This document shows, one piece after another, positions 1-64,000 of a stretch of 64,000 bases of DNA (positions are counted from its first letter, which is position 1; the number at the start of each line of letters is the position of its first letter). Origin of the DNA: Tribonema minus (Eukaryota; Sar; Xanthophyceae; Tribonematales; Tribonemataceae); the NCBI GenBank assembly GCA_017506865.1, contig JAFCMP010000073.1, positions 186,001 through 250,000 of the forward strand. The letters run 5' to 3'. The position numbers were made by a program, and so were the translations under genes. The notes beneath the pieces are model-generated. The model searched no databases. It worked only from the letters and a program-made list of their open reading frames with translations, and was not told where the DNA came from.

Positions 1-280
1 TTCATGAGCAGCTGCATTGAATTACTGAAGCACATAAATTCCTGCATGGGCAAGCACACAGCTCGCATTACCATCAAAGCCTAATTCAGGGCTGCGTGTT
101 GCTGGCACGGCGCGCGTGCCGCAGGTGTGGCAGCACTCTGCACCGAAGTTATCATCATCAACTAGTCAAACTCGATACTCACTTCTGAACCTGCAACTCT
201 AGCCTCACACCTGTCGAGCAACCCTAAGAGCAGCAGTGCCCCTTTTCAACATTCTGTCGGCAAAGGGCCTCGATTGCCAT

Positions 281-391
281 GTAACTGTTACGTAACCGCC
301 ATGTAACTGCCTGTGTAACTGCAGGCACGCGTACACGGCGTGGCTCGCGGCGCAACGCATACAACGCGAGCGCGCCCCGCCAGCGCCATCG
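281..391 (+). repeat. exon-echo of CFAP47 exon 1 start
   Basis: Intron end, acceptor and about 60 bases of exon are repeated (TAACCGCCATGTAACTGC then GCAGGCACGCGTACACGGC); the live copy is 393-510. Confidence 0.75.
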
Positions 392-442
392 CTAATGTAA
401 CTGTCAAGTAACCGCCATGTAACTGCTTGTTTAAAACTGCAG

Positions 443-749
443 GCACGCGTACACGGCATGGCTCGCGGCACAGCGCACGCAGCGCGAGGCTCGCGCCGCC
501 AAGCGTCAGGCACATCACCGCGCAGCGCTCGCGAAGTGCGATCCCGATGACCCTGAAGGCGGCCCTGACATTGGGTTTGAAAGGGGGTTAGAGGGGGACG
601 CACCTGTTCCTGACCTCCCCCCTGAGTTGTTGACAGACTCTCTGTTTCTGGTGAAGAGGGGGGGGGATGGGGGGGACAAGGAGGGGGGGGGGGCGCCCAA
701 GGGGCATCTTCACAGGGCTGTCAAGTACAAGGCGCAGCCTTCGTCGCAG
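443..749 (+). CDS. CFAP47: CFAP47 exon 1 of window
   Basis: Acceptor CTGCAG at 437-442 and donor GTGAGG at 750. The frame starts at 444 and reads HAYTAWLAAQRTQREARAAK, then DPDIGFERG, then KYKAQPSSQ. This resembles the charged helical linker before an ASH domain in CFAP47. It ends in phase 0. A degraded copy of its acceptor and first 60 bases lies just upstream at about 281-391. No earlier exon is visible in 1-280. Confidence 0.78.
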
Positions 750-3700
750 GTGAGGATGAACGCTGTACATACTGTATACATGGGTCAAATTCACTTCTTG
801 GAGTACTGAAGGACGTGACGCACCGCGTGAATGTACTTGAAGTTTCATTTGTGTTGCAGGTCGTACGAGTCTTGCATGCGCACATCAAGGCACGGATCAT
901 ATTAAAAACTGTACATGCTGCACATGGAGCAATTTTACCTCTCAAAATGCTTGACGATCGAAATTCAGCATGAAATTTCAGCTGAGCACTTCAGCACCTG
1001 TCAGTAACGCTGAGCACATGTCTAAAGTCTGCACGCAAGTCAGTGCTCACCCATCATCAGTGCTCAGCCTAACCCTACTCTAACCCTAATTAGGATCTGC
1101 TGACGCTCGGGTGTCAGATGCGAGCCACACAAAACTGTGAAAGCTTTGACAGGCGGAGGTATGCGAGTGTGCGACCCCCCATACCCCCGGGCCACCTGGC
1201 CACGGCCGTTGAACTCAGCGACCGTGCGATCACCATCAAAATCTGAACACAACGCTGCTGTGCTATCTCAGCGCTCCGCATTTGCACTCATCCATGCGCT
1301 CAAAACGTACATGGAACGCGCGAACGCGCCGCAGGCGGAGGTGCGCGAGTGCGCCAACCCCATACCCCCTGGCCAGCTGGCCACTGCTGTCGAGCTCAGC
1401 GAGCGCGTCATCGAGTTCGGCGCCGTATCGTCCGGCGCCGCCGTTGCGCGCGCGCTGCACGTCACCAACCGCCTACCCCACACCGTCAGGTTCGAGTTCA
1501 TAGGCGGCAGCGCGGACGGCAAGGCGCGCGAGCGCCTTCCTCAGGAACTGTCCGGGACCGGTCCCGCGGTGCAGATCGTTCCCGCGGGGGCGACGGCGCT
1601 GGTGGACGTCGCGCTGTGCGTGCGCGCCACCAAGGAGCAGGCGTTCCGTAAGCAGGTGAGCTCGGAGGGAGTACACTGGCAGTACACTTGGGGTTCAGTG
1701 CGGCTACACTGTGGCAGGACGGATACACCTGTGCGTGCGCGCCACCAAGGAGCATGCGTTCCGCAAGCAGGTGAGGGGGAGAGTACACTGTCAGCACACT
1801 TGTGGTCCACTGTGGGTACGGGTACACCTGTTCGTGCGCGCCTAAGGAGCAGCCATTCCGCAAGTAGGCGAGCTCGAAGAGCACGGTGCGGTAGTACATC
1901 GGCAGTACACATGGGGTTCAGTACAGGTACACGAGTGCATGCGCGCCACCAAGGAGCCGGCGTTCCGCAAGCAGGTGAGCTTGGTACGCACGGTGGTGCG
2001 TGGCGGTCCACTTGGGGTTCAGTGCGGGTACAACCGTGCAGGACATGGCGCTGTGCACGCGCGCATGACGGGTCTTCTTCGCGCCAAACAGCGGCAGCAG
2101 CGATGTAATTAAGCTCAACCGCCGGCACCCTTGCTGAAACCCTCACCCTGCCAAGTGACCATTCCTCCTAGCGCCCTCAACGCCCCTTACGTCAACAACC
2201 TCGTGCCCCCCTCCCCCCCCCCCCCCTACCTAGCTCAAACACTAACTTTTGACCCTAACCCTGAACCCGCGCAGGACCTCATCGCGCTGCACGGCGGCAG
2301 CAGCGGCGCGTGCAAGCTGACCGCCTTTAAAACGCCAAGTGACCATTCTTTCTAGCGCCCTGAAGCCCCCCTGATCACCACCTCCTAACCTAGCTCACAC
2401 ACTAACTTCGGCCCTGACTCTAACCCTAAAACCGCGCAGGTCTTCTTTGCGCTGAACGGCGGCAGCAGCGGCGCGTGCAAGCTCACTGTCACGGCGCTCA
2501 TCCAAGCCCCCACCCTCACCATCACCCCCCCCTCCCTGGCCCTTGAGTTCCCCCTCAACTCCGCCGACACCGCGCTGCGCCACGCCATCACACTCCACAA
2601 CCCTGGTGCCGTCCCCTGCGAGTACGCCTGGGGAGCGCTGTCGCGCGGCCGAGGCGCGTTCCGCGTGGAACCGGAGAACGGTTCCGTACCCCCCGGCGGG
2701 AAGGTCGCCGCGGAGGTCGTCTGGGCCCCGCAGGCAGGCCACAAGCCTTCCGACAAGCTGATCCTGTCGATAGCGGGGGGGGGGGATGTGGAGTTGCCTG
2801 TGGAGGGGAAGGTGGGGGAGGCAAGGTGCACGTTTTCGCTGCCGGCGGCGGGGGGGGGGGCGGGGCGGGGGGGGGGGCGGGGGGGGCTGTGCCACGTGGC
2901 AGCGCTCCTGCGGCGGCGGCGGCGGCGGCGCCCGCGGCACGCGTGGGCATTGCAGGTGAGCTTCAACAATTGCATGCTGTTCAAAATGATGATGACTTGG
3001 TACGAAGCGTTTGCGTGGAGCGTTTGCTGGCGCGTCGCATGGTGGCAGTTGAAGTACCGTACTGCAGAAGCGCGGCAGCGGCAGCATCAAGCGCTGCTGC
3101 GTCAGGGGCGGTGGCCCCTTGCGCCACCGCCGTTGGTGCATCTCATTGCAAGCTTCGCCTTTTTTTTCAACACACCTCTGACCCTCACGCTCATCTCAAG
3201 CAAGATCGCCTAGCGCCTGCAACCACATTGCGCCTAGGTACAGCGGCCGCACACAATGGCCACAGAACCTTGCCTTGCTGCCTCAAAATGCACCTCTCTT
3301 GATGCAGCTGCAACAGGCGGTTAGCCCAAGTGATGCACCTGTCCCCTTCCCCCAACCCTGACCCTAGCCCTAACCCTAACCCTCATCCTAACCCTAACCC
3401 TGCCACCCCCCACCCCCCTCCCCCGCACAGCGGCGCCTATCAAAGACGCGTCCGCGCCCGTCACCCTCGACTTCGGCACCGTCCCAGTCGGCGCCAAGCG
3501 CACTCGCACGGTGCGCCTAACCAACACGGGCAAGTGCGCCGCAGCGTTCCTTGTCGACAGCGCTCAGGACCTCGCGGACGCGTACGGCGTCACCGTCACA
3601 CCGCTCAGCGCGCGCCTCGAGCCGCGCGAGGGCGTCGACCTCACCGTCTGCCTCTACCCGCTGCAGCCGCTGCTGCTAACGGGTGTCGTCGTCAGCGTCA

Positions 3701-6700
3701 CCGTGCGCGGCGGCCGCGCCGCGCGCCTGATGCTCAGCGGCGACACGCTGCTGCCGGACCTCAGCGTCACGGTGCCCGGCGCCAACGCCGCCGCCGCCGC
3801 CGCCGCTGCTGCACCGCCATCTGCTGCCGCAGCGCTCGCCCCCGCTGCAGCAAACGGCGACGTCATGGCTGCCGCTGCTGCCTCCGATCCCGCCGCCACT
3901 GCTGCCGCAAGTGGCGCCAGCGGCGGCGACGAGTCAGAGTTGTCGTCCGCCGCCGCCACGGCAGCGGCAGCAGCGCCGCCGGAGCTGGCCTTTGGCACGC
4001 TCGCGATCGGCGCGCGCGACACCATGACGGTGGTTGTGCACAACCGCGCCGTCGTCCCGGCGGCGCTGCTCGCAGACTTAACCGACATGCCCGAGTTCTC
4101 GCTGTCGCGCGTGGGCGAGGCAGCGCTCAGCACCGACCAACACGACGACGACGGTGATGACGCGCTGAGCAATGCTGCGCGTCACGACATGGAGGTCGCC
4201 GCCGTGGACAGCTCGCTCGAGCGCCTGCGGGACCCGCCACCATCCGCGCCGCCGCCTACCGGCGCTGACAAGCGGCGCAGCGGCAGCATCGCGGCGGCCG
4301 CGATGCCAGCGGCACTCGGCGGCAAGGGCGCGTCCGCCAAAACTGCTGCTGCGGCAGCGGCAGCGCCGGAGAGGCGGCGGTGGCGCATTGTAGTGGCACC
4401 GGGCGTGAGCTTCCCCATCAGCGTGACATACGAGCCGCGCGTCCCGGGCGCGCACGACTTTGCGCTGCCGCTGACGTTCGAGTACGCCGCGAGCGCGCCG
4501 CTGCTGCCGGCGGACATGGCAGCGCTGCTGGCGCGCGCGACGGCGGCGCTGCGGCCGCGCGTCACGGCGGCGGCGGCGGCGCCGCTGCTGCAGCTGAGCG
4601 CGCCGGCGCTGGACTTCGGCGAGCGCATCGTGGCGCGCGACGCCGAGACGAAGGCCACGTACCAGGCGCAGGCGTCGCTGCGCAACGCGTCGCCGCGCGC
4701 GATCGCGTGGTGCCTCGACGACTCGGAGCTACGCGAAGATGCAGATCCCACGCTGACGCCGGTGTTCTACGTGAGCCCCACGAGCGGCGAGCTCGCGCCG
4801 GGGGAGGAGACGTTCGTGCGCTGCACGTTCGTGCCGCGCTGGGACGCGCGCTACGAGGCGACGCTGCCGCTGCACCTCGCGGCGGCGGTGCCCTCAGGCA
4901 AGGGCGGTAGCGTGCGGCCGTACTTGAAGTTGGGACTCCACGGCATCGGCGTGTATCCACGGCTCAGCTTCAGCTGCGACGAGGTGGTGCTGCCGGTGGT
5001 GCCGCTGGGGGTGCGCAGCGCGGCGCGCTTCCTCGTCGTCAACCAGGGCTTCTCCGAGCTCGAGGTCACGTACAGGTACGAGTATAATATGGTGTATTGC
5101 TGTATTGCTGAGCGATGAGCCACAATGCGGGGTGACCAACGGTGAGGTTAGGGCTAGGGTTAGTGGGAGTGGCATCAGCCAGGACGCTGGGCGCTGCGAG
5201 TCCAACGCATTGTTGAGGCAAGGGTGTTCTATGTTTTGTGATCGCATGCGGGTGGTACAGCTGTTCTGATCCTTGCTGCTGCCATTCAGATGTGTAGCAC
5301 AACTGGAGTGTATTGGTGGCAGTGATCATGCCTTTGTACGTCCTCTGCACACCGCTCAGCACGGCCACATGTGTACAGCTCCGCACGCCACGTCAGCACA
5401 CCCAAACCACGCCGCATTTTGTTGGACTTGCATTCATGCTGGTTAGTGAGCAGGCCACATGCTCCAAATCGGCCGTTGCTCCAAGCTGATCCAAAACGGC
5501 TTCACATTCAACTGAACTCCATCTACTTGAATGTGTTCTGCGCGGCGCTGATTGTGTGCTGCTGCTGCCGCTGCTGCTGCTGCTGCTCCTGCCGCCGCCG
5601 CCGCCGCTGCTGCTGCTGCCCCTGCTGCTGCTGCTGCTGAGCACTGCCGCAGGCTGCTGCCGCAGAGCCCGCCGGAGCTGCGCGTCGACTTCCCCGACGG
5701 AAGGACGCTGGGCGTCGGCCGCCCGAGCCTCTTTGTTGAAGTGACGTTCCAGTCCGACAAGCCTGCTTCGTTCAGCGTGCCGCTGGACGTGTTTGACAGC
5801 GAGAACGGCCAGTACAGCGTGACCGTCACGGGCTGCGCGGACAACTGCCTGCTCACAAACTGGCCATTTGTGGCCGCGCACGGTGAGTCAAACTTGAACT
5901 TGAAGTTGAACTTGGACAGTAGTACCCAGCGATTGTCGATGATGGACAACTTCGTGACCGCACACGGCGAGTCAAAGTTGAATTTGAGGTTGAACCTGGA
6001 GATTACCGATGACCACTGCCTGCTCGCCAACTGGCCCTGCATGGCCGTGCGCGATGAGAGGGTATTTTGAACTTGAGGTTTAACCTCAACAGTGCCCAGC
6101 AGCTGTGTACCAGCGGCGATGATGACGGACGACAACTTCCTGCTCTCCAACTGACCCTTCGTGGCCGTGCACGGCTGAGAGGCTCTTTTGAACTCGAGGC
6201 TGCACGTGAACATCGAGCGCAACAGCGACTTTTGTTGACGAGCTGCAAGCCAATGACTAACGTCATGAATTGAAGTACCTATGTGTAGTGTGACCGCTCA
6301 TACTCGTTTCTAGTCAACAGCTGCTGTGAGAGCCAGCTGCTCCTGATCAAGGGGCCTTGCTGGCTGTGCAGAGCGAGATTACCAATGACTTGGTACACCT
6401 ATAGACTGCCATGGTTGACTCGTTTTAGGGCGGTCAATGCCCTGTCGTCTCTATTCTGCTGCCTGTGCGGCCGTGCATGCCGACCTCCGTTGAGGTTGTG
6501 CCAACGAATTTCAACTTCAAGTTGTCGTCCCAATGCTATGGTTCAGGGCTGCACCGCTCCTGCAACTGTGATGTGGCTCATGCAAATGCTGAACCCTACG
6601 TACCCTTTCAACCGACAAAATAATTTGCGAGGCCGCGGAGCTGCTGACACTACGCATGAGGCGCTGCTGCTGCAGAGTCTTGACCGCTGCCGTTTGCATG

Positions 6701-9700
6701 TGTCTCGGTCGTAAAGCCTAACCCTAACCCTAACCCTAACCCTAACCCTAACCCCAACCTTAACCCTAACCCTAACCCTGCAGAAGCACCGCTCTCTTCC
6801 TCGATTAACACAAATCCGCCCCATATCACCCCTCCTTATATAAGTACAAATATACCCTAGGTACCCACCCCAGCGCGCAAGCATTGGTTTCTCATTGCTC
6901 ACACTCTAAGTGTGTCCACCGTATACTGTACCCCCCTGTATACACACATGCCCCGCGTTGAGCGCTGCTGCTGCAGTGTGTTGACCGCTGTTTGCATGTG
7001 TTCCAGTCGTAAAGCCGTTGCAGCGATCAAGGCACCACAAGCTCTCTTCCCGTGAGTCTTCCTCAATCGAAACAAGTCTGCAACATACCACCTCTCCGCA
7101 AGTATTCCCTGTCCACCCCAGCGCAGGTGCAGCGTGCGAGTTCCTAATTTCTCTTACGGCTCTATTAACAAGTCCGCTCCGCACCATACCCCCCCCCTCT
7201 CAATACATACGCCGCCCCCCAGGCGCGGCGTACGAGTACCACGCGCGCGCCGGCAGGGCAGTCCAGCTCCTCACGCGCGCGCAGATCGCCGCCGCGGAAG
7301 CCAAGGAGCAGCAGGCACGACACCTCAAGCACTCCAAGAGCCGTAGCGGCAATGGCCACCACGCCGCAGCGCCGCCGCCGCTGCCGCCGCAGGGCGGCAC
7401 CAAGGGCAGAGGCGCCGCCGCTGCCGCTGCCGCCAGCAGTGCTGCAGACGCAGCAGCAGCAGCGGCGCCGCCGCCGCGCAAGAAGAACGCCGAGGCAGAG
7501 GCGGAGAGCGCACTGCCGGTGGCGGATTTGACGTTTCCGCCGCCACCCGCTAAGGACCCTGCCGCCGCCGCTGCTGCCGCTGCCGCTGCCGCCGCCGCCG
7601 CTAATGGCAGTGCGCCTGCGGGCGGCAGCGCTGATGCCCTGGTGGATCCGCCGGTGCAGCGGCCGCTGCCTATAAGCGCGCCGGTTTATGGGGCGTTGGA
7701 TGAGCGAGGCGCGCAGGTGCTTGCGGAGTGGCTGAGCGCGAACGCGGTGGTGAGTCAGCGAGTCGAGTCGTTCCCGGCGAGTCTGGTGGAGTCGAGTGGG
7801 CGGCTCGCGCTGGAGGCGCTGGAGACCATGAGCGGCAAGAAGGTATGTATGTACGCCTAAGCTAACCCTAACCCTAATCCTAACCCTTATCTACTGACAC
7901 TTCTTTTTTCTTTTTTCAAAGGGTTTTATGGTTGTTAGGCACTTGACCATGAGCGGCGCAAGAAGGTATGTACGGGTATGTAACGCAGGGCACGGCTCAG
8001 TAGTTGCTGGCTCGGGGTAGGGGGTAGGGCTGACCCTTATCCAATTAGGGCTGACCCTAATCCTAACCCTAATCAGCATCAGGCCCAATATCACTCCTAC
8101 TTCTACTGACTGACACTTTTCTTAAAGGCGTAATGGTTCCTAGGCACTTGACCAACTGTGTACTGTTAACGTCCAGACACAACGTTCGCCACTGCAAGAG
8201 GTCAAAGGACAGCATGGCTCAGCAGTCGCTCATTGAATTCGTCGTGAGTTGTGGCCATGCCTGCTTTTGCTGATGGTGCGGGTGGTAGAGATGTTTGTTT
8301 TCTCCAGTTAACTGCCACACGTGGCCGTGCTGTACCACTCATCAACTGCAGAGCACTGCCCAAAAGTACTAGAAATGGTTGTTTGCTTTTACTACTTTCG
8401 ACGGTGCGCATGATAGACTGTACGTCCGGTTGACTGCCAAATGTGGCCGTGCGCTACAACACTTAGCCAGATGTAGATCCTCTGACCGCGCATCTGGGCC
8501 CGGCAATGTAGCGTGAATGGGAGGAGCTGCTGAAATGTGCGGATTGGGCAATGCGAGTTACAGAGTGCTTCGGTTGAAGTGCGTTTGTGCTTAGGATTAG
8601 GGTTAGGGTTAGTAGTGCCGCAAAATGAAAGGAATCCATGATCTGCACATGACACACCGCGTTATTCTTGAACGCTACTGTAGTTATGTTGCTGCAGCGC
8701 ATGCTGCTTGCTGTAGCTGGTCATGGCATGTATTCCAAAACAGAAGAGTGCGCCGAACTGTATTGTGTTTTTGCTGATGCTTGCTGCAGAGCTCTATGTT
8801 GAAGACAACACATCACCCGGCTCGGGGGTTTAGGTTAGGTCTGGGGGCATGTGCTCTACCCCTGTGCCCACGCAGCTGCCAGGATGTGTATTTAGCAGTG
8901 TCCCAAGCCCCAGCAAAAGAGCGTACAATTACACGCTGCTGTCAGTGATGACTGCAGGAGCATCTGCGGCTCGCCACAACGCTCAACAAAACAGGGTTGC
9001 TGAGCACTGTGCCCTCCGCAAGCCGTGACCCTAACCCTAACGCTATCCCTTACCCTGACCTCAATCCTGCAGCATGCCACACCGCTCAGCAAAGCAGCAA
9101 TGTCTCGCTGCTGAGCTCTGCACCCTCCCGCAAACCCTAACCCTAACTCTTACCCCATCCCTTACCCCGACCTCAACCCTAACCTTAAAACCCACCCCCA
9201 CGCCTAACCCTGACCCTCACCTTGAAACCCACCCCCAATCCTAACCTTAGCCTTACCCTGACCTTGACCCTCACTCTAACCCAACCATAACCCTCGCCAC
9301 AACCTGCACAGGTGCCAGGGCAGGCGTGGTCCAAGGTGGCCAAGGTCAAGGCCCCCGGGGAGAGGGCCCACCTGCTGTACCAGCAGTACACCGCAATGCT
9401 GACGTGGCTCAAGGAGAGGGGGTGTCTGCTAGGGGGCATCAAGGCGGAGGCTCTGATGAGCAGGGGGGAGTGCGTGCGCGTGAGGGGGGGGCTGGCGGGG
9501 GTGAAGGGGGGTGCCAGGGGGGGGGGAGACGCAGGCGGTGAGTGGGTTTACGCCATCATGAGTGCGCTTTCGTGTCCACGAGTACACTTTAAGTACACTT
9601 GCTGACGAGATGGCTCATGAGTGTGTTGAATACAGACTGTATTAGCGCCCGCTGCGGGGGGGGGGGCATGCATGCAATACCCACGCCTGCCTGGTTCATG

Positions 9701-12700
9701 CGTGCCTGAGCATCACCATCCAGCGCGGCCAGCGGTGTCAGGTGTCAGCGGCATTAACGTCAGCATGCTGAGCGTCCACCCTGAGCGTAGCCCTCATCAC
9801 AACCCCACAGCAATTGTCTTTACTCATGGTGTCCGCTTCCGCGTTGCGCAGCGTGGGCCAGCAACTTAGGGTTAGGGCTAGGTTAGTGGCAGCAACAGCC
9901 CAAACCCTATGGTGATACCTCATGAGCATTCATTCATTCACCCTGACCCATTCATTCACCCTGACCCTCGCCCTCATCACATTCGTTGCAACCCTCACAG
10001 CAATCGTCTTTACTCCTGATCTTGTTACTGAGCTATGCCGCGGGGGCCAGCACGGAGTCAGCGGCACCAACAGCAGGCCGAGCCTCGCTGCACATAGTTG
10101 TAGCAGCATGGTGATACTCTCACAGGCGCGCGCTGAGCGTTAACCCTGATCCCAGCCCTTGTGGCGACCCTCACCGCGATTGTGTTCTCTCATGGTGTCG
10201 TTTGTGAGCAATGCAGCGCGGGCCAGTGGTGTCAGCGGCACCAACAGCAGGCAGAGTCTTGGCGCGGCGCGCCCGCCCACTGGCCAGGCGCTCACGGGCA
10301 GAGCCGCCGTTGAGTGCGATGAGAAGAACGGCGAGTGGTGGGACAACCACAGCATGCAGGTACTTTTCTTCATATAAGTGATGATTGATCTATATATATG
10401 ATAATTGATTTACTGTAGCATTGACAAAGTCAACTGTACTCGGGCAGCGCTGCTGTTCAGCGCGACGATACGAACGGCAAGTGGTGCGGCAACCGAATTA
10501 TACAGACATGTTTGCACAAATCAGCCAGTTGCTTGATGTAATTGGTGAGTTAAACAGCGGCATATTACTCCACAATGCCTGGCCACGTGGCGCTAGTGTG
10601 CTGCAAGCACACGCATACATGGACAAGCTCATGTACATACATACTTGCCCTCCCTCACTATGGCAAATGGTACAATAGAGAGAACTGGGACGCGGCATCA
10701 CTGTGCCAGTGCTCAACAGTGAGTTTGTTTGCATTCATGAAGGATGTCCACATTCATGATTTGAACATTATGCATGTCATTACAGTTTGGGCACGCTGCT
10801 CCAGCCACAAACATGAGGCGCTGGCAGCGACGCCGGAAGACCTCGTGGCGTTTGAATGCCTCGCGGCATGCGCCTCAAGGTCTAAGAGTGCACGCCTGAA
10901 GTACACTGTACTCCTGTGTACTGTGCGCCGAACGGCAGACGTGGCCGTGCATCTATGGAGACCGCTTGTTCTCAGAGGCTGCGCAACGCGCACCTCACAA
11001 CATACAGTACACTGCCTGAAGAACGCTGTACTCCCTGTGTACCACGCCTCCCTGGAGGCGCGGTCGTGCATGCTCTCGGATGCTTTGCGATACGCACCTC
11101 GCAACATACAGTACACGCTTAAAGTACACTGTACTCCCTGTGTACCGCGCCGCACCGCAGGCATGGTCGTGCGTAATGCTGCAGGCCATCCGCGTGTTCA
11201 TGCTGTCCAGAGTGACGCCAAAGGCGCTGGCGGCGATGCCCTGTGGGCCAGCAGTGCTCAACCAGCAGCCATCCGCCGTGTCCTCGCTACCTGTGGCCTC
11301 AGATGGGGCGTCAACGCAGGTAATTGTTGAGGTTTGTGTTGAAGCTGACATATAACCCATTACATTTGCCCTGTGGGCCAGCAGTGCTCAACCAACAGCC
11401 GTCATCGCAGGTACTTGTTGAGGTTTGTGTGTTGAAGTTTGCATCCTGTCTGCCTGTGGCCTCAGAGGGGGCGTCATCGCAGGTACTTGTTGAGGTTTGT
11501 GTGTTGTTCACTTGTTGAAGTTTTCACTGTGTGTTCCGTGGCCACCAGTGCTCCAGCAGCCGTCCGCCGTGTCAGGACGTTCTGCTGCACCATAAATGCC
11601 CTCTTTCATCTTGAATCCATCTGAATATGGGAGGTAACCGTTGCTAACGCATGAGACTTTGCACATGAAATGTGCACTGCGCATTGCACTTGAAAACGAC
11701 ATACACTGCCACTCGCACTCAATGCACTTTCAGCTTAGAAGTACCAATGCGCTGCTGTTTGTCTCTCAGCACGCCAGCAAGAGCACCCGGGCGCCGTCAT
11801 CGGAGCCGCCGCCCGTCGCCGCCGCCGCGGCCGCCAAAATCGCGCCTACGCCAGACGTCACCGGCAGCAACGTCTACAGCGTCGGTGAATGTATCCTCCT
11901 CAAGTGGGTAACCGCCCTATCAGAAGCCATCTCGCAAGCTCAGCACCAGGCTGGTGCCGCCGCCGCAGCCGCGGCCGCCGCCGCTGCTGCCGCTGCCGCG
12001 GCCAGCCCCGGCATGGGCGCTGCCGCCGCTGCTGCCGCCGCTGCCGCGACGCACAAGAGCGCGGCGACGGCGCTGCACGAGCGCATCACCAACTTCAAGA
12101 ACGGTCTTTCGGACGGAACGGCGCTGGGGCGCGTTCTCCGCGCGCACTGCCCGCACCTCGCCGACGCGCTGTGGCGCGAGCCCGCGGAACTTGAAGACGG
12201 GGGAGTTGAAGTTCTGGCGGCGGCGCTGCGCGGCCTGCGCGCGCTGCGCTGCGACATGGGCGTCACGGTCGAAGATGTGACGTACGGGGGGCGCGGCGGC
12301 GGGCGCGATGCGCTGCTGCTGCTGCTGCACCTGTTCGCCGCGCTGCCGCAGCTGGTGCCCAAGACGGTGATTGAGTTCCGCGCGGCGCTGGGTGGGTCCG
12401 CGCGCAAGAGCATCGAGATCAGGAACCCCAGCGAGAGGGACATACAGTACGAGGTGACGCTGGAGGGGGCCGGCAGCGGTGATTTCAGGGCGCACGCGGC
12501 CAGGTGCGCTAGCCCTAACCCTAACACCAGCCCTAACCCTAATCCTGACCCTAACCCTACCCCTTACTGTTAACCGTTGCTCCAACTCGTATTGCGACTT
12601 AAACGCGCACGCGTCCAGGTGCGGTAACCCTAACCATAACCCCAACCCCTGCCCTAACCTAACCCTAACCGTTGCTGTAACTCGAACTGCGACGTCAGGG

Positions 12701-15700
12701 CGCACGCAGCCAGGTGCACTAGCCCTAGCATGATTTAGGGCAATGTAGCCCTTGCCCCAACTCTTATTGCGACTTCAAGGCGCATGCGACCAGATGCGCC
12801 AGCCCTAACCTCAACGGCTGCTCTAGTTCAAATTGCGACTTCAAGCCACAGGCGGTCAGGTCTACTAACCCTGACCCTGACCCCAACTCAAGGTTCTAAC
12901 CCAACCCCAGTCCTAACCTTAACGGAGGCGTCAAGGCGCTCGCCGCCAGGTGCATGCCAACGGACTCTTGGGCATCGACAATGGGAAACAGGCATCACGC
13001 TCAGGCTTAGGGCAAGGCAAATGCCACAGCGACCAGCTGCTCTAGCTTTATGTGCCACTGCTCCGTCAGGCATCACGTTTGTGCAGCGGGTTTGGTCACC
13101 CTATTTGTGACGATTACCTGTGTACATGGCGTCATGCATCATCTGCTGCAGGCTGCCCATAAGGACTGGCCGCAACGCCCAAATAGATGGGGACTGGCTG
13201 CACCGTCCAGTTGAAATTGTTTTCTCCGAATGCAATTCTCTGCGCTCACGCGCATGGTTGGCCAGACCAGCACCGCAAAACCGCTCCCCACGTACCCAGC
13301 TCATTTTTGCGGCACGTCGTATTAAATCAATGCTGCTTGTGACCGTGTGTACATATGCACCGCATCCTACTGCCGCAGACAGCTGATAGAGGCAGGCACA
13401 CATTAAATACAATTATCGCTGCTCCTCGTGACTCGGTGTACAACATTATCACGTCCTACTGTCACAGGCTGCTCATAGAGGCCGGCGGAACCGCCGAGAT
13501 AGCCGTGGATCTGGTGAGGGCGCGCTTCGCCGCCCCCGTGGAGGCACGGCTCACGTGCTGGGCGCTGAGGGGGGAGAGGGGGGGCATGCCCCCGGCATCA
13601 ACCATGGTCTTCCTACTGAGGTACAGCAGCTACAGAATGTCAAAGGGCTTAATGTGGAACTGCCTACACGTGATGTTATGATGTTGTCGGGAGTGCCGCC
13701 GGCACTGACCATGGCCTTCCTACTGAGGTACAGCAGCTGAAAACCAGCAAGGCTTGTTGTGGGACTGGCTTCACATGATAGTGTGATGCTGTCGGGCATG
13801 CGCCTAGCATGGACATGTGATGTTTTTGCTCAGGTGCAAACAGCAGCTGCAGACAGCCATGCATGTTGCCCAACTGGCTTGAGAGTCGCTGCACATTACT
13901 ACATTGTGCTGCCATCAGACTTGCCACCAGCATCCACCATGGCGTTCCGGCTCAGGTGCGGCAACTCAAGTCTGGCACCTGGCTCAATGAGGTGTTGTTG
14001 CTCAAGGGCAGCTACTGCATTGCTGTCTGGCATCAGGCTTCAGTGGGTTGCTGTCCTGCGGTGCCATCAGGCTAGGATGAGGGTTAGGGGTAGGGTTAGG
14101 ATTAGGGTTAGTTTTAGGGTTAGGGTTAGGGTTAGAGTTAGGGTTAGCGAGCAAGTTGCTGCTCAAGTTACCCATTTTGCGCAAACAGACGACCGTTGTT
14201 CAGCGCTTCTTGCGCAATGTCAGTCGGCACAACATACCTCGGAGCACTGAAGGTTTCCGTTGTGTAACTGCCACACTTTTCTGACCGCCATGCCCAGAGG
14301 TCGTGCGTGGACTCCGTGCAACCGCAGCAGCACCGCAGCCTTGCGCACTTTCAACCGACAAAACTCCAATGTTTGCAGTTCATTTGCCACTTTCTTGTAA
14401 CTGCCGTGTCGCGCGTGGACTCCGTGCAGGTGCAGCAGCGCCACGTCCCCGTGTGCAATCTCACCTGACAAAACGTTGACGGTTTTAGTGCATGTAACTG
14501 CCACATTTGTAACTGCCGCGCGCGCAGGTCGCGCGTGGACTCGGTGCAGCCGCAGGAGCGTCACACCCTCGCGGCGACGTGCTACGAGCCCGCGACCATC
14601 GAGCTGCACATCGCCAACCCCTTCGTAACGGACGAATCCGGCGTCAGCAGCGGCTCAGCGGCAGAGAGCGCCGCCGCCACCATCGCGGAGCTCGCCGCGG
14701 GCACATGCAAGTTCACAGTTGAACTTCGCCAGGAGCTGATCGCGCCGCACGCTTCGCTGGCCGGCGCGCTGAACCGCGGCAGCGGCGGGCGCCCCCGGAC
14801 GAGCTCGCAGCGCGCAGCGACGCCTCACGGCAGCAGCGGCGGCGGCAGCAGCGTCAGCCCCAGCAAAGGCAACTTCAAACATGGCGGCGGCGAGGGGGGG
14901 GGCCTGGCAGGGGGTCGGGGACCCCGCGGGAGTCAGTTACAGCGGAGCGTCGCCGCCGACATGGATCCCCTCGTTGTTGAGGTTCTGGAGGCGCTGAGGA
15001 GCCCGTTCCACGCGGCGGCGGCGACGCTGGTGGTCCCCGCGCGCGGGCGGGGGACGTTGAAGTTGGTGTGCCTGCCGTTCGCGCCCGGCGCGTACGCGTG
15101 CACCGTGATGCTGCGCCACGAGCGCCTGGGCGAGTTTGCGGTCGCCGTGCACGCGGACGTCGCGCTGCCGACAGCTAGCAGAGCGCCCCCCATGACTGTT
15201 ACGCCGGAGGCGGGAGTGGTGGGTTCCATGCAGAGGGAGCTGCGCGTGCCGAGCAAGAACGTCGCTCTGGCTGCGGCGGTGACCACGCTGGTGGAGAGGT
15301 AAGCACCTGAAGTTAGGGAGCTAGGGTTTGGCGGATTCTCAACCACACAACACTATCATTCAAAAGCATGACGGTTGCAGGTAGCACGACCAATTGATCT
15401 TCGACCACTTGAACTACCTCCAGAAAGCATTTAAAAGTTTTTGGTACCACGACCAACTACTCTCAATATTCAATTACATGAGGATTGTGCTTACAAACAA
15501 TGTGCTCAGGTACCACGGCCGCATTGATCTCCAATTACTTGAACTTCCATCACTCAAACTGCCTCACAAAAACATCACGGCCTCATACCACGCCCCAACT
15601 AGTGATCTTCAAATACATGACCTTTGTGTCCTTGCAACACGATGTGGGCAGGTACCAAGGCGACGCGCGCACCAAGGCACGCGCCGCCCTCGCCAAGTAC

Positions 15701-18700
15701 TGCTCGCTCTCGGCTTTCAGCGAGCTGAGCACTGCTGCAACCGCCGCAGCCGCCTCCACGGACTCCCTCGCCGGCGCCGCCGCCGCCGCCGTCCCCTTCT
15801 CCATCCGCATCGACAGCCCCTTCCTGCAGCCGCTGCGCGACGAGATCCTCATTCTGCCGGATGAACCACTGAGCACTGCTGCCAAGAGCGGCAGCGGCAG
15901 CAGCGCGGCGGCGGCAGCAGCGGCGGCGGCGGCGGCGGCGCACCGCGCGGTCGCGGCGCTGCCCAAGGCCGTGGAGCTGTGCGCGCCGGGCAGCAGCGGC
16001 GGCGCGTCGCTGGCGACGAACGTGGCGCTGCTGGCGTTCGCGCCGACGGCGGCGGGCGCGTACCCGTGCACGGCGGTTGTCGCGTGCGCGTCGCCGTGGG
16101 TGACGGACGTGCGCTGCTACGAGCTGCGCGCCGTGGTGACGCCGCCGAGCGTCGTCACGGAGCTCCTCTTCAGGTGCGACTTCAAATGAACTTGAGCAAA
16201 TAGGGGGATGTCGTGGCATGCGGCACAGTAGGATCACGGTCAAAGCAGGTCTGCTCGCTTGTGAAGCATGAGCACTGCCGCCGAGCGTCGTCACAGAGCT
16301 CCTGTGTAGGTGAAACTTGAAATGAGGCAGGGCCGTTCGAGGAGGTTAAGCTTTGAGGCAAATGCAGGGATGTTGTGGCATGTGGCACAGTAGGGTCATG
16401 GTCACCGTAGGTATGTTTGCTTGTGGAGCGTTGGCATTTTCGCTGCACACGAGGGCTGGCTCAATTTTTCTAACCCCTCCCTTGCGCTACTGTAGGGTTA
16501 GGGGTTAGGGTTGGAGTCAGGGTTGCGTTGGGTTGTGGGTGGAGTAGTACTACAGCCGCCGCCTCTCACACTAAACATGCCCCCCCTCCCCCAACGCAAC
16601 CCCTCACTACACCTCACAGGGCCACGGCCGTTGCACTGACCGCGCTCTGTGCCCACGCTTCACCATACCTACCTCCCCCGCAGGTGCCCCGCGGGCCAGA
16701 AGATTGTGCAGCAGGTCCCCGTGCACAACAGCAGCGACGTGGACTGGCTCCTCATCGCTCAGCCGCGCCCCCCGCCCCCCTTCGCCGGCCCCCCCTCCAT
16801 CAAGATCCCCGCGCGCGGCTCCGCCCTCTACCCCATCTCCTACGCGCCACTGCAGCCCACGCCGCCGCCGTCGCAGCCGCTGCCGCCAACTTCAAGTGAA
16901 AACTTCAACTTTAACTTCAACAAGGACGTGCCGCCCCTCGACCTCGGGGGCGCGCCGGGGTCGCGCGTCGCGACGCCTGCTGCTGCTGCGGCGGCGACGG
17001 CGGCGGCGGCGGCGCTGGAGTGCGGCGACACCGCGAAGCTCGTGCTGTGCGATGAGAAGAGCCTGGGGAAGCCGGTCACCGTGGAGTTCGTGCTGCGCGG
17101 CGCCGCGGAGGAGCCGCTCGCGGAGGAGCACAGGGTCATCGCATGCGCAGCGCGGCAGAGCGCGGCGGAGCGCTTCCCCGTGCGCAACGCGTTTCCGCGC
17201 GCCATCACGTATAGGGCGGAGACCGATCTGCCGGGGGTCAGCGGCGCAGCAACGCTCAGCGTGCCGGCGCACGGCGAGGGCTTCTATGACCTAGTTGTGT
17301 GCCCCCCCTTTGGGGGGACGTTCACGGGGAGTCTGACGTTCACGCCGCTGCCGCCGCAGGCGACACGGGCGAGCGTTGCTGTGGGGGGTGGGGGGGCAGG
17401 GGGTGGGGGGGTAGGTATTGAGGGGTGCGCCGTGTGGTATACGATTGAGGTGCAGGCGGCGAGCCCGCAGGAGGAGGACACCATTGAGGTATGTATGTAT
17501 GTATGTATGTATGTATGCATTCAGTAGTGGGCATGCGCGCATACGTGTGATGTGCTGTACAACTGGATGCAACAGGGTCTGGAGGTCACGCTTGCGGCAG
17601 CATGTTGTGCCACGGTGGTGTGTGCTTTGCTCAATCGCTGTTTGCAGTAGACATGAGTTTACGGCAGTAACAAAATCTGCGTGTGCAGCTGTTCTTAAAA
17701 TTTACAGGGGGGCTCAGCACACTGCCATGCCCCTGTGGAACGACAGACGGCCACTTAGAGTCTTATGCGATGCAACAATCACTCGGAGAACAAAGTTTTG
17801 CGCCTGGTGGTCATCGATACCACAGAGAATTCGAGATGTTGGAGCGGAGCAGGTGGCATGCAAAACGATTTGTATGCAGTCCGCCATCATACTTGACTCC
17901 TGAAAAGCAACACACTCAAATGCCAACTTCAATCTCGGACCTCCCCCCCCCCCCCCCCCCTTCCCCCCCCTTCAGGTGAGAACCCCCCTGCGCACCGCCC
18001 TCGGCGTCGAGATCAGCCTCACCAACCCCCTCAGCGAGCAGCTCGAGTTTGAAGTCGTACTTCAGGGCGAGGGCGTCATGGGCGAGCCCGCCTTTGCGCT
18101 GCAGCCCGACGAGAGCGCCACCTACACGGTGTACTACGCGCCGCTGCGCGTGGGGAGCTTCGAGGGGAGCGTCACCTTTGCCAACGCGCGCGTCGGCGAG
18201 TTCTGGTACAAACTTCAACTTGAAGCGGAGGAGGCGCAGCCTGTGACGCTCCCGCCCCTCAGCGCCCCCGTCGGCGCGAGCGCGAGCGTGAGCGTGGACG
18301 TGGAGAACCCCACGGGGCAGGTGGTTACGCTCGAGGCGAGCGTGAGCAACAGGCGAGTGAGCAGAGGATTTTGCTCTGTAGAAGTACTTTGTTTACGCAC
18401 TTTCGTGGTTTTTGAAGTGCGGAACTCCAATGAAGTACTCAAGTTATGCAGCGCTAAGGCTTGCGCTTGTGCTGTGCGCGTGCTCGTATGTGAGTTGACA
18501 GCTGAAATAGCAAGCGCCCCCTGTGCTCAGCCAGGCCAGCTATGGTCACCCCACCCAGGAGGACCTCTGCACTATACTGAGCGGCATCTGGCAGCCCCCT
18601 TCCCCCCCCCTCATGACACCAATCCGCACGATGCTGCGCCCTTGCCAGCCAACTGTCAGCCTCACCCTGCACTTCACTCAGTCTCAATGATCTCACGCGC

Positions 18701-19136
18701 GCCGCTGCCCCCCCCCCCCCCCCTCCCACGCAACAAACTTCAACTCGCGCAGGCGCAACTTCGCGGTGACGCCCCCGACCCTCACGCTGGCGCCGTTCGC
18801 GACCGCCACCGCGATCGTCACCTACACCCCCAGCAGCATCGGCGAGCCCGAGACCGCAGACATCATCCTCCGTCCCGTCGGCAAGCACCCGCCGCTCGGC
18901 GACTGGGCCTACAGCGCGAGCGGCACTGGTGCGCTGCCCGGCGTCATGGACGAGCAAAGCCCAGTCAGCGCCGTGGGCGAGGTCGCCAGCTACACGTTCG
19001 CGTTCCGCAACCCCTTTGCGCACCCGCTGCTCGTCGACGTCGTGCTGCGCGAGGGCGCCGACGCGTCGTCGAGCACCGCTGCCGCTGCCGCCGCCGCTGC
19101 CACCACTGCGCCACACGACAACAGCGGAGGCGGCGG

Positions 19137-19168
<32 letters not shown>

Positions 19169-22100
19169 CAGCCCGCTCCAAGCGCCCCGCATCGAGCGAC
19201 GCCGGCTACGATGGCGCTGTCGCGTCACTGCGCGAGCGGGCGGCGGCGGCGGCGGCGGAGAGCGTCGCGGCGGCGGCGGCGTCGCCGCTGACGCTGCTGC
19301 TGAAGAAGACGGCGTCCGTCGTGCTGGGGCCGTTCGCGTCGCTGCAGCTGCCGCTGGCGTTCGCGCCAACGGTGATTGCGGACACGGTGGCGTGCCTGGA
19401 GGTGCGCGGGCAGCCCGCGCGTGGCACCGGGTCGGCGGCGCGCGCACTCACGTGGGTGTTCCCTATCCGCGGCGTCGCGGAGGCGCCTGTGGTGAGTCAC
19501 ACTTGAAGTAGCAATTTCCTAGTACTTGTGATTGGACGAAGTATGTGAACAAGAGGTGGCGAGGGCCCTGACGTGAGTGTGTCCGATCCGCGGCATCGCA
19601 GAGGCACCTGTGGTGAGTCATACTTGAAGTAGCAATTTCCCAGTACTCCGCGCCGCTGTGGTGAGTCACACTTGAAGTAGCAATTTCCTTAGTATTTGTG
19701 GTTGGAATAAGTATGTAAACAAGAGGCGGCGCGCGCCCTGACGTGGATATTCTCGATCTGCGGCGTCGCGGAGGCGCCTTTGGTGAGTCACTCTTGAAGA
19801 ACTGATTTCTGATACTTGGAAGAAGCATGTAAACTTCTGTAGTTCCTTTCTCTTGGTTCCTGCTTTTGCACTGCCGGGCTAGAGGGCTAGGGTCAGGGCT
19901 AAGGTTGGGGGTGCTGTGGTGAGTTCACTCGTGCTTTCACGACTTCTTGCAAGGGGAGGGGAGTGGAAGGGCTTAGCTCACCTCATATTTTTTGACTCGT
20001 ATACTTGACGTGTGAGTGATGGTGGTGTCGAGCGTGCGCGCTTGGTACTGCGTGTACAGGCCTAACCCTAAACCTAACCCTGCATGAATGTTTGACGTTT
20101 GTAACTCGGAAAATTCAAGAATCACCAAGTCGATGACTCTCGTGGTGCGAATGGCTGACTTGAGATGGGACGTGGAATTAGCGTTGTGCATTGTGAGTAA
20201 ATTAGGAACGCACTTGCCCTGCGTCGCGTACATGAACACTGGCAGCACTGACCTGAGATGGCCCAACCTAACCCCTATTCCAAACACTAACCCTAACCCT
20301 AACCTAACCCTAACCCTAATTACGCGCTGCCCCTGCAGGTTCCCCGCGCGTTCTCTCTGACCACCGCGGCCAAGACCAGCATGCGGCGCGATGTTGAAGT
20401 TGTGCTGCGCGGCCTGACAGAGGTCATAGGACAGGAGACCTTCGAGTACCAGCTGGTGCTGCCGCCGCTGCCGGCGGAGACTGTGCCGCAGCAGCAGGCA
20501 GCGACAGCAGGTGAGATGCTGACAACGCTCGACAAACCCTGAAAACGTTGAAGGAATAGGGTTTGAGCTAGGATACAGAGTTAGGGTTAGGGTTAGGGTC
20601 AGGGTCATTCTGGATTGCGCCGCAGCAGCAGGCAGCGACAGCAGATGAGAGTGTTGTTAACGCTCAACAATGTACCCCTATGATCGTGCCCGTAGGGTTA
20701 GTACCCTTTGGAGTTAGAATTAGAGGTAGGGCTATAAATAGGGTCAGGATTAGGGTTAGGGCGAGGGCTGCCCTGAGCCCACCTTTGCACTTCTCTGCTG
20801 ACTCAACTGTAGATAGCTGGTCAGTTACACTCTGCAGTGCTTGCATCGCACTACTGTTCTTAATGCTGTTTTTTTGTAACTGTTGTTGCTGACGCTACAG
20901 CGTCACTTGTGCCCATGGTTCATGGCCCAATATTCAACGTGGCCTTGCGCATACATCATACCTACCTACGTGCCTTCCTTGCACACTTGCGCTCGCCGCG
21001 CCAGGACGAGTGGGTGGCGCAGCAACAGGCGGTCTCCGAGGCGGCGGCAGCGGCAGTGATGGGACTGCGCATTTTGGAATGCGCGTTGACCGTAGCCGTA
21101 ACCCTAACTTGACTCTGACCCCAATACTCACCCATGTTCCAACCCCAACCCTACTTTGCAAGCTCGCCATGACCCTTAGGTTGCTAGCCCTGAGCCATAC
21201 CCCCAATCCTCACTGTTCTGCTGACCCCGCCTTGTCAGGGCGCGTGGGCGGCGCGGCGGAGGCGGCATCGGCGGCAGCAGCGGCAGCGGCGACAGGACTG
21301 CGCCTCGCGGAACGCGCGCTGACGGTGGCAGCGCTCCACACTACCATCACGCACGCGCGCCAGCCGCTGCTGTTCCAGCTGTCGTTTGAGCCGCTGCGGC
21401 CGTTCACCGCGGCGGCAGAGCTTGTGGTGATAAGGCGTAGCGGCGGGCGGTGGCGCTTCGGCATCTCCCTGATAGCTACTGACGCGGCGCCCGACGACAG
21501 CTTTGAGATACAGGTGCGTACGCCACGCCGTGTTGCTGCGCTGCCTCGAACTTGTGGACTTGCAACAGCAGTTCATGTTATGTGCATGAGCTGCCAGCAA
21601 AGCGTGCCACTGCCTTGGCGGCAGAAAGAAGCAACCGCCGCTCTCCCAAAGCACACCGCATCTCCAAGCCGTTGTTCCACGTCATCTCCTGCTGTTCGCA
21701 CACTCGCTCTGCGCCACGCCTCCAGCCAGTATGCGATTATTCCCGTCTCTTGAATGCACTCAGCACTGTCACGTGTACTACTGCACCGCGCGCCCGCAGC
21801 CACACCGCAACCGCCTAACCCTACCCCAAACCCTACATGATAGGCGCCCGTCGGCGGCGCCGCCAGCGTGTCCCTGCGCCTGTGCAACTGCTACCTGGGC
21901 TGCGCGCCCTTCCAGGCGTATGTCTTCTATGTCGTAAATAGCATCAGTACTGTCGCGTGTACTCACGCACACCGCGCTTACAACCGCCATGCATCAATGT
22001 GTGTGTCATAAATTGTACTTCGCGAAGTACTCATCACTGTCGCATCACTCATGTGCTGCGCCCCCGCAACCCCATCGCAACCGCCGCCCACACAACCACA

Positions 22101-22485
22101 GGCGCCCGTCGGCGGCGCCGCCAGCGTGTCCCTGCACCTCTGCAACCGCTACCTGGGCTACGCGCCGTTTCAGGCGTACTTCACGCCGGACAGCAGCCTG
22201 AGCCTGTCCGTAGAGCCCAGCGACGGCGTGCTCGCCCCCTTTGGCACGGAGGGGACGCAACTTACAGTTACGTATGCCCCCAAGCAGTACAGTCCGGGGC
22301 AGCGGGGGCGCCTCGTGGTGTGTACGGATGACGTGCAGTGGTCGTATGAGGTATCCGGGGTGTTCCCCAATGTGAAGAGCGTAGCGCATGTGACGTCCAA
22401 GGTGGACAGCAACAAGGGGGGGGGGCTCACGGGCAGGCGGGGGGGCGGGGGGGGGAGCACGCGCGGGGCCAGCACACGATCGTGA
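443..22485 (+). CDS. CFAP47: CFAP47-like cilia/flagella-associated protein, 5'-partial, about 19 exons
   Basis: Giant axonemal protein. CFAP47 family members act in the ciliary axoneme and in sperm flagella. The exons join into about 3,030 codons; the N-terminus lies left of the window. Family landmarks occur in the expected order: repeated ASH/MSP-like beta domains (for example the FGAVSSG and FGTVPVGAKRT blocks), the segment LRVDFPDGRTLGV with CADNCLLTNWPF, the SRVTP block, a calponin-homology domain (exon 10) followed by LPKTVIEF-like sequence, the GEFWYKLQL block, and a C-terminal ASH domain ending at a TGA. Phases match at every junction except exon 3 to exon 4. Large Ala, Gly and Ser runs interrupt the domains. 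The intron after exon 15 uses a GC donor. Family assignment rests on recognised motif order, not on a search. Confidence 0.92.
1149..1262 (+). repeat. exon-echo of CFAP47 exon 2 start
   Basis: AG plus about 80 bases matching 1335-1420 (GCGGAGGTnnGCGAGTGnGC ... GCCGTTGAACTCAGCGA) with scattered substitutions. Confidence 0.75.
1335..1655 (+). CDS. CFAP47: CFAP47 exon 2 (ASH domain)
   Basis: Acceptor GCCGCAG at 1328-1334 and donor GTGAGC at 1656; 107 codons, phase 0 at both ends. It reads AEVRECANPIPPGQL, then VELSERVIEFGAVSSG, a typical ASH/MSP strand pattern (x-FGxVxxG). The open frame continues upstream to 1137, but 1149-1230 is a mutated copy of this exon start, so 1335 is preferred as the boundary. 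Confidence 0.85.
1726..2312 (+). repeat. exon-echo array, intron 2-3 of CFAP47
   Basis: Three copies of the exon 2 end with donor (CCACCAAGGAGCnnGCGTTC motifs near 1745, 1840 and 1950), spaced about 100 bp, and one copy of the exon 3 start (2273-2312). The intron therefore carries echoes of both flanking exon edges. Confidence 0.85.
2440..2955 (+). CDS. CFAP47: CFAP47 exon 3 (end uncertain)
   Basis: Acceptor CGCGCAG before 2440, in phase 0 with exon 2. It reads VFFALNGGSSGACKL, then an ASH domain with LALEFPLNSAD and VELPVEGKVGEA. The 3' part runs into a G-rich low-complexity stretch. GTGAGC at 2956 is the best donor, but it leaves phase 0 whereas exon 4 needs one preceding base. Either a small exon is missing, the boundary is wrong, or there is an indel. 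A copy of the exon start sits at 2250-2312. Confidence 0.7.
3352..3408. repeat. CCCTAA tract before CFAP47 exon 4
   Basis: CCCTGACCCTAGCCCTAACC and further CCCTAA units lead directly into the C-rich acceptor. Confidence 0.9.
3431..5075 (+). CDS. CFAP47: CFAP47 exon 4 (tandem ASH domains)
   Basis: The longest exon. It follows a C-rich acceptor CGCACAG and ends at TACAG before GTACGA, phase 2. It contains VTLDFGTVPVGAKRTRT, a second ASH block around ELAFGTLAIGARDT, and a third around LDFGERIVARDAET, separated by poly-Ala runs (about 3787-3980). It ends in SFSCDEVVLPVVPLGVRS and a partial ASH repeat. Large antisense frames here are composition artefacts. Confidence 0.9.
5653..5882 (+). CDS. CFAP47: CFAP47 exon 5
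   Basis: Joins exon 4 in phase 2 (AG+G = Arg) and reads LLPQSPPELRVDFPDG, then RTLGVGRPSLFVEVTF, then CADNCLLTNWPF, one of the most diagnostic CFAP47 segments. It ends in phase 1 at GTGAGT. The preceding CTG/CCG repeat (about 5560-5640) is the acceptor region of the intron. Four degraded copies of the exon end follow in the next intron. Confidence 0.9.
5893..6180 (+). repeat. exon-echo array after CFAP47 exon 5
   Basis: About three extra copies of the exon end (AACTGGCCnTnnnTGGCCG then CnCGGTGAG) plus the adjoining GAAGTTGAACTT tract, progressively mutated; donors become CGCGATGAG and CGGCTGAG. Confidence 0.8.
6655..7130 (+). repeat. duplicated block of about 270 bp before CFAP47 exon 6
   Basis: 6655-6885 and 6955-7130 share GCGCTGCTGCTGCAG, TTTGCATGTGT...TCGTAAAGCC, GCTCTCTTCC...TCGA and CACCCCAGCGC blocks. 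The first copy has the strongest telomere-like tract inserted in its middle. Confidence 0.65.
6715..6780. repeat. interstitial telomere-like tract (CCCTAA)n
   Basis: About ten CCCTAA units with two variants; the purest such tract seen, in the CFAP47 intron before exon 6. Confidence 0.97.
7223..7842 (+). CDS. CFAP47: CFAP47 exon 6
   Basis: Acceptor CCCCCCAG; phase 1 matches exon 5 (G+GC). It reads AAYEYHARAGRAVQLLTRAQ, then poly-Ala/Pro linkers, then LDERGAQVLAEWLSANAVV and LALEALETMSGKK, matching the helical segment before the CH domain of CFAP47. It ends in phase 0 at GTATGT. A short copy of the end recurs at about 7944-7975. Confidence 0.88.
9005..9310. repeat. degenerate CCCTAA/CCCTGA region before CFAP47 exon 7
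   Basis: About 300 bp of hexamer-like CCCTAA, CCTTAC and CCCTGA variants ending at the acceptor CTGCACAG. Confidence 0.88.
9312..9537 (+). CDS. CFAP47: CFAP47 exon 7
   Basis: Acceptor CTGCACAG, phase 0 start. It reads VPGQAWSKVAKVKAPGERAH, then LLYQQYTAMLTWLKERGCLL and GGIKAEALMSR, matching the CFAP47 helical region. Gly-rich end, phase 1 at GTGAGT. The preceding intron end is a long run of degenerate CCCTAA/CCCTGA repeats that serves as the pyrimidine tract. Confidence 0.85.
9730..10140 (+). repeat. exon-echo copies before CFAP47 exon 8
   Basis: Two earlier copies of the segment that ends the intron and starts exon 8 (CACAGCAATnGTCTTTACTC, GGCCAGCnnnGnGTCAGCGGC); the live copy is at about 10160-10260. 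Confidence 0.75.
10217..10359 (+). CDS. CFAP47: CFAP47 exon 8 (start inferred)
   Basis: The end is well defined (ATGCAG before GTACTT, phase 0). The frame reads SLGAARPPTGQALTGRAAVE, then CDEKNGEWWDNHSMQ. The start at ATGCAG|CG was chosen because it is the only nearby AG with the phase needed after exon 7. Two diverged copies of the intron end plus exon start lie at about 9730-9860 and 9985-10105. Confidence 0.55.
10880..11160 (+). repeat. exon-echo array before CFAP47 exon 9
   Basis: Period of about 115 bp; each unit has CTGAAGTACACTGTACTCC, TGTGTACnnCGCC and a G/AGGCnTGGnCGTGC exon-like start. Includes ACCTCnCAACATACAGTACA in two units. Confidence 0.85.
11161..11319 (+). CDS. CFAP47: CFAP47 exon 9 (SRVTP block)
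   Basis: 53 codons, phase 0 at both ends. It reads AWSCVMLQAIRVFMLSRVTP, a signature CFAP47 segment. The acceptor CACCGCAG is preceded by two older copies of the same acceptor region about 115 bp apart (10888, 11003), and the donor GTAATT is followed by three copies of the exon end. Confidence 0.85.
11320..11575 (+). repeat. exon-echo array after CFAP47 exon 9
   Basis: Three copies of the exon end and donor region (CTGTGGGCCAGCAGTGCTCA; CTGTGGCCTCAGAnGGGGCG; GCAGGTAnTTGTTGAGGTTT). Confidence 0.88.
11770..12503 (+). CDS. CFAP47: CFAP47 exon 10 (calponin-homology domain)
   Basis: Contains the CH domain: SNVYSVGECILLKWVTAL, poly-Ala insertions at about 11955-12060, ITNFKNGLSDGTALGRVL, then the last CH helix (LLLLLHLFAALPQ) and the next ASH start PKTVIEFRAALGGSARKS. 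CH domains can bind actin or microtubules; in CFAP47 the partner is unknown to me. Phase 0 start, phase 2 end at GTGCGC. It is followed by at least five degraded copies of its last 40 bases. Confidence 0.92.
12504..12960 (+). repeat. exon-echo array after CFAP47 exon 10
   Basis: At least five degraded copies of the exon end GACTTCAnGGCGCACGCGnC then CAGGTGC, at about 12591, 12690, 12770, 12830 and 12927, each followed by CCCTAACC repeats, as the live donor is. Confidence 0.92.
13140..13410 (+). repeat. exon-echo copies before CFAP47 exon 11
   Basis: Copies of the acceptor and exon start (CTGCAGGCTGCCCATAAGG at 13145 and GCCGCAGACAGCTGATAGAGG at 13371) precede the live TCACAGGCTGCTCATAGAGG. 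Confidence 0.8.
13468..13620 (+). CDS. CFAP47: CFAP47 exon 11
   Basis: Phase 2 acceptor joins exon 10 as Arg. It reads LLIEAGGTAEIAVDLVRARF, then AAPVEARLTCWALRG and ASTMVFLLR, the rest of the post-CH ASH domain. Degraded copies of its start lie at 13143 and 13374, and copies of its end at about 13680-13740 and 13910-13960. Confidence 0.87.
13680..13965 (+). repeat. exon-echo copies after CFAP47 exon 11
   Basis: Copies of CGGCACTGACCATGGCCTTC plus GAGGTACAGCAGCT (13697-13738) and CATCCACCATGGCGTTCCGG plus CAGGTGCGGCAACT (13930-13970). Confidence 0.85.
14078..14150. repeat. TTAGGG tract, opposite orientation
   Basis: GGTTAGGGGTAGGGTTAGGA and following TTAGGG units in a CFAP47 intron. Confidence 0.9.
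14230..14520 (+). repeat. exon-echo copies before CFAP47 exon 12
   Basis: Two earlier copies of TAACTGCC...GTCGnGCGTGGACTCnGTGC (14298, 14407) with the CnACAAAAC linker, about 110 bp apart. Confidence 0.85.
14528..15298 (+). CDS. CFAP47: CFAP47 exon 12
   Basis: Phase 2 at both ends. It reads SRVDSVQPQERHTLAATCYE, then PATIELHIANPFV, a Gly/Ser-rich insertion (about 14790-14930), then GTLKLVCLPFAPGAYACTVM and LRHERLGEFAVAVHADV, the ASH strand pattern of CFAP47. Two older copies of the acceptor and exon start precede it (about 14298 and 14407). Confidence 0.88.
15375..15650 (+). repeat. exon-echo copies before CFAP47 exon 13
   Basis: About four imperfect repeats of GGTACCACGnCC...TTGATCTnCnAnTACnTGAAC, spaced 55-65 bp. 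The live acceptor (GCAGGTACCAAGG) belongs to the same series. Confidence 0.75.
15652..16173 (+). CDS. CFAP47: CFAP47 exon 13
   Basis: Phase 2 at both ends. It reads YQGDARTKARAALAKYCSLS, then VPFSIRIDSPFLQPLRDEIL, a poly-Ala linker (about 15905-15945), then AAGAYPCTAVVACASPWVTD and VRCYELRAVV. The preceding intron holds about four diverged repeats of the acceptor region (15375-15640). Confidence 0.87.
16684..17488 (+). CDS. CFAP47: CFAP47 exon 14
   Basis: Phase 2 start, phase 0 end. It reads CPAGQKIVQQVPVHNSSDVD, then the block AITYRAETDLPGVSG and YDLVVCPPFGGTFTGSLTF, all characteristic of CFAP47. It includes an Asn-Phe alternation (ENFNFNFN at about 16900-16920) encoded by AACTTCAA-type DNA. 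The donor GTATGT has expanded into a (GTAT)n microsatellite at 17489-17516. Confidence 0.9.
17489..17516. repeat. (GTAT)n microsatellite at a splice donor
   Basis: Seven GTAT units starting exactly at the GT of the donor after CFAP47 exon 14. Confidence 0.95.
17976..18352 (+). CDS. CFAP47: CFAP47 exon 15, GC splice donor
   Basis: Poly-C tract (17943-17970) and TTCAG acceptor, phase 0. It reads VRTPLRTALGVEISLTNPLS, then YYAPLRVGSFEGSVTF and VGEFWYKLQLEA. It must end at AACAG before GCGAGT, a GC donor, because only this junction (phase 2) keeps exon 16 in frame and restores the conserved Asn-Arg-Arg-Asn region. The GTGAGC four bases later would break the frame. Confidence 0.88.
18753..19491 (+). 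CDS. CFAP47: CFAP47 exon 16
   Basis: Reads NFAVTPPTLTLAPFATATAI, then HPPLGDWAYSASGTG and EVASYTFAFRNPFAHPLLVD, a Gly/Ala low-complexity insertion (about 19075-19190), then LGPFASLQLPLAFAP and WVFPIRGVAEAPV. Phase 0 end at GTGAGT. Three copies of the exon end plus donor follow within 300 bp. Confidence 0.9.
19560..19800 (+). repeat. exon-echo array after CFAP47 exon 16
   Basis: Three copies of the exon end CGGCGTCGCGGAGGCGCCTn plus TGGTGAGTCACACTTGAAGT and AGCAATTTCC. The donor GTGAGT is intact in every copy. Confidence 0.92.
20275..20325. repeat. CCCTAA tract before CFAP47 exon 17
   Basis: AACCCTAACCCTAACCTAAC plus two more units, about 20 bases upstream of the CTGCAG acceptor. Confidence 0.92.
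20339..20510 (+). CDS. CFAP47: CFAP47 exon 17
   Basis: Follows a CCCTAA-repeat pyrimidine tract and CTGCAG. It reads VPRAFSLTTAAKTSMRRDVE, then VVLRGLTEV and ETFEYQLVLPPLPAET. Phase 0 start, phase 1 end at GTGAGA. A copy of its last 30 bases plus a mutated donor is at about 20616-20665. Confidence 0.83.
20575..20765. repeat. TTAGGG tracts after CFAP47 exon 17
   Basis: TTAGGGTTAGGGTTAGGGTC near 20582 and further degenerate units near 20695-20760. Confidence 0.9.
20600..21100 (+). repeat. exon-echo copies between CFAP47 exons 17 and 18
   Basis: Copy of the exon 17 end (CCGCAGCAGCAGGCAGCGAC at 20621) and copy of the exon 18 start (GTGGGnGGCGC..., GGACTGCGCnTnnnGGAA, GCGCGnTGACnGT at 21008-21095). 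Confidence 0.85.
21239..21513 (+). CDS. CFAP47: CFAP47 exon 18
   Basis: Phase 1 start (G+GG), phase 0 end at GTGCGT. It reads QPLLFQLSFEPLRPFTAAAE, then LVVIRRSGGRWRFGISLIAT, the conserved penultimate CFAP47 ASH block. A mutated copy of its start lies at 21003-21095. Confidence 0.87.
21740..21935 (+). repeat. exon-echo of CFAP47 terminal exon start
   Basis: 21846-21922 matches 22101-22175 at most bases and keeps an open frame (APVGGAASVSLRLCNCYLGC). The intron sequence before it (CACTGTCnCGTGTACT ... CCGCAnCC) is duplicated too. Confidence 0.88.
22102..22485 (+). CDS. CFAP47: CFAP47 terminal exon
   Basis: Phase 0. It reads APVGGAASVSLHLCNRYLGY, then APFQAYFTPDSSLSL and VQWSYEVSGVFPNV, the C-terminal ASH domain of CFAP47, then a Gly/Arg/Ser tail and TGA at 22483-22485. 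A partly open copy of the exon start sits at 21846-21930. Confidence 0.9.
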   Translation, partial: APVGGAASVSLHLCNRYLGYAPFQAYFTPDSSLSLSVEPSDGVLAPFGTEGTQLTVTYAPKQYSPGQRGRLVVCTDDVQWSYEVSGVFPNVKSVAHVTSKVDSNKGGGLTGRRGGGGGSTRGASTRS

Positions 22486-24205
22486 CTCTTCTTTGAGGAG
22501 TCGCTGCTCATGAGTCGCGACTCGTTGAGCGAGTCCGAGGCTCTTTTTAATGGATTCATGGCTTTTATTAAGGAAGATGCCTGCAATGAAGGGCACGGCT
22601 GCCCCCTGACTCCATCAATTGATGCCTTGATTGCTGGTCTTGTGCAACAGGGTTGGTTGATACGTGCTGCGATGACTCGCCTGAGACTGCGCCTAACCAG
22701 TGTGTGACCTGCACATCAAAGCATTGCGTCCCCCCTCTCCTCTGTGCCCTGGTGATGCCTGGGTTGGCTCCATTTTTTAACCAGTTTTGCCCAAAAGTGC
22801 AGTTGTCCTACTGGGGGCATGTATGCTGGCTTTCCGCTGAGTGGGCGGCTTGGAGTTAGGTTTAGGGTTAGGGTTAGGGTTAGGCTCCAACCTGAAATGC
22901 TTCCGCCATCATCGCTTGCGCAATTGTCAGACACGTCACATGCCTACCACTCATCCGAAGGGACCTTCTTTGAGTGGTTCAACACTTCCAATGTACACTG
23001 CACACACGCAGGGTGACAGTTTTGCCCATTCAGCTGCGGCTCTGACGCATCTGGAGAGATGCACAGCAGCAGCAAGCTTCAGCCAAGACGCAGGGCCGGA
23101 ATGCGCCCCAAAAGTTCATGATCAAACTGCGCGACGGCTCTGAAACATGTGCAGCGGCCTGTCGTTGGCAGTGCAATACTTTGCAAGTAGGTCAGTGCCG
23201 AACAACTTCAAGTTCAAGGCGGGCGCAACATGCGTCGTTTTGGCACACTACCCCCCGTTGACCCATCACTTTGCTGGTGCAGATGGCAAGCGCCAGGGTC
23301 AGCCTGGGACAGCGCCCACACAGCAACTGCAGCCAACGAGCTGAGCAGTGATATAGGAAAGAGGACGAGCACGCTGCGGCATCTCGCGCAAGATGCGGAT
23401 ACGTAACCCCAACCCCAACCCTAACAATAACCCTAAATCGAGCACTGATGAAGGGACGAGAACGAGCAGCAGAGCACTGCTGCAAGACCTCGCACGCGAT
23501 GCAAACGTGTGGGCATCAGGATTGCGTGTTGTGTATAGCAGCGGAGCGTGCGCAGCATGCGGCTGCCGAAGGCGAGGTGAGGCTCAGCAAGAGTATGGCA
23601 GCTCGCTGAGTAAGTGAGTCAGGTACACGAGTCGTCTTAGAACATTGCCCTGCCTCACGCGCTGAATCAGCAGTGGGCATGGTCACAGCACGCCTGTTGC
23701 AGCAGTCGACATATGCAACACTTGATGGCGGTGCCACGTTGATGTAAGTAGACATTTCAGGAGTCTATATCACACATGCATCTGATTGTGGTGCAACCAA
23801 TGTGTGGGTGAAGCAGCAGGTGAGCATCATTGGAAGTGGTCACAACGTTAAGCCCAACCTAATCCTAGCCGCAACACTGATCATGTGGCAAGGCTGAGCA
23901 TCATGACAACACACCAAGCAGAGATTGCACATCACACGCTGACACAATGCAACGGCAGTGAAACAACGCACCAGGGTCGGATATTAACTTCTCAGCAAAC
24001 CCATGTAGACTCTGTGTAGACCCCCTTTGCATTTTGCCAGCGACAGCTGCAGCAGCCCAGCAATTCGCAAACGCACGAGATTTGATTCGCGCTCGGAGCC
24101 CTTCACCCACAACCACACGGGGTCCACTTCAACAACGCTCGTGTGCAGACTTCTGTACATACCACCAACATATACATACCCAGACTGCACACAACGCATA
24201 CCTAC
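22486..24205. other. convergent intergenic region CFAP47/KCC
   Basis: No exon is recognised between the CFAP47 stop and the KCC stop. It holds a TTAGGG tract at about 22857-22886 and a CCCCAA/CCCTAA tract at 23404-23435. The copies at 23340-23400 and 23430-23500 (AGCACTGnTG... ...AAGAnnnCGCnnGATGC) look like a diverged direct repeat. It should contain both 3' UTRs; I cannot place poly(A) sites. Confidence 0.6.
22857..22886. repeat. TTAGGG tract, intergenic
   Basis: About four units in the convergent intergenic region. Confidence 0.9.
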
Positions 24206-24863
24206 CTACCCAAACTGCGTGATGACCTCCTGCCCCGTCCCCCGTATCATCAGCACCGGCGAGAGCCCCTCCGTAACCGCAACAACATACTTTAACGTAT
24301 CGCGCGCCCCCATCCCCCTCACCAGCGGCAGATTCGTCACAACCAACCGCGCCGCGCCGCTGCGCTCGCACATGTGCCTATTCAGCAGTAGCGCCGTGAG
24401 CCGCCGCCGCCGGCGCAGCGCTGCCGCGTCCCCCTCCCCCCCCCCCGCCCCCTCCTCCACCCCCAGGTGCGGGGCCACGCGCAGGGGGCTCCCGGCCACC
24501 GCCTCCGCATGGTTGGCGCCCATTTTGACCGCCGCCGCCGCCTCCGTCGCCTGTGCCATCGGGTCCCCTGGCTCGCTCGCGTCGTGATCATCCACGCTGT
24601 CGTGGCGCCGATGCCTGCGCGGGGGCGTGCTGACCGACGCCGCGGCTGTCGGCGGAGCGCTGATGCTGCTATTGAAGTTGGAGTTGAAGCTGGTATTGAA
24701 GTTGGCGTTGAAGTTGCCCTGGCGATCAGATCCCGGGCTCGCGGGGAACAGCGCCGCGGTCTCGGAGGGCGGCGACGGCAGCGACAGCAGCTTGGCGGTG
24801 TTCACCTGGTTCATGGTCGTGTTTACAGGCGTGGTCGCTGCCGTGGTGTCGGATCGTTCAGGC
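24206..24863 (-). CDS. KCC: KCC terminal exon
   Basis: Acceptor CCTTCTCAG, phase 2. A variable Ser/Thr/Asn/Phe region includes an NF-repeat encoded by TTGAAGTTGGAGTTGAAG-like DNA (about 24660-24720). A conserved end follows: [55 protein letters not shown] and GQEVITQFG, then TAG. It matches the canonical KCC C-terminus. Confidence 0.95.
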
Positions 24864-27800
24864 CTGAGAAGGGGGAGGGGGCACTCTGACGTCAGAGGGT
24901 GCTGCGCTGGATGATACAGATCAGAAAGGGGCTACAAGCGCTCCTTGAGGTTGCGTCAGAGGCGACGCAAGTGGAGGCTGCCTGGGAGCCATGTATATAC
25001 GTCTTGAAGTAGGTATATGCAGTTGAAGTGGGTGCGAGTGCTCGAGGTGCGTGCACAGCAACAGCTGATGACTATTGGCCCGTTAAGAATGGTCAGGTGA
25101 TGATGCATTGTGTTGTGCAGCTTAGTCATGACACGGCTGAACCTAGGAACCTAATAGTAGACTACTGTAGTCAGCAGTGTAATGTTCTGAAATCCACCAT
25201 TGCGCTGTTCCAAAAAATGCTCGTCAACATGCCAGTACAAATTCCACATTCTGCCCTCACACTGATCTGTGCTGTTTTGAGCCATTCAAAGCATTGGCAA
25301 AGTTTTTCAGTGCAGTATATGGTACCTGTCGCTGTCTTGTTTTTGCAGCTTGTGGCACTGCGCCCGGTGCAGGTTCATGCTCCTGATAGCCACCTCCTGT
25401 TCCAGCAGCTCCGTGTTGTGGTGGACGTCGGACATGTCAACTGTCGTCACCACCGCGGAGATGCGCACCTGTTGCAGTTCAAAGTTGCAGTTGTGTTGCT
25501 GTCACGGACAGTGCCAAGTTGAAGTTGAAGTTGTCTCGCAGCATCATATTGCGGTTGCACATCAATGGCATGATGCAAATTCTAACCTTAAAAGCTTTAG
25601 TCTATGGGAACTCTAACTTTGAACCTGACCTAAAGGCGCATGCGCCGATGCGTCACCTGTCTTAGAATTTGAGTTAGGGTCACCACGAAGTCTTGACGCA
25701 AAATTGAAGTGAGGATGAGACAGCTGACAGCAATGGCGCAAAAGGTGATGGGCATCCATTGACGGCAAGAAACACCAACAACACTCATCCAAGTGGCGAG
25801 CATCGAATAAACAATCAGACAACTGATAAGCCTGTCGTAAGAAGAGCCGCACTCCGTACACTTCCGTGTGATATGTGGTATGCATTCAAAACCCACAACT
25901 TCAAGTGCATACACATTCAAGTACTCACCTGCTCTAGATAGTTGCGCACATCTTGCTCAACCTGGCGGGGGTCGTCCTTGGGATCCACTATCACGTTGAA
26001 GAGCCGCAGCACACAGCTGCATAGAGGCGGAGCGCAGCATTGGCATTTGAGCAACGGCACCTCTGGTTGTGCGCACAAATGGTGCAAAAGCTGATTGTTG
26101 GTAGTGTGAGGGTTTGGTGTAGTATAGAGTTACTCATGATCCACTATCAAGTTGAACAGTCGCAGCACGCAGCTGCATAGAGGCGGAGCGCAGCAGCGGT
26201 GGTTGAGCGATGATGCAGGCTGTCGTGCGCACAATGGTGCAGTGCCGTAGCTGAGACCACTACTAGGGTCAGGGTTTGGTTGAGATTGCAGTTGGGTGTT
26301 GTAGTGCAGGGGACTGTGTCATTAACAGTGTAGGGTCATGCTTGGGTCCTGGTAAGGTTGTCTGGCAGGATGTCCAGTTTTCATCCAGCAATCAAGCGTG
26401 CAGATCTGGCAGGGATCAGCGATGCGAATAGTGTGATTGTTGCAACACAGCTCGACCACTACCTGCACTCAGCTTCGTCTCAAAGCGCAAGCGCTAAGCC
26501 TGCCTGTTCATGCCAGGCTGGCCGTGTTACCAACCCCAATAGCACATATACGGCGTGCCTGGTCTTATACAGCTGACGAACGGACGCACACACAGCTCAT
26601 GTGTGCATGCAATGTTCAACAATATTTTTCATTTGAAGTTTGAAACTTCAACACTCCCACTGTTGAAGTTTTTCAACGCACCTGCTCCACACCGGGTGCA
26701 GCGACAGCAGATGAGGCACCAGCAGCAGTAGGCCGCCGTCGTGTGCCACCCACCAAATGTCGACTGTGTTGCTAGCAGGCAGTCTCTCGTACTGCGTGGG
26801 CATTGCCTGCCCCCCTTTCAGCACCTGCATGACGCACCACGGCAGCAGCCAGAGAGCAATTGATACAGGTGCCGACGTGCATGCATGTGAACAACAAGTA
26901 AGCTCTCCATGAAATGTGGAGTCATTTATCACAGCAGACTGTGTGTGATGCAGACACCTTGTACAGAGCCTAGTGCCATACGACACAGCAGACACGTTTC
27001 CTACTTAGGGTTGGATTGAAACCCTAAGTCGCAACTTGCTGTACCCACCTACTGCGTAAGCTTGGTTGGAAGAATGATACAGCAGCAACGCTCAGCATGG
27101 CTCACCATGACAGCTTTCTGGGCGTGCACGGCCCCCCGCACGGTGTCTACAAAGTCGCTGCCAGAGGTGCTGTCCTCTTCGTCCCAGTCCTCCGGCCACG
27201 CTAGCAATACGCTGTTGGGCTGAGGGCAGAGGGGCACATGAACGCGAAGCCAGTACCCGCGTCAACAACACCAACAACTAAGTAGTGCTCCCTGACGACA
27301 TGGAGAAGTTTGAACGCGGAAACGAAGGCAGCGATCGGCTGCATGTGGGCTTGGTGTGTACCAGCTACATCTACTTGAAGTGCATGCTGCAGTGTGTATC
27401 TGAAAAAAAAAAAATGTTCGGTGCCGGTTTCTTCATGTGTCCTCTTCATCCCAGTCCTCAGGCCACGCCAGCAATACGCTGTTGGGCTGAGAACAGAGTG
27501 TGGCAAAAACACGCAAAGGCAGCGATCAGACTTCATACTGCAGTGCATTCTTAAACCTCAAGTTCAATGGCAGGTGTTGCGTGTCCCAGTCCGTCGCCCT
27601 TCGGCAACTGCTTCTACTTGAAGTGCATGCTGCAGTGTATATTTGAAGTGATGTTCAGTGCCGGTTTCTTCTTGTGTCCTCGTCATCGCAGTCCTCTGGC
27701 CAGGCTAGCAGTACGCTGTTGGGCTGAGGTCAGAGCGGCATACAAATGCAGAGGCAGTGATCGGCTGCGTGTGGGGCTCGGTGCGCAAAAACTACTTCAA

Positions 27801-30800
27801 TTTGAAGTACGTGCTGCAGTCGCACACAAGCGTGAAGGCAGTGCTCAGCTGCATGACGGGGTATGGTTAGATTAGTTCTACTTACCGTAAACCTGGGTTG
27901 TTGACTGAAGTGTATCTAAGAAGTCTATGACATATGCTGATAATAATGTGTTTGCGACCCTCGCCCTTAAGCCAGGCTAGCAGTGCGCAGTACAAGGCTT
28001 TAAGCGCAAGTATTTGGAGCATTGGGGGGGGTGATGGCAGCAGTTCCTGAGGCAAACATAGCGGCTGTCGAGCGAACGGCAGGCTGCAATGGCTGCACTG
28101 CACTGCACTACAGCACGAGTATGATTGCTCAGTTAAAAAGCTACGCTGGCAGGGCACTACCGTTGCCAATGCATAGCAGTAGAGGAAGCAGAGGCGCTGG
28201 ATGCGGCTTGCGCGTGTGCGAAAAGAGAAGTGACATGGTGGCGAAAGAGAGGCAGGGGCATAACCTTCCCCAGAACTCTACAGAACCTGCCAGAACTTGC
28301 AAAGAAACGTCCAAGGGCAACCGGTGAAGGTTCCAAGGGCAACCTTTGACGGTTCCAGAATACTTCCCAATGTACCAGGAATGCATAATATTCCAACTTT
28401 CAGCAATGCTATATGTGGATACGGACGATGACAGGAAGCCCCTGCAACCGAGGTGCCAGGGTGTGCGGAGCGCTGCTGACATGATTGTACTTCAATGAAT
28501 CGCTTCTTGTACTTGAAGCATCCTTGTTTTGCTTTGAGATTTGAAGTCCGTCATGCACCACAATGACTACGTCCTGAGTGTTCACTGTCTATTCTAACCT
28601 CAACCCTAACAGTGCTCAAAACCCTATATCACGTCCGTGTGATGCACAATGGCAATTCCGGCATCAACAGGGTTGCAGCAGCCTTACCCACCACGCTAAA
28701 CACAAACCTGAATCTACATAGCTTATACACTACCCCCAAACCTGCCAATCACCCCGGCAAAGCAATACCCGCGTTGCCTTGTGCCAGTATGCTGCAAGAT
28801 GGTGATAGCGATATTGATTAGAAAAAAGACTCGTGGCGTTCCCACCCTGATGCTTACCCTACATCTAGCTCCAACCTGCCCACCCCAACCCAATCCCTGC
28901 TTGTGATCGTGACCATACATATCCATACCTGCATTGTCCCCATACCCGCATGATGCATGATAGTGATAGCTGCGTCAACGGGGTCACGGCACACCGACAC
29001 CTGCAACAATGTTGACACAGGAAACGTTGCGTGAGCAATATGCAGCCACTGCTTTTTTCATGAACTGTCCACCCGTATCAGTGCTGCACTCAATTTGGCA
29101 TGACCATCAACTGCATCAAATGAGGAAAGCGAACTGTGCTGCCCCGACAGTACACCATGTACGATAGCACACGGCAACTGCTGCTGGAAGTAGCAGCATG
29201 TTATGCGCAGATTCAGAATGGCAATCGGCGCTCAGTGCTGCTCTTGCTACATGGCGGCTTGGCGTGATGAGTGACGAACCAGGCATAACAATGTTAGAGG
29301 TCGGCAGGCGCAACAACTGCCTGTGGCCAGACGGTGTTGAGCACTGACTATCACCCTTACCCTAACCCTAGCCCTGACCCTAATGCCAGCCTTCTGCCTC
29401 GACCACTGTGTTTGCAGCACTGTCAAGGAAGGAAAAATATCGCTGCAATGCATCATGAGAGACCCTCAAGAGAGGGCCATCCTCTTGTTTGCGTTTCGAA
29501 CAATTTTCTGTGCTTCAGCCTGCCAATCGCGCAAATCACAATGAGCACATGGGTTTGCTGCACTGACCAGCAACGCTGGCCGCCGCATTATTGGCTCACA
29601 GGCTCCTGATCTCCCTGTTCACGTAAAGGTCCACATGCAACCAGCATTCTTGCAGCTCAGGCTGCGGTCTTACCTTGCAAAAGCCATCAATTTTCTCATC
29701 CTTGAGGTGGAGAGAGAGGACCCCCTGGGCCTGGGCTGCGCGCGCCGATTCCTGCAAAGCGCAGGCAGGCCGAGAGAGGCCAATCAACGATTACTTCTAT
29801 ACTCATTATTACTGTGGTATTATATGCATCACCTGAGAATGTTAATAAACAAATATGACTGTGCAAATGCGATGCTGATTACCACATGAGAGAAAGTGAT
29901 GCTTGTCGCAGCGCTCAAGCCACGGCAGCAAGAGTGTGGCAGGGTATCGTAAGCCCTTAACCTGACTCTAAACCTAAGCCTAATTCTAGCCCTAATCCTA
30001 ACTCTAACCCTAGCCCTAAGGGAGCATTGTGATTTATGCCTTTGCGAAGGATCATCATCGCCTGGGCATCATCGAATGCCGTTGTAAACTGCTGCTGATT
30101 AACATTGCGATGTCATCTTCACAAGCTCAAATGAACGCTGACCTAACCCTCATATGCTGATGCCGACAGAAACAGGTCTCATGAGAGAGATGCATTTGTT
30201 GGCGTCCCGCTTATGGAGCATTGCTGCCACTACCCCTACGCTTTCTACATAGTCTGAAACGCAGGAGACCACATGCATCTAGACACAAGACCACATGCAT
30301 CTAGACACAATTGAATCTCATGACATACACCGGCACCTCTGTAAATTTCTTGCTTCTGTACTGATGACACTTAGGGTTAGGGTTAAAACTGATCGCGACC
30401 GCACCACGTACCACACTTGCGTGTGATCCCCCTTTGAAGCGCTGCCGCCGTGAGCAGCCCCCTTCCCCTTCTTCATACATGCATACCCTCCCAGAGTAAA
30501 ACGTCATACTTCGAAGTGCATGCATACCCCGTATGCGATCCCTCTTGATGAGCGCTGCCGTCAGGAGCACCCCCGCCTCCCCCTTCTTCTACCTGCACCC
30601 CATCCACACAACAAGCACCATACATGCCTACCTGCATGTGATCCCCCTCGATGAGCGCTGCTGCCATGAGCAGCCCCCTCCCCTTCTTCAGCTGCGCCGC
30701 CAGCGCGAGCAGCTCTGGCACAGAGGGATTGCCCCCATCATCAATGTTGCATAGCACCAGAACAGCCCTCTCTCCCTTCTTCATACCTGCATGTCCCCCC

Positions 30801-33800
30801 CCTACAGTAAACGTCATACATACATACCTGCATGTAAAGCCCCTTGATGAGCGCTGCTGCCATAAGCAGCCCCCTCCCCTTCTTCATACCGGCATCCCCC
30901 CCTACAATACGCTTATACATACATACCTGCATGTGGTCCCCCTTGATGAGCGCTGCTGCCATGAGCAGCCCCCTCCCCTTCTTCATCTGTGCTGCCAGCG
31001 CGAGCAGCTCTGGCACAGTAGGATTGCCCCCATCGTCAATGTTGCATAGCACCAGAATCTGTGGTCGCCAGTTCTTGGCGTGCATGGTCTGGTGGCCTTT
31101 CAGGGAGAGCAGCATGTCTCGGGCCACCTGGCAGTTACGGCAGTTACGACAGTTACAGTTGCACGCGTTAACAAGCCGGGTCGTCAAAGGGGCATGTAAC
31201 AAAGTGAAATGGCTTGTGAGACGCACCAATTGGTACTCGGAGCACATATGTTATGTTGCACATCTTATGTTATTGCGGCATTGTGCAGTGCTCACTCAGT
31301 GTATGTTTTCAGATGACTTCAGTCATAGCTGGAATCTGAAGCCGGTGGAGCTGTCCCCTATGGGCTCTCAAAGTACAGCCCCACTATAAACGGAGTGCTT
31401 TGTGTAGAATCCTGAAGCTGGGTACTTGTGGGCCCAAGCGAAGCTGGGTGTCCCGTCTGCTCCCAAGGTTTCGCAGGAGCCTAGTCCGCTTTGCGCCCTA
31501 AGAGCTGCGACACTGGTGCTGAAGCTGGTACTCACTTGAAGTGACTTTCTGACAGATTATACATACCTGGTATCTGAAGCCCGTGAGGCTGTCTCCCCAG
31601 TCGCGTGTCGCGTTCTGGTACTTGATGTAGAACAGCAGCGCAAAGGCCATTATGCTGGACAGCACCGCCGCCTGTGGTTGCGGGAAACAGACGCGTCAGC
31701 GAGCAGCACGCTTCAACAGCATGTGACAGCGCTCATGCGGCAACGCGCCGATGTCAACAGCACCGCCGCTTGCGTGTGCTCGCAAGAAACAGATGCATCG
31801 GTGGTCAGCACGCTTCAGCAGCATGTCACAGCGCGCTCATACAGCGACACGCTAACATCAACAGCAGCGGCGCCTGCCGGTACTTGCAACAACGAGATGC
31901 GTCGGCGATTAGCAAGCTTCAGCAGCATGTGACAGCGCTCATGCAGCAACATGACGAAGTTGACAGCGTCGTCGCCTGCCTGTTCTCGCAAGAACGAATT
32001 GCATCGGTGATCAGCATACTTCAGCAGCGTGTGACAGCGCTCATACAGCGACTCGCAGACACCGACAGCAGCGCCGCCTGCCCGTACTTGCAAGCAACAG
32101 ATGCCGTGGTGGTCAGCACGCTTCAATGGCATCAGACAATGCTCAGCTGCCACTGCAGCTTGTGCTCACAGGCATGGTGTGGCAGTGATCAGCGCGCTTC
32201 GGCAGCATGTAACGGCACTTGGAAACAAGCACCGGAGTGGGTATCGTATCACCGCAACCAGTGCCGGTTACAACATGCGCATCAACAAGCGGCGGTTGTA
32301 GGGCACAATTGATTTACAGCTTATATGGGACAGGGCTGAGGGGTTAGGGTTAGGGTAGGGCTGACCCTAACCCTTTGATGGTGAGGCCAGCAGCACGACT
32401 GTAGTGTCATTGGCACGGTGGCAGGGCAGGCAGGCAGGTACTTTGAAGTGTGTACGTACGTTGAATGCTCATGTTCTCAGTATCAATGGTAGTGGGCTCA
32501 TGGCTTCTGCCAGCTGATTATGATCATCACCAGCATGCACATGACCACACACGGCTACCTTTATGCAGCATCTACTTTGCCAGTGACGCTCGCTCACCTG
32601 TCAGCTGATGATGAGCATCAGCAGCATGAACATGATCACCCCGCCAGCGCCGTCCCCCCAGCTGCTCTGGTACTTGCATCATTTTCAAGTACAACTTCAA
32701 CAGTGACGCTCGCTCACCTGCCAGCTGATGATGAGCATCAGCAGCATACACATGACCACACCCGCCAGCGCCGTCCCCCACTATATAGGTACTTGCAGCA
32801 TCTACAAGTACAAATTCAACAGTGACGCTCGCTCACCTGCCAGCTGATGATGAGCATCAGCAGCATACACATCACCACTCCCGCGAGCGCCGTCCCCCAG
32901 CTGTAGTAGCGCCACTGCGGCCGAAACCCCGGGCTCTTGAGCACGCACAGCACATAGCAGCTGAGATTGACGCTCCCGTACATGAGGAGATACGCCATGG
33001 ATATCGGCGCGGCAATGTAGTCCAAGTTGCCGGCCAGGCACGGGACCGTCGCGATGAAGCCCGTGAGGGCGATGGCGCGCGCCGCGCTGCCGCCCGGGCC
33101 GTCCGCCACTCGCGCCAGAAACTGCGTAGAGGGCAACGACAGATGAGTGGCATGTCAACTTCAAATCTTTAACTTGAAGTCGCGATGAAGCCCGTGAGCG
33201 CGATGGCGCGCGCGCTGCCGCCCGGGGCGTCCGCCACACGCGTCAGAAACTGCGCAGGGGCAATGCCGTATGTCAACTTCAATTTCTGGTTTGTCAAACA
33301 TGAAGTTGAGATTGCGCTTCAGACCAATGATGTCGAGGATCGCACCGCGGTACTCATGGTGCGCGCGCCGCTGCCGCCTGGGGCGTCCGCCACGCACGCC
33401 AGAAACTGCGCAGGGGGCAACGATGGATGCGCCACACGGTTATTGATGGAAGGCATTCAATTTGACGACTCGCCACACCTTGTCACCTACAGCTCGACGA
33501 CCTTTTGATTTGTCCTCAGTAATTTAGCGTGTGAGTAAGCAGGCAGCATCTTATGTTAAACACTGAAAGCTGCACGCAGCGCCATCTTTAACAACTGTGT
33601 GCCCCAATAGCACGCCCCGTCGCTTCTTCCGACTTCGCTGCAACAGTTCGCTGCACCAGTGCCTACCCCCAAGCAATTCTCGTTGCATCCCTGCCTACCC
33701 CCAAGCAATTCTCGTTGCATCCCTCCATGGTGTAAGAAGCTCAGTTCACTCTTGCCCCAGTTTCAACGGCGACTTGCCGGAATGGTGCCGTCGTTAGCGA

Positions 33801-36800
33801 TCGCGGTCAGCAGATTGGACGCCCCGATGATGCACTGTATGGCCGCCCCCAGGCTCGCCGCCACGATGCCTATGCCAACCAGCGCAGGGGTGGGCCACGC
33901 GATGCGCATCGCAATGAGCTTGTCCGAGAGCAGCGCGTTGTAGCCCATGGTGCAGCCGAAGAGCCACACAAACATGAGGTACACGGATGTGGTGGCGGCG
34001 ATGGCGGCCAGGGTGCCCTGCGCGCAGAGGCGATGAGGGGGGTGCGTGTCAGTGCTCTGTTGGGGCTGCACTAGTGCTGGGCAACCAGTCATGGGTCATG
34101 TCTCCAGTCAGAATGCCATTCACGCTCTGTTTCATGTTACACCAGAAAAGAAGACCATGAGCTGGGGGAGTGTGCAACCTCCGAAGTAAATGGAGTTTGG
34201 CTATCTTTCACATGAACCAACAGACATGTTGAGTATGTGAGTATTGAGACAGCGTATGTTGCGTATGGCTGCCACATGGGAGCCGGCCTGCGCGATGCAT
34301 GCTTCCTTTCGGGATGCCTGAGTGTACGTCGAAGTGTACATTTTGAGGCATAGTCAGTAGTCTATCTGCCCCCCTAGAACTCTGACACTTGTGGTGTTGT
34401 ACTGCCCAGCATTTGTTTTCTGTGCTTGTACGCCAAATTCAATGGACTCAGAAGAAGGTCAGGGTTTGCTACACCTGACCCTTATCATAACCGTCATCAC
34501 AACCCTAACCCCAACATTGCCCCCAAATGAGGGGGTGCCCTGCATTCAGAGCGACGCGAGGCAACATGTGCTCATGTATGAGAACACTGTATGAGAACAC
34601 TGCAGGGTTTGGTGTCCATGTCAGAGTAGCGAAGCTGAGAAATATTGCGGTTGCTTCCAGCACGGCCAAGATACCCAGGTATCTACTTCCTGCACTCAGA
34701 GAGGGGGGGAGATTGCGAGGGGTGGGGGCAGCATACTGTGGCGGCCACTTGCTCTCTGTTGAATGACACAACCCGAAGCCAACTACAGCCAGCCAGACAA
34801 CACTGGAGCGCGTTTTCTAAAGTCAGTCACACAGGACTATACTCTTGTGGGCGCAGGCTCCGATGGTTAGGGTTAAGGTTGGGGTTAGGGTTAGGTATAC
34901 CTATACCCTAGGGTTGGAATTGGGGTTAGGTCAGACCTAGTCAATGGTGGATGCAACTGCTTTGGCGGAGTCCGTGACCTTCATGTAAAATGCTGGAATG
35001 TCATGTAAAATGCTGGAATGTCATGTAAAATGCTGGAATGTCGACTCACAAGGCGCCTGCGCAACAGTGCAGGTGTTCTTCATTGGCACTGCGTTGCTCT
35101 GGTGCAGGGCTCATGCAGACGTGCGTATAGCTGTAAGCGATGAGCATAAGAGCCGTGGTCAGGCGGGGTAGGGGGTTGAAGTAGGGTTTGAAGTACATAG
35201 CGCATGTGTTGAACGTTTGACACAGCACGTGTGTACACGAGTTGCATACTTGTATTTGTTTTTAATAGGGTTTCCGCCCCTCAAGCGGAAGTAAATAAGA
35301 AATCACTCATCTGAGCGCTGCTGCAGCCTGTTTCCTTGCCGTTACTATTGCATTGTGCTGCTCAACCAGGAGCCGTTGCGGCGTCAAGCAGTGAGCACAA
35401 GAGCTGCAGTCAGAGTTAGGACAAGCGTCTGAACTGTAGTAGGGGTAGGGTTAGGTTTAGGGCTAGGTCATCGGAGCGCTGCGATAGGATTAGGGTTAGG
35501 GCCAGGTAACGCATTGGAGCGCGTTAGGGTTTTAGGGTTAGGTCTAGGCCATCGGAGCGCTGCGTTAGGGTTACGGTTAGGCCTAGGTAACGCATCGGAG
35601 CGCTGCTGCATGCTTTAGCTCACCTTGGGTATGCTTTTGCTGGGGTTCTCCAGCACCGCGCTGCGGTTGGACCCCGCCATGATGCCCGTCGCGCTGCGCG
35701 CAGGTGGACAAAGTGATGTGTGGAGTGTCACATGTTGACCTAAGACATGCTGTGAACTTCAAGAATTGATGCGTGGAGCGTCACCTGTTGAGCTGCGGCT
35801 TGTGGCGAACTTCAGGATGTGGTCGGCTGCATCAGGGTCAGGGATCCTGCTGCTCATTGCGACCATTGGCAGTTCTCGCGGGCCGCCAGAGCACTACCTT
35901 GTTGCAGGATGCTGTTGAAGTATGTGCAGCTGCTTGTGGCTAGGTTGGCATGGCGTGATTGAGATGGCAGAAATTGCGCCGTGGGCATGGCGCAGCACAA
36001 TGAAACACTGCAGCATTGGTGTGCGCATGCCTCCAGGTGTGTATGTATGTTGCAATAGCCATAATAATGATACCATAATAATGATGATAGGGGTCATAGC
36101 TCATAAGCGTGACAGGCTTGGGCACCTTTGCTTCTTGTACAGCGTCAATGAGCCAGCTACACCACTCATTAAGCGGTGCGGGCATAGGTTTCCGCTAGGG
36201 GCGGCAGTCAGGGTCAGATTCGGAATGGGGCTAGGGTTGCCAAGGTGGCAAATGCTGAAGGCATGTTTCAAAGCAACTAAACTCGGCGTACACATGGCAA
36301 TGTGTATGCGTCATACATGCATACCAGACGCGCATGTACCCTTCGGGCTGTCAAGTTACGGGAGGAGCCGCCAGATGCCCGTGCTGATGTCAGAACCAAT
36401 AGATTGGCAGGCACAGTAGACGCGGCCAAATGCCCAGCCTACCAAGCAGTTAAGTCTGGATCAGTATAGTCTGAAGTTTCTGTTGCTCAGAGCTAGCATA
36501 GGGCATGGGGTGGCAGTGTACAGACAGGCAGACATACACTTGCCTGGGGAAGAAGAGCGCAATCAGGGAGTAGAAGGTGGGCGTGACGCCGGTATCTGTT
36601 GCACACATCACATGCACAGCAGCGGCGATGCAGTAAAGGACATTAGCCCTATCCTAACCCTCACCCTGATCTGACACTACCCCAACCTGAAACCAACCTA
36701 ATCTCAATAGCAAAGAAACACGTCACTAGAATCTGTGTCTCTGGCACACATCAGTGCAATAGCAGCGCAGTGACACACATAAGATCATGTGTCTGCGGCG

Positions 36801-39800
36801 CACACCGCCGCAGCAGCAATGCAGTGATGCGCATTAGAATCTGTGTTGCTGACGCACACCATAGCAGCAGCAGCGCAGTGAAGGACAGCGGAGAATGTCA
36901 CCATTGTCGCATCAAAATCAGACTTGGTGGCTTCGGCACACACCGTCATAGCAGCAATGCTGTGAAGTGCCTCTGCTTGCTTGATAACAGTTTGAGAGTG
37001 CCCTTCTTGAGTAAACGACGACAACACTCACTGAATTCTCCCAGTTTGTCGGCCAACTACTGCAGTCTAAGTCGTCTGAAAATAGGCAGGCTTGTCTCTC
37101 AAACCTGTTGGCTGACTACTGTAGGCTATGCTTTCTGACACTAGGCAGGCTTATCTCACTCACCGGTATGATGGTGAGCCTTTCTGAACGAAAAGATGAC
37201 ACGATTTACTACATTCTTCCACCTTGATTACCCTCTACTGCAGTCTATGGTGGACTTGTCTCTTTAAAGCAGCATCGCTCAGCTCACTCACCAGGGTCGT
37301 CCAGGTTGCGCAAGTTGTCAAAGCAGCAATGCAGTGAATTGCCTCCGCTGGCTTGATAACGTTTTTGTCAGTGAGTTCCCTTTCTTGAGTAAACGACGTC
37401 AATACTCACTGAATTCTCCCAACTTGTGGCAAACTACTCCATAATTTCCAAAAGAAGGTGGACATGTTTTGTGAAAGCAGCATCGCTCAGCTCACTCACC
37501 GGGGTCCTCCAGGTACCGTGGCAGCCAGTTGTCGAAGGGTACCCTGTCATCAGCGCTCAACCGCCCGTCGTACGCCCCGAAGGCAAACAGCAAGAGGCCT
37601 ATAGTGACGGAGGTGAGCGAGAATACCACTAGCCAGAGGCACAGCGCGGCGCCCGCGTTGACGTACTTGATGCCGACGTAGACCATGGACGTCATCAGTG
37701 CCATGAGGAACAGGGACAGCACTGAGGGGAGGGGGCAAGGGGGGGGGCAAAGGGGGCAGGTATCAGATACCTCAACTTGAAGTTGAATGAACGTCATCAG
37801 CGCCAGATACTCCAACTTGAAGTTGAATGAACGTCATCTACGCCATGAGGAACAGGGACAGCCTTGAGGGGGGGGGGGGGGGGGGGGGGGAACAGGGGGG
37901 GCAAGGCGGGCGCGAGGGAAAAACAGGGGCAGGTATCAAGTACCTCTCAAGTACCACTCTATTGTGAAGGTCATCAGCACCATGAGAAACAGGGACAGCA
38001 CTGAGGGGAGGGGGGGGGGAGGGGGGCAAGGCGGAGCAGAAAGGGGGCAGGTATCATATACTGCAATTTGGAGTTCGTAGGCAGATGATTGTAACCATCA
38101 CTAGGAGAGGGACGACACACAGCAGGAGGGGCGTGTGGAGGTGACGGTAAAGCAGGGGGCAGGAACCAGGTACCTCACAAGTACCCTTTTTCATGAAGGA
38201 ACAACGCTGCAGAGGGATTGACCATTGCACATTGAAGTGCAACACATCGTGGTTGGGTGCGCGTATTAACAATGCCACTAGAGAAATTGCCACGATGTGT
38301 GATGCATGCCTTGTGACCCCTTTGCAAGACACTGACCCCAGTGTCAACTTGAGAGTGCATTGTATCAGAACTTCAAGTGCTACAGGCACATGTAGAAGAG
38401 GCCTTGGCTCACAATGCTGTCCGTAGCATTGGCTGTGCACATGCATATGCACGCCCCAGGAGCCGCTTGTCATAGGGCAGTCAGTCAGTTATTAGACACG
38501 CCTGTGACGCTGGGAATTGCTGCCCTTGGGCAATTGGCCACATACTACACACATTGTGGCAGACACAAAAAAAACAAAACCTGTGACATGTGCAGCTTGC
38601 ATGAATGCGCCATGCCTTGCGCACGCACACTGTTGAAGTATCCGCGCACAAATGCACACAAACGCACTCTGCTGCGCTCATGTTGCTGCCTGTAGTACGG
38701 GATCGTGACAGTCCCTCGTGCAACTTTGAGTGACTCACACAAGGACTCTGCTCACATTGACTCTACTCACATTGCTGCCTGTAGTACGGGTCATGCACTC
38801 CCTCGAGCCGGAGCGGGCCGCAGATCACCTCCACCGCGCCCAGCACATAGAGGGATGCGGCCATCGTGGTGCCCAGATAGAAGAGGGTCCCTATGGCGCC
38901 CCCAAGTTCAAGCCCTAGGTTCCTGCTGATGATGAAGTAGGGCCCGCCCGCTTGGACCGCGCCGTTGGTGGCGATCGCGCTCATGCTGTGGGACGATATT
39001 ATAATAGGGAGATAGGTCAAGACTTACTTTGTGTTTGGCTTCATCGCAATGCTGAATGAGTCACAAGTCCCTCTAGCGGACTGCATGAGCCATCAGTATG
39101 TTTGTACAAGTTGCCGTCGGTGGCAATTGCCCTCATTCTGCAGGATGGTGAACAGATCACTACAATTACTGACACAACTGCAAGAGAAGGTTGGTGTCCA
39201 CGCTCTCAGGACGCAGTGCAGTCTAGGCTGGTATGAGATTTGAAAGACGGGAGCACATTGGGTGTTCAGCCTCCGTCTTTGACATACACAAGTCCATGGG
39301 AACAACGGTGTCCGCTTGATACCCATGCAGAACAATTGACTACACGTCGAGAAGGCACAGGCCGCTAGTGATTGAGCGCGTGGTCGCTGACCTCCGCCGC
39401 ACCGGCGCGCCAACAGGTACATTTCTGCTCCTGGCTACATGCACTTACCCTAATCATATGTGAGCAAACATGGCCTCCACATAGCTGACGCAGTAACTGA
39501 AAGAGCGCCATATGTGTACATACCATTAGGTGTTGGCGGTCACACTGCTCTTCTCACGATTGCCCCCCGAACCTCGCCCCCCCTCCCCCCCCTCCCCAGT
39601 ATACATTGTGTGCAGCCTAGAATCAGCGTGTGCATTGACATTTTCTAGCTGTGATCACTGCCAGCTGCGCAACGACCACCCGCCAAGCAACACTCCATGC
39701 CTACCCCTTCTGCGCTACGTACCTGAGAGTGGCGAGCACTGACACTGTTTGCCGCCAACAGGCTCCATGACTACCCCTCCTGCGCATACCTACCTGAGAG

Positions 39801-42800
39801 TGGTGGTGTTGTGGCGGCTCTGCTCAGCAAATTGCCTGAATTTTTACGCGTACCTTCGGTAGTGCCCAAGAGTGGTGAGTGCTGTGACCAACAGACCCCA
39901 GGCCTACCCCTTCGGTGCATACCTACCTGAAAATGCTGAGCATTGTGACCAAAAGTCTTGGCGTGGTGAGCGTTGTGGCCAAATATGTCCATACCTACCC
40001 TAGTGTGTGCGTACCTACCTGAGCGTGGTGAGCGTTGTGGCCAAATATGTCCATACCTACCCTAGTGTGTGCGTACCTACCTGGAGTGCTGAGTGTTGTG
40101 GCCAAAAGACTTACGTGATGAGCTTTGTGCCCAAAAGACTCTGTGCCTACCCTAGTGTGCATACCTACCTGAGAGTGGTGAGCGCTGTGGCCAAAGATGT
40201 CCATGTCTACCCTAGTGTGCATACCTACCTGAGAGTGCTGAGCGTTGTGCCTAAATATGTCCATGCCTACCTTAGTATATGGCTACCTACCTGGTAAGCG
40301 TTGCGGACATCTTTGCGTGGTGAGCGTTGTGGCCAAAGATGTCCATACCTACTCTAGTGTGTGCGCATGTACCTGAGAGTGGTGAGAGTTGTGGCCGTTT
40401 TGCTCAGCAGTATGATGAGCAGCGTGAGCAGCACGCCCGCCTGAGCCGTGATGTACGGCAGCCGGATGAAGACAATTACACCTGCGTGCGGGTGGCACAT
40501 GCATATGCAGTTGTGGAGTCGATATTCAACAGGTCGAAGTTCGGATGAAAAGCAGACGATGCTGCACTGCCCACTTCCACAAACAATGCTTGCGCAAACA
40601 AGGTGTGTATGGCAAGAACATCGTCGCATGTCGGAGAATTCATGCGGTTGCCATGCGGCTCGTGAGCAACGAAGGTGCGGCGCAGGCTATCCAGCGGTTC
40701 AGCTGATCACACCCTTACTTAAGACGCACTCACGAACCATCTTTTCTGCGCAGCAAACGCAATGACGTAGATAATTTTTAGGGGCGCGCAATTGGGGGAG
40801 GGGGGAGGAGGGGCTACACCAGTCAGCAAGTGGTGCCTGCCATCACAATTCACGTCCCTCAGCAGCAACAGTGTAACTGCCTGCAGACTTGTGATATTTC
40901 AAGAAGTACTTCGAATGTGGTATTTCCTGTGGCAGTGCTGTGAAGCCGGCACCGTTCTGCATCACCATGTGGAGGCAATGAGCAGCAACCAGCGGCATTC
41001 AACTTCAAGGGACAGTTGTGCTCACCGAGAATGTTCTGAAAGCACGGTAGAAACACTCCCTTCATGAGTCCGAGCTTCTGTTGCCGCCCTGCCGTAGTAG
41101 TTGCCTGTGGCAAGAACAGAGGTAGGTTGGTATGCAGCGAGCGGCGTGCGCTAAAGACAGGGCACGCAGCTCAGCAGCTCTATATATACATGACCTGGAA
41201 CTGAATAGCTCTGGAATACACATGTACTTTATTTACTTCGCTTGAGGGGCGGAAACCCTATTCCCGTACCGCGTCGTATACAACATGTACTTTTATTATA
41301 TTCCACTTGTGGCTGTGGAAATGCCATGTTGTAGGTGTGTCGCCTTGTTCTCACTCTTGGATGTAGCATGCAAAGCTTGCACGCCACACCCCGCCCCCCA
41401 CATCACCCCCAACAAAGCACCCGCAAGCGACTGTCCCCCACATACTAGCAGGGATACCAAACAAAGCTGCAAGACTCTCCCCCCACAGACAGACCCGTCT
41501 TAGGGCCACCCAGCTCCACGCAGACTCCATCTCAAAGTTTTCATGCAGGCCAAGGTCACCATAATGGGCCCTGAACTGGAGATTGTGGCTATCTACGTGA
41601 ACCCCGATATCATAGAGATAAGCAGAGGGAGTCACTGGGCGCCAGGCGCTGACGCTAGAGAGAAAGGCTATATAACTAAGTAAAGCATCGCCTCCTTGAT
41701 GAGCGAGGTCACGGCTCACCGCAGGCTGCAAGCCTGACAAGATATTGCCATTTACCGCTGCTAGTAACTTGTGGTTGGTGCCGTGGCGTGCAGCCGACTC
41801 CGCTTGCTCTCCAAGCACGCCAAGCCGCTCCCTGTCCCTCCTCCGCACGCCAGCCAGGGCTTCCGAGACACCACCACACGTTTGAAGTTCTCTCGAAGGG
41901 GCTACGCACGCTGGCATCACCTGGGGGCCGCTGGTGCTAGCTCCTGCAAGCCCTGCAGCCCAGCCCACCCACCAAACCAGCCGCATTCGCTGCCACGCCT
42001 TTCGGCGTTAACGAGCTTTTTTTTTACTCATGTACTTCAACGTGCTCCTATTGAGCTCGTGCACATGTCAAGTAGTATCCTTTAAGGTGTGTATTTGTAG
42101 CACACAGTCATGCTGGCGCCTGCCTCGAGCATGTTGTCACACACTACAGGCGGCCCCCTGTTTCCACGTATTAGAACAAAGCAGAGTGTGCAGACATTAA
42201 GTCGAGCAGCGCTACTGTCTGCAGCTTCGAGATGGTCCCCAGCACAGTTCTGCACCTGTACAACTTGACCAACTCTTACGAATTGCAAATTTCATGGGGT
42301 TTCCTTGAGGCAAACTGATTGGGTGGCGCGGGTTCTCGAGTTGAGCCAAAATTCCCCCAAGGTAATTCACGCTGACGCGCGCGCATGTATCGTCACATTG
42401 CTGAATGAATTGCCGCGCCGCGACAGACACGTCACCAGGCAGCACGATTCAGCACGCAGCGCTGCTCTTCTTGTGAGTGACGCTGCTAGCTGATCAGTGT
42501 CACTAGTTCAGTGACCACAGCTGTTGCGAGGGTCATCAAAGCGTGCTAATTAGCTTTTGAGCAAGGTTTTGAAAGTCGTATATCGATTTGGCGATCAGTG
42601 CTGATGGCGCAGTTTGCAGAACGCAGTGGAGTCTCTGTGCATGTGCCACACAAGAAGTCATTGATTGTTGCCGATGGAAATTCACAAAAACCCACAGCAG
42701 TTGCGAAAGCATGTGGAACTTGGGGTATGGGTAACCATTTTGTGAACACTCACTCGCAACTTTCTTGAAGAGTCATAGCATGCAGGTGTATGGGTGTCAC

Positions 42801-43188
42801 TGGCTTGGTGTAATCAACTAAGCAAGGTGGAGACAGCTTTGATCTTTGGTGCTGCAGGAGGCTGACCAGCGCCAGCACAGTGACACGTGCAGCTGCAATG
42901 TGTAACATGTGCAGCTGCAACGCACTGCAACAACACATCAACGGCGATATGATTGGCACCGAGCAATATAGGTAAGCTCACCAGTGCAGCAGCTTGCTGG
43001 TTCTTGCTGCTCATTACATACTGCTCGCTATCTCCCAGACCCGCTTCCGCATCGACCCCCAGCTCCGAGACACTGGCTGCCCTGTACTGCCCTTTGTGTG
43101 AGCGAGACCTGGGAGGCATGGGGCCTGCGGTGGAGGCCACATCGCTCCAGTCGAATTGCTGCCGCGATGAACTTGAGATTGAAGCCAT
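24206..43188 (-). CDS. KCC: KCC-type SLC12 cation-chloride cotransporter
   Basis: Electroneutral K-Cl symporter of the plasma or contractile-vacuole membrane (SLC12 family). Nineteen exons join in phase to about 1,020 residues, near the usual 1,050-1,150. Diagnostic motifs in order: [12 protein letters not shown] with [10 protein letters not shown] (TM1), [18 protein letters not shown] (KCC type, not NKCC), [59 protein letters not shown] and [12 protein letters not shown]; the C-terminal regulatory domain has [43 protein letters not shown], the terminal [16 protein letters not shown] and EVITQFG. One short junction (between the exons at 38779 and 37721) is unresolved. Three junctions are GC-AG or likely so. 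The introns are dominated by exon-echo arrays. Confidence 0.95.
25326..25468 (-). CDS. KCC: KCC exon: late C-domain
   Basis: Reads [20 protein letters not shown], then [20 protein letters not shown]. Weakly conserved. It was placed because both phases fit and the position matches the LRI-AEV-VVEM segment. Confidence 0.8.
25929..26016 (-). CDS. KCC: KCC exon: [11 protein letters not shown]
   Basis: Reads [20 protein letters not shown], then QDVRNYLEQ, equivalent to the CKLRLFTVAQ region of other KCCs. Phase 2 start, phase 0 end at GTGAGT. A copy of its start is at 26139-26195. Confidence 0.92.
26135..26205 (-). repeat. exon-echo of KCC CVLRLF exon start
   Basis: Copy of 25983-26040, including GATCCACTATCAnGTTGAA and GCAGCTGCATAGAGGCGGAG. 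Confidence 0.88.
26682..26824 (-). CDS. KCC: KCC exon: [10 protein letters not shown]
   Basis: Reads [20 protein letters not shown], then [20 protein letters not shown] and SLHPVWS, the most conserved stretch of the KCC C-domain. Phase 0 start, phase 2 end. Confidence 0.95.
27106..27219 (-). CDS. KCC: KCC exon: [12 protein letters not shown]
   Basis: 38 codons. It reads [20 protein letters not shown], then [18 protein letters not shown]. Phase 0 at both ends; donor GTGAGC. Three decayed copies of its acceptor and first 40 bases precede it (27440-27500, 27680-27735 and about 27955-27995). Confidence 0.94.
27440..27995 (-). repeat. exon-echo copies of KCC PNSVLL exon
   Basis: CAGTCCTCnGGCCAnGCnAG CAATACGCTGTTGGGCTGAG at 27454 and 27693, and a more decayed copy at about 27960-27995, spaced about 240-260 bp. 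Confidence 0.88.
28929..29000 (-). CDS. KCC: KCC exon: QSAGLGG-type segment
   Basis: 24 codons. It reads [20 protein letters not shown], then GTMQ, and joins the next exon as [13 protein letters not shown]. This matches the KCC consensus around LIQSAGLGGLEPNTVL. Phase 0 at both ends. Confidence 0.82.
29674..29751 (-). CDS. KCC: KCC exon: C-domain DGFCK
   Basis: 26 codons. It reads [20 protein letters not shown], then IDGFCK, corresponding to the KGFCQ segment of KCCs. Phase 0 at both ends; donor GTAAGA. Confidence 0.9.
30415..30905 (-). repeat. exon-echo array of KCC NWRPQ exon
   Basis: Four copies (about 30420, 30535, 30640 and 30835) of TGATCCCCCTnGATGAGCGC, TGCTGCCATGAGCAGCCCCC and TCCCCTTCTTC, ending at intact TACCTGCATG donors. 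The copy at 30632-30770 is long and open. Confidence 0.92.
30927..31127 (-). CDS. KCC: KCC exon: C-domain NWRPQ block
   Basis: 67 codons. It reads [20 protein letters not shown], then [16 protein letters not shown] and [20 protein letters not shown]. The amino acid permease C-terminal (SLC12) domain starts here. Four echo copies of its 3' part follow, one of which is a nearly complete open duplicate (30632-30770). Confidence 0.95.
31567..31671 (-). CDS. KCC: KCC exon: TM12 and start of C-domain
   Basis: 35 codons. It reads [20 protein letters not shown], then [15 protein letters not shown], matching the KCC KYIEYQGAEKEWGD-type region. Donor GTATGT. A run of about 100-bp tandem repeats containing its acceptor end lies upstream (31680-32160). 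Confidence 0.93.
31680..32160 (-). repeat. tandem array upstream of KCC TM12 exon
   Basis: Five units of about 95-100 bp, each with ACGCTTCAGCAGCATGTGAC, AGCGCTCAT, then ACAGCACCGCCGCCTG (the exon's acceptor end). Confidence 0.9.
32515..32836 (-). repeat. exon-echo array of KCC TM9-11 exon end
   Basis: Three copies (32515, 32605, 32725; live copy at 32837) of CAGCTGATGATGAGCATCAG, CAGCATnnACATGA, CGCCAGCGCCGTCCCCCA, each with intact CTCACCTG donor complement. Confidence 0.93.
32837..33121 (-). CDS. KCC: KCC exon: TM9-TM11
   Basis: 95 codons. It reads [20 protein letters not shown], then [40 protein letters not shown] and [14 protein letters not shown]. Phase 0 at both ends. Echo copies flank both sides: exon end at 32515-32830, exon start at 33175-33415. 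Confidence 0.95.
33175..33420 (-). repeat. exon-echo copies of KCC TM9-11 exon start
   Basis: Copies at 33180-33260 and 33355-33415 of CGCGATGAAGCCCGTGAGnG, GCTGCCGCCnGGGnCGTCCG and CAGAAACTGCGCAG. Confidence 0.9.
33658..33728. repeat. 35-bp direct duplication
   Basis: CCTACCCCCAAGCAATTCTC GTTGCATCCCT occurs twice in tandem next to the GC donor of the KCC TM7-8 exon. Confidence 0.9.
33778..34017 (-). CDS. KCC: KCC exon: TM7-TM8, GC donor
   Basis: 80 codons. It reads [20 protein letters not shown], then [20 protein letters not shown] and [10 protein letters not shown]. The donor is ATTCCG before GCAAGT (GC-AG intron); joining in phase 0 restores the conserved IPFLARV junction. Confidence 0.93.
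34866..34935. repeat. TTAGGG tract in KCC intron
   Basis: GGTTAGGGTTAAGGTTGGGG and TTAGGG units. Confidence 0.88.
34981..35040. repeat. perfect 20-bp tandem repeat, three copies
   Basis: TCATGTAAAATGCTGGAATG is repeated exactly three times inside a KCC intron. Confidence 0.98.
35264..35302. repeat. inverted partner of 41225-41266
   Basis: AATAGGGTTTCCGCCCCTCA AGCGGAAGTAAATAA is the reverse complement, with one base gap, of the segment at 41225. Both lie in KCC introns, about 6 kb apart. Confidence 0.85.
35435..35590. repeat. degenerate TTAGGG with GGAGCGCTGCG repeats
   Basis: Composite repeats of about 65 bp: TAGGGTTAGGnnTAGGnCAnC GGAGCGCTGCG, three to four units, just 3' (coding sense) of the KCC GIMAGSN exon. 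Confidence 0.85.
35624..35693 (-). CDS. KCC: KCC exon: GIMAGSNRS
   Basis: A 70-nt exon that reads [20 protein letters not shown], then IPK, the family-defining loop after TM6. Donor GTGAGC, phase 0. Confidence 0.94.
36544..36595 (-). CDS. KCC: KCC small exon with GC donor
   Basis: A 52-nt exon that reads [16 protein letters not shown]. It joins upstream as GAT and downstream as AGC, restoring the KCC motif [13 protein letters not shown]. The donor is CCCAG before GCAAGT, a textbook GC donor. Both phases fit exactly, so confidence in this tiny exon is high. Confidence 0.9.
36598..36970 (-). repeat. tandem array upstream of KCC 52-nt exon
   Basis: About five units of 55-75 bp with GGCnCACAnCnnnATAGCAG CAGnGCAGTGAA. 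Confidence 0.8.
37500..37721 (-). CDS. KCC: KCC exon: TM4-TM5 region
   Basis: Acceptor CCCCTCAG. It reads [20 protein letters not shown], then [20 protein letters not shown] and [12 protein letters not shown], with extracellular-loop sequence [11 protein letters not shown] at the end. Phase 1 at both ends. Copies of its start lie at about 37840-37870 and 37970-38005, and copies of its end near 37286-37310. Confidence 0.9.
37835..38010 (-). repeat. exon-echo copies of KCC TM4-5 exon start
   Basis: GTCATCnnCnCCATGAGGAA CAGGGACAGC followed by an expanded G-run (C-run on the coding strand) at 37846 and 37972. The first has a pure G tract of about 22. Confidence 0.88.
38779..38985 (-). CDS. KCC: KCC exon: TM2-TM3 (3' end uncertain)
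   Basis: Reads [20 protein letters not shown], then [20 protein letters not shown] and [16 protein letters not shown]. The echo copy at 38690 suggests the exon ends at TACTACAG before GCAGCA, which would be another GC donor. That gives phase 2, but the next recognised exon needs phase 1, so a micro-exon or a different end must exist. Confidence 0.88.
39710..40372 (-). repeat. minisatellite-like exon-echo array of KCC TM1-2 exon end
   Basis: About ten units of 45-75 bp with TACCTACCTGAGAGTGGTGA GCGTTGTGGCC and AAAnATGTCCATACCTACCC TAGTGTG. The first part equals the exon's last bases plus donor (CCTGAGAGTGGTGAGAGTTG TGGCC). Confidence 0.93.
40373..40481 (-). CDS. KCC: KCC exon: TM1-TM2
   Basis: Reads [20 protein letters not shown], then [15 protein letters not shown]. 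Phase 1 start, phase 2 end (AG before GTACAT), giving Ser with the next exon. It is followed (at lower coordinates) by an array of about ten copies of its donor region. Confidence 0.93.
41026..41104 (-). CDS. KCC: KCC exon: start of TM1
   Basis: Acceptor CCACAG, phase 0. It reads [20 protein letters not shown], then CFQNILG, the start of TM1 in KCCs. It ends in phase 1 (G before GTGAGC), matching the next exon (GT). Confidence 0.93.
41225..41266. repeat. inverted partner of 35264-35302
   Basis: TTATTTACTTCGCTTGAGGG GCGGAAACCCTATT. Because KCC exons lie between the two copies they are unlikely to be the ends of one intact element; they may be solo copies of a small repeat. Confidence 0.85.
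42982..43188 (-). CDS. KCC: KCC exon 1 (start)
   Basis: ATG at 43186-43188, 69 codons, donor GTGAGC, phase 0. It reads [20 protein letters not shown], then a Ser/Arg-rich hydrophilic stretch, a plausible cytosolic N-terminus. Phase 0 lets it join directly to the exon at 41104. Whether further exons lie in the 1.9-kb intron is open. Confidence 0.65.
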
Positions 43189-43404
43189 AGGCGGAGCTCA
43201 CCTGCCCAGCCGCTAGAAACCTTAGCGAGCCGCAACACACGCGCGAACAACTTCTTTCAGTTGCGCCGTTATAACCGCGATAATCGCGACTACAGGAAGG
43301 AGGTCCTCCCTGTTAAGCCCCTTCGTTTTCAGTTGTTGGCCAAACTTTGGGAGGCAACTGCAGTGGAGTGTGGAGCCCCGCTGTGCAAAGCACTGCGCTG
43401 TACT
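43189..43404. promoter_or_regulatory. divergent promoter region KCC / PH-like gene
   Basis: Only about 216 bp separate the KCC ATG (minus) from the first ATG of the PH-like gene (plus), so both promoters must lie here or within the transcribed 5' ends. The plus frame is open back to 43261 but begins after a TTTCAG, so an upstream 5' exon for the plus gene is possible. No TATA box is evident. Confidence 0.45.
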
Positions 43405-44799
43405 ATGTTACGTTCTTGCTTTGGGCTCTGCGGCTCGCCCCATGACGTCTCTGCAGAACCCCCGGATTTTGAAGTAGAAAGCGCCCTAAAGAGAAGCGAT
43501 GAGAAGCTGGCTGCAGCGGTGGCAGCACCAGCAGCACCAGCCAAGGAGGCGGATGCAGCAGTAACTGAAATTCCCGAGGCAGCTGCGACAGCTGTGGCTC
43601 CAGGAATCGCTGAGGGCACCGAAGAGAAGACCGCAACAATAACCTCCCTCAAAGGCAAACTGCCAGAAGAGCAGGTAGCCACTCCCGAGCCTTCTACATC
43701 GCCACCATTGCCCGCGGCAGAGCCTGCTGCTGCCACAGAGGCTGCGGGCGTGACTGAACCTGCTGTGCGTGCCCTGGAGCTCATTGGGGAATCTGTACCG
43801 GAGGCAGATACGGCCAGAGCGACAGAGATAGGCCCAGAGCTCAAAGAGGGAATTAGTGCGGCCGACAGCGGCGCCGCCGAAGCTGCTGCTGCGGCCACAG
43901 CTGCTGCGGCTGCAGGTGCAGCGGCTGCGGCTGCTGCTACAGCTAACGCAGTGCTGGAGGGTGCAAACACGAGTGATTTGCCTGCATCAGCTGGTGTGCC
44001 CGACAGCGAGGCGGCCAGCGCAACCGAGGCACCAGCAGCTGAGCCCAAGCCAGTAGATGCAGAGTCGACAGCAACCGTGGAGACGCCACAAACTGCTGAC
44101 ACAGAGCCAAGCACAAGCACGGTGCAGGCGTTGGCGCCGGAGATGACAGGTTCAGAGGGAGCAGAACCCACTCCAGCAGCAGTACCAGCAGAGGAAACAG
44201 CGCCAACAGTATCAGCATCGAAGGCAGTAGCTGACGCCCCGGCAGAAAGTCGTGAGCCAGCAGAAGCGGAGACAGCTCCGCCAGCAGTGGCGCCTGTGGA
44301 GCCGGCTGCCGAAGGAGGCACTGACGCAGCTGAACCTGCTTCGGCGGAGGCAGCTGAGCCTGCTGCAACAGCGGAACCTGCTACAGCAACGGAACCTGCT
44401 ACAGCAGCAGAACCTGCTACAGCAGCAGAACCTGCTACAGCAGCGGAACGTGCTGGCACGGAGGCGGCGAAGCCTCCTGCGGCGGCGGAGGCAGCGGATG
44501 CTGCTGCTGCGCAGGCAGCGGCACCTGCTGCAGCGGCGACGGAGGCGCCCGAAGCGCCTGTGCCAGCAGCAGAGGAGACTGCAGAACCGGCGGCTGCGCT
44601 GGCAGCAGCGGCAGCGCCTGAGGCGGCGGCAGTTGACGCAGGTGCAGCAGCAGCAGCGGCGGAGGAGCCGGTGGCAGAGCCAGAGGCGAGTGGCGGCGGT
44701 GGCGGCAGCGGCGGCGGCAGCGGCTTGATGGATCGCGCTGCTTTTGTGGAGCTGCTGAGCAACGGCATTCCTGTCATGAAGCACAAAAAGGGCAACAAG
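43405..44799 (+). CDS. PH-like gene exon 1
   Basis: 465 codons from the ATG to donor GTGAGA after AACAAG. A low-complexity body gives a 541-residue antisense open frame (43329-44954), which is a GC-composition shadow. The 18-bp tandem repeats at 44355-44450 encode the AEPATA units. Confidence 0.78.
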
Positions 44800-45961
44800 G
44801 TGAGACATTGAATCAGTTCTCGAGCTAGTGAGAGCAGACTAGTGAGAGCAGGCTTAAAGCATGCGCCTGGCGGCAGCTGAGGTAGGTGAAGCACAACGCC
44901 CTGCCCACCTCTCGTTCTTCCCCTCCAAATAACAAAGCAAGTGCACTGCACCACTTTGCTTGTTCTCTTTGTTCACCATCTTGTCCAGCAAGGTCTTTCA
45001 ACCAGGCGTACTCGTGCTTGCAGCAGAAAGCCGTACCGCACCTGCAGCTGTGTGACCTGATTGACGGCAGCTACAAAGGGTTTGCTGCTGTTGCCGCCGC
45101 TGCAGCGTTTGCTGCTGCGAATGAGCTTCACCTCTCCTCCTGCAGCTGCCGCTGCTGCAAGCCTTGCTTGAAGTCTCGCGTCGTGTGACAGGGGCGCAGT
45201 TGCGCCGTTGGTATCCAGCTCAACTTCAATCGAGTCTTGCTAAATGACTGCTTGGGGTCCCCTCAAATGTCTGGTGTAAGGAATGATGAACTGCGCAATG
45301 TCCTGTGACTGCAATCACGCACCTTTGCCTAACTCTAGCCATAACCCTGTCCCTAACCGCACGTCCCCCCGCACAACCCCCCAACATAAAACGTGGTATG
45401 CAGACGGTGAACCGCGTCATGTACTACGACGCCGACTCGGCGACCATCTCCTTCAACGAGCCCTATCCTAACCCTACCCCCAACTCCCCCCTCCCCAAAA
45501 CAAACACGCGTTGTGCAGACCGTGAACCGCGTCATGTACTACGACGCCGAATCTGCGACCATCTTCTTCAACGAGCCTAACCCTGGCCCTAACCCCCATC
45601 TTTTTCAATTAGCATGCCCCTGACACTAACCGCACGTCCCCTGAACACCCCGGCGCAGACGGTGAACCGCGTCATGTACTATGACGCCGACTCCGCAACC
45701 ATCTTCTTCAATGAGGCGCGTCCCTCCACGCACCGCCGCCTCGCCTCCCTGCTGGGCCTCACGCACGACAAGCAGCCGCTGTCGGGGCTCGAGTCGGCGG
45801 CGCTCGCGTCGGAGCTGCCGGCGGCGGCGCTGCCGTACGCGCCCGTGCACGCGGCGCAGTCGGTCGCGCTGGCGTTCCCCGGGCGCACGCTGCACCTGAC
45901 GCTCGAGACGGAGGAGCTGGCGCGGGCCGTGGCGGGGGGGTTCACGCAGCTCAAGGCCTAG
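43405..45961 (+). CDS. Ala/Glu/Pro-rich protein with PH-like C-terminal domain
   Basis: Two exons (43405-44799 and 45659-45961) join in phase 0 to about 565 residues. The N-terminus MLRSCFGLCGSP has two close cysteines, possible lipid-modification sites. Residues about 30-445 are disordered, rich in Ala, Glu, Pro and Thr, with six-residue AEPATA-type repeats near 44355-44450. A Gly/Ser linker leads to FVELLSNGIPVMKHKKGNK, then TVNRVMYYDADSATIFFNE and a tail with FPGRTLHLTLETEELARAVA and GGFTQLKA. The pattern (NGIxVxKHxxGxxxxRVxYYD...IxFNE, ending in a helix) resembles PH-like domains of PLC or unconventional PH type. Function unknown; membrane or lipid association is inference. A start at 43261 is not excluded. 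Confidence 0.75.
45395..45580 (+). repeat. exon-echo copies of PH-like exon 2 start
   Basis: Two copies of GCAGACnGTGAACCGCGTCA TGTACTACGACGCCGA...ACCATCTnCTTCAACGAG; both retain AG and an open frame (MYYDADSATISFNEP, MYYDAESATIFFNEP), then run into CCTAACCC repeats. Confidence 0.95.
45659..45961 (+). CDS. PH-like gene exon 2
   Basis: Acceptor GGCGCAG, 100 codons plus TAG. It reads TVNRVMYYDADSATIFFNEA, then RPSTHRRLASLLGLTHDKQP and ends GGFTQLKA. Two upstream copies of its first 60 bases (45401 and 45518) keep the AG and the reading frame, and the stop region is repeated downstream. Confidence 0.8.
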   Translation, partial: TVNRVMYYDADSATIFFNEARPSTHRRLASLLGLTHDKQPLSGLESAALASELPAAALPYAPVHAAQSVALAFPGRTLHLTLETEELARAVAGGFTQLKA

Positions 45962-46140
45962 GAGGGGGGGGGGGGTTCACGCAGCTCACGGGCTGGGAAA
46001 GGGGGGTTCACGCAGCTCAAGGCCTAGGAGGGGGGGGGGGTTCACGCAGCTCAAGGCCTAGGAGGGGGGGGGGGTTAGGCAGCTCAAGGCCTAGGATGGG
46101 GGGGGGGGGTAGGGGTACGCAGTTCAAGGCCTAGGACGCG
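45935..46140 (+). repeat. tandem copies of the PH-like gene's stop-codon end
   Basis: About five copies of GGGTTCACGCAGCTCAAGGC CTAGGAGGGGGGGGG after the live TAG, with period of about 35-45 bp. Confidence 0.95.
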
Positions 46141-47069
46141 GGGGGTGAGGGGGGCGGGGGGGGCTGCTGCTGCGCCGGGTGGTGCTGCTGGCTGGCAAAG
46201 GCTTCCCGTCAGACACTGCGAGCGCTATGTCCGGGAAATTTCTATGCGGTACACTAGTCGTGATGCGCTCTCCGCGCTGCGTTCGCTGGCAGCACCTCTG
46301 CCGATCGGTACTGGCTCTGCGTCGATGAGCTTTTCATCCGTTGTGTGTGGGGAGGGTTTGTTTGAGTCTCGCAACGCTGCTGATGCCAGCAGCATCTCAG
46401 CGTTGCGGACACTGCCGCAGCGGCGCGTTTTTTGGGTACGGGGTAAGGGTTACGGTTAGCCAGGGGGGACCCCCCCCAAACCCTGCGACGCGTCATCGGA
46501 CGTCTAATGCGACAGGACGCGTGTAGCAATAATGGAAGATGTACAGGCAGGGGAGCGTGCGAGCGGCAACGGCGTTGCGACGATTTTCGACAGTGCACAT
46601 AGCGGCGGGGCCATGCTGTGCACGCCACAGAGGCAGCCGCGCGGGCGCACTGCGAGCTCGCAGCGTGTTCGCTGCGCCGACAGGAACGGGTTGCGGTAAT
46701 GCGCGCGTACACAGAGGGAGACTGGACGATATGTGTACACGTTTTCGGCCTTCGTGCAAGGAGAGAGTAGGGGTACTAATTGCACGTTTTTTGGCGCGAT
46801 TTGTGACAGGGGCTGAGCGCTGCTGCTGTGCCCGTCAGCGCCAAATGGCGACTTCAGTGGGTATGTGGGGGCGAAGTTTTGATTCGATGCGCGGCGGCAC
46901 AGTCAAGCGGCCACCGGTTGCCTGCAGCCAGGCTTTGCCACGCGCGCAGAGTGAATGTTACGTGTGTTTGCCACCTGCATGCCTGGGTTTCCGCTTTATG
47001 CATACATGATGAAACAGGGGGACAGCCCTTGTGGCATTGACTTGTATTGTATCTGTGATGCGCGTTGTT

Positions 47070-47215
47070 ACCATGTTGATTTCGAGCAAAAATCGCCCTG
47101 ACCATATGCCAGCTAGGGCCTACCTTCAGCATCATGACACTGCCTGTGCAATGAACACAGGTCTTGAGTGACCAACGCCAGCAGTCATGCTTGTGCACGT
47201 TGTGACTTGGGTGTG
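47070..47215 (-). repeat. dispersed repeat, inverted copy
   Basis: Reverse-complement match to 54541-54690. The shared frame reads KHDCWRWSLKTCVHCTG here and KHDCWRWSLETFVHCTG there, with mostly conservative or silent differences, so it may once have been coding. The family is unknown. Confidence 0.6.
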
Positions 47216-47239
47216 ATGTGAAAATGAACAAATGCGTAT

Positions 47240-47660
47240 CAAATACGTCAATGTCAGTGCCCGGAGCGCGCCCTAAAGCTCACAGGGGCATTGCCCTGGC
47301 GCGCCTACGCTCGGCACTGTCGGCAGCGCTCCACACGGTGTCCTCTGGCCGTGTCATGACACACGTGGCAGAGTCCAGGGGGGGGTGCATGGACAAGGAC
47401 GTAGGGGAGGATCTCGAGATGCCATTTGGCGTCGGCGTCGTTTGAGTGGGTGTCTTTGAGACACTTCCTGATTGTCACACGACATGTACACACGACATGT
47501 AGTTCCGTACAGCAAGCTTCAAGTTAGATGCCATTCATCTGGGCTTTTTCGCGCCCTGAGCGAGAATTAACAAAAAGAATTATTAAAAAGTACATTCCGT
47601 GCAGCTAGCTTAGATACCATTCATCTGGGCTTTTTCGCGCCCTGAGCGAAAATCAATAAA
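47240..47660 (+). pseudogene. retroelement 3'-end remnant, copy 1
   Basis: Reads GIALARLRSALSAALHTVSS, then GRVMTHVAESRGG and DLEMPFGVGVV with TGA at 47443, aligning with 54205-54398. The 3' tail that follows contains CATCTGGGCTTTTTCGCGCC twice (about 47536 and 47621) and A-rich ends (AATCAATAAAATG), as in a LINE-like 3' end. Truncated at the 5' side. Confidence 0.5.
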
Positions 47661-48705
47661 ATGTACATACTACTATAGATAGCTGTGCACGCAAGCATGC
47701 CAGGCAATGATCGCATCACACAACGGACACAGAGCGCTGCCACACGCCAAAGCAGTGCTCAACCAAGGCCAGCTGCACCATAATCAAAATATCAATACAA
47801 TAACATTTGCAACGACTGGACATGTCACCAATGCAGCAGCAAGCAAAGCAAACCACGCCGGGCGCACCACCACCCGCTCACAATGGCGCGTCAGGGTGAG
47901 GGTCAGGCTGCAAGCAGTGCTCAACCAAGGCCAGCTGCAACAAAAACAATACCATGGATACAGTCGCACTTGCAGCAACAAAGCACACAGAAGAATAGGA
48001 AGCGCGCAGCGGAATAAGTGGTTGCGACGCTGCGCGCTTTGCATTCCCGCGTTGTCGGCAGCGGCTACAACGCGCGTTGTACAGACGGCGACAGCAGCCT
48101 CGCCGCCATGGCGGTGTACATACCTACCCACTGGGCATCAGCACGCACAAGCTCGCGTGCGGGTACCGATGGGACGAACGTGCGCCGCGCCCGTGGAGAG
48201 AGTGTCACTCCTCCAGACTTTAACTTCAAACCCTGAAACCATTAGCTAAATGCTGGTGTGAGGTTTGCTGCTACGACGACGCGCTGGTGACCGAAACGCC
48301 CAAGCATAGGGGGGCCGGTCTCTGACTCGCACACACACTAAAAATCACATTCAAACCGGGCTGTGCACTGCTGCCGCCGCCGCTGCTCGGCTGCCAAGGC
48401 AGCGCGGCGCACTAGCAGGGCATTAACTAGGGTTAGCTGACCCCAGCCCTGGGGCGCAGCAGCGGCGGTGGCAGCTGCTGCCGTGCCTCGGCCACACTCT
48501 CTAAAGAGGCTCTGGAGCCGCTGTGCCGCGCAAGTGACATGCAAACAATCAACGGGGGAGGGGGGGGGGGTGGGCGGGTTGACAGCGTGTCACGGCGCAC
48601 CCCCTGCTCGCCTCTGGGGGGGGGGGCGGAGTTCGAGGACAAACTTCAACTTTAATCATCACGTCCAGTTTGCTCCGCGGTAAGTGAAAAAAGAGTTTGG
48701 CCGGC

Positions 48706-48714
48706 TCACACGGC

Positions 48715-48745
<31 letters not shown>

Positions 48746-50970
48746 CCATCGCTGTAGCCCGCGGCGGTGGCGGCGCAGCGGCGTATGTGGCTGTCGCTGG
48801 CGGCGAAGTGGTGCAGCGGGTTGCGCACAGCGGCGGCCGCGGCGGCGCCGGCGGCAGCGTGGCGCACGGCGAGCGGCTCGCTGTGCGTGTGGCCGAGCGC
48901 TGCCGGCCGCTGTGGCCGCGCGGCGGCGGCAGGGGGGCAAGGGGGGCTGCGCAGCAGCTGCTGCTCGGCGGACGGCGCAGCGGCGGCGGCGGCGGCAGGA
49001 GCGTGCTGGCGCCTGCAGGGTCCGTGGCGCAGCACCTTGCGCAGCAGGCTCGGCGGCGTGCGGTGGACGCAGTCGCCGCCGGCGCCGGTAGCAGGCGCGG
49101 CGGCGGCAGCGGCGGCGGAGGCGTCGTGTGCGGACGCGCTGCGGGCGGTGCCGTCCCCTGGTGTGAGAGCGCATGACAGCTGCCGATGGTGGTGGTGGCT
49201 GCTGCGCCAGCCGGACGGCGAAGACAGGCGCGCGCCGCTGCCAATGAGGCTGCGCAGCGCACGGAAGCCGCTGCCACCGCCTCCGCCGCCGCCGCAGCCG
49301 CCGCTGCTGCTGTCGCTGCGCCGCGGCCCGGCGGCGGCGGCGGCAGGCACGGGGCTGCGCTCCGGGGACGTATCCCACGCGTGCGTGGGGGCGCTGCGCA
49401 GCATGGCGGCAGCGGTGGTGGCGGCGCCGCAGCAGGGGCAAGGCGACACTGCTGTGGATGCTGAACCAGCCTTGGCAGTAGGCGTGATGAGCACTGGGGG
49501 TGCAGTGTCGCTGCTGCCGCCGGCGCCGCCGCTGCTGCCGCCGCCGCCGCTGCTGTCGTCAGCTGCAGCGTCATCGGCCGCCTCGTCCTTGTCAGCCCCG
49601 CTGCTAGCGCTGCTGCTGCTGTCGAACCACGTGCGGGGGCTGCACCCGCCGCCGCCTCCGCTGCCGCTGCGGCTGTGCGTGCGCGCAGCGGCGGCGGCGG
49701 CGCCGCTGCGGTGCGCAGGCGCGCTCGGCATGGAGGCCATAGATTGAAGTTGCAATGACGTGAGATCCAGCAGGTCGACGGTGTTGCGGTGCATGCGCGC
49801 GCGTGCGGCGCCACCACCGTTGCTGCCGCTATCGCGCTGGGGTGACGCCGCCGCCGCCGCCGCAGGCGCAACGCTGCTGCCGCTGGTGGCGGCAGCAACG
49901 ACGGATGGCGGTGCGCTGGAGCGGACGGGCGTGAGCCGCGCGCGCGCGGCAGCGCTGCGCCTCATGGAGGCGCGGCCGAACGGGTTCGGCTGCTGCTGCG
50001 CGCCGCTGCCGCTGCCGCCGCTCTGCGCCATGTCGTGGCCGAAAAACGCCGCGCGACCGTGGCAGCTGGGGCTGCTCGTCTCCGACCGGACGGCCTCCGG
50101 CGACAGCGCCGCCGCCACCCACGGCACCGCCGCTGTCGCCGCCGCCGTCGCTGGTGCTGCGCAGCCCTCGTCGTTGCTGCCTGCGCGCCTGTCGCGCGCA
50201 CCCAGGTCTAGCGGTGCAGGCGCAGGCACGCGCCGCTGCCACGCCAGCGGCGGCGGCGGCGGCACCGGCAGGACTTCGTCATCGGCGGCGGTGGCGGCGC
50301 CGGTGGAGCACGCTCCCGCTGCGGCCGTGTGCAGCTCGCAGCGCGGCACGGAGCTGCTGCGGTGGCCGCGGCCGCCGCTGCCGCTGCTGCTGCCGTCGTC
50401 GCTGCTGCCGCCGCCGCCGCCGCCGCCGCCACCGCCGCTGCGGACCACACCGGGAACCGGCCGTGCCAGGTCCCGCAGGATGCGGCGCTTGAGCTCCTCC
50501 CAGCTCTCGGTGGGGGGTTGCTGCTGCTGCTGCCGTTGCTGCCGCGCGCCGCCGCCGTCGCTGCCGTCTTTAGCAGCGGCGGTGGCGCTCAGGAAGGGGT
50601 CGGCGAGCAGCGTGCGCGCATCCGGGCGCTCCGCCGGCGCGCGCGCGAAGCAGCGCAGCATGAGCGCGCGCAGCGGCGGCGCGACGCACGGCGCGATGGG
50701 CGGCGGCGCGCGCGTCGCCGCCATGTGCCGCCGCAGCTGCACGGGCGTGCGGAAGCCCATGCCCTGCCACGGCGCGGCGAGCGTCGTCATCTGCAGCACG
50801 GCGCCGCCGACGGACCACATATCGGCTTTCGGCGTGTACTCGCGATTGATGATTATTTCCGGCGCCATGAAGTACGGTGTTCCTAAGCGCCCCCCCTGCT
50901 GCGCGCCCGTGTCGCTGATCCTGGCGGCCGTGCCGAAGTCAGCGAGCTTTACGACGCCGCCCTTGTCGAG
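48706..50970 (-). CDS. kinase exon 3 (DFG to stop)
   Basis: Acceptor after a C-rich tract. It reads LDKGGVVKLADFGTAARISD, GRLGTPYFMAPEIII and REYTPKADMWSVGGAVLQM, then a long low-complexity tail rich in Ser, Gly and Ala. TGA at 48706-48708. Plus-strand frames of 326 and 429 codons across it are composition shadows. Confidence 0.88.
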
Positions 50971-52290
50971 CTGCAGGGGCAGGGGGGGGGGAATACGGAG
51001 GAGGATGCGTGAAGGTGCCGTTCCCATACTTGAAGTACGTGTGTGCTAGTGTGTGTGTTGTTGCAGTTGCGCTGCGCTGCAGCTTGGGCGCGGCGAATGC
51101 GCGCCTGTCGCGCGGGGCGACACCAGGCGAGGACGAACGCAACGCGCGAACGAACCTTGGCAACCTGCTCGCATTGCACGCCGCCGCCACTCCAGCGCAC
51201 TCACCAGTAGATTTTCACACTTGAGGTCGTTGTGCATGACGCCGTGGTCGTGGAGGTAGGCGAGGCCCGTGAGCAGCTGTCGCACGTAGCGGCGCGTCAT
51301 GGCGTCGCTGAACTTGCCATACGTCGCGAGGCGGCTGCTCAGCGAGTTGCCCGGCACCCACTCCTGGAAGATGAGGAGCTTGGCGTCCGCGGTGTGGACC
51401 TGGAAGGAGTCACAGAGTCATGAGTACGAGTCATGAGTATGAGTCATGAGTGAGGCGGCTGCTCAGTGAGTTGGCCGGCACCCACTCCTGGAAGATGGGG
51501 AGCTTGGCGTCTGCGGTGTGGACCTGGGCGCAGGGGGAGTGAGTCACAGAGTCATGAGTATGAGTCATGAGCATGAGAGCAGTGCAGGCAGGCGCCGCTG
51601 CAGTTCAGCTTCAGCCCTCACAGGTGTCATCCGCTGCATGTTGCCTCCTGCTGGTGTCTGTACTGTATACAGCTGGCATGGTAGCAGCGGCAGCATGGCA
51701 GTACATACTGGACATGCAGCAGCGTCGTCTCTCTGCAGTCTGCGTACCTCAAAGCCCAGGTATCGCACCACATTCGGGTGGGAGAGCGCCTGCATCATCA
51801 TGATCTCCCTCGTGAGCTCCTCCAAGCCGGACTCATTGGTGCGTGAAGAGCTGATGGCCACCTCCTTCACGGCAAACTCGACGCCACTGTCTGCATTCAT
51901 CGCCTTGTAGACCCGGCCAAACGATCCCGACCCTATGTTCTCGCCAACCATCCAATGGTCGGGCCGCACTCTGTCGGCACTGCTGCTGCTGTCAATCGGC
52001 GATGTGGATGGTGATGACGACGCCCCTCGCTCCTGCTGCCGCTTTCTCACTCGTCTGTGTTGCTGCTGGTCGTCCCTGCTTCTGCTGTCGCAGCTGCTCG
52101 GTGGCGACGCACAGGGGCTGAGCGTCGCACTGCTTGTAGCTGTGCTGCTCGTGAGGCCGCCATCGCTGCTGACGCTGCTGTGGTGCCACAAGAACTTGGC
52201 AGGTTGGGCTGTGAAGCGAGGCGACTGCACCACTGCAACCGAGAGCGGCTCCAGCTCTACGCCATCCAACTGTCGAGGACTCAGCCACAT
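48706..52290 (-). CDS. MAP3K-like Ser/Thr protein kinase, 1000 aa
   Basis: Three exons (52290-51748, 51399-51205, 50970-48706), all phase 0, encode exactly 1000 residues. Catalytic domain at about 111-375: glycine loop GENIGSGSFGRV (116-127), Lys142 in FAVKEV, Glu162 in the C-helix, FQEWVPGNSLSSRL at the hinge, catalytic HND at 237-239 (Asn replaces the usual Arg of HRD), DFG at 257-259, and GTPYFMAPEIII for substrate and APE. The closest family pattern is MAP kinase kinase kinase (MEKK/ANP type). Residues about 400-1000 are Ser/Gly/Ala/Pro-rich, probably disordered and regulatory. The predicted role is a cytosolic signalling kinase with unknown substrate. The non-RD loop suggests regulation without activation-loop phosphorylation (inference). 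Confidence 0.9.
51205..51399 (-). CDS. kinase exon 2 (catalytic loop)
   Basis: 65 codons, phase 0 at both ends. It reads VHTADAKLLIFQEWVPGNSL, then MTRRYVRQLLTGLAYLHDHG and VMHNDLKCENLL. The codons are CAC AAC GAC, so HND is in the genome sequence. A copy of its start is at 51454-51535. Confidence 0.93.
51454..51545 (-). repeat. exon-echo of kinase exon 2 start
   Basis: Copy of 51328-51405 (GCGGCTGCTCAGnGAGTTGn CCGGCACCCACTCCTGGAAG). Between them are ATGAGTATGAGTC short tandem repeats (51417-51450). Confidence 0.93.
51748..52290 (-). CDS. kinase exon 1
   Basis: ATG at 52288-52290; a Ser-rich N-terminus of about 110 residues, then DHWMVGENIGSGSFGRVYKA through LSHPNVVRYLGFE. Donor GTACGC, phase 0. 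Confidence 0.9.
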
Positions 52291-52629
52291 GCCTGCTCCT
52301 GCAGGCCTGCTTCAAGTGTGTGCTACTTTCCAAGGTTGACCGGTATGCACACACGCCGCGCCTCGACCTGCGGCGGCCAGGTGCGCAGCCTAGCCGCAGC
52401 GGTTAAGGGGCCGCTGCTGATGCAGCTCAAATATTGCCTGTGTCGGGGTAGGTTGTGGGTTTCCCGCTCCTTTCCTGCGGAGCGCTGCCCTGGGCCCCCG
52501 CCGGCTATCTATCTGTGCCGTGCACGCTGCGTGTTGGGTCGGGTTAGTGCAGAGGTAAGTGCGTAGTTTGACACTGGGACGGCCTTGCAGTTGTGACCGC
52601 CAATGTTGATCCGTGCGCTAGAAAAAGCG

Positions 52630-52900
52630 AGCCATCTCTGGCCTGCCATGATATGCGCACAAATACGCCCGGCAGTTACGAAAAACGGTTCGGTGTGGAA
52701 CGTCTGGTAAGAGCGTGCAGCTGCTATGCCAGCTGCCTGCGCTGCGCCATTGACTTTTAGCAGACCCAACCACCCCGATGTTGTTAAACCGTTGGTGTGG
52801 CTGGCAGCTGTGCTTGTTCCCCGTCGCAGAGCTTCACTCAACGTGCGTTTTGCATAAATGCATGCATGAGCTTTCGTCGCGAGATGCTTGTTCAGCAACA
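52630..52900 (+). repeat. dispersed repeat, partial copy
   Basis: Diverged direct copy of 54670-54890, including AAAAACGGTTnGGTGTGnAACGTCTG, the CTGCGCTGCGCCATTGACTTTT block and the ATGCATnnA..TTTCnTnG stretch. It lacks the KHDCWRW-encoding part. Confidence 0.6.
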
Positions 52901-53869
52901 GCGCAGTCAAGCTTTGTAGTCGACAAGGCTGCTCCAAACAAATGACGTAGTCTGCCGCTATCTGAGTATTTGGATGTGATCTGTGCCAGAACTGTGGCCG
53001 GGGCCCCTAGCCTTAGCCAGTATGTTGCAGTGTTGGAGGCGCAAGCTTCATCCATGCCATTGTCATTGGGGGGGCAGACACAGCGGCACCCAATCCCTGC
53101 TGCGTTGCCTGAGCACACCAGTGACTGACGTGCCTAGCCTGTGCAATGTGCACATGCAGCGCGTGACTGGGCATTCTGAATGCAGTTTGGCTGCGTGGAA
53201 GTGAAGAAGGGGGAGCTGGGAGAATGTGCACTGCATCAACTGCGTAACCCGTGAGAGATGCACGGTTTCACGCCCGCATCTGCCGAGAGCTGATTTTTGC
53301 CAATGCACATGGCCATATGAGCACTTGTCAATGAGAGTTGCACCAGTCAACGAGGCAGCGTGCAAGTGTGAACTACCGGTGTTTCTGCACCTAGGCTATA
53401 TCACATTGTTGATGCATTGTGTCATCAGATAGCAGGAGGCGAGCGTGCTGGCGGTAGTGCAGTTTGGAGGCGTCCACCCCTGCAGATGCAGCGCTCAACC
53501 AGCTGTGGGCTTCACCAACTTCAATCATTGAGCACAGTCATGGTCGGCTGCCACAGGTGCCGTTATTTCGCACAGGGCTGCCACATGCAGGCCATTCTTG
53601 TGCTGTCAACACAGAGATGTCACAGATACTTCAAGTTCAACAGTACACTTGTTCCGCTCTCCTTAGGTCTCGGGACGAGGCGTTTACCCTGCCAGGTGTC
53701 ATGCAATGCAGCGCCTCAAGCAGGCTCGTGACTCTGCCAACTTCAACTCCTGATAATTCCATTGCCGGTTGCCACACGTAACCTTGTACTGCAATGCAGC
53801 GCTCAGAGCTGATGCTGTCACATAGTGACCCTGCTTGTATTGACAGGTGTCAGTTCAAAACAAAGAGGT

Positions 53870-54530
53870 ACAGGGCCGCCGGGGATTCGCAGGATGGACA
53901 TCGTGCTGCCTGCCGACGCCTTCCCGGTGACCGGCTACGACGATCCGACACGTCAACTACCGCTCATGGTGGACGTCACCTGCTTTGAGGCACAGGTGGC
54001 GTCGCGGGCGCAGAAGACTGCAGCAGACCCCGAACGTTGCTGCTGCGACCAAGAGGCCGCCAATATACTCACACTATTCTGGTCATTATGATCAGAATTG
54101 CTACAAAGTTGCCACTTTGGCAATCAGGTCATTTAGCAGCATCGGGGCGCAGGGGCGGAAGCTGCTGGAGGCTGTGGCGACAGAGTATGCCAGCAGGACA
54201 TCAGTGCCCGAAGGAGCGCGCCCTAAAGCTCTTTATGGCATCGCCCTGGCGCGCTTACGCTCGGCAGCGTTCCACATGGCGTACTCTGCCCGTGTCATGA
54301 CACACTTTGCCGAATCCGGGGGGGGGGGGGGGGGGGGGAACATGGAGGAGGACGTAGGGGGGGATCTCAAGATGCCATTTGGCGGCGGCGGCGTTTGAGT
54401 GGTTGTCATTGAGACACTTTCAGACTGTCACACGACATGTAGGTTCCGTACAGCAAGCTTCAAGTTAGATAATCATTCATCTGGGCTTTTTCGCGCCCTG
54501 AGAGAGGTTTTTAACATAAAACGTACAGAT
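53870..54530 (+). pseudogene. frameshifted retroelement ORF C-terminus, copy 2
   Basis: Frame 2 reads MDIVLPADAFPVTGYDDPTR, then LPLMVDVTCFEAQVASR. After a shift near 54035-54050 the text continues in another frame as NVAAATKRPPIYSHYSGHYD, then YKVATLAIRSFSSIGAQGRK, LLEAVATEYASR and GIALARLRSAAFHMAY, with stop at 54396. This pattern (a VDVT segment, a KR..Y block, then F-S-I/LGxxG and an R-rich helix) resembles the C-terminal extension of many reverse-transcriptase ORFs in algal non-LTR-type elements. No RT domain remains. Family assignment is from memory and tentative. Confidence 0.5.
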
Positions 54531-54540
54531 ACTTCCCAAA

Positions 54541-54890
54541 AGGTTGGCAAAAACGCAACTCACAATGTCCAAAAGCATGATTGCTGGCGCTGGTCACTCG
54601 AGACCTTTGTGCATTGCACAGGTATTGTCACGATGCTGCGCGCAGGCCCTAGCTGGCTGATGTGGCAGTTTTTGCTTCAAAAAAAACGGTTGGGGTCAAA
54701 CGTCTGATTTTCTCACGGCAGTGAGCGTGCAGCTGGTATGTTGCCGGCTGCCTGCGCTGCGCCATTGACTTTTTATGCTCCGACCACCCCCGTGCTTGGT
54801 AAACCGTTGGCGCAGCTGTTTGTTCGCCATCTTGCTACCCATATGCATATAACTTTCATTGACAAAGCATTTCAACAGGATGCACAACCA
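54541..54890 (+). repeat. dispersed repeat, most complete copy
   Basis: Its left part matches 47070-47215 (inverted). Its right part matches 52630-52900 (direct), sharing CTGCCTGCGCTGCGCCATTG and an AAACCGTTGG block. Three partial copies within 8 kb define a repeat family of at least 350 bp; no terminal repeats or RT motifs are seen. Confidence 0.6.
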
Positions 54891-55674
54891 TCTCCGGGGT
54901 CAAGTAGTTCACTCAGGCCCACTGACCACACTGCATGCAATTCACATTGTTGGCCCGAGTGAAAGCGACTTCTACCGCTTTACTGCGCACCACATTGTAG
55001 CATGTTGCACGAATGTATTCGGGCGTATTTTGATGCGTGTGTAGCAGGAGGCGAGTATGCTGGCGGTGTGTGCAGTGCAGTACATATTGGGCTCTATCAT
55101 CTGGGATGTGCACACCAAAGGGATTGCAGACAAGAAGCATGCCAGCAGCGCATTAACAATGCGCAGCACACACGCACCGCTGAGCTCTTGGGCATGCACT
55201 TGAGCACTTGCATGCACTCGGGCATGCAAGTGCAGCTGTGAGCCAGCACAGCAAGTAGAAGCACCAGATATCAGCGCACGACATATCTCTCCTCACATGT
55301 TGTATTGCATGCGACAACAAAGTGCCTGTCGAGTCCATGCAGACAGCTGCACGAATGCCACTAGCATTCTTGTTGTGTGTACCGAGGTGGCCTGTACAAC
55401 ACAGAGGCGCTGGGTAAGCTGTCGTCCATGAGATATACCAGGCCCCCATAGTCTGCAGCCCACGCAACACGGCGCACTCTGAAACTCACTGGCCGCAAGC
55501 GGTACACAATCTGACACAAGAAAGTACAGAGTACATCTCAGCTGCAAAGTGCGCCGAGCATCACCACCACACGCATCACGCGCCTGCTGCATACCCGAAG
55601 GACTGTGTGTGTGCCGTCGAAACTGCCAGATCATCGAACCCCACTTCGCGCTGCTGAAGGCAGTGTGCAGCGGC

Positions 55675-55841
55675 CAATTTGAAGTACAAAGTCGAACTTG
55701 AAGCGCCGCACCACGGCGCCTTGTCTTTGTGGCCGCTCACTGGCCAAAAGCTGAGGTTCACAGTTGAACTTGGCGTCACACCACGGCGCCTTGTCTGGCC
55801 GCTCATCGCTGGCCAAAATCTGTTGAACTTGGAGCGTCGCG
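55675..55841 (-). repeat. copies of the kinesin stop-codon end
   Basis: Two copies of CACCACGGCGCCTTGTCT plus GGCCGCTCAnnGCTGGCCAA AA and TTGAACTTG, homologous to the live stop region (GTCACGGCGCCTTC at 55841). Confidence 0.88.
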
Positions 55842-56154
55842 TCACGGCGCCTTCTTCGGCACCGCGCCCGTGCTGCTCCTCCTGCTGCCGCCCGCCGCCG
55901 CCGCCGCTGCGGCTCTGTCCGCCCCCGGCTGAGGGCTGCTCCCCCTGCTCCCCCCTACACCGGTACTACCAGCCGCTGCCGCTGGCAGGGGCAGCTTGCT
56001 GGGACTGGTGTTCGTAGGCGACGCCGCTGCGGATGATGGCGCTGAGAGGGTGGCGGCGGGCGTGACGCCGAGGGACTGCAGCTGAGCCGTGAGCGCGTCG
56101 ACGGTGCGCTTGCAGCGTGAAACTTCCGCAGATTCGGCGTTCTTCTTGGCGGGG
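55842..56154 (-). CDS. kinesin terminal exon
   Basis: Poly-C tract and CTGGCAG acceptor. It joins as GGC and reads [20 protein letters not shown], then [12 protein letters not shown] and a Ser/Ala/Gly-rich tail ending [12 protein letters not shown] at 55842-55844. The short helix after the motor may be a neck-like extension. Confidence 0.9.
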
Positions 56155-59100
56155 CTGCCAGGGGGAAAGGGGGGGGGGGGGGGGCGCGGGACGGGTGTGA
56201 GCGGCGTCACTCAAACTGCAGGCGCTTGAGGAGTGTCACACTTCTGCATGTGTCGTTGCGATTGCAGGGATTGAGCCGTGAGCGCATTGACGGCGCGCTT
56301 GCAATGTGACACTTCCGCGGACTCCGCATTCTAGTACTTGAAATTGTGTCATTGCAATGGCAGGGGTTGAGCCGTGAGTTATCAATTGCGCGCTTGCAGC
56401 ACGACACCTCTGCTGACTCCGCATTTCATGTTTGCGGGCTGCGTGCTGAGGTTGGATGCAAGCGCGTCACCTCACGTGCAAGCGCTTGAAGAAGTATCAC
56501 ATCTGTTCCCTCATGTTCATGAGAAATGCAAGGCGCAATGTTGTGATGCTGGGACCCGGGGTTGCTGAGTGTCAGAAGTGGAGTTTGACTCATTCTAAGT
56601 GAGAGATGAGAGTCGTCTTGAGCTTCGCTTGCAAAGCACACGTACATGCCTGATAAACAACGAGGAGTCAAAGTCGTCATGAAGCGTGTTTTGGCTCTCC
56701 GTGAGGTGCAGTCACAAGAGCTTCAATGTCTAAACACAGCCACGTTTTCATGCTGTTGCTCGTGGCATGATGCGATTTAGTTGGAATGAAGTGATTTAGT
56801 TGGAATCATGGGCCTTAATCACATGCTGAGCACTTGATGCATGATTTTACTCTTATCAGGAATCGGTGGGGTGTCCTCCCCCCCCGGCCGCACACACCAC
56901 ACACGCATGCCCGTGGCCTCAGTACAGGTTGCTACTGTCGTATGGTGTCCCACGATATTGTCTGCTTCATGCCACCGGCTCACGCGGTGTACGGCGGCTG
57001 AAAATGCATTTTTGGTGTGGCTGAATGCTTTCTGCAAGGTGCAATTGCTCGCGCGTTGCCACACACGCACATATGATTGGTGCACACCATGTCAAATGTA
57101 TTCTATTGTAGGCAGTCATCATCGCCAGCTGCAACGTGCATGCTCTCGCTGTGTGTTGCAGCTGCTGTACGTTTGTTGTTGAGGGCGCCTGTTGCAACAA
57201 CCTCAAGAAAGCACGATGAAACGATGTCGACACAGCGCGCTTTGCACTCGTAATGGGACAAACTGATGCTATCTATCATGGGCTGTCGGCTGCTATCCAC
57301 GGCGCGCTGGCAAGCACCGTGGGGCAAGCAATTACAGGACTCGGCCTCTGAAAAAAGCGCAGAACTTCAAACGAAGGCTGCTTTTGCTGCTTGCTCGCGC
57401 CATGAAGCTGCCGGTGAGCGTTGGTGGGCTGGGCTACTTACAATACGTTGCTACAGTGCCTTACGGGGCCTCACTAGGTGCCGCTCAGCTCGTATGCTGC
57501 CTTGCGGCTCGACTGTTTCTATGCGCCAGCACACTGGGGGGGGCACCCTAGTTGTGGCTCTGCTACCAATTCTTGTTTTTGTGTCGCACCTTATGAAACA
57601 CGAGGAAAAGAGGGGCACAAAAATTGGAATTGGTGGGAAAGCCCTACCTTCCACCCCCCACTTATTACCACCACTGATTCCAGAGAATCAGTTGTGTGTG
57701 TCAGCGCTCAGCTTGAAGCGGGGCAGTCAGCCCTCGCGCTGCGTACCTCATCGAGGCCATGACTCAAAGGGCAACCTATGTGATGCACGTTTTCGAAGCA
57801 TCCATTTCTGCTTCGCAGGCAGAAAAAGCCTCTTTACTTATCCCGGCTCAACTGCTCAGCAACGCGCGGCAAAGTTGCTCCGCAGCGCACGTGATTCATG
57901 GCATCAGTTGCTCAACTGACACAACTATAATGCTGTGTGGTGTCATCAAAACTGTACAGGACCCCCCACCGACTGGTGCGTGTGCTCTACACTTCAAAAA
58001 CTTGGATTCGTGTCTGTTCAAAAAGTACTCATCTAGAAGCATGCGCTTACCCCAGCTCCACTGGCAGCGGCAGCACAGTTCAGCGCATGAGATTATTGAC
58101 TTTAAGGGCACCTACGCAACACACGTTTCTGAAGTATCAGTTCCTGCTTAGGGCGCAAAAAACGCCTCCATATACTTACCCCAACTCCACTGCGCAGCAG
58201 CGCGCAGCAAAGTTGAGCAGAGCTTCAGATGCCCAACTTACACCAACATGATGCTGTGTCACGGCCCCGCATTGACTGGCGCATGCGCTGTACTTCAAGT
58301 TCACGGAACCATGTCTGCTCAGAAGCGTACACAGAAGCACATGCTTACCCCAGCTCCACTGCTCGGCAGCGCGCAGCAAAAATGAGCACACGAGACCATG
58401 CCATTGGATTGTAAGGGCACCTACGTAATACTCGGAAACAAGGGCACCTAAATAGTGCACGTTTCTGAAGTATCAATTCCTGCAAAAGAAAGCCTTATGT
58501 ACTTACCCCAGCTCCACTGCCCGGCACCGCGCGGCGAAGTTGAGCGAGCAGATCGTTTCGCCCAAGTTGTAGGCGGCTGGGCTGACGTTGCAGAACATGA
58601 GCGTCTGCACGGCACCACACAAACAAGCACCCAAGACATGCGCATGGGTAAGCACATTGGTCAACGCAGATGATTGCATTGCAGCGTCTCGATGCAGGCA
58701 AGCATTGGCGGCTAATGCATTCACTCTCCCTGCTGGTTTTCGCAGCTGAGCACCAGCCAGCCCCCCCCCCCCCCCCCCCCCCCCCTGATGCACTTTCCTG
58801 CAGGGGCTTCCGTCGAAACAGGAGGGCTGCATGGCGATTTGGGGGGAGTGATGCGCCTTGTGGACGACTGCATCTTAGTGCCGCGAGCTGCGCTGAAGGA
58901 ATCAGCCAACCTCGTCAGGATGCCTGAGGTAAGGCAGTCGCTACTACACCAGATTGTCTGGTCAGGCAATGAGACATAGCAGCGGCAAGCACGCAGCACT
59001 TGAAAATTGAGAAGTGCGCCTCCGTGTCGGCAGCCCGACCCCCAGTGACATCGCTCCGCACGGTATCTGCATTCTCTGACGCTGTCTCTAGGTATGCGGG

Positions 59101-62100
59101 TACGCTGCAGCAGCGGTCTATCTCAGTGCGACTGTGAGCACATCGTCGCAGCGACGGGCGCCGACTCTCATCGGCCGTGCGGCCCTCTCACGGGCAATCG
59201 TTTTGCATGGCCAATCGACGAAAGAAGCTGATCTTTGGCTGCAGTGAACATGGCGCACTGAGTTTCACTGTTGTACTTGAAGTTCGCTGTTCATACCTTG
59301 CCGCCGCCGCTGAGGCAGTCTTGAAGTAGATACGTGAGCTTCGAGTTCCTGAAGGGGATGTGGCTGCCCTTTGACCTGCAACACGGGGGGACAATGCGGC
59401 ATTACGGCGACGTGCTGTTAACAGAGCGCAGAGGTGCGTGGCTCTGTAGCCCTAGCCCTCATGATGACGTCACCCAGCGCGCTCAGCGACCGATTGATAT
59501 TCTGCGCCTCCTTCAGGCGGTCGCCGCTGGCGCAAGCTCAACTTCTTGGTTCAACATCTTGATTCAATACGGCATTACGGCAACGTGCTGTTAACAGAGC
59601 GCAGAGGTGCGTGGCTGCGTAGCACTAGGCCTTATGATGACGTCGCCCAGCGCGCTTAGCGAGAGCAGTTGATGTTATGCGCCTCCTTGAGTTGGTCTTT
59701 CCCTCCTTCTTGCAGATTTGCGCCTCCTTTGACCTCTCTTTGCAACTTGAAGATTTGATCAAACAATGTTGAAGTCACAGCGCGATGACGTGCCCAGCGC
59801 GCTCAGCAAGCGGTCAACTTTCAACTTCTTTCTTCAAATTTTGAAGTCGCAGTCTAAAATACGTCAATTATGATTGGTAGGCTTCGATTGCCAGGGCCGC
59901 TCACCGCTTGGTGGCGTCACGCAGCACGCTCAGCAACCGATTGCTGTTGTGCGCCTCCTTGACACGGTCGCCACTGGTTTAAGTTCAACCTCTTAACTTC
60001 ATGTGTAGAGTTGTGGTAGGAATTCGAGCTACATAGGGCGGCTGCTCACCGCGTGGCGAGCGCCGCGATGACATCGCCGAACGCGCTCAGCGAACGATTG
60101 ATGATGATCTGCGCCTCCTTCAGGCGGCCTAACTTGTAGTGTAAGATTGAGATCACGACTGAAAAATGTTGAAGTTACAGTTGAAGATTCAAGGGCTTCT
60201 CACCGCGTGGCGAGGGCCGCGATGACGTCACCCAGCGCGCTCAGCGAGCGATTGATGTTCTGCGCCTCCTTCAGACGATCGCCGCTGGCGTCCGTCTTGC
60301 CGACTCTCTCGGAGCCTGCGAGGTCGATGAGGTTGAGCTTGGCGCGCGTCGCGGCGCCGTTGTGTGCGTTGACGCCATTCACGTGTATGCACACAATCAT
60401 GTGCGAGCGGCTAGAGTGCTCGTTCATGTCGTGGCTGCCCACGGCGCGCGCCTTGTTGGCCTGCTCCAGCTGCGCTGTCACCTGCGCAGTGTGGTGAGCA
60501 ATGCAACGCTCTGTGTGAGTACATCAAGTTGGCGTGTGTGTGTGTGAGGGGCGGGGGGGGGGAGGGGGGGGATTGAGAAGTGTGACATGAAGCTTTCAGC
60601 GTGATGTGACACAGTGTGTTGGCCTGCTCCAGCCGCGCCGCCACCTGCGCGCGTGTGGCGAGCGGTGTGATGCAGTGTGCTGAGCATTGAGCACAGTGCA
60701 GCGCAGTGTGCTGAGCTGTGTGACGCAGAGTGTTGAGCGGTGCGACGATGTGTCTTGAAGGGCATGATGCACAACAGACACACGGACTCCGTGAGAACAC
60801 CCAGCCCGCTTTTTCCAAGCCAATCGGATGTACCGCGTCAGGTGCTGAAAGTTTCCTCCGAAGAGGTTATTATCCATGTCCAAATAAGTACATGCTGTAT
60901 AACGCTTGCGACAGTATCCTTTCATGTGCATGTACGCACCGTCTGGCCACCCCAAACAATATTCATGTGCTTCATGTTATTCTTACAAGTGTGCCATCGC
61001 AAGTTTATGTACTCATGTACTGTACTTCAAAGTATATGCTTGAAGTATACATAACAGTTGTCGTCTAACCCCCACCATTTCCATGCTGTCGACCTCCACA
61101 GCCGCCAGCCCTGGCACAATAATACCAGCAGCGCCCTGCCTGATATCAAGCCCCCGCCCCCTCTCCCCCTTCCTGCCGCTGGGGGTGGGGGGTGATGAGC
61201 CGCTGACACCGCCCCCCGTGGCAGCAGCAGCAGCGCTCGACGTGGTAGCGCTGTCGCTCAGGAGGTCGTAGATGGACTCGTTGTAGATCTCGAGAACGCT
61301 CAGTGTGAAGCTGCATTGCGGGGGCACACGATCGCAACATCAAGTTGCTGAGTTGAAAATGCCAAATTGAAGTATTCTGAACTCATGGACTCTTGCAGCA
61401 CTCATGAGTGAAGCGGCAGCGAGCGCAAAAAAAGGAGGCTGCTGAGTTGAAGTTGCTGAGTTGAAGTTCATGACGGCCCCCAGGTGATCAGTGTGTGACC
61501 GGTGTGTGCTTCTTGAGTGCACGTCCTGTGCAGCGACATAAACTGCACTCGACCAACGAACTTGGACACTCTGGATATATGATCGGTACCGCCAAAGAGA
61601 TGTGGCGTGACAATCATGGCACCTGACACTTTGGGTGAAATGAGGTGCCCCAATAGTTGCACTAGCACACCTAGAATTGCCCTCATTCAGGGCGACACAA
61701 AGCCTTGATGAGCAATGCCTCACAAGTAGTACACTTGCTACAAGTGCAATCGATGTCTTGCAACAAGATGACACAACATGCAACCACGCTGAATGCTGAG
61801 CGTGCTGCGCAGCGAGACTCACGCGTACTTGATGTCGTGTGAGCGCTGACGTCCCAGCTCAAACAGCGTCTGCATCAATAATCAATGTTTCAGGAGTAGT
61901 ACGCTTGCTACGAGTGGAATCTACGTCTTGCAACAAGATGACACAACGCTCAACGACGCTGAATGCTGAGTGTGCTCACACGACATCATCGCGACTCACG
62001 TGTAGTTGATGTCGTTTGAGCGCTGCCGTCCCAGCTCAAACAGCGTCTGCATCAATAATCAATGTTTCAGGAGTAGTACGCTTGCTACGAGTGGAATCTA

Positions 62101-63557
62101 CGTCTTGCAACAAGATGACACAACGCTCAACGACGCTGAATGCTGAGTGTGCTCACACGACATCATCGCGACTCACGTGTAGTTGATGTCGTTTGAGCGC
62201 TGCCGTCCCAGCTCAAACAGCGTCTGCATCGCGCGCGTGTTGACTCCGGGGTTGGCAGCATCTCCCTCTGACACAGGCAACAGGCGCCGCACGAATGATA
62301 TAGAACAGCTGAAGTTGCAGTTGAAGTGAAGTTGGGGGTGAAGTGAACATGGAGATTACCAAGTACGAGAGACCGATGGCATCAGCACAAATGACGTAGC
62401 AACAGGTAAGAGTACACCAGAGTACACGTGTGTACTCCCCTGCACTGCGTGCATGTGACTACTGGGCTATCTCAAGGGTACTTGTAGGGGGAAATAGGCT
62501 TCGGGCAAAGTGGGGCGGGGTGCAGATATGGTGACAATGCTCAGCAGTGTGTTTGTTGTGCATTACGCTGGCAGCGTCCTTAGTGCTGGCAGGCGTCAAC
62601 AGAGCAGACCATACCGGCTTGTGAGTCCACCACCAGGTGCACATGAACAACCAACGAAACAGAAATCCTCACAAATATGAAACATATCGACCGATGAGTT
62701 GATGGTACAGCAGTAGAAGCCAGGTCGTGATCAGGCTCAGCAGCAACAGCATATTTTGCTCTGTCGGCAGATATGTTCATTTATTTATAAGCAGAAAGGG
62801 AGCGCCGCGCCAGCACCAACTGAATACTTTCAAGGTACAACAAGGAGCGTTCAACGTAAATGCGACAATTCAAACGTTTGACAACAATACATACACTCAT
62901 ACCTTCGTGCAGTGAAAACGGTGAGAGAGGGGATACCTCAACAGTAAAGACCCACAAGGAGCACTGCCCCACCGTCTAGGTTCTGAAATTGAAGTACGAT
63001 ACTTTGGCATTCACACGCAGCACGCGAGGAGCGCCTGCTTGCTTCTACCGCCGACACTCCTGCACTCTAGGTGAGCTACCCTTTTAAGAACATTATAGGT
63101 GGAAGGCACTTGCGGCTAACCATCCCTTGTCACCTGGAGCGCAACGATCTTTTTGATTCGTTTTTCATTACACAATTCACCTATACACACCGCAATCTGG
63201 TGTTGAGACCGGCCAAACCCTTACCCTCATTCGAGCCCCATGCGCAGTACTACAGTGGCTCACTTACCCGTCGTCGAGGTATGTGAGGTCAAGTATGCTG
63301 TGTGACAGCACGCGAAGCGCGCCTGCTTCCTTCCACCCATCTCATGCACGACAATCTGGTGATAGTTTAGCACTATCGCATTCTTGTGTTGAAGTTAGCC
63401 ATAATCTATGGCCCTGCCCTGTGCGCATTACTACAGTAGCATACTTACCCATAGTGAAGGTCTTGCCGGAGCCAGTCTGGCCATAGGCAAATATAGCCAC
63501 GTCGAAGCCGTCGAGAACGCTGACAATGAGGGGGTGCACCCCCTCAAACACTTGCTC
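55842..63557 (-). CDS. kinesin, C-terminal motor (kinesin-14-like), 5'-partial
   Basis: Microtubule motor. Seven exons join in perfect phase from the P-loop to the stop. Motor landmarks: [21 protein letters not shown]-loop [25 protein letters not shown], switch I NEHSSRSH, switch [68 protein letters not shown], ending [12 protein letters not shown]. Only about 100 residues follow the motor, so the motor is C-terminal; with the VELGPAKK end this fits kinesin-14 (KIFC/Kar3 class, minus-end directed in known members). The first part of the motor and the stalk lie beyond 63557 or off the right edge. A role in the spindle or cilium cannot be told from this window. Confidence 0.93.
56240..56430 (-). 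repeat. exon-echo copies upstream of kinesin terminal exon
   Basis: Two copies of CAGGGnTTGAGCCGTGAG, CGCGCTTGCA and ACACnTCnGCnGACTCCGCA TT, matching 56080-56140. Confidence 0.85.
57830..58400 (-). repeat. exon-echo copies of end of kinesin motor
   Basis: Four copies (57838, 58050, 58180, 58347) of ACTTACCCCAGCTCCACTG and CAGCGCGCAGCAAAGTTGAG with the donor complement mostly intact. Confidence 0.9.
58507..58604 (-). CDS. kinesin exon: end of motor
   Basis: Reads [20 protein letters not shown], then [13 protein letters not shown]. Phase 2 end (GG before GTAAGT). Four diverged copies of the exon end follow (57838, 58050, 58180, 58347). Confidence 0.94.
59297..59375 (-). CDS. kinesin exon: NSKLT
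   Basis: A 79-nt exon that joins as CGG and reads [20 protein letters not shown], then LSGGGK. Donor GTATGA, phase 0. Confidence 0.94.
59440..60130 (-). repeat. exon-echo array of kinesin switch exon end
   Basis: Five copies of GATGACGTCnCCCAGCGCGC TCAGCGAnCGATTGAT and TGCGCCTCCTTCAGnCGG at about 59460, 59635, 59780, 59915 and 60068, spaced 130-170 bp. A second motif (GGCATTACGGCnACGTGCTG TTAACAGAGCG) is duplicated inside (59388 and 59570). Confidence 0.93.
60204..60481 (-). CDS. kinesin exon: switch I and II
   Basis: Acceptor CTGCGCAG. It reads [20 protein letters not shown], then [32 protein letters not shown] and [20 protein letters not shown]. Phase 2 end (CG before GTGAGA). At least five older copies of its end extend to 59440. 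Confidence 0.95.
60610..60725 (-). repeat. exon-echo of kinesin switch exon start
   Basis: Copy of GGCCTGCTCCAGCnGCGCnG nCACCTGCGCnnGTGTGGnG AGC (60619-60665), then shorter GTGTGCTGAGC repeats. Confidence 0.85.
61076..61310 (-). CDS. kinesin exon: EIYNE
   Basis: Joins as ACC and reads [20 protein letters not shown], then an Ala/Gly/Ser loop insertion and [26 protein letters not shown]. The donor GTGGGG is weak but the phase (0) fits the next exon. Confidence 0.9.
61690..62176 (-). repeat. 177-bp tandem exon-echo units
   Basis: 61864-62040 and 62041-62217 are identical over 177 bp; the latter overlaps the live exon end. A third, older unit at about 61690-61863 is diverged (for example CGCGTACTTGATGTCGTGTG for CGTGTAGTTGATGTCGTTTG). 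Every unit includes 47 nt of exon and the donor. Confidence 0.97.
62177..62267 (-). CDS. kinesin exon: after P-loop
   Basis: Acceptor GTGTCAG, phase 1 (G+AG). It reads [20 protein letters not shown], then [10 protein letters not shown], the GV-R-L-ELF helix of kinesins. Phase 2 end at GTGAGT. The exon end is tandemly repeated upstream in plus coordinates as exact 177-bp units. Confidence 0.93.
63449..63557 (-). CDS. kinesin exon: P-loop
   Basis: Reads [20 protein letters not shown], then [16 protein letters not shown]. Phase 0 start, phase 1 end at GTAAGT. A diverged copy of its start is at 63743-63810 and an echo of its donor region is near 63225-63295. Confidence 0.95.
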
Positions 63558-63739
63558 CTGTCATCAAGGGGGGGGATTAAGAGTCAAATTAGCAGACATG
63601 ACGTCTTCATCGCATGCGTGACTCCTGCTGAAAGTGTGAGATTAACGACGTCTCGTTTGGGGCGCGAACAAAGCCCACAAGGTGAACGTCAAGCGTGCTA
63701 CTACTAGTATTACAGCATCAGCGAATGGGGTCGCGCGTC

Positions 63740-63815
63740 CAAGCCATTGCGAACGCTGTCAATCAGTGGTTGCACCCCCTCAAACACTTGCTCCTGTCAT
63801 CAAGAGGGGGGTTCA
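63740..63815 (-). repeat. exon-echo of kinesin P-loop exon start
   Basis: AACGCTGnCAATnAGnGGnT GCACCCCCTCAAACACTTGC TCCTGTCATCAAG is shared with 63517-63570. Confidence 0.93.
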
Positions 63816-64000
63816 GCGGTCAAAAAGCGCACATGACGTCTTTGTCAGTGTACCTTACTACACAGGTGAACCAGGCGTTCTGGTGCAAGGGGGCGCCAAT
63901 CACATACTCTCATACTTGAAGTACTTGAAGTCCAGATATCCAAGCGCATGTGGAAGTCGTCACTGAAGTACCACGCACCCCCAACGCAACAAACGATGCA

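Follow-up and report, generated by a model that had tools for sequence, protein, structure and literature searches.

Intronic minisatellites (VNTR) are built of degenerate tandem units, tens to hundreds of bases long, that recur with a regular period. In the Rogers-type model of intron creation, as it is understood here, the head of an intron resembles the head of the downstream exon and its tail resembles the tail of the upstream exon. For this mode of origin, by duplication of an exon segment containing AGGT, Rogers 1989 and Hellsten 2011 are cited in a passage of PMC4974935, in which it is also stated that intron source sequences are usually erased. Border-induced selection accounts for neutral sequence retained near conserved borders (PMC9748784, in part), and relatives of Chlamydomonas are described in a passage of PMC8226300 as having atypically long introns, with a length driver that is likely ancient and is left unnamed there.

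The window, a 64,000-nt stretch of Tribonema minus DNA (contig JAFCMP010000073.1, positions 186,001 to 250,000), was searched for copies of exon edges within introns. A curated set of 42 introns and 84 exon edges in five genes was used, with borders placed manually on the basis of reading frames, splice sites and resemblance to known proteins; positions 48001-52000 were examined through scripts alone. Each edge was represented by a junction-spanning probe (45 + 45 nt), aligned to the adjoining intron, and by an exon-only probe (100 nt), aligned to its own intron. A gene finder trained on this genome predicted many of the copies as exons.

Junction probes located 78 copies at 38/84 exon edges and in 31/42 introns, on both strands, at a median spacing of 128 bp; at equal score, inverted probes matched at 2/84 edges and one random other intron for each edge at 1/84. 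With exon-only probes, 54 copies in direct orientation and none in inverted orientation were obtained, at 29/84 edges; their identities to the exon were 69-100%. A sequence-only reading of the window had reported such copies in all five genes, on both strands, and they are real. All five genes were represented, but unevenly (FAP47-like gene 19 edges, cotransporter 11, kinesin 6, third gene 1, kinase 1), and the proportion of introns affected does not bear out the statement that nearly every long intron contains them. The two to ten copies per edge described there were an overestimate: affected edges carried 1 (18 edges), 2 (9), 3 (6), 4 (3), 5 (1) or 7 (1), with a mean of 2.05. The exon part, put at 20-120 bases, measured 11-73 nt in the first copy (10th-90th percentile, median 37 nt), and a few single copies with exon parts >100 nt were also present. 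When the whole window was compared with itself, repeat pairs numbered 86 in direct and 4 in inverted orientation, and in 77 of the direct pairs the members lay within 500 bp. In the refuting test which that reading had proposed, run with automatically predicted exons, 28/72 window edges matched their own intron better than all 40 other introns tried, and 0/72 inverted probes exceeded their own 200 shuffles.

The copies in the FAP47-like gene were as follows (percentages denote identity, spacings are in bp):

1153..1231, + strand, acceptor-edge copy of exon 1335-1655; 79% over 78 exon nt, beginning at the junction
1656..2056, + strand, donor-edge array of exon 1335-1655; copies 1729-1770, 1828-1867 and 1935-1974 at 95, 80 and 92%; spacing 115, 97, 107
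2072..2321, + strand, acceptor-edge copies of exon 2440-2955; 2072-2149 at 69%, 2279-2321 at 90%
5883..6238, + strand, donor-edge array of exon 5653-5882; spacing 84, 87, 120; copies 6011-6053 and 6131-6173
9971..10085, + strand, acceptor-edge copy of exon 10217-10359; three junction copies with the junction probe
10441..10540, + strand, donor-edge copy of exon 10217-10359; exon part 75%
11320..11573, + strand, donor-edge array of exon 11185-11319; copies 11367-11403, 11444-11482 and 11540-11573
12504..12905, + strand, donor-edge array of exon 11770-12503; four weak copies; spacing 115, 95, 80, 66
13621..13992, + strand, donor-edge array of exon 13468-13620; exon-only, extension and junction probes
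14248..14451, + strand, acceptor-edge copies of exon 14528-15298; 80% and 81%
16277..16412, + strand, donor-edge copy of exon 15652-16173; extended alignment
19492..19799, + strand, donor-edge array of exon 18753-19491; period ~170
20613..20734, + strand, donor-edge copy of exon 20339-20510; exon part 94%
20994..21096, + strand, acceptor-edge copy of exon 21239-21513; 71% over 91 exon nt
21752..21958, + strand, acceptor-edge copy of exon 22102-22482; 86% over 110 exon nt

In the remainder of the window the following were recorded:

26138..26241, - strand, acceptor-edge copy of exon 25929-26016, K-Cl cotransporter-like gene; exon-only probe and extension
27438..27758, - strand, acceptor-edge copies of exon 27106-27219, cotransporter; 93% and 87%; spacing 267, 237
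30422..30926, - strand, donor-edge array of exon 30927-31127, cotransporter; four copies; spacing 99, 196, 104, 111
31672..32125, - strand, acceptor-edge array of exon 31567-31671, cotransporter; period ~102
32507..32836, - strand, donor-edge array of exon 32837-33121, cotransporter; period 119; 91, 88 and 85%; aligned by eye
33179..33429, - strand, acceptor-edge copies of exon 32837-33121, cotransporter; 90% and 86%
37819..38075, - strand, acceptor-edge copies of exon 37500-37721; exon-only probe and extension
39722..40372, - strand, donor-edge array of exon 40373-40481; seven copies; main period ~62
45336..45575, + strand, acceptor-edge copies of exon 45659-45961, third gene; 77% and 89%
45962..46135, + strand, four copies of the last codons and stop of the third gene, in its 3' flank; identities 0.83, 0.97, 0.90 and 0.77; best inverted score 19
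47503..47662 and 47750..47975, other repeats in intergenic parts of the window
51452..51604, - strand, acceptor-edge copy of exon 51221-51399, protein kinase gene; 94% over 72 exon nt
56260..56438, - strand, acceptor-edge copies of exon 55845-56154, kinesin gene; 70% and 79%; exon-only probe, missed by the junction probe
57767..58506, - strand, donor-edge array of exon 58507-58604; spacing 158, 169, 129, 209
59463..60203, - strand, donor-edge array of exon 60204-60481; five copies, occupying most of the intron; spacing 154, 145, 138, 148, 173
60617..60684, - strand, acceptor-edge copy of exon 60204-60481; extended alignment
61726..62176, - strand, donor-edge array of exon 62177-62263; period 177; nearest copy without mismatch to the real unit in 54 exon nt and in its intron part

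The copies carry the splice site with them, as the sequence-only reading had it: 46/51 distinct extended copies span the junction, and in the 39 that have both parts the exon part is more similar to its source than the intron part (identity 0.865 vs 0.784). Most junction copies (72/78) sit in the half of the intron closer to their own edge, and exon bodies are seldom copied (2/86 body probes, inverted 1, vs 30/84 edge probes). The median share of the first period accounted for by exon and intron parts together is 0.58, and 29% of the 38 edges reach 0.8 or more; in both arrays that were aligned by eye the unit is near complete, head to tail. Successive periods are more regular than when shuffled (mean log ratio 0.310 vs 0.436, p=0.001, 20 arrays), and in the kinesin array at 61726..62176 the youngest copy shows no difference from the real unit in either its exon or its intron part and reuses the old unit borders. 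Median intron length is 430, 672 and 907 for introns with copies at 0, 1 and 2 edges, respectively (n=11, 24 and 7).

Outside the window, kinesin loci were chosen from a Pfam match list and 10-kb stretches were placed arbitrarily. Junction copies were present at 23/46 edges in the kinesin loci and 42/184 edges in the arbitrary stretches, with 0 inverted matches in both. The loci differ by more than chance: over 7 of the 17 sampled loci copies were present at 0/66 predicted edges, while two others had them at 20/26. Coding score of the predicted genes bore no relation to loci being without copies (rho -0.02), GC failed to separate edges with and without copies (0.661 vs 0.641, p=0.11), and locus L011, at GC 0.69, had copies at 0/14 edges. 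Measured with a 130-bp margin added after the farthest copy still visible, junction arrays occupy 15.1 kb of the 34.4 kb of intron sequence in the window, 11.3 kb of the 26.8 kb in the kinesin loci and 18.1 kb of the 82.1 kb in the wider sample; across the three sets this is 22-44% of intron DNA.

Mismatches between copies and exon fall mainly at third codon positions (93/956, 86/957 and 223/948 for positions 1, 2 and 3). Sites at which all copies differ alike from the exon number 2, 3 and 26 by codon position, a pattern which indicates that it is the exon that is under constraint; changes private to one copy still favour position 3 (53/40/69). Codon differences that change the amino acid number 182 vs 252.5 if evenly spread (s.d. 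13.7), a comparison confounded by change in the exon. The third-position lean of the private changes and the amino-acid deficit are ascribed, short of proof, to synonymous change in the exon. Stop codons in the copies are as frequent as expected (9 vs 8.7) and 23/57 copies contain indels. The copies appear to decay free of coding constraint, and the exon beside them remains conserved.

Direct copies beside their own edge, junction crossing, own-exon specificity, an apparent lack of coding constraint, edge anchoring in excess of a uniform process and recurrence at other loci of the genome are all computed results. They are probably best explained by recurrent tandem duplication across the junction, which lengthens introns from the exon borders. 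A segment of about 60-250 bp straddling the border (tens of exon plus tens of intron bases) would be duplicated tandemly into the intron. The outermost splice site, joined to the remaining exon, would continue to be used, so the duplicate would be silent, would become intron, lose coding constraint and decay; judging from the sequence, the sites in use are presumably those of the real exon. Repeated rounds would push older copies inward and lengthen the intron from its borders. Growth may be continuing now, with older copies deeper in the intron. Intron growth by repeated local duplication had also been proposed in the sequence-only reading, and junction crossing, nearness and regular periods agree with it; it is qualified in that the process is not universal, loci differ, and the age gradient is absent in exon parts (34/68 pairs) and weak in intron parts (45/69 pairs, p=0.03).

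Arrays at edges outnumber internal arrays by 38:9 in the window, 23:7 in the kinesin loci and 42:9 in the wider sample. With exons left out of the detection, 30/35 arrays touch an edge (86%) vs 8-16 expected under random placement, and in the wider sample 25/41 vs 8-15. Duplication is not limited to edges, since intron outside the arrays is richer in local repeats than intergenic DNA (0.10 vs 0.03 of 60-nt windows at score 25). Telomere-like CCCTAA repeats, frequent in introns of the first two genes, showed no clustering at edges, and no Rfam match was obtained in the window at gathering thresholds. Copies past stop codons, one clear case and another weak one of five tested, suggest that splicing itself may not be the target. 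The edge bias may be mutational, duplication starting oftener where coding and non-coding DNA meet. It is possible, with the balance slightly against it, that in this lineage the process favours coding/non-coding borders in general (splice sites and at least one stop codon), carries 60-250 bp of border sequence outward as copies, and is a main source of intron DNA, with length set by the balance of duplication and decay.

The strongest alternative, though unlikely, is that duplications arise anywhere and the conserved exon acts as a permanent seed, so that edge-containing arrays re-expand by unequal exchange or slippage while others vanish. Regular periods, the reuse of old borders by the newest kinesin-array copy and the stop-codon copies fit it, and simulating exchange at three settings brought 70, 88 and 90% of arrays into contact with an edge, near the observed figure. 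The same three settings gave 1.3-2.0 edge arrays per internal array and 5-12 copies per edge, well above the observed mean, and introns shrunk to 167-282 bp, although better settings may exist.

Uniform tandem duplication is improbable; under it, edges would merely seem special through the purging of duplicates inside exons, the longer recognisability of exon sequence and selection against deletions near exons (border-induced selection). It agrees with the near absence of copies from exon bodies, with the better preservation of exon parts and with a published model of border-induced selection (a passage of PMC9748784); in 60-nt intron windows local repeats are as frequent 30-300 nt from the exon as directly beside it. 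Two simulations of uniform duplication with purifying selection, one simple model run at few settings, nevertheless yielded 0.9 and 0.8 arrays at edges for each internal one, with 39-49% of arrays in contact with an edge, far below the counts observed. Few arrays are left in the remainder of the sampled introns: 9 in 64 kb, a density close to that of intergenic DNA (3 in 30 kb). This null had seemed enough in a first tiling, in which intron interiors were repeat-rich, and fell short with curated exons or with exons left out.

Retention of the copies for function, as spare or competing splice sites or as alternative exons, is very doubtful: the intact GT or AG kept in many copies (17/25 and 13/16), the third-position mismatches and the amino-acid deficit speak for it, whereas the differences shared by all copies point to change in the exon, stops are as frequent as expected, indels are present in the proportion given above, and a stop-codon edge was copied too. 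An origin in a mobile element or a family of introners is hardly credible, as is an artefact of assembly: the few other intergenic repeats (47503-47662, 47750-47975) would suit it, but, in keeping with the sequence-only reading, each array matches its own exon and scarcely ever a random other intron, exon-only copies are all direct, divergence varies among copies within one array, and the identities of 69-100% mean that duplicated assembly cannot account for most copies.

The origin of intron DNA is an old question, and under junction-spanning duplication its source is here readable in the sequence itself. For annotation the copies are a warning, being easily called exons; within the cell, a single intron may present several splice sites that are almost the same. 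Introner and introner-like elements are similar sequences that many introns share; here only 1/84 edges matches a random other intron. Minisatellites are alike in their regular period, but here most units include the junction at which the adjacent exon meets the intron. Border-induced selection, as set out in part of PMC9748784, concerns retention; alone it makes no prediction of border copies, and simulation that included it stayed below the edge excess. The relatives of Chlamydomonas, which are green algae, are likened through long introns alone, as described in a passage of PMC8226300, and border duplication is a testable candidate for the driver of intron length there. Rogers-type intron creation shares tandem duplication with splice-site sequence (PMC4974935, in part); its signature was seen at 0/42 intron heads and 0/42 tails, where old events might have decayed past detection. 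The sequence-only reading had known of no described system of matching scale; nothing of such scale was present among the literature matches listed, but a single case is in print, a tandem duplication across an intron-exon boundary in which, so far as its published account was available, splice signals were inherited with the segment as they are here. That case, on the same partial account, was one event in one gene and gave a new intron, whereas here scores of copies, up to 7 per edge, lie at existing introns.

The parent assembly of the window comprises 158 Mb in 554 contigs. Five protein genes were recognised in the window:

Forward strand: FAP47-like cilium gene (Chlamydomonas FAP47 as best solved relative of the first 1002 predicted residues, E 5e-51)
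Reverse strand: K-Cl cotransporter-like gene (SLC12A7, E 1e-103)
About 43517-45961, forward strand: third gene, without a Pfam match
Reverse strand: protein kinase gene (PF00069)
Reverse strand: kinesin gene (PF00225; best solved relative KIFC3)

Window exons (47, bounding 42 introns) were set by hand using frames, splice sites and similarity; probable GC-AG introns were seen at 36543, 33777 and 18353, in the cotransporter and FAP47-like genes. Outside the window, ~248 kb of sequence (wider sample and kinesin loci) was fetched, in which exon borders are predictions. A home-made gene finder, whose training set was the window plus 19 of the 20 sampled stretches, predicted many exon-edge copies as exons; in the kinesin, one predicted copy-derived stretch (query residues 203-264) remained outside the alignment with the solved relatives shown, and these carry the segment once.

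The sequence-only reading, that introns hold degenerate copies of adjacent exon edges, was borne out. Exon-only 100-nt probes found 54 direct and no inverted copies in their own introns (29/84 edges positive). Junction-spanning probes found 78 copies in 31/42 introns, with 38/84 edges matching their own intron, 1/84 another intron at equal score and 2/84 in inverted orientation. With automatically predicted exons (z > 4), copies were found at 26/72 window edges and 41/190 sample edges, none inverted. Exon-body probes yielded copies in 2/86 cases (1/86 inverted), and edge probes in 30/84 (0/84 inverted); internal repeats within four exons were taken as low-complexity stretches.

The exon-intron junction was crossed by 46 of 51 distinct extended copies, and 72 of 78 copies lay within the intron half closest to their own edge; at the exon-only threshold, 16 of the affected edges were donors and 14 acceptors. 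Copy spacing (median 128 bp, quartiles 98-172) was more regular within than between arrays (p = 0.001), and multiples of three were not preferred (28/22/28). Downstream of the third gene, its final codons and stop recurred four times; the kinesin gene had two weaker stop-end copies, detected solely with a spanning probe, and the remaining three genes had none. In the kinase gene-end test the inverted control itself gave 44-52, a low-complexity effect.

A genome-wide kinesin search led to seven fetched places, five of which yielded edges; copies were present at 23/46 edges in four of these five loci, none inverted. In the wider sample, predicted edges occurred in 17 of 20 arbitrarily placed stretches, with copies at 42/184 edges and none inverted. 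The process recurred outside the window, but not uniformly: seven sample loci (L009, L011, L014, L017, L019, L021 and L027) had copies at 0/66 edges, and two others (L023 and L025) at 20/26. This unevenness exceeded chance (0/5000 shuffles), and false predicted genes may lie behind part of it.

At an identity of 0.865, exon parts of copies were better preserved than intron parts (0.784), as would be expected if just one partner of an exon pair can change freely. Differences from the exon shared by several copies fell at third codon positions in 26/31 cases, and the exon is therefore the constrained partner. Stop codons (9 vs 8.7 expected) and indels (in 23/57 copies) gave no sign of coding constraint in the copies. 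Against this count the changes private to one copy, which still leaned to the third position (53/40/69), and the shortfall of amino-acid changes (182 vs 252.5 under even spread); synonymous exon change between successive duplications would produce both. These counts leave out two edges, one at cotransporter intron 1 and one at kinesin intron 2, for which no codon phase was obtained. Splice dinucleotides were intact in 17/25 donor and 13/16 acceptor copies, which we judge to be roughly the level that drift would leave.

We favour an origin biased toward edges: duplications would arise preferentially at exon edges, and unequal exchange would then expand the arrays. Local repeats were also more abundant in intron sequence beyond the arrays than in intergenic sequence, and duplication therefore extends past the edges. 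Unequal exchange, with arrays sustained by conserved exons, was simulated at three settings; 70-90% of the simulated arrays touched an edge, in agreement with the observed share, and the model would account for the regular periods, but it gave edge-to-internal ratios of 1.3-2.0, excess copies per edge and shrunken introns.

Uniform duplication, from which selection purges exon-internal events, is the simplest account. However, when the search ignored exons, and their conservation could thus not aid detection, 30/35 window arrays started <=40 nt from an exon (random placement 8-16; lenient threshold, also admitting 9 inverted pairs), as did 25/41 sample arrays at <=60 nt (8-15 expected), with the same outcome at two stricter thresholds. 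With junction arrays masked, edge and other arrays stood at 38:9 (window), 23:7 (kinesin set) and 42:9 (sample), and some of the remaining arrays still abutted edges (5/7 within 53 nt in the kinesin set). Two simulations that placed duplications uniformly and added purifying selection, conserved exons and protected borders, including border-induced selection as outlined in PMC9748784, yielded edge-to-internal array ratios of 0.9 and 0.8; the pooled 103/128 edge arrays have a probability of 7e-15 under p = 0.47, a figure that depends on model quality.

Other repeats were also observed. Telomere-like CCCTAA/TTAGGG repeats lay inside window introns (e.g. 6717-6779, 14080-14147, 20265-20319 and 9133-9294), with 54 sense and 33 antisense hexamers over the 34 kb of introns; exons (13.8 kb) had none and intergenic sequence (9.4 kb) had 8. 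The repeats did not cluster at exon edges. Hexamer density was 1.53 per kb in the window and roughly 0.455 in the sample, where the 200-kb divisor is uncertain. The word TTGAAGTT/AACTTCAA and its relatives occurred 5-7 times over third-order Markov expectation in the window and fetched loci. By eye, window 47281-47662 and 54221-54530 appear to be two copies of a single dispersed repeat that contains partial reading frames, and a sampled locus (L015:1-8816) carries two long reading frames that overlap (1547 and 1463 codons), transposable-element-like in appearance.

Rogers-type intron creation, by duplication of an AGGT-containing exon segment, was not supported: the cross-resemblances it predicts were missing from window introns (0/42 and 0/42). 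Among the matches listed, no title or abstract start described genome-wide exon-edge arrays, subscription papers being outside the scope. A Chlamydomonas comparison, in the portion of PMC8226300 bearing on it, does not settle what makes introns long. The potato case, as set out in part of PMC4974935, which also reviews other tandem-duplication cases, resembles the arrays here in that a tandem duplication crosses the junction, but in potato it is a single event.
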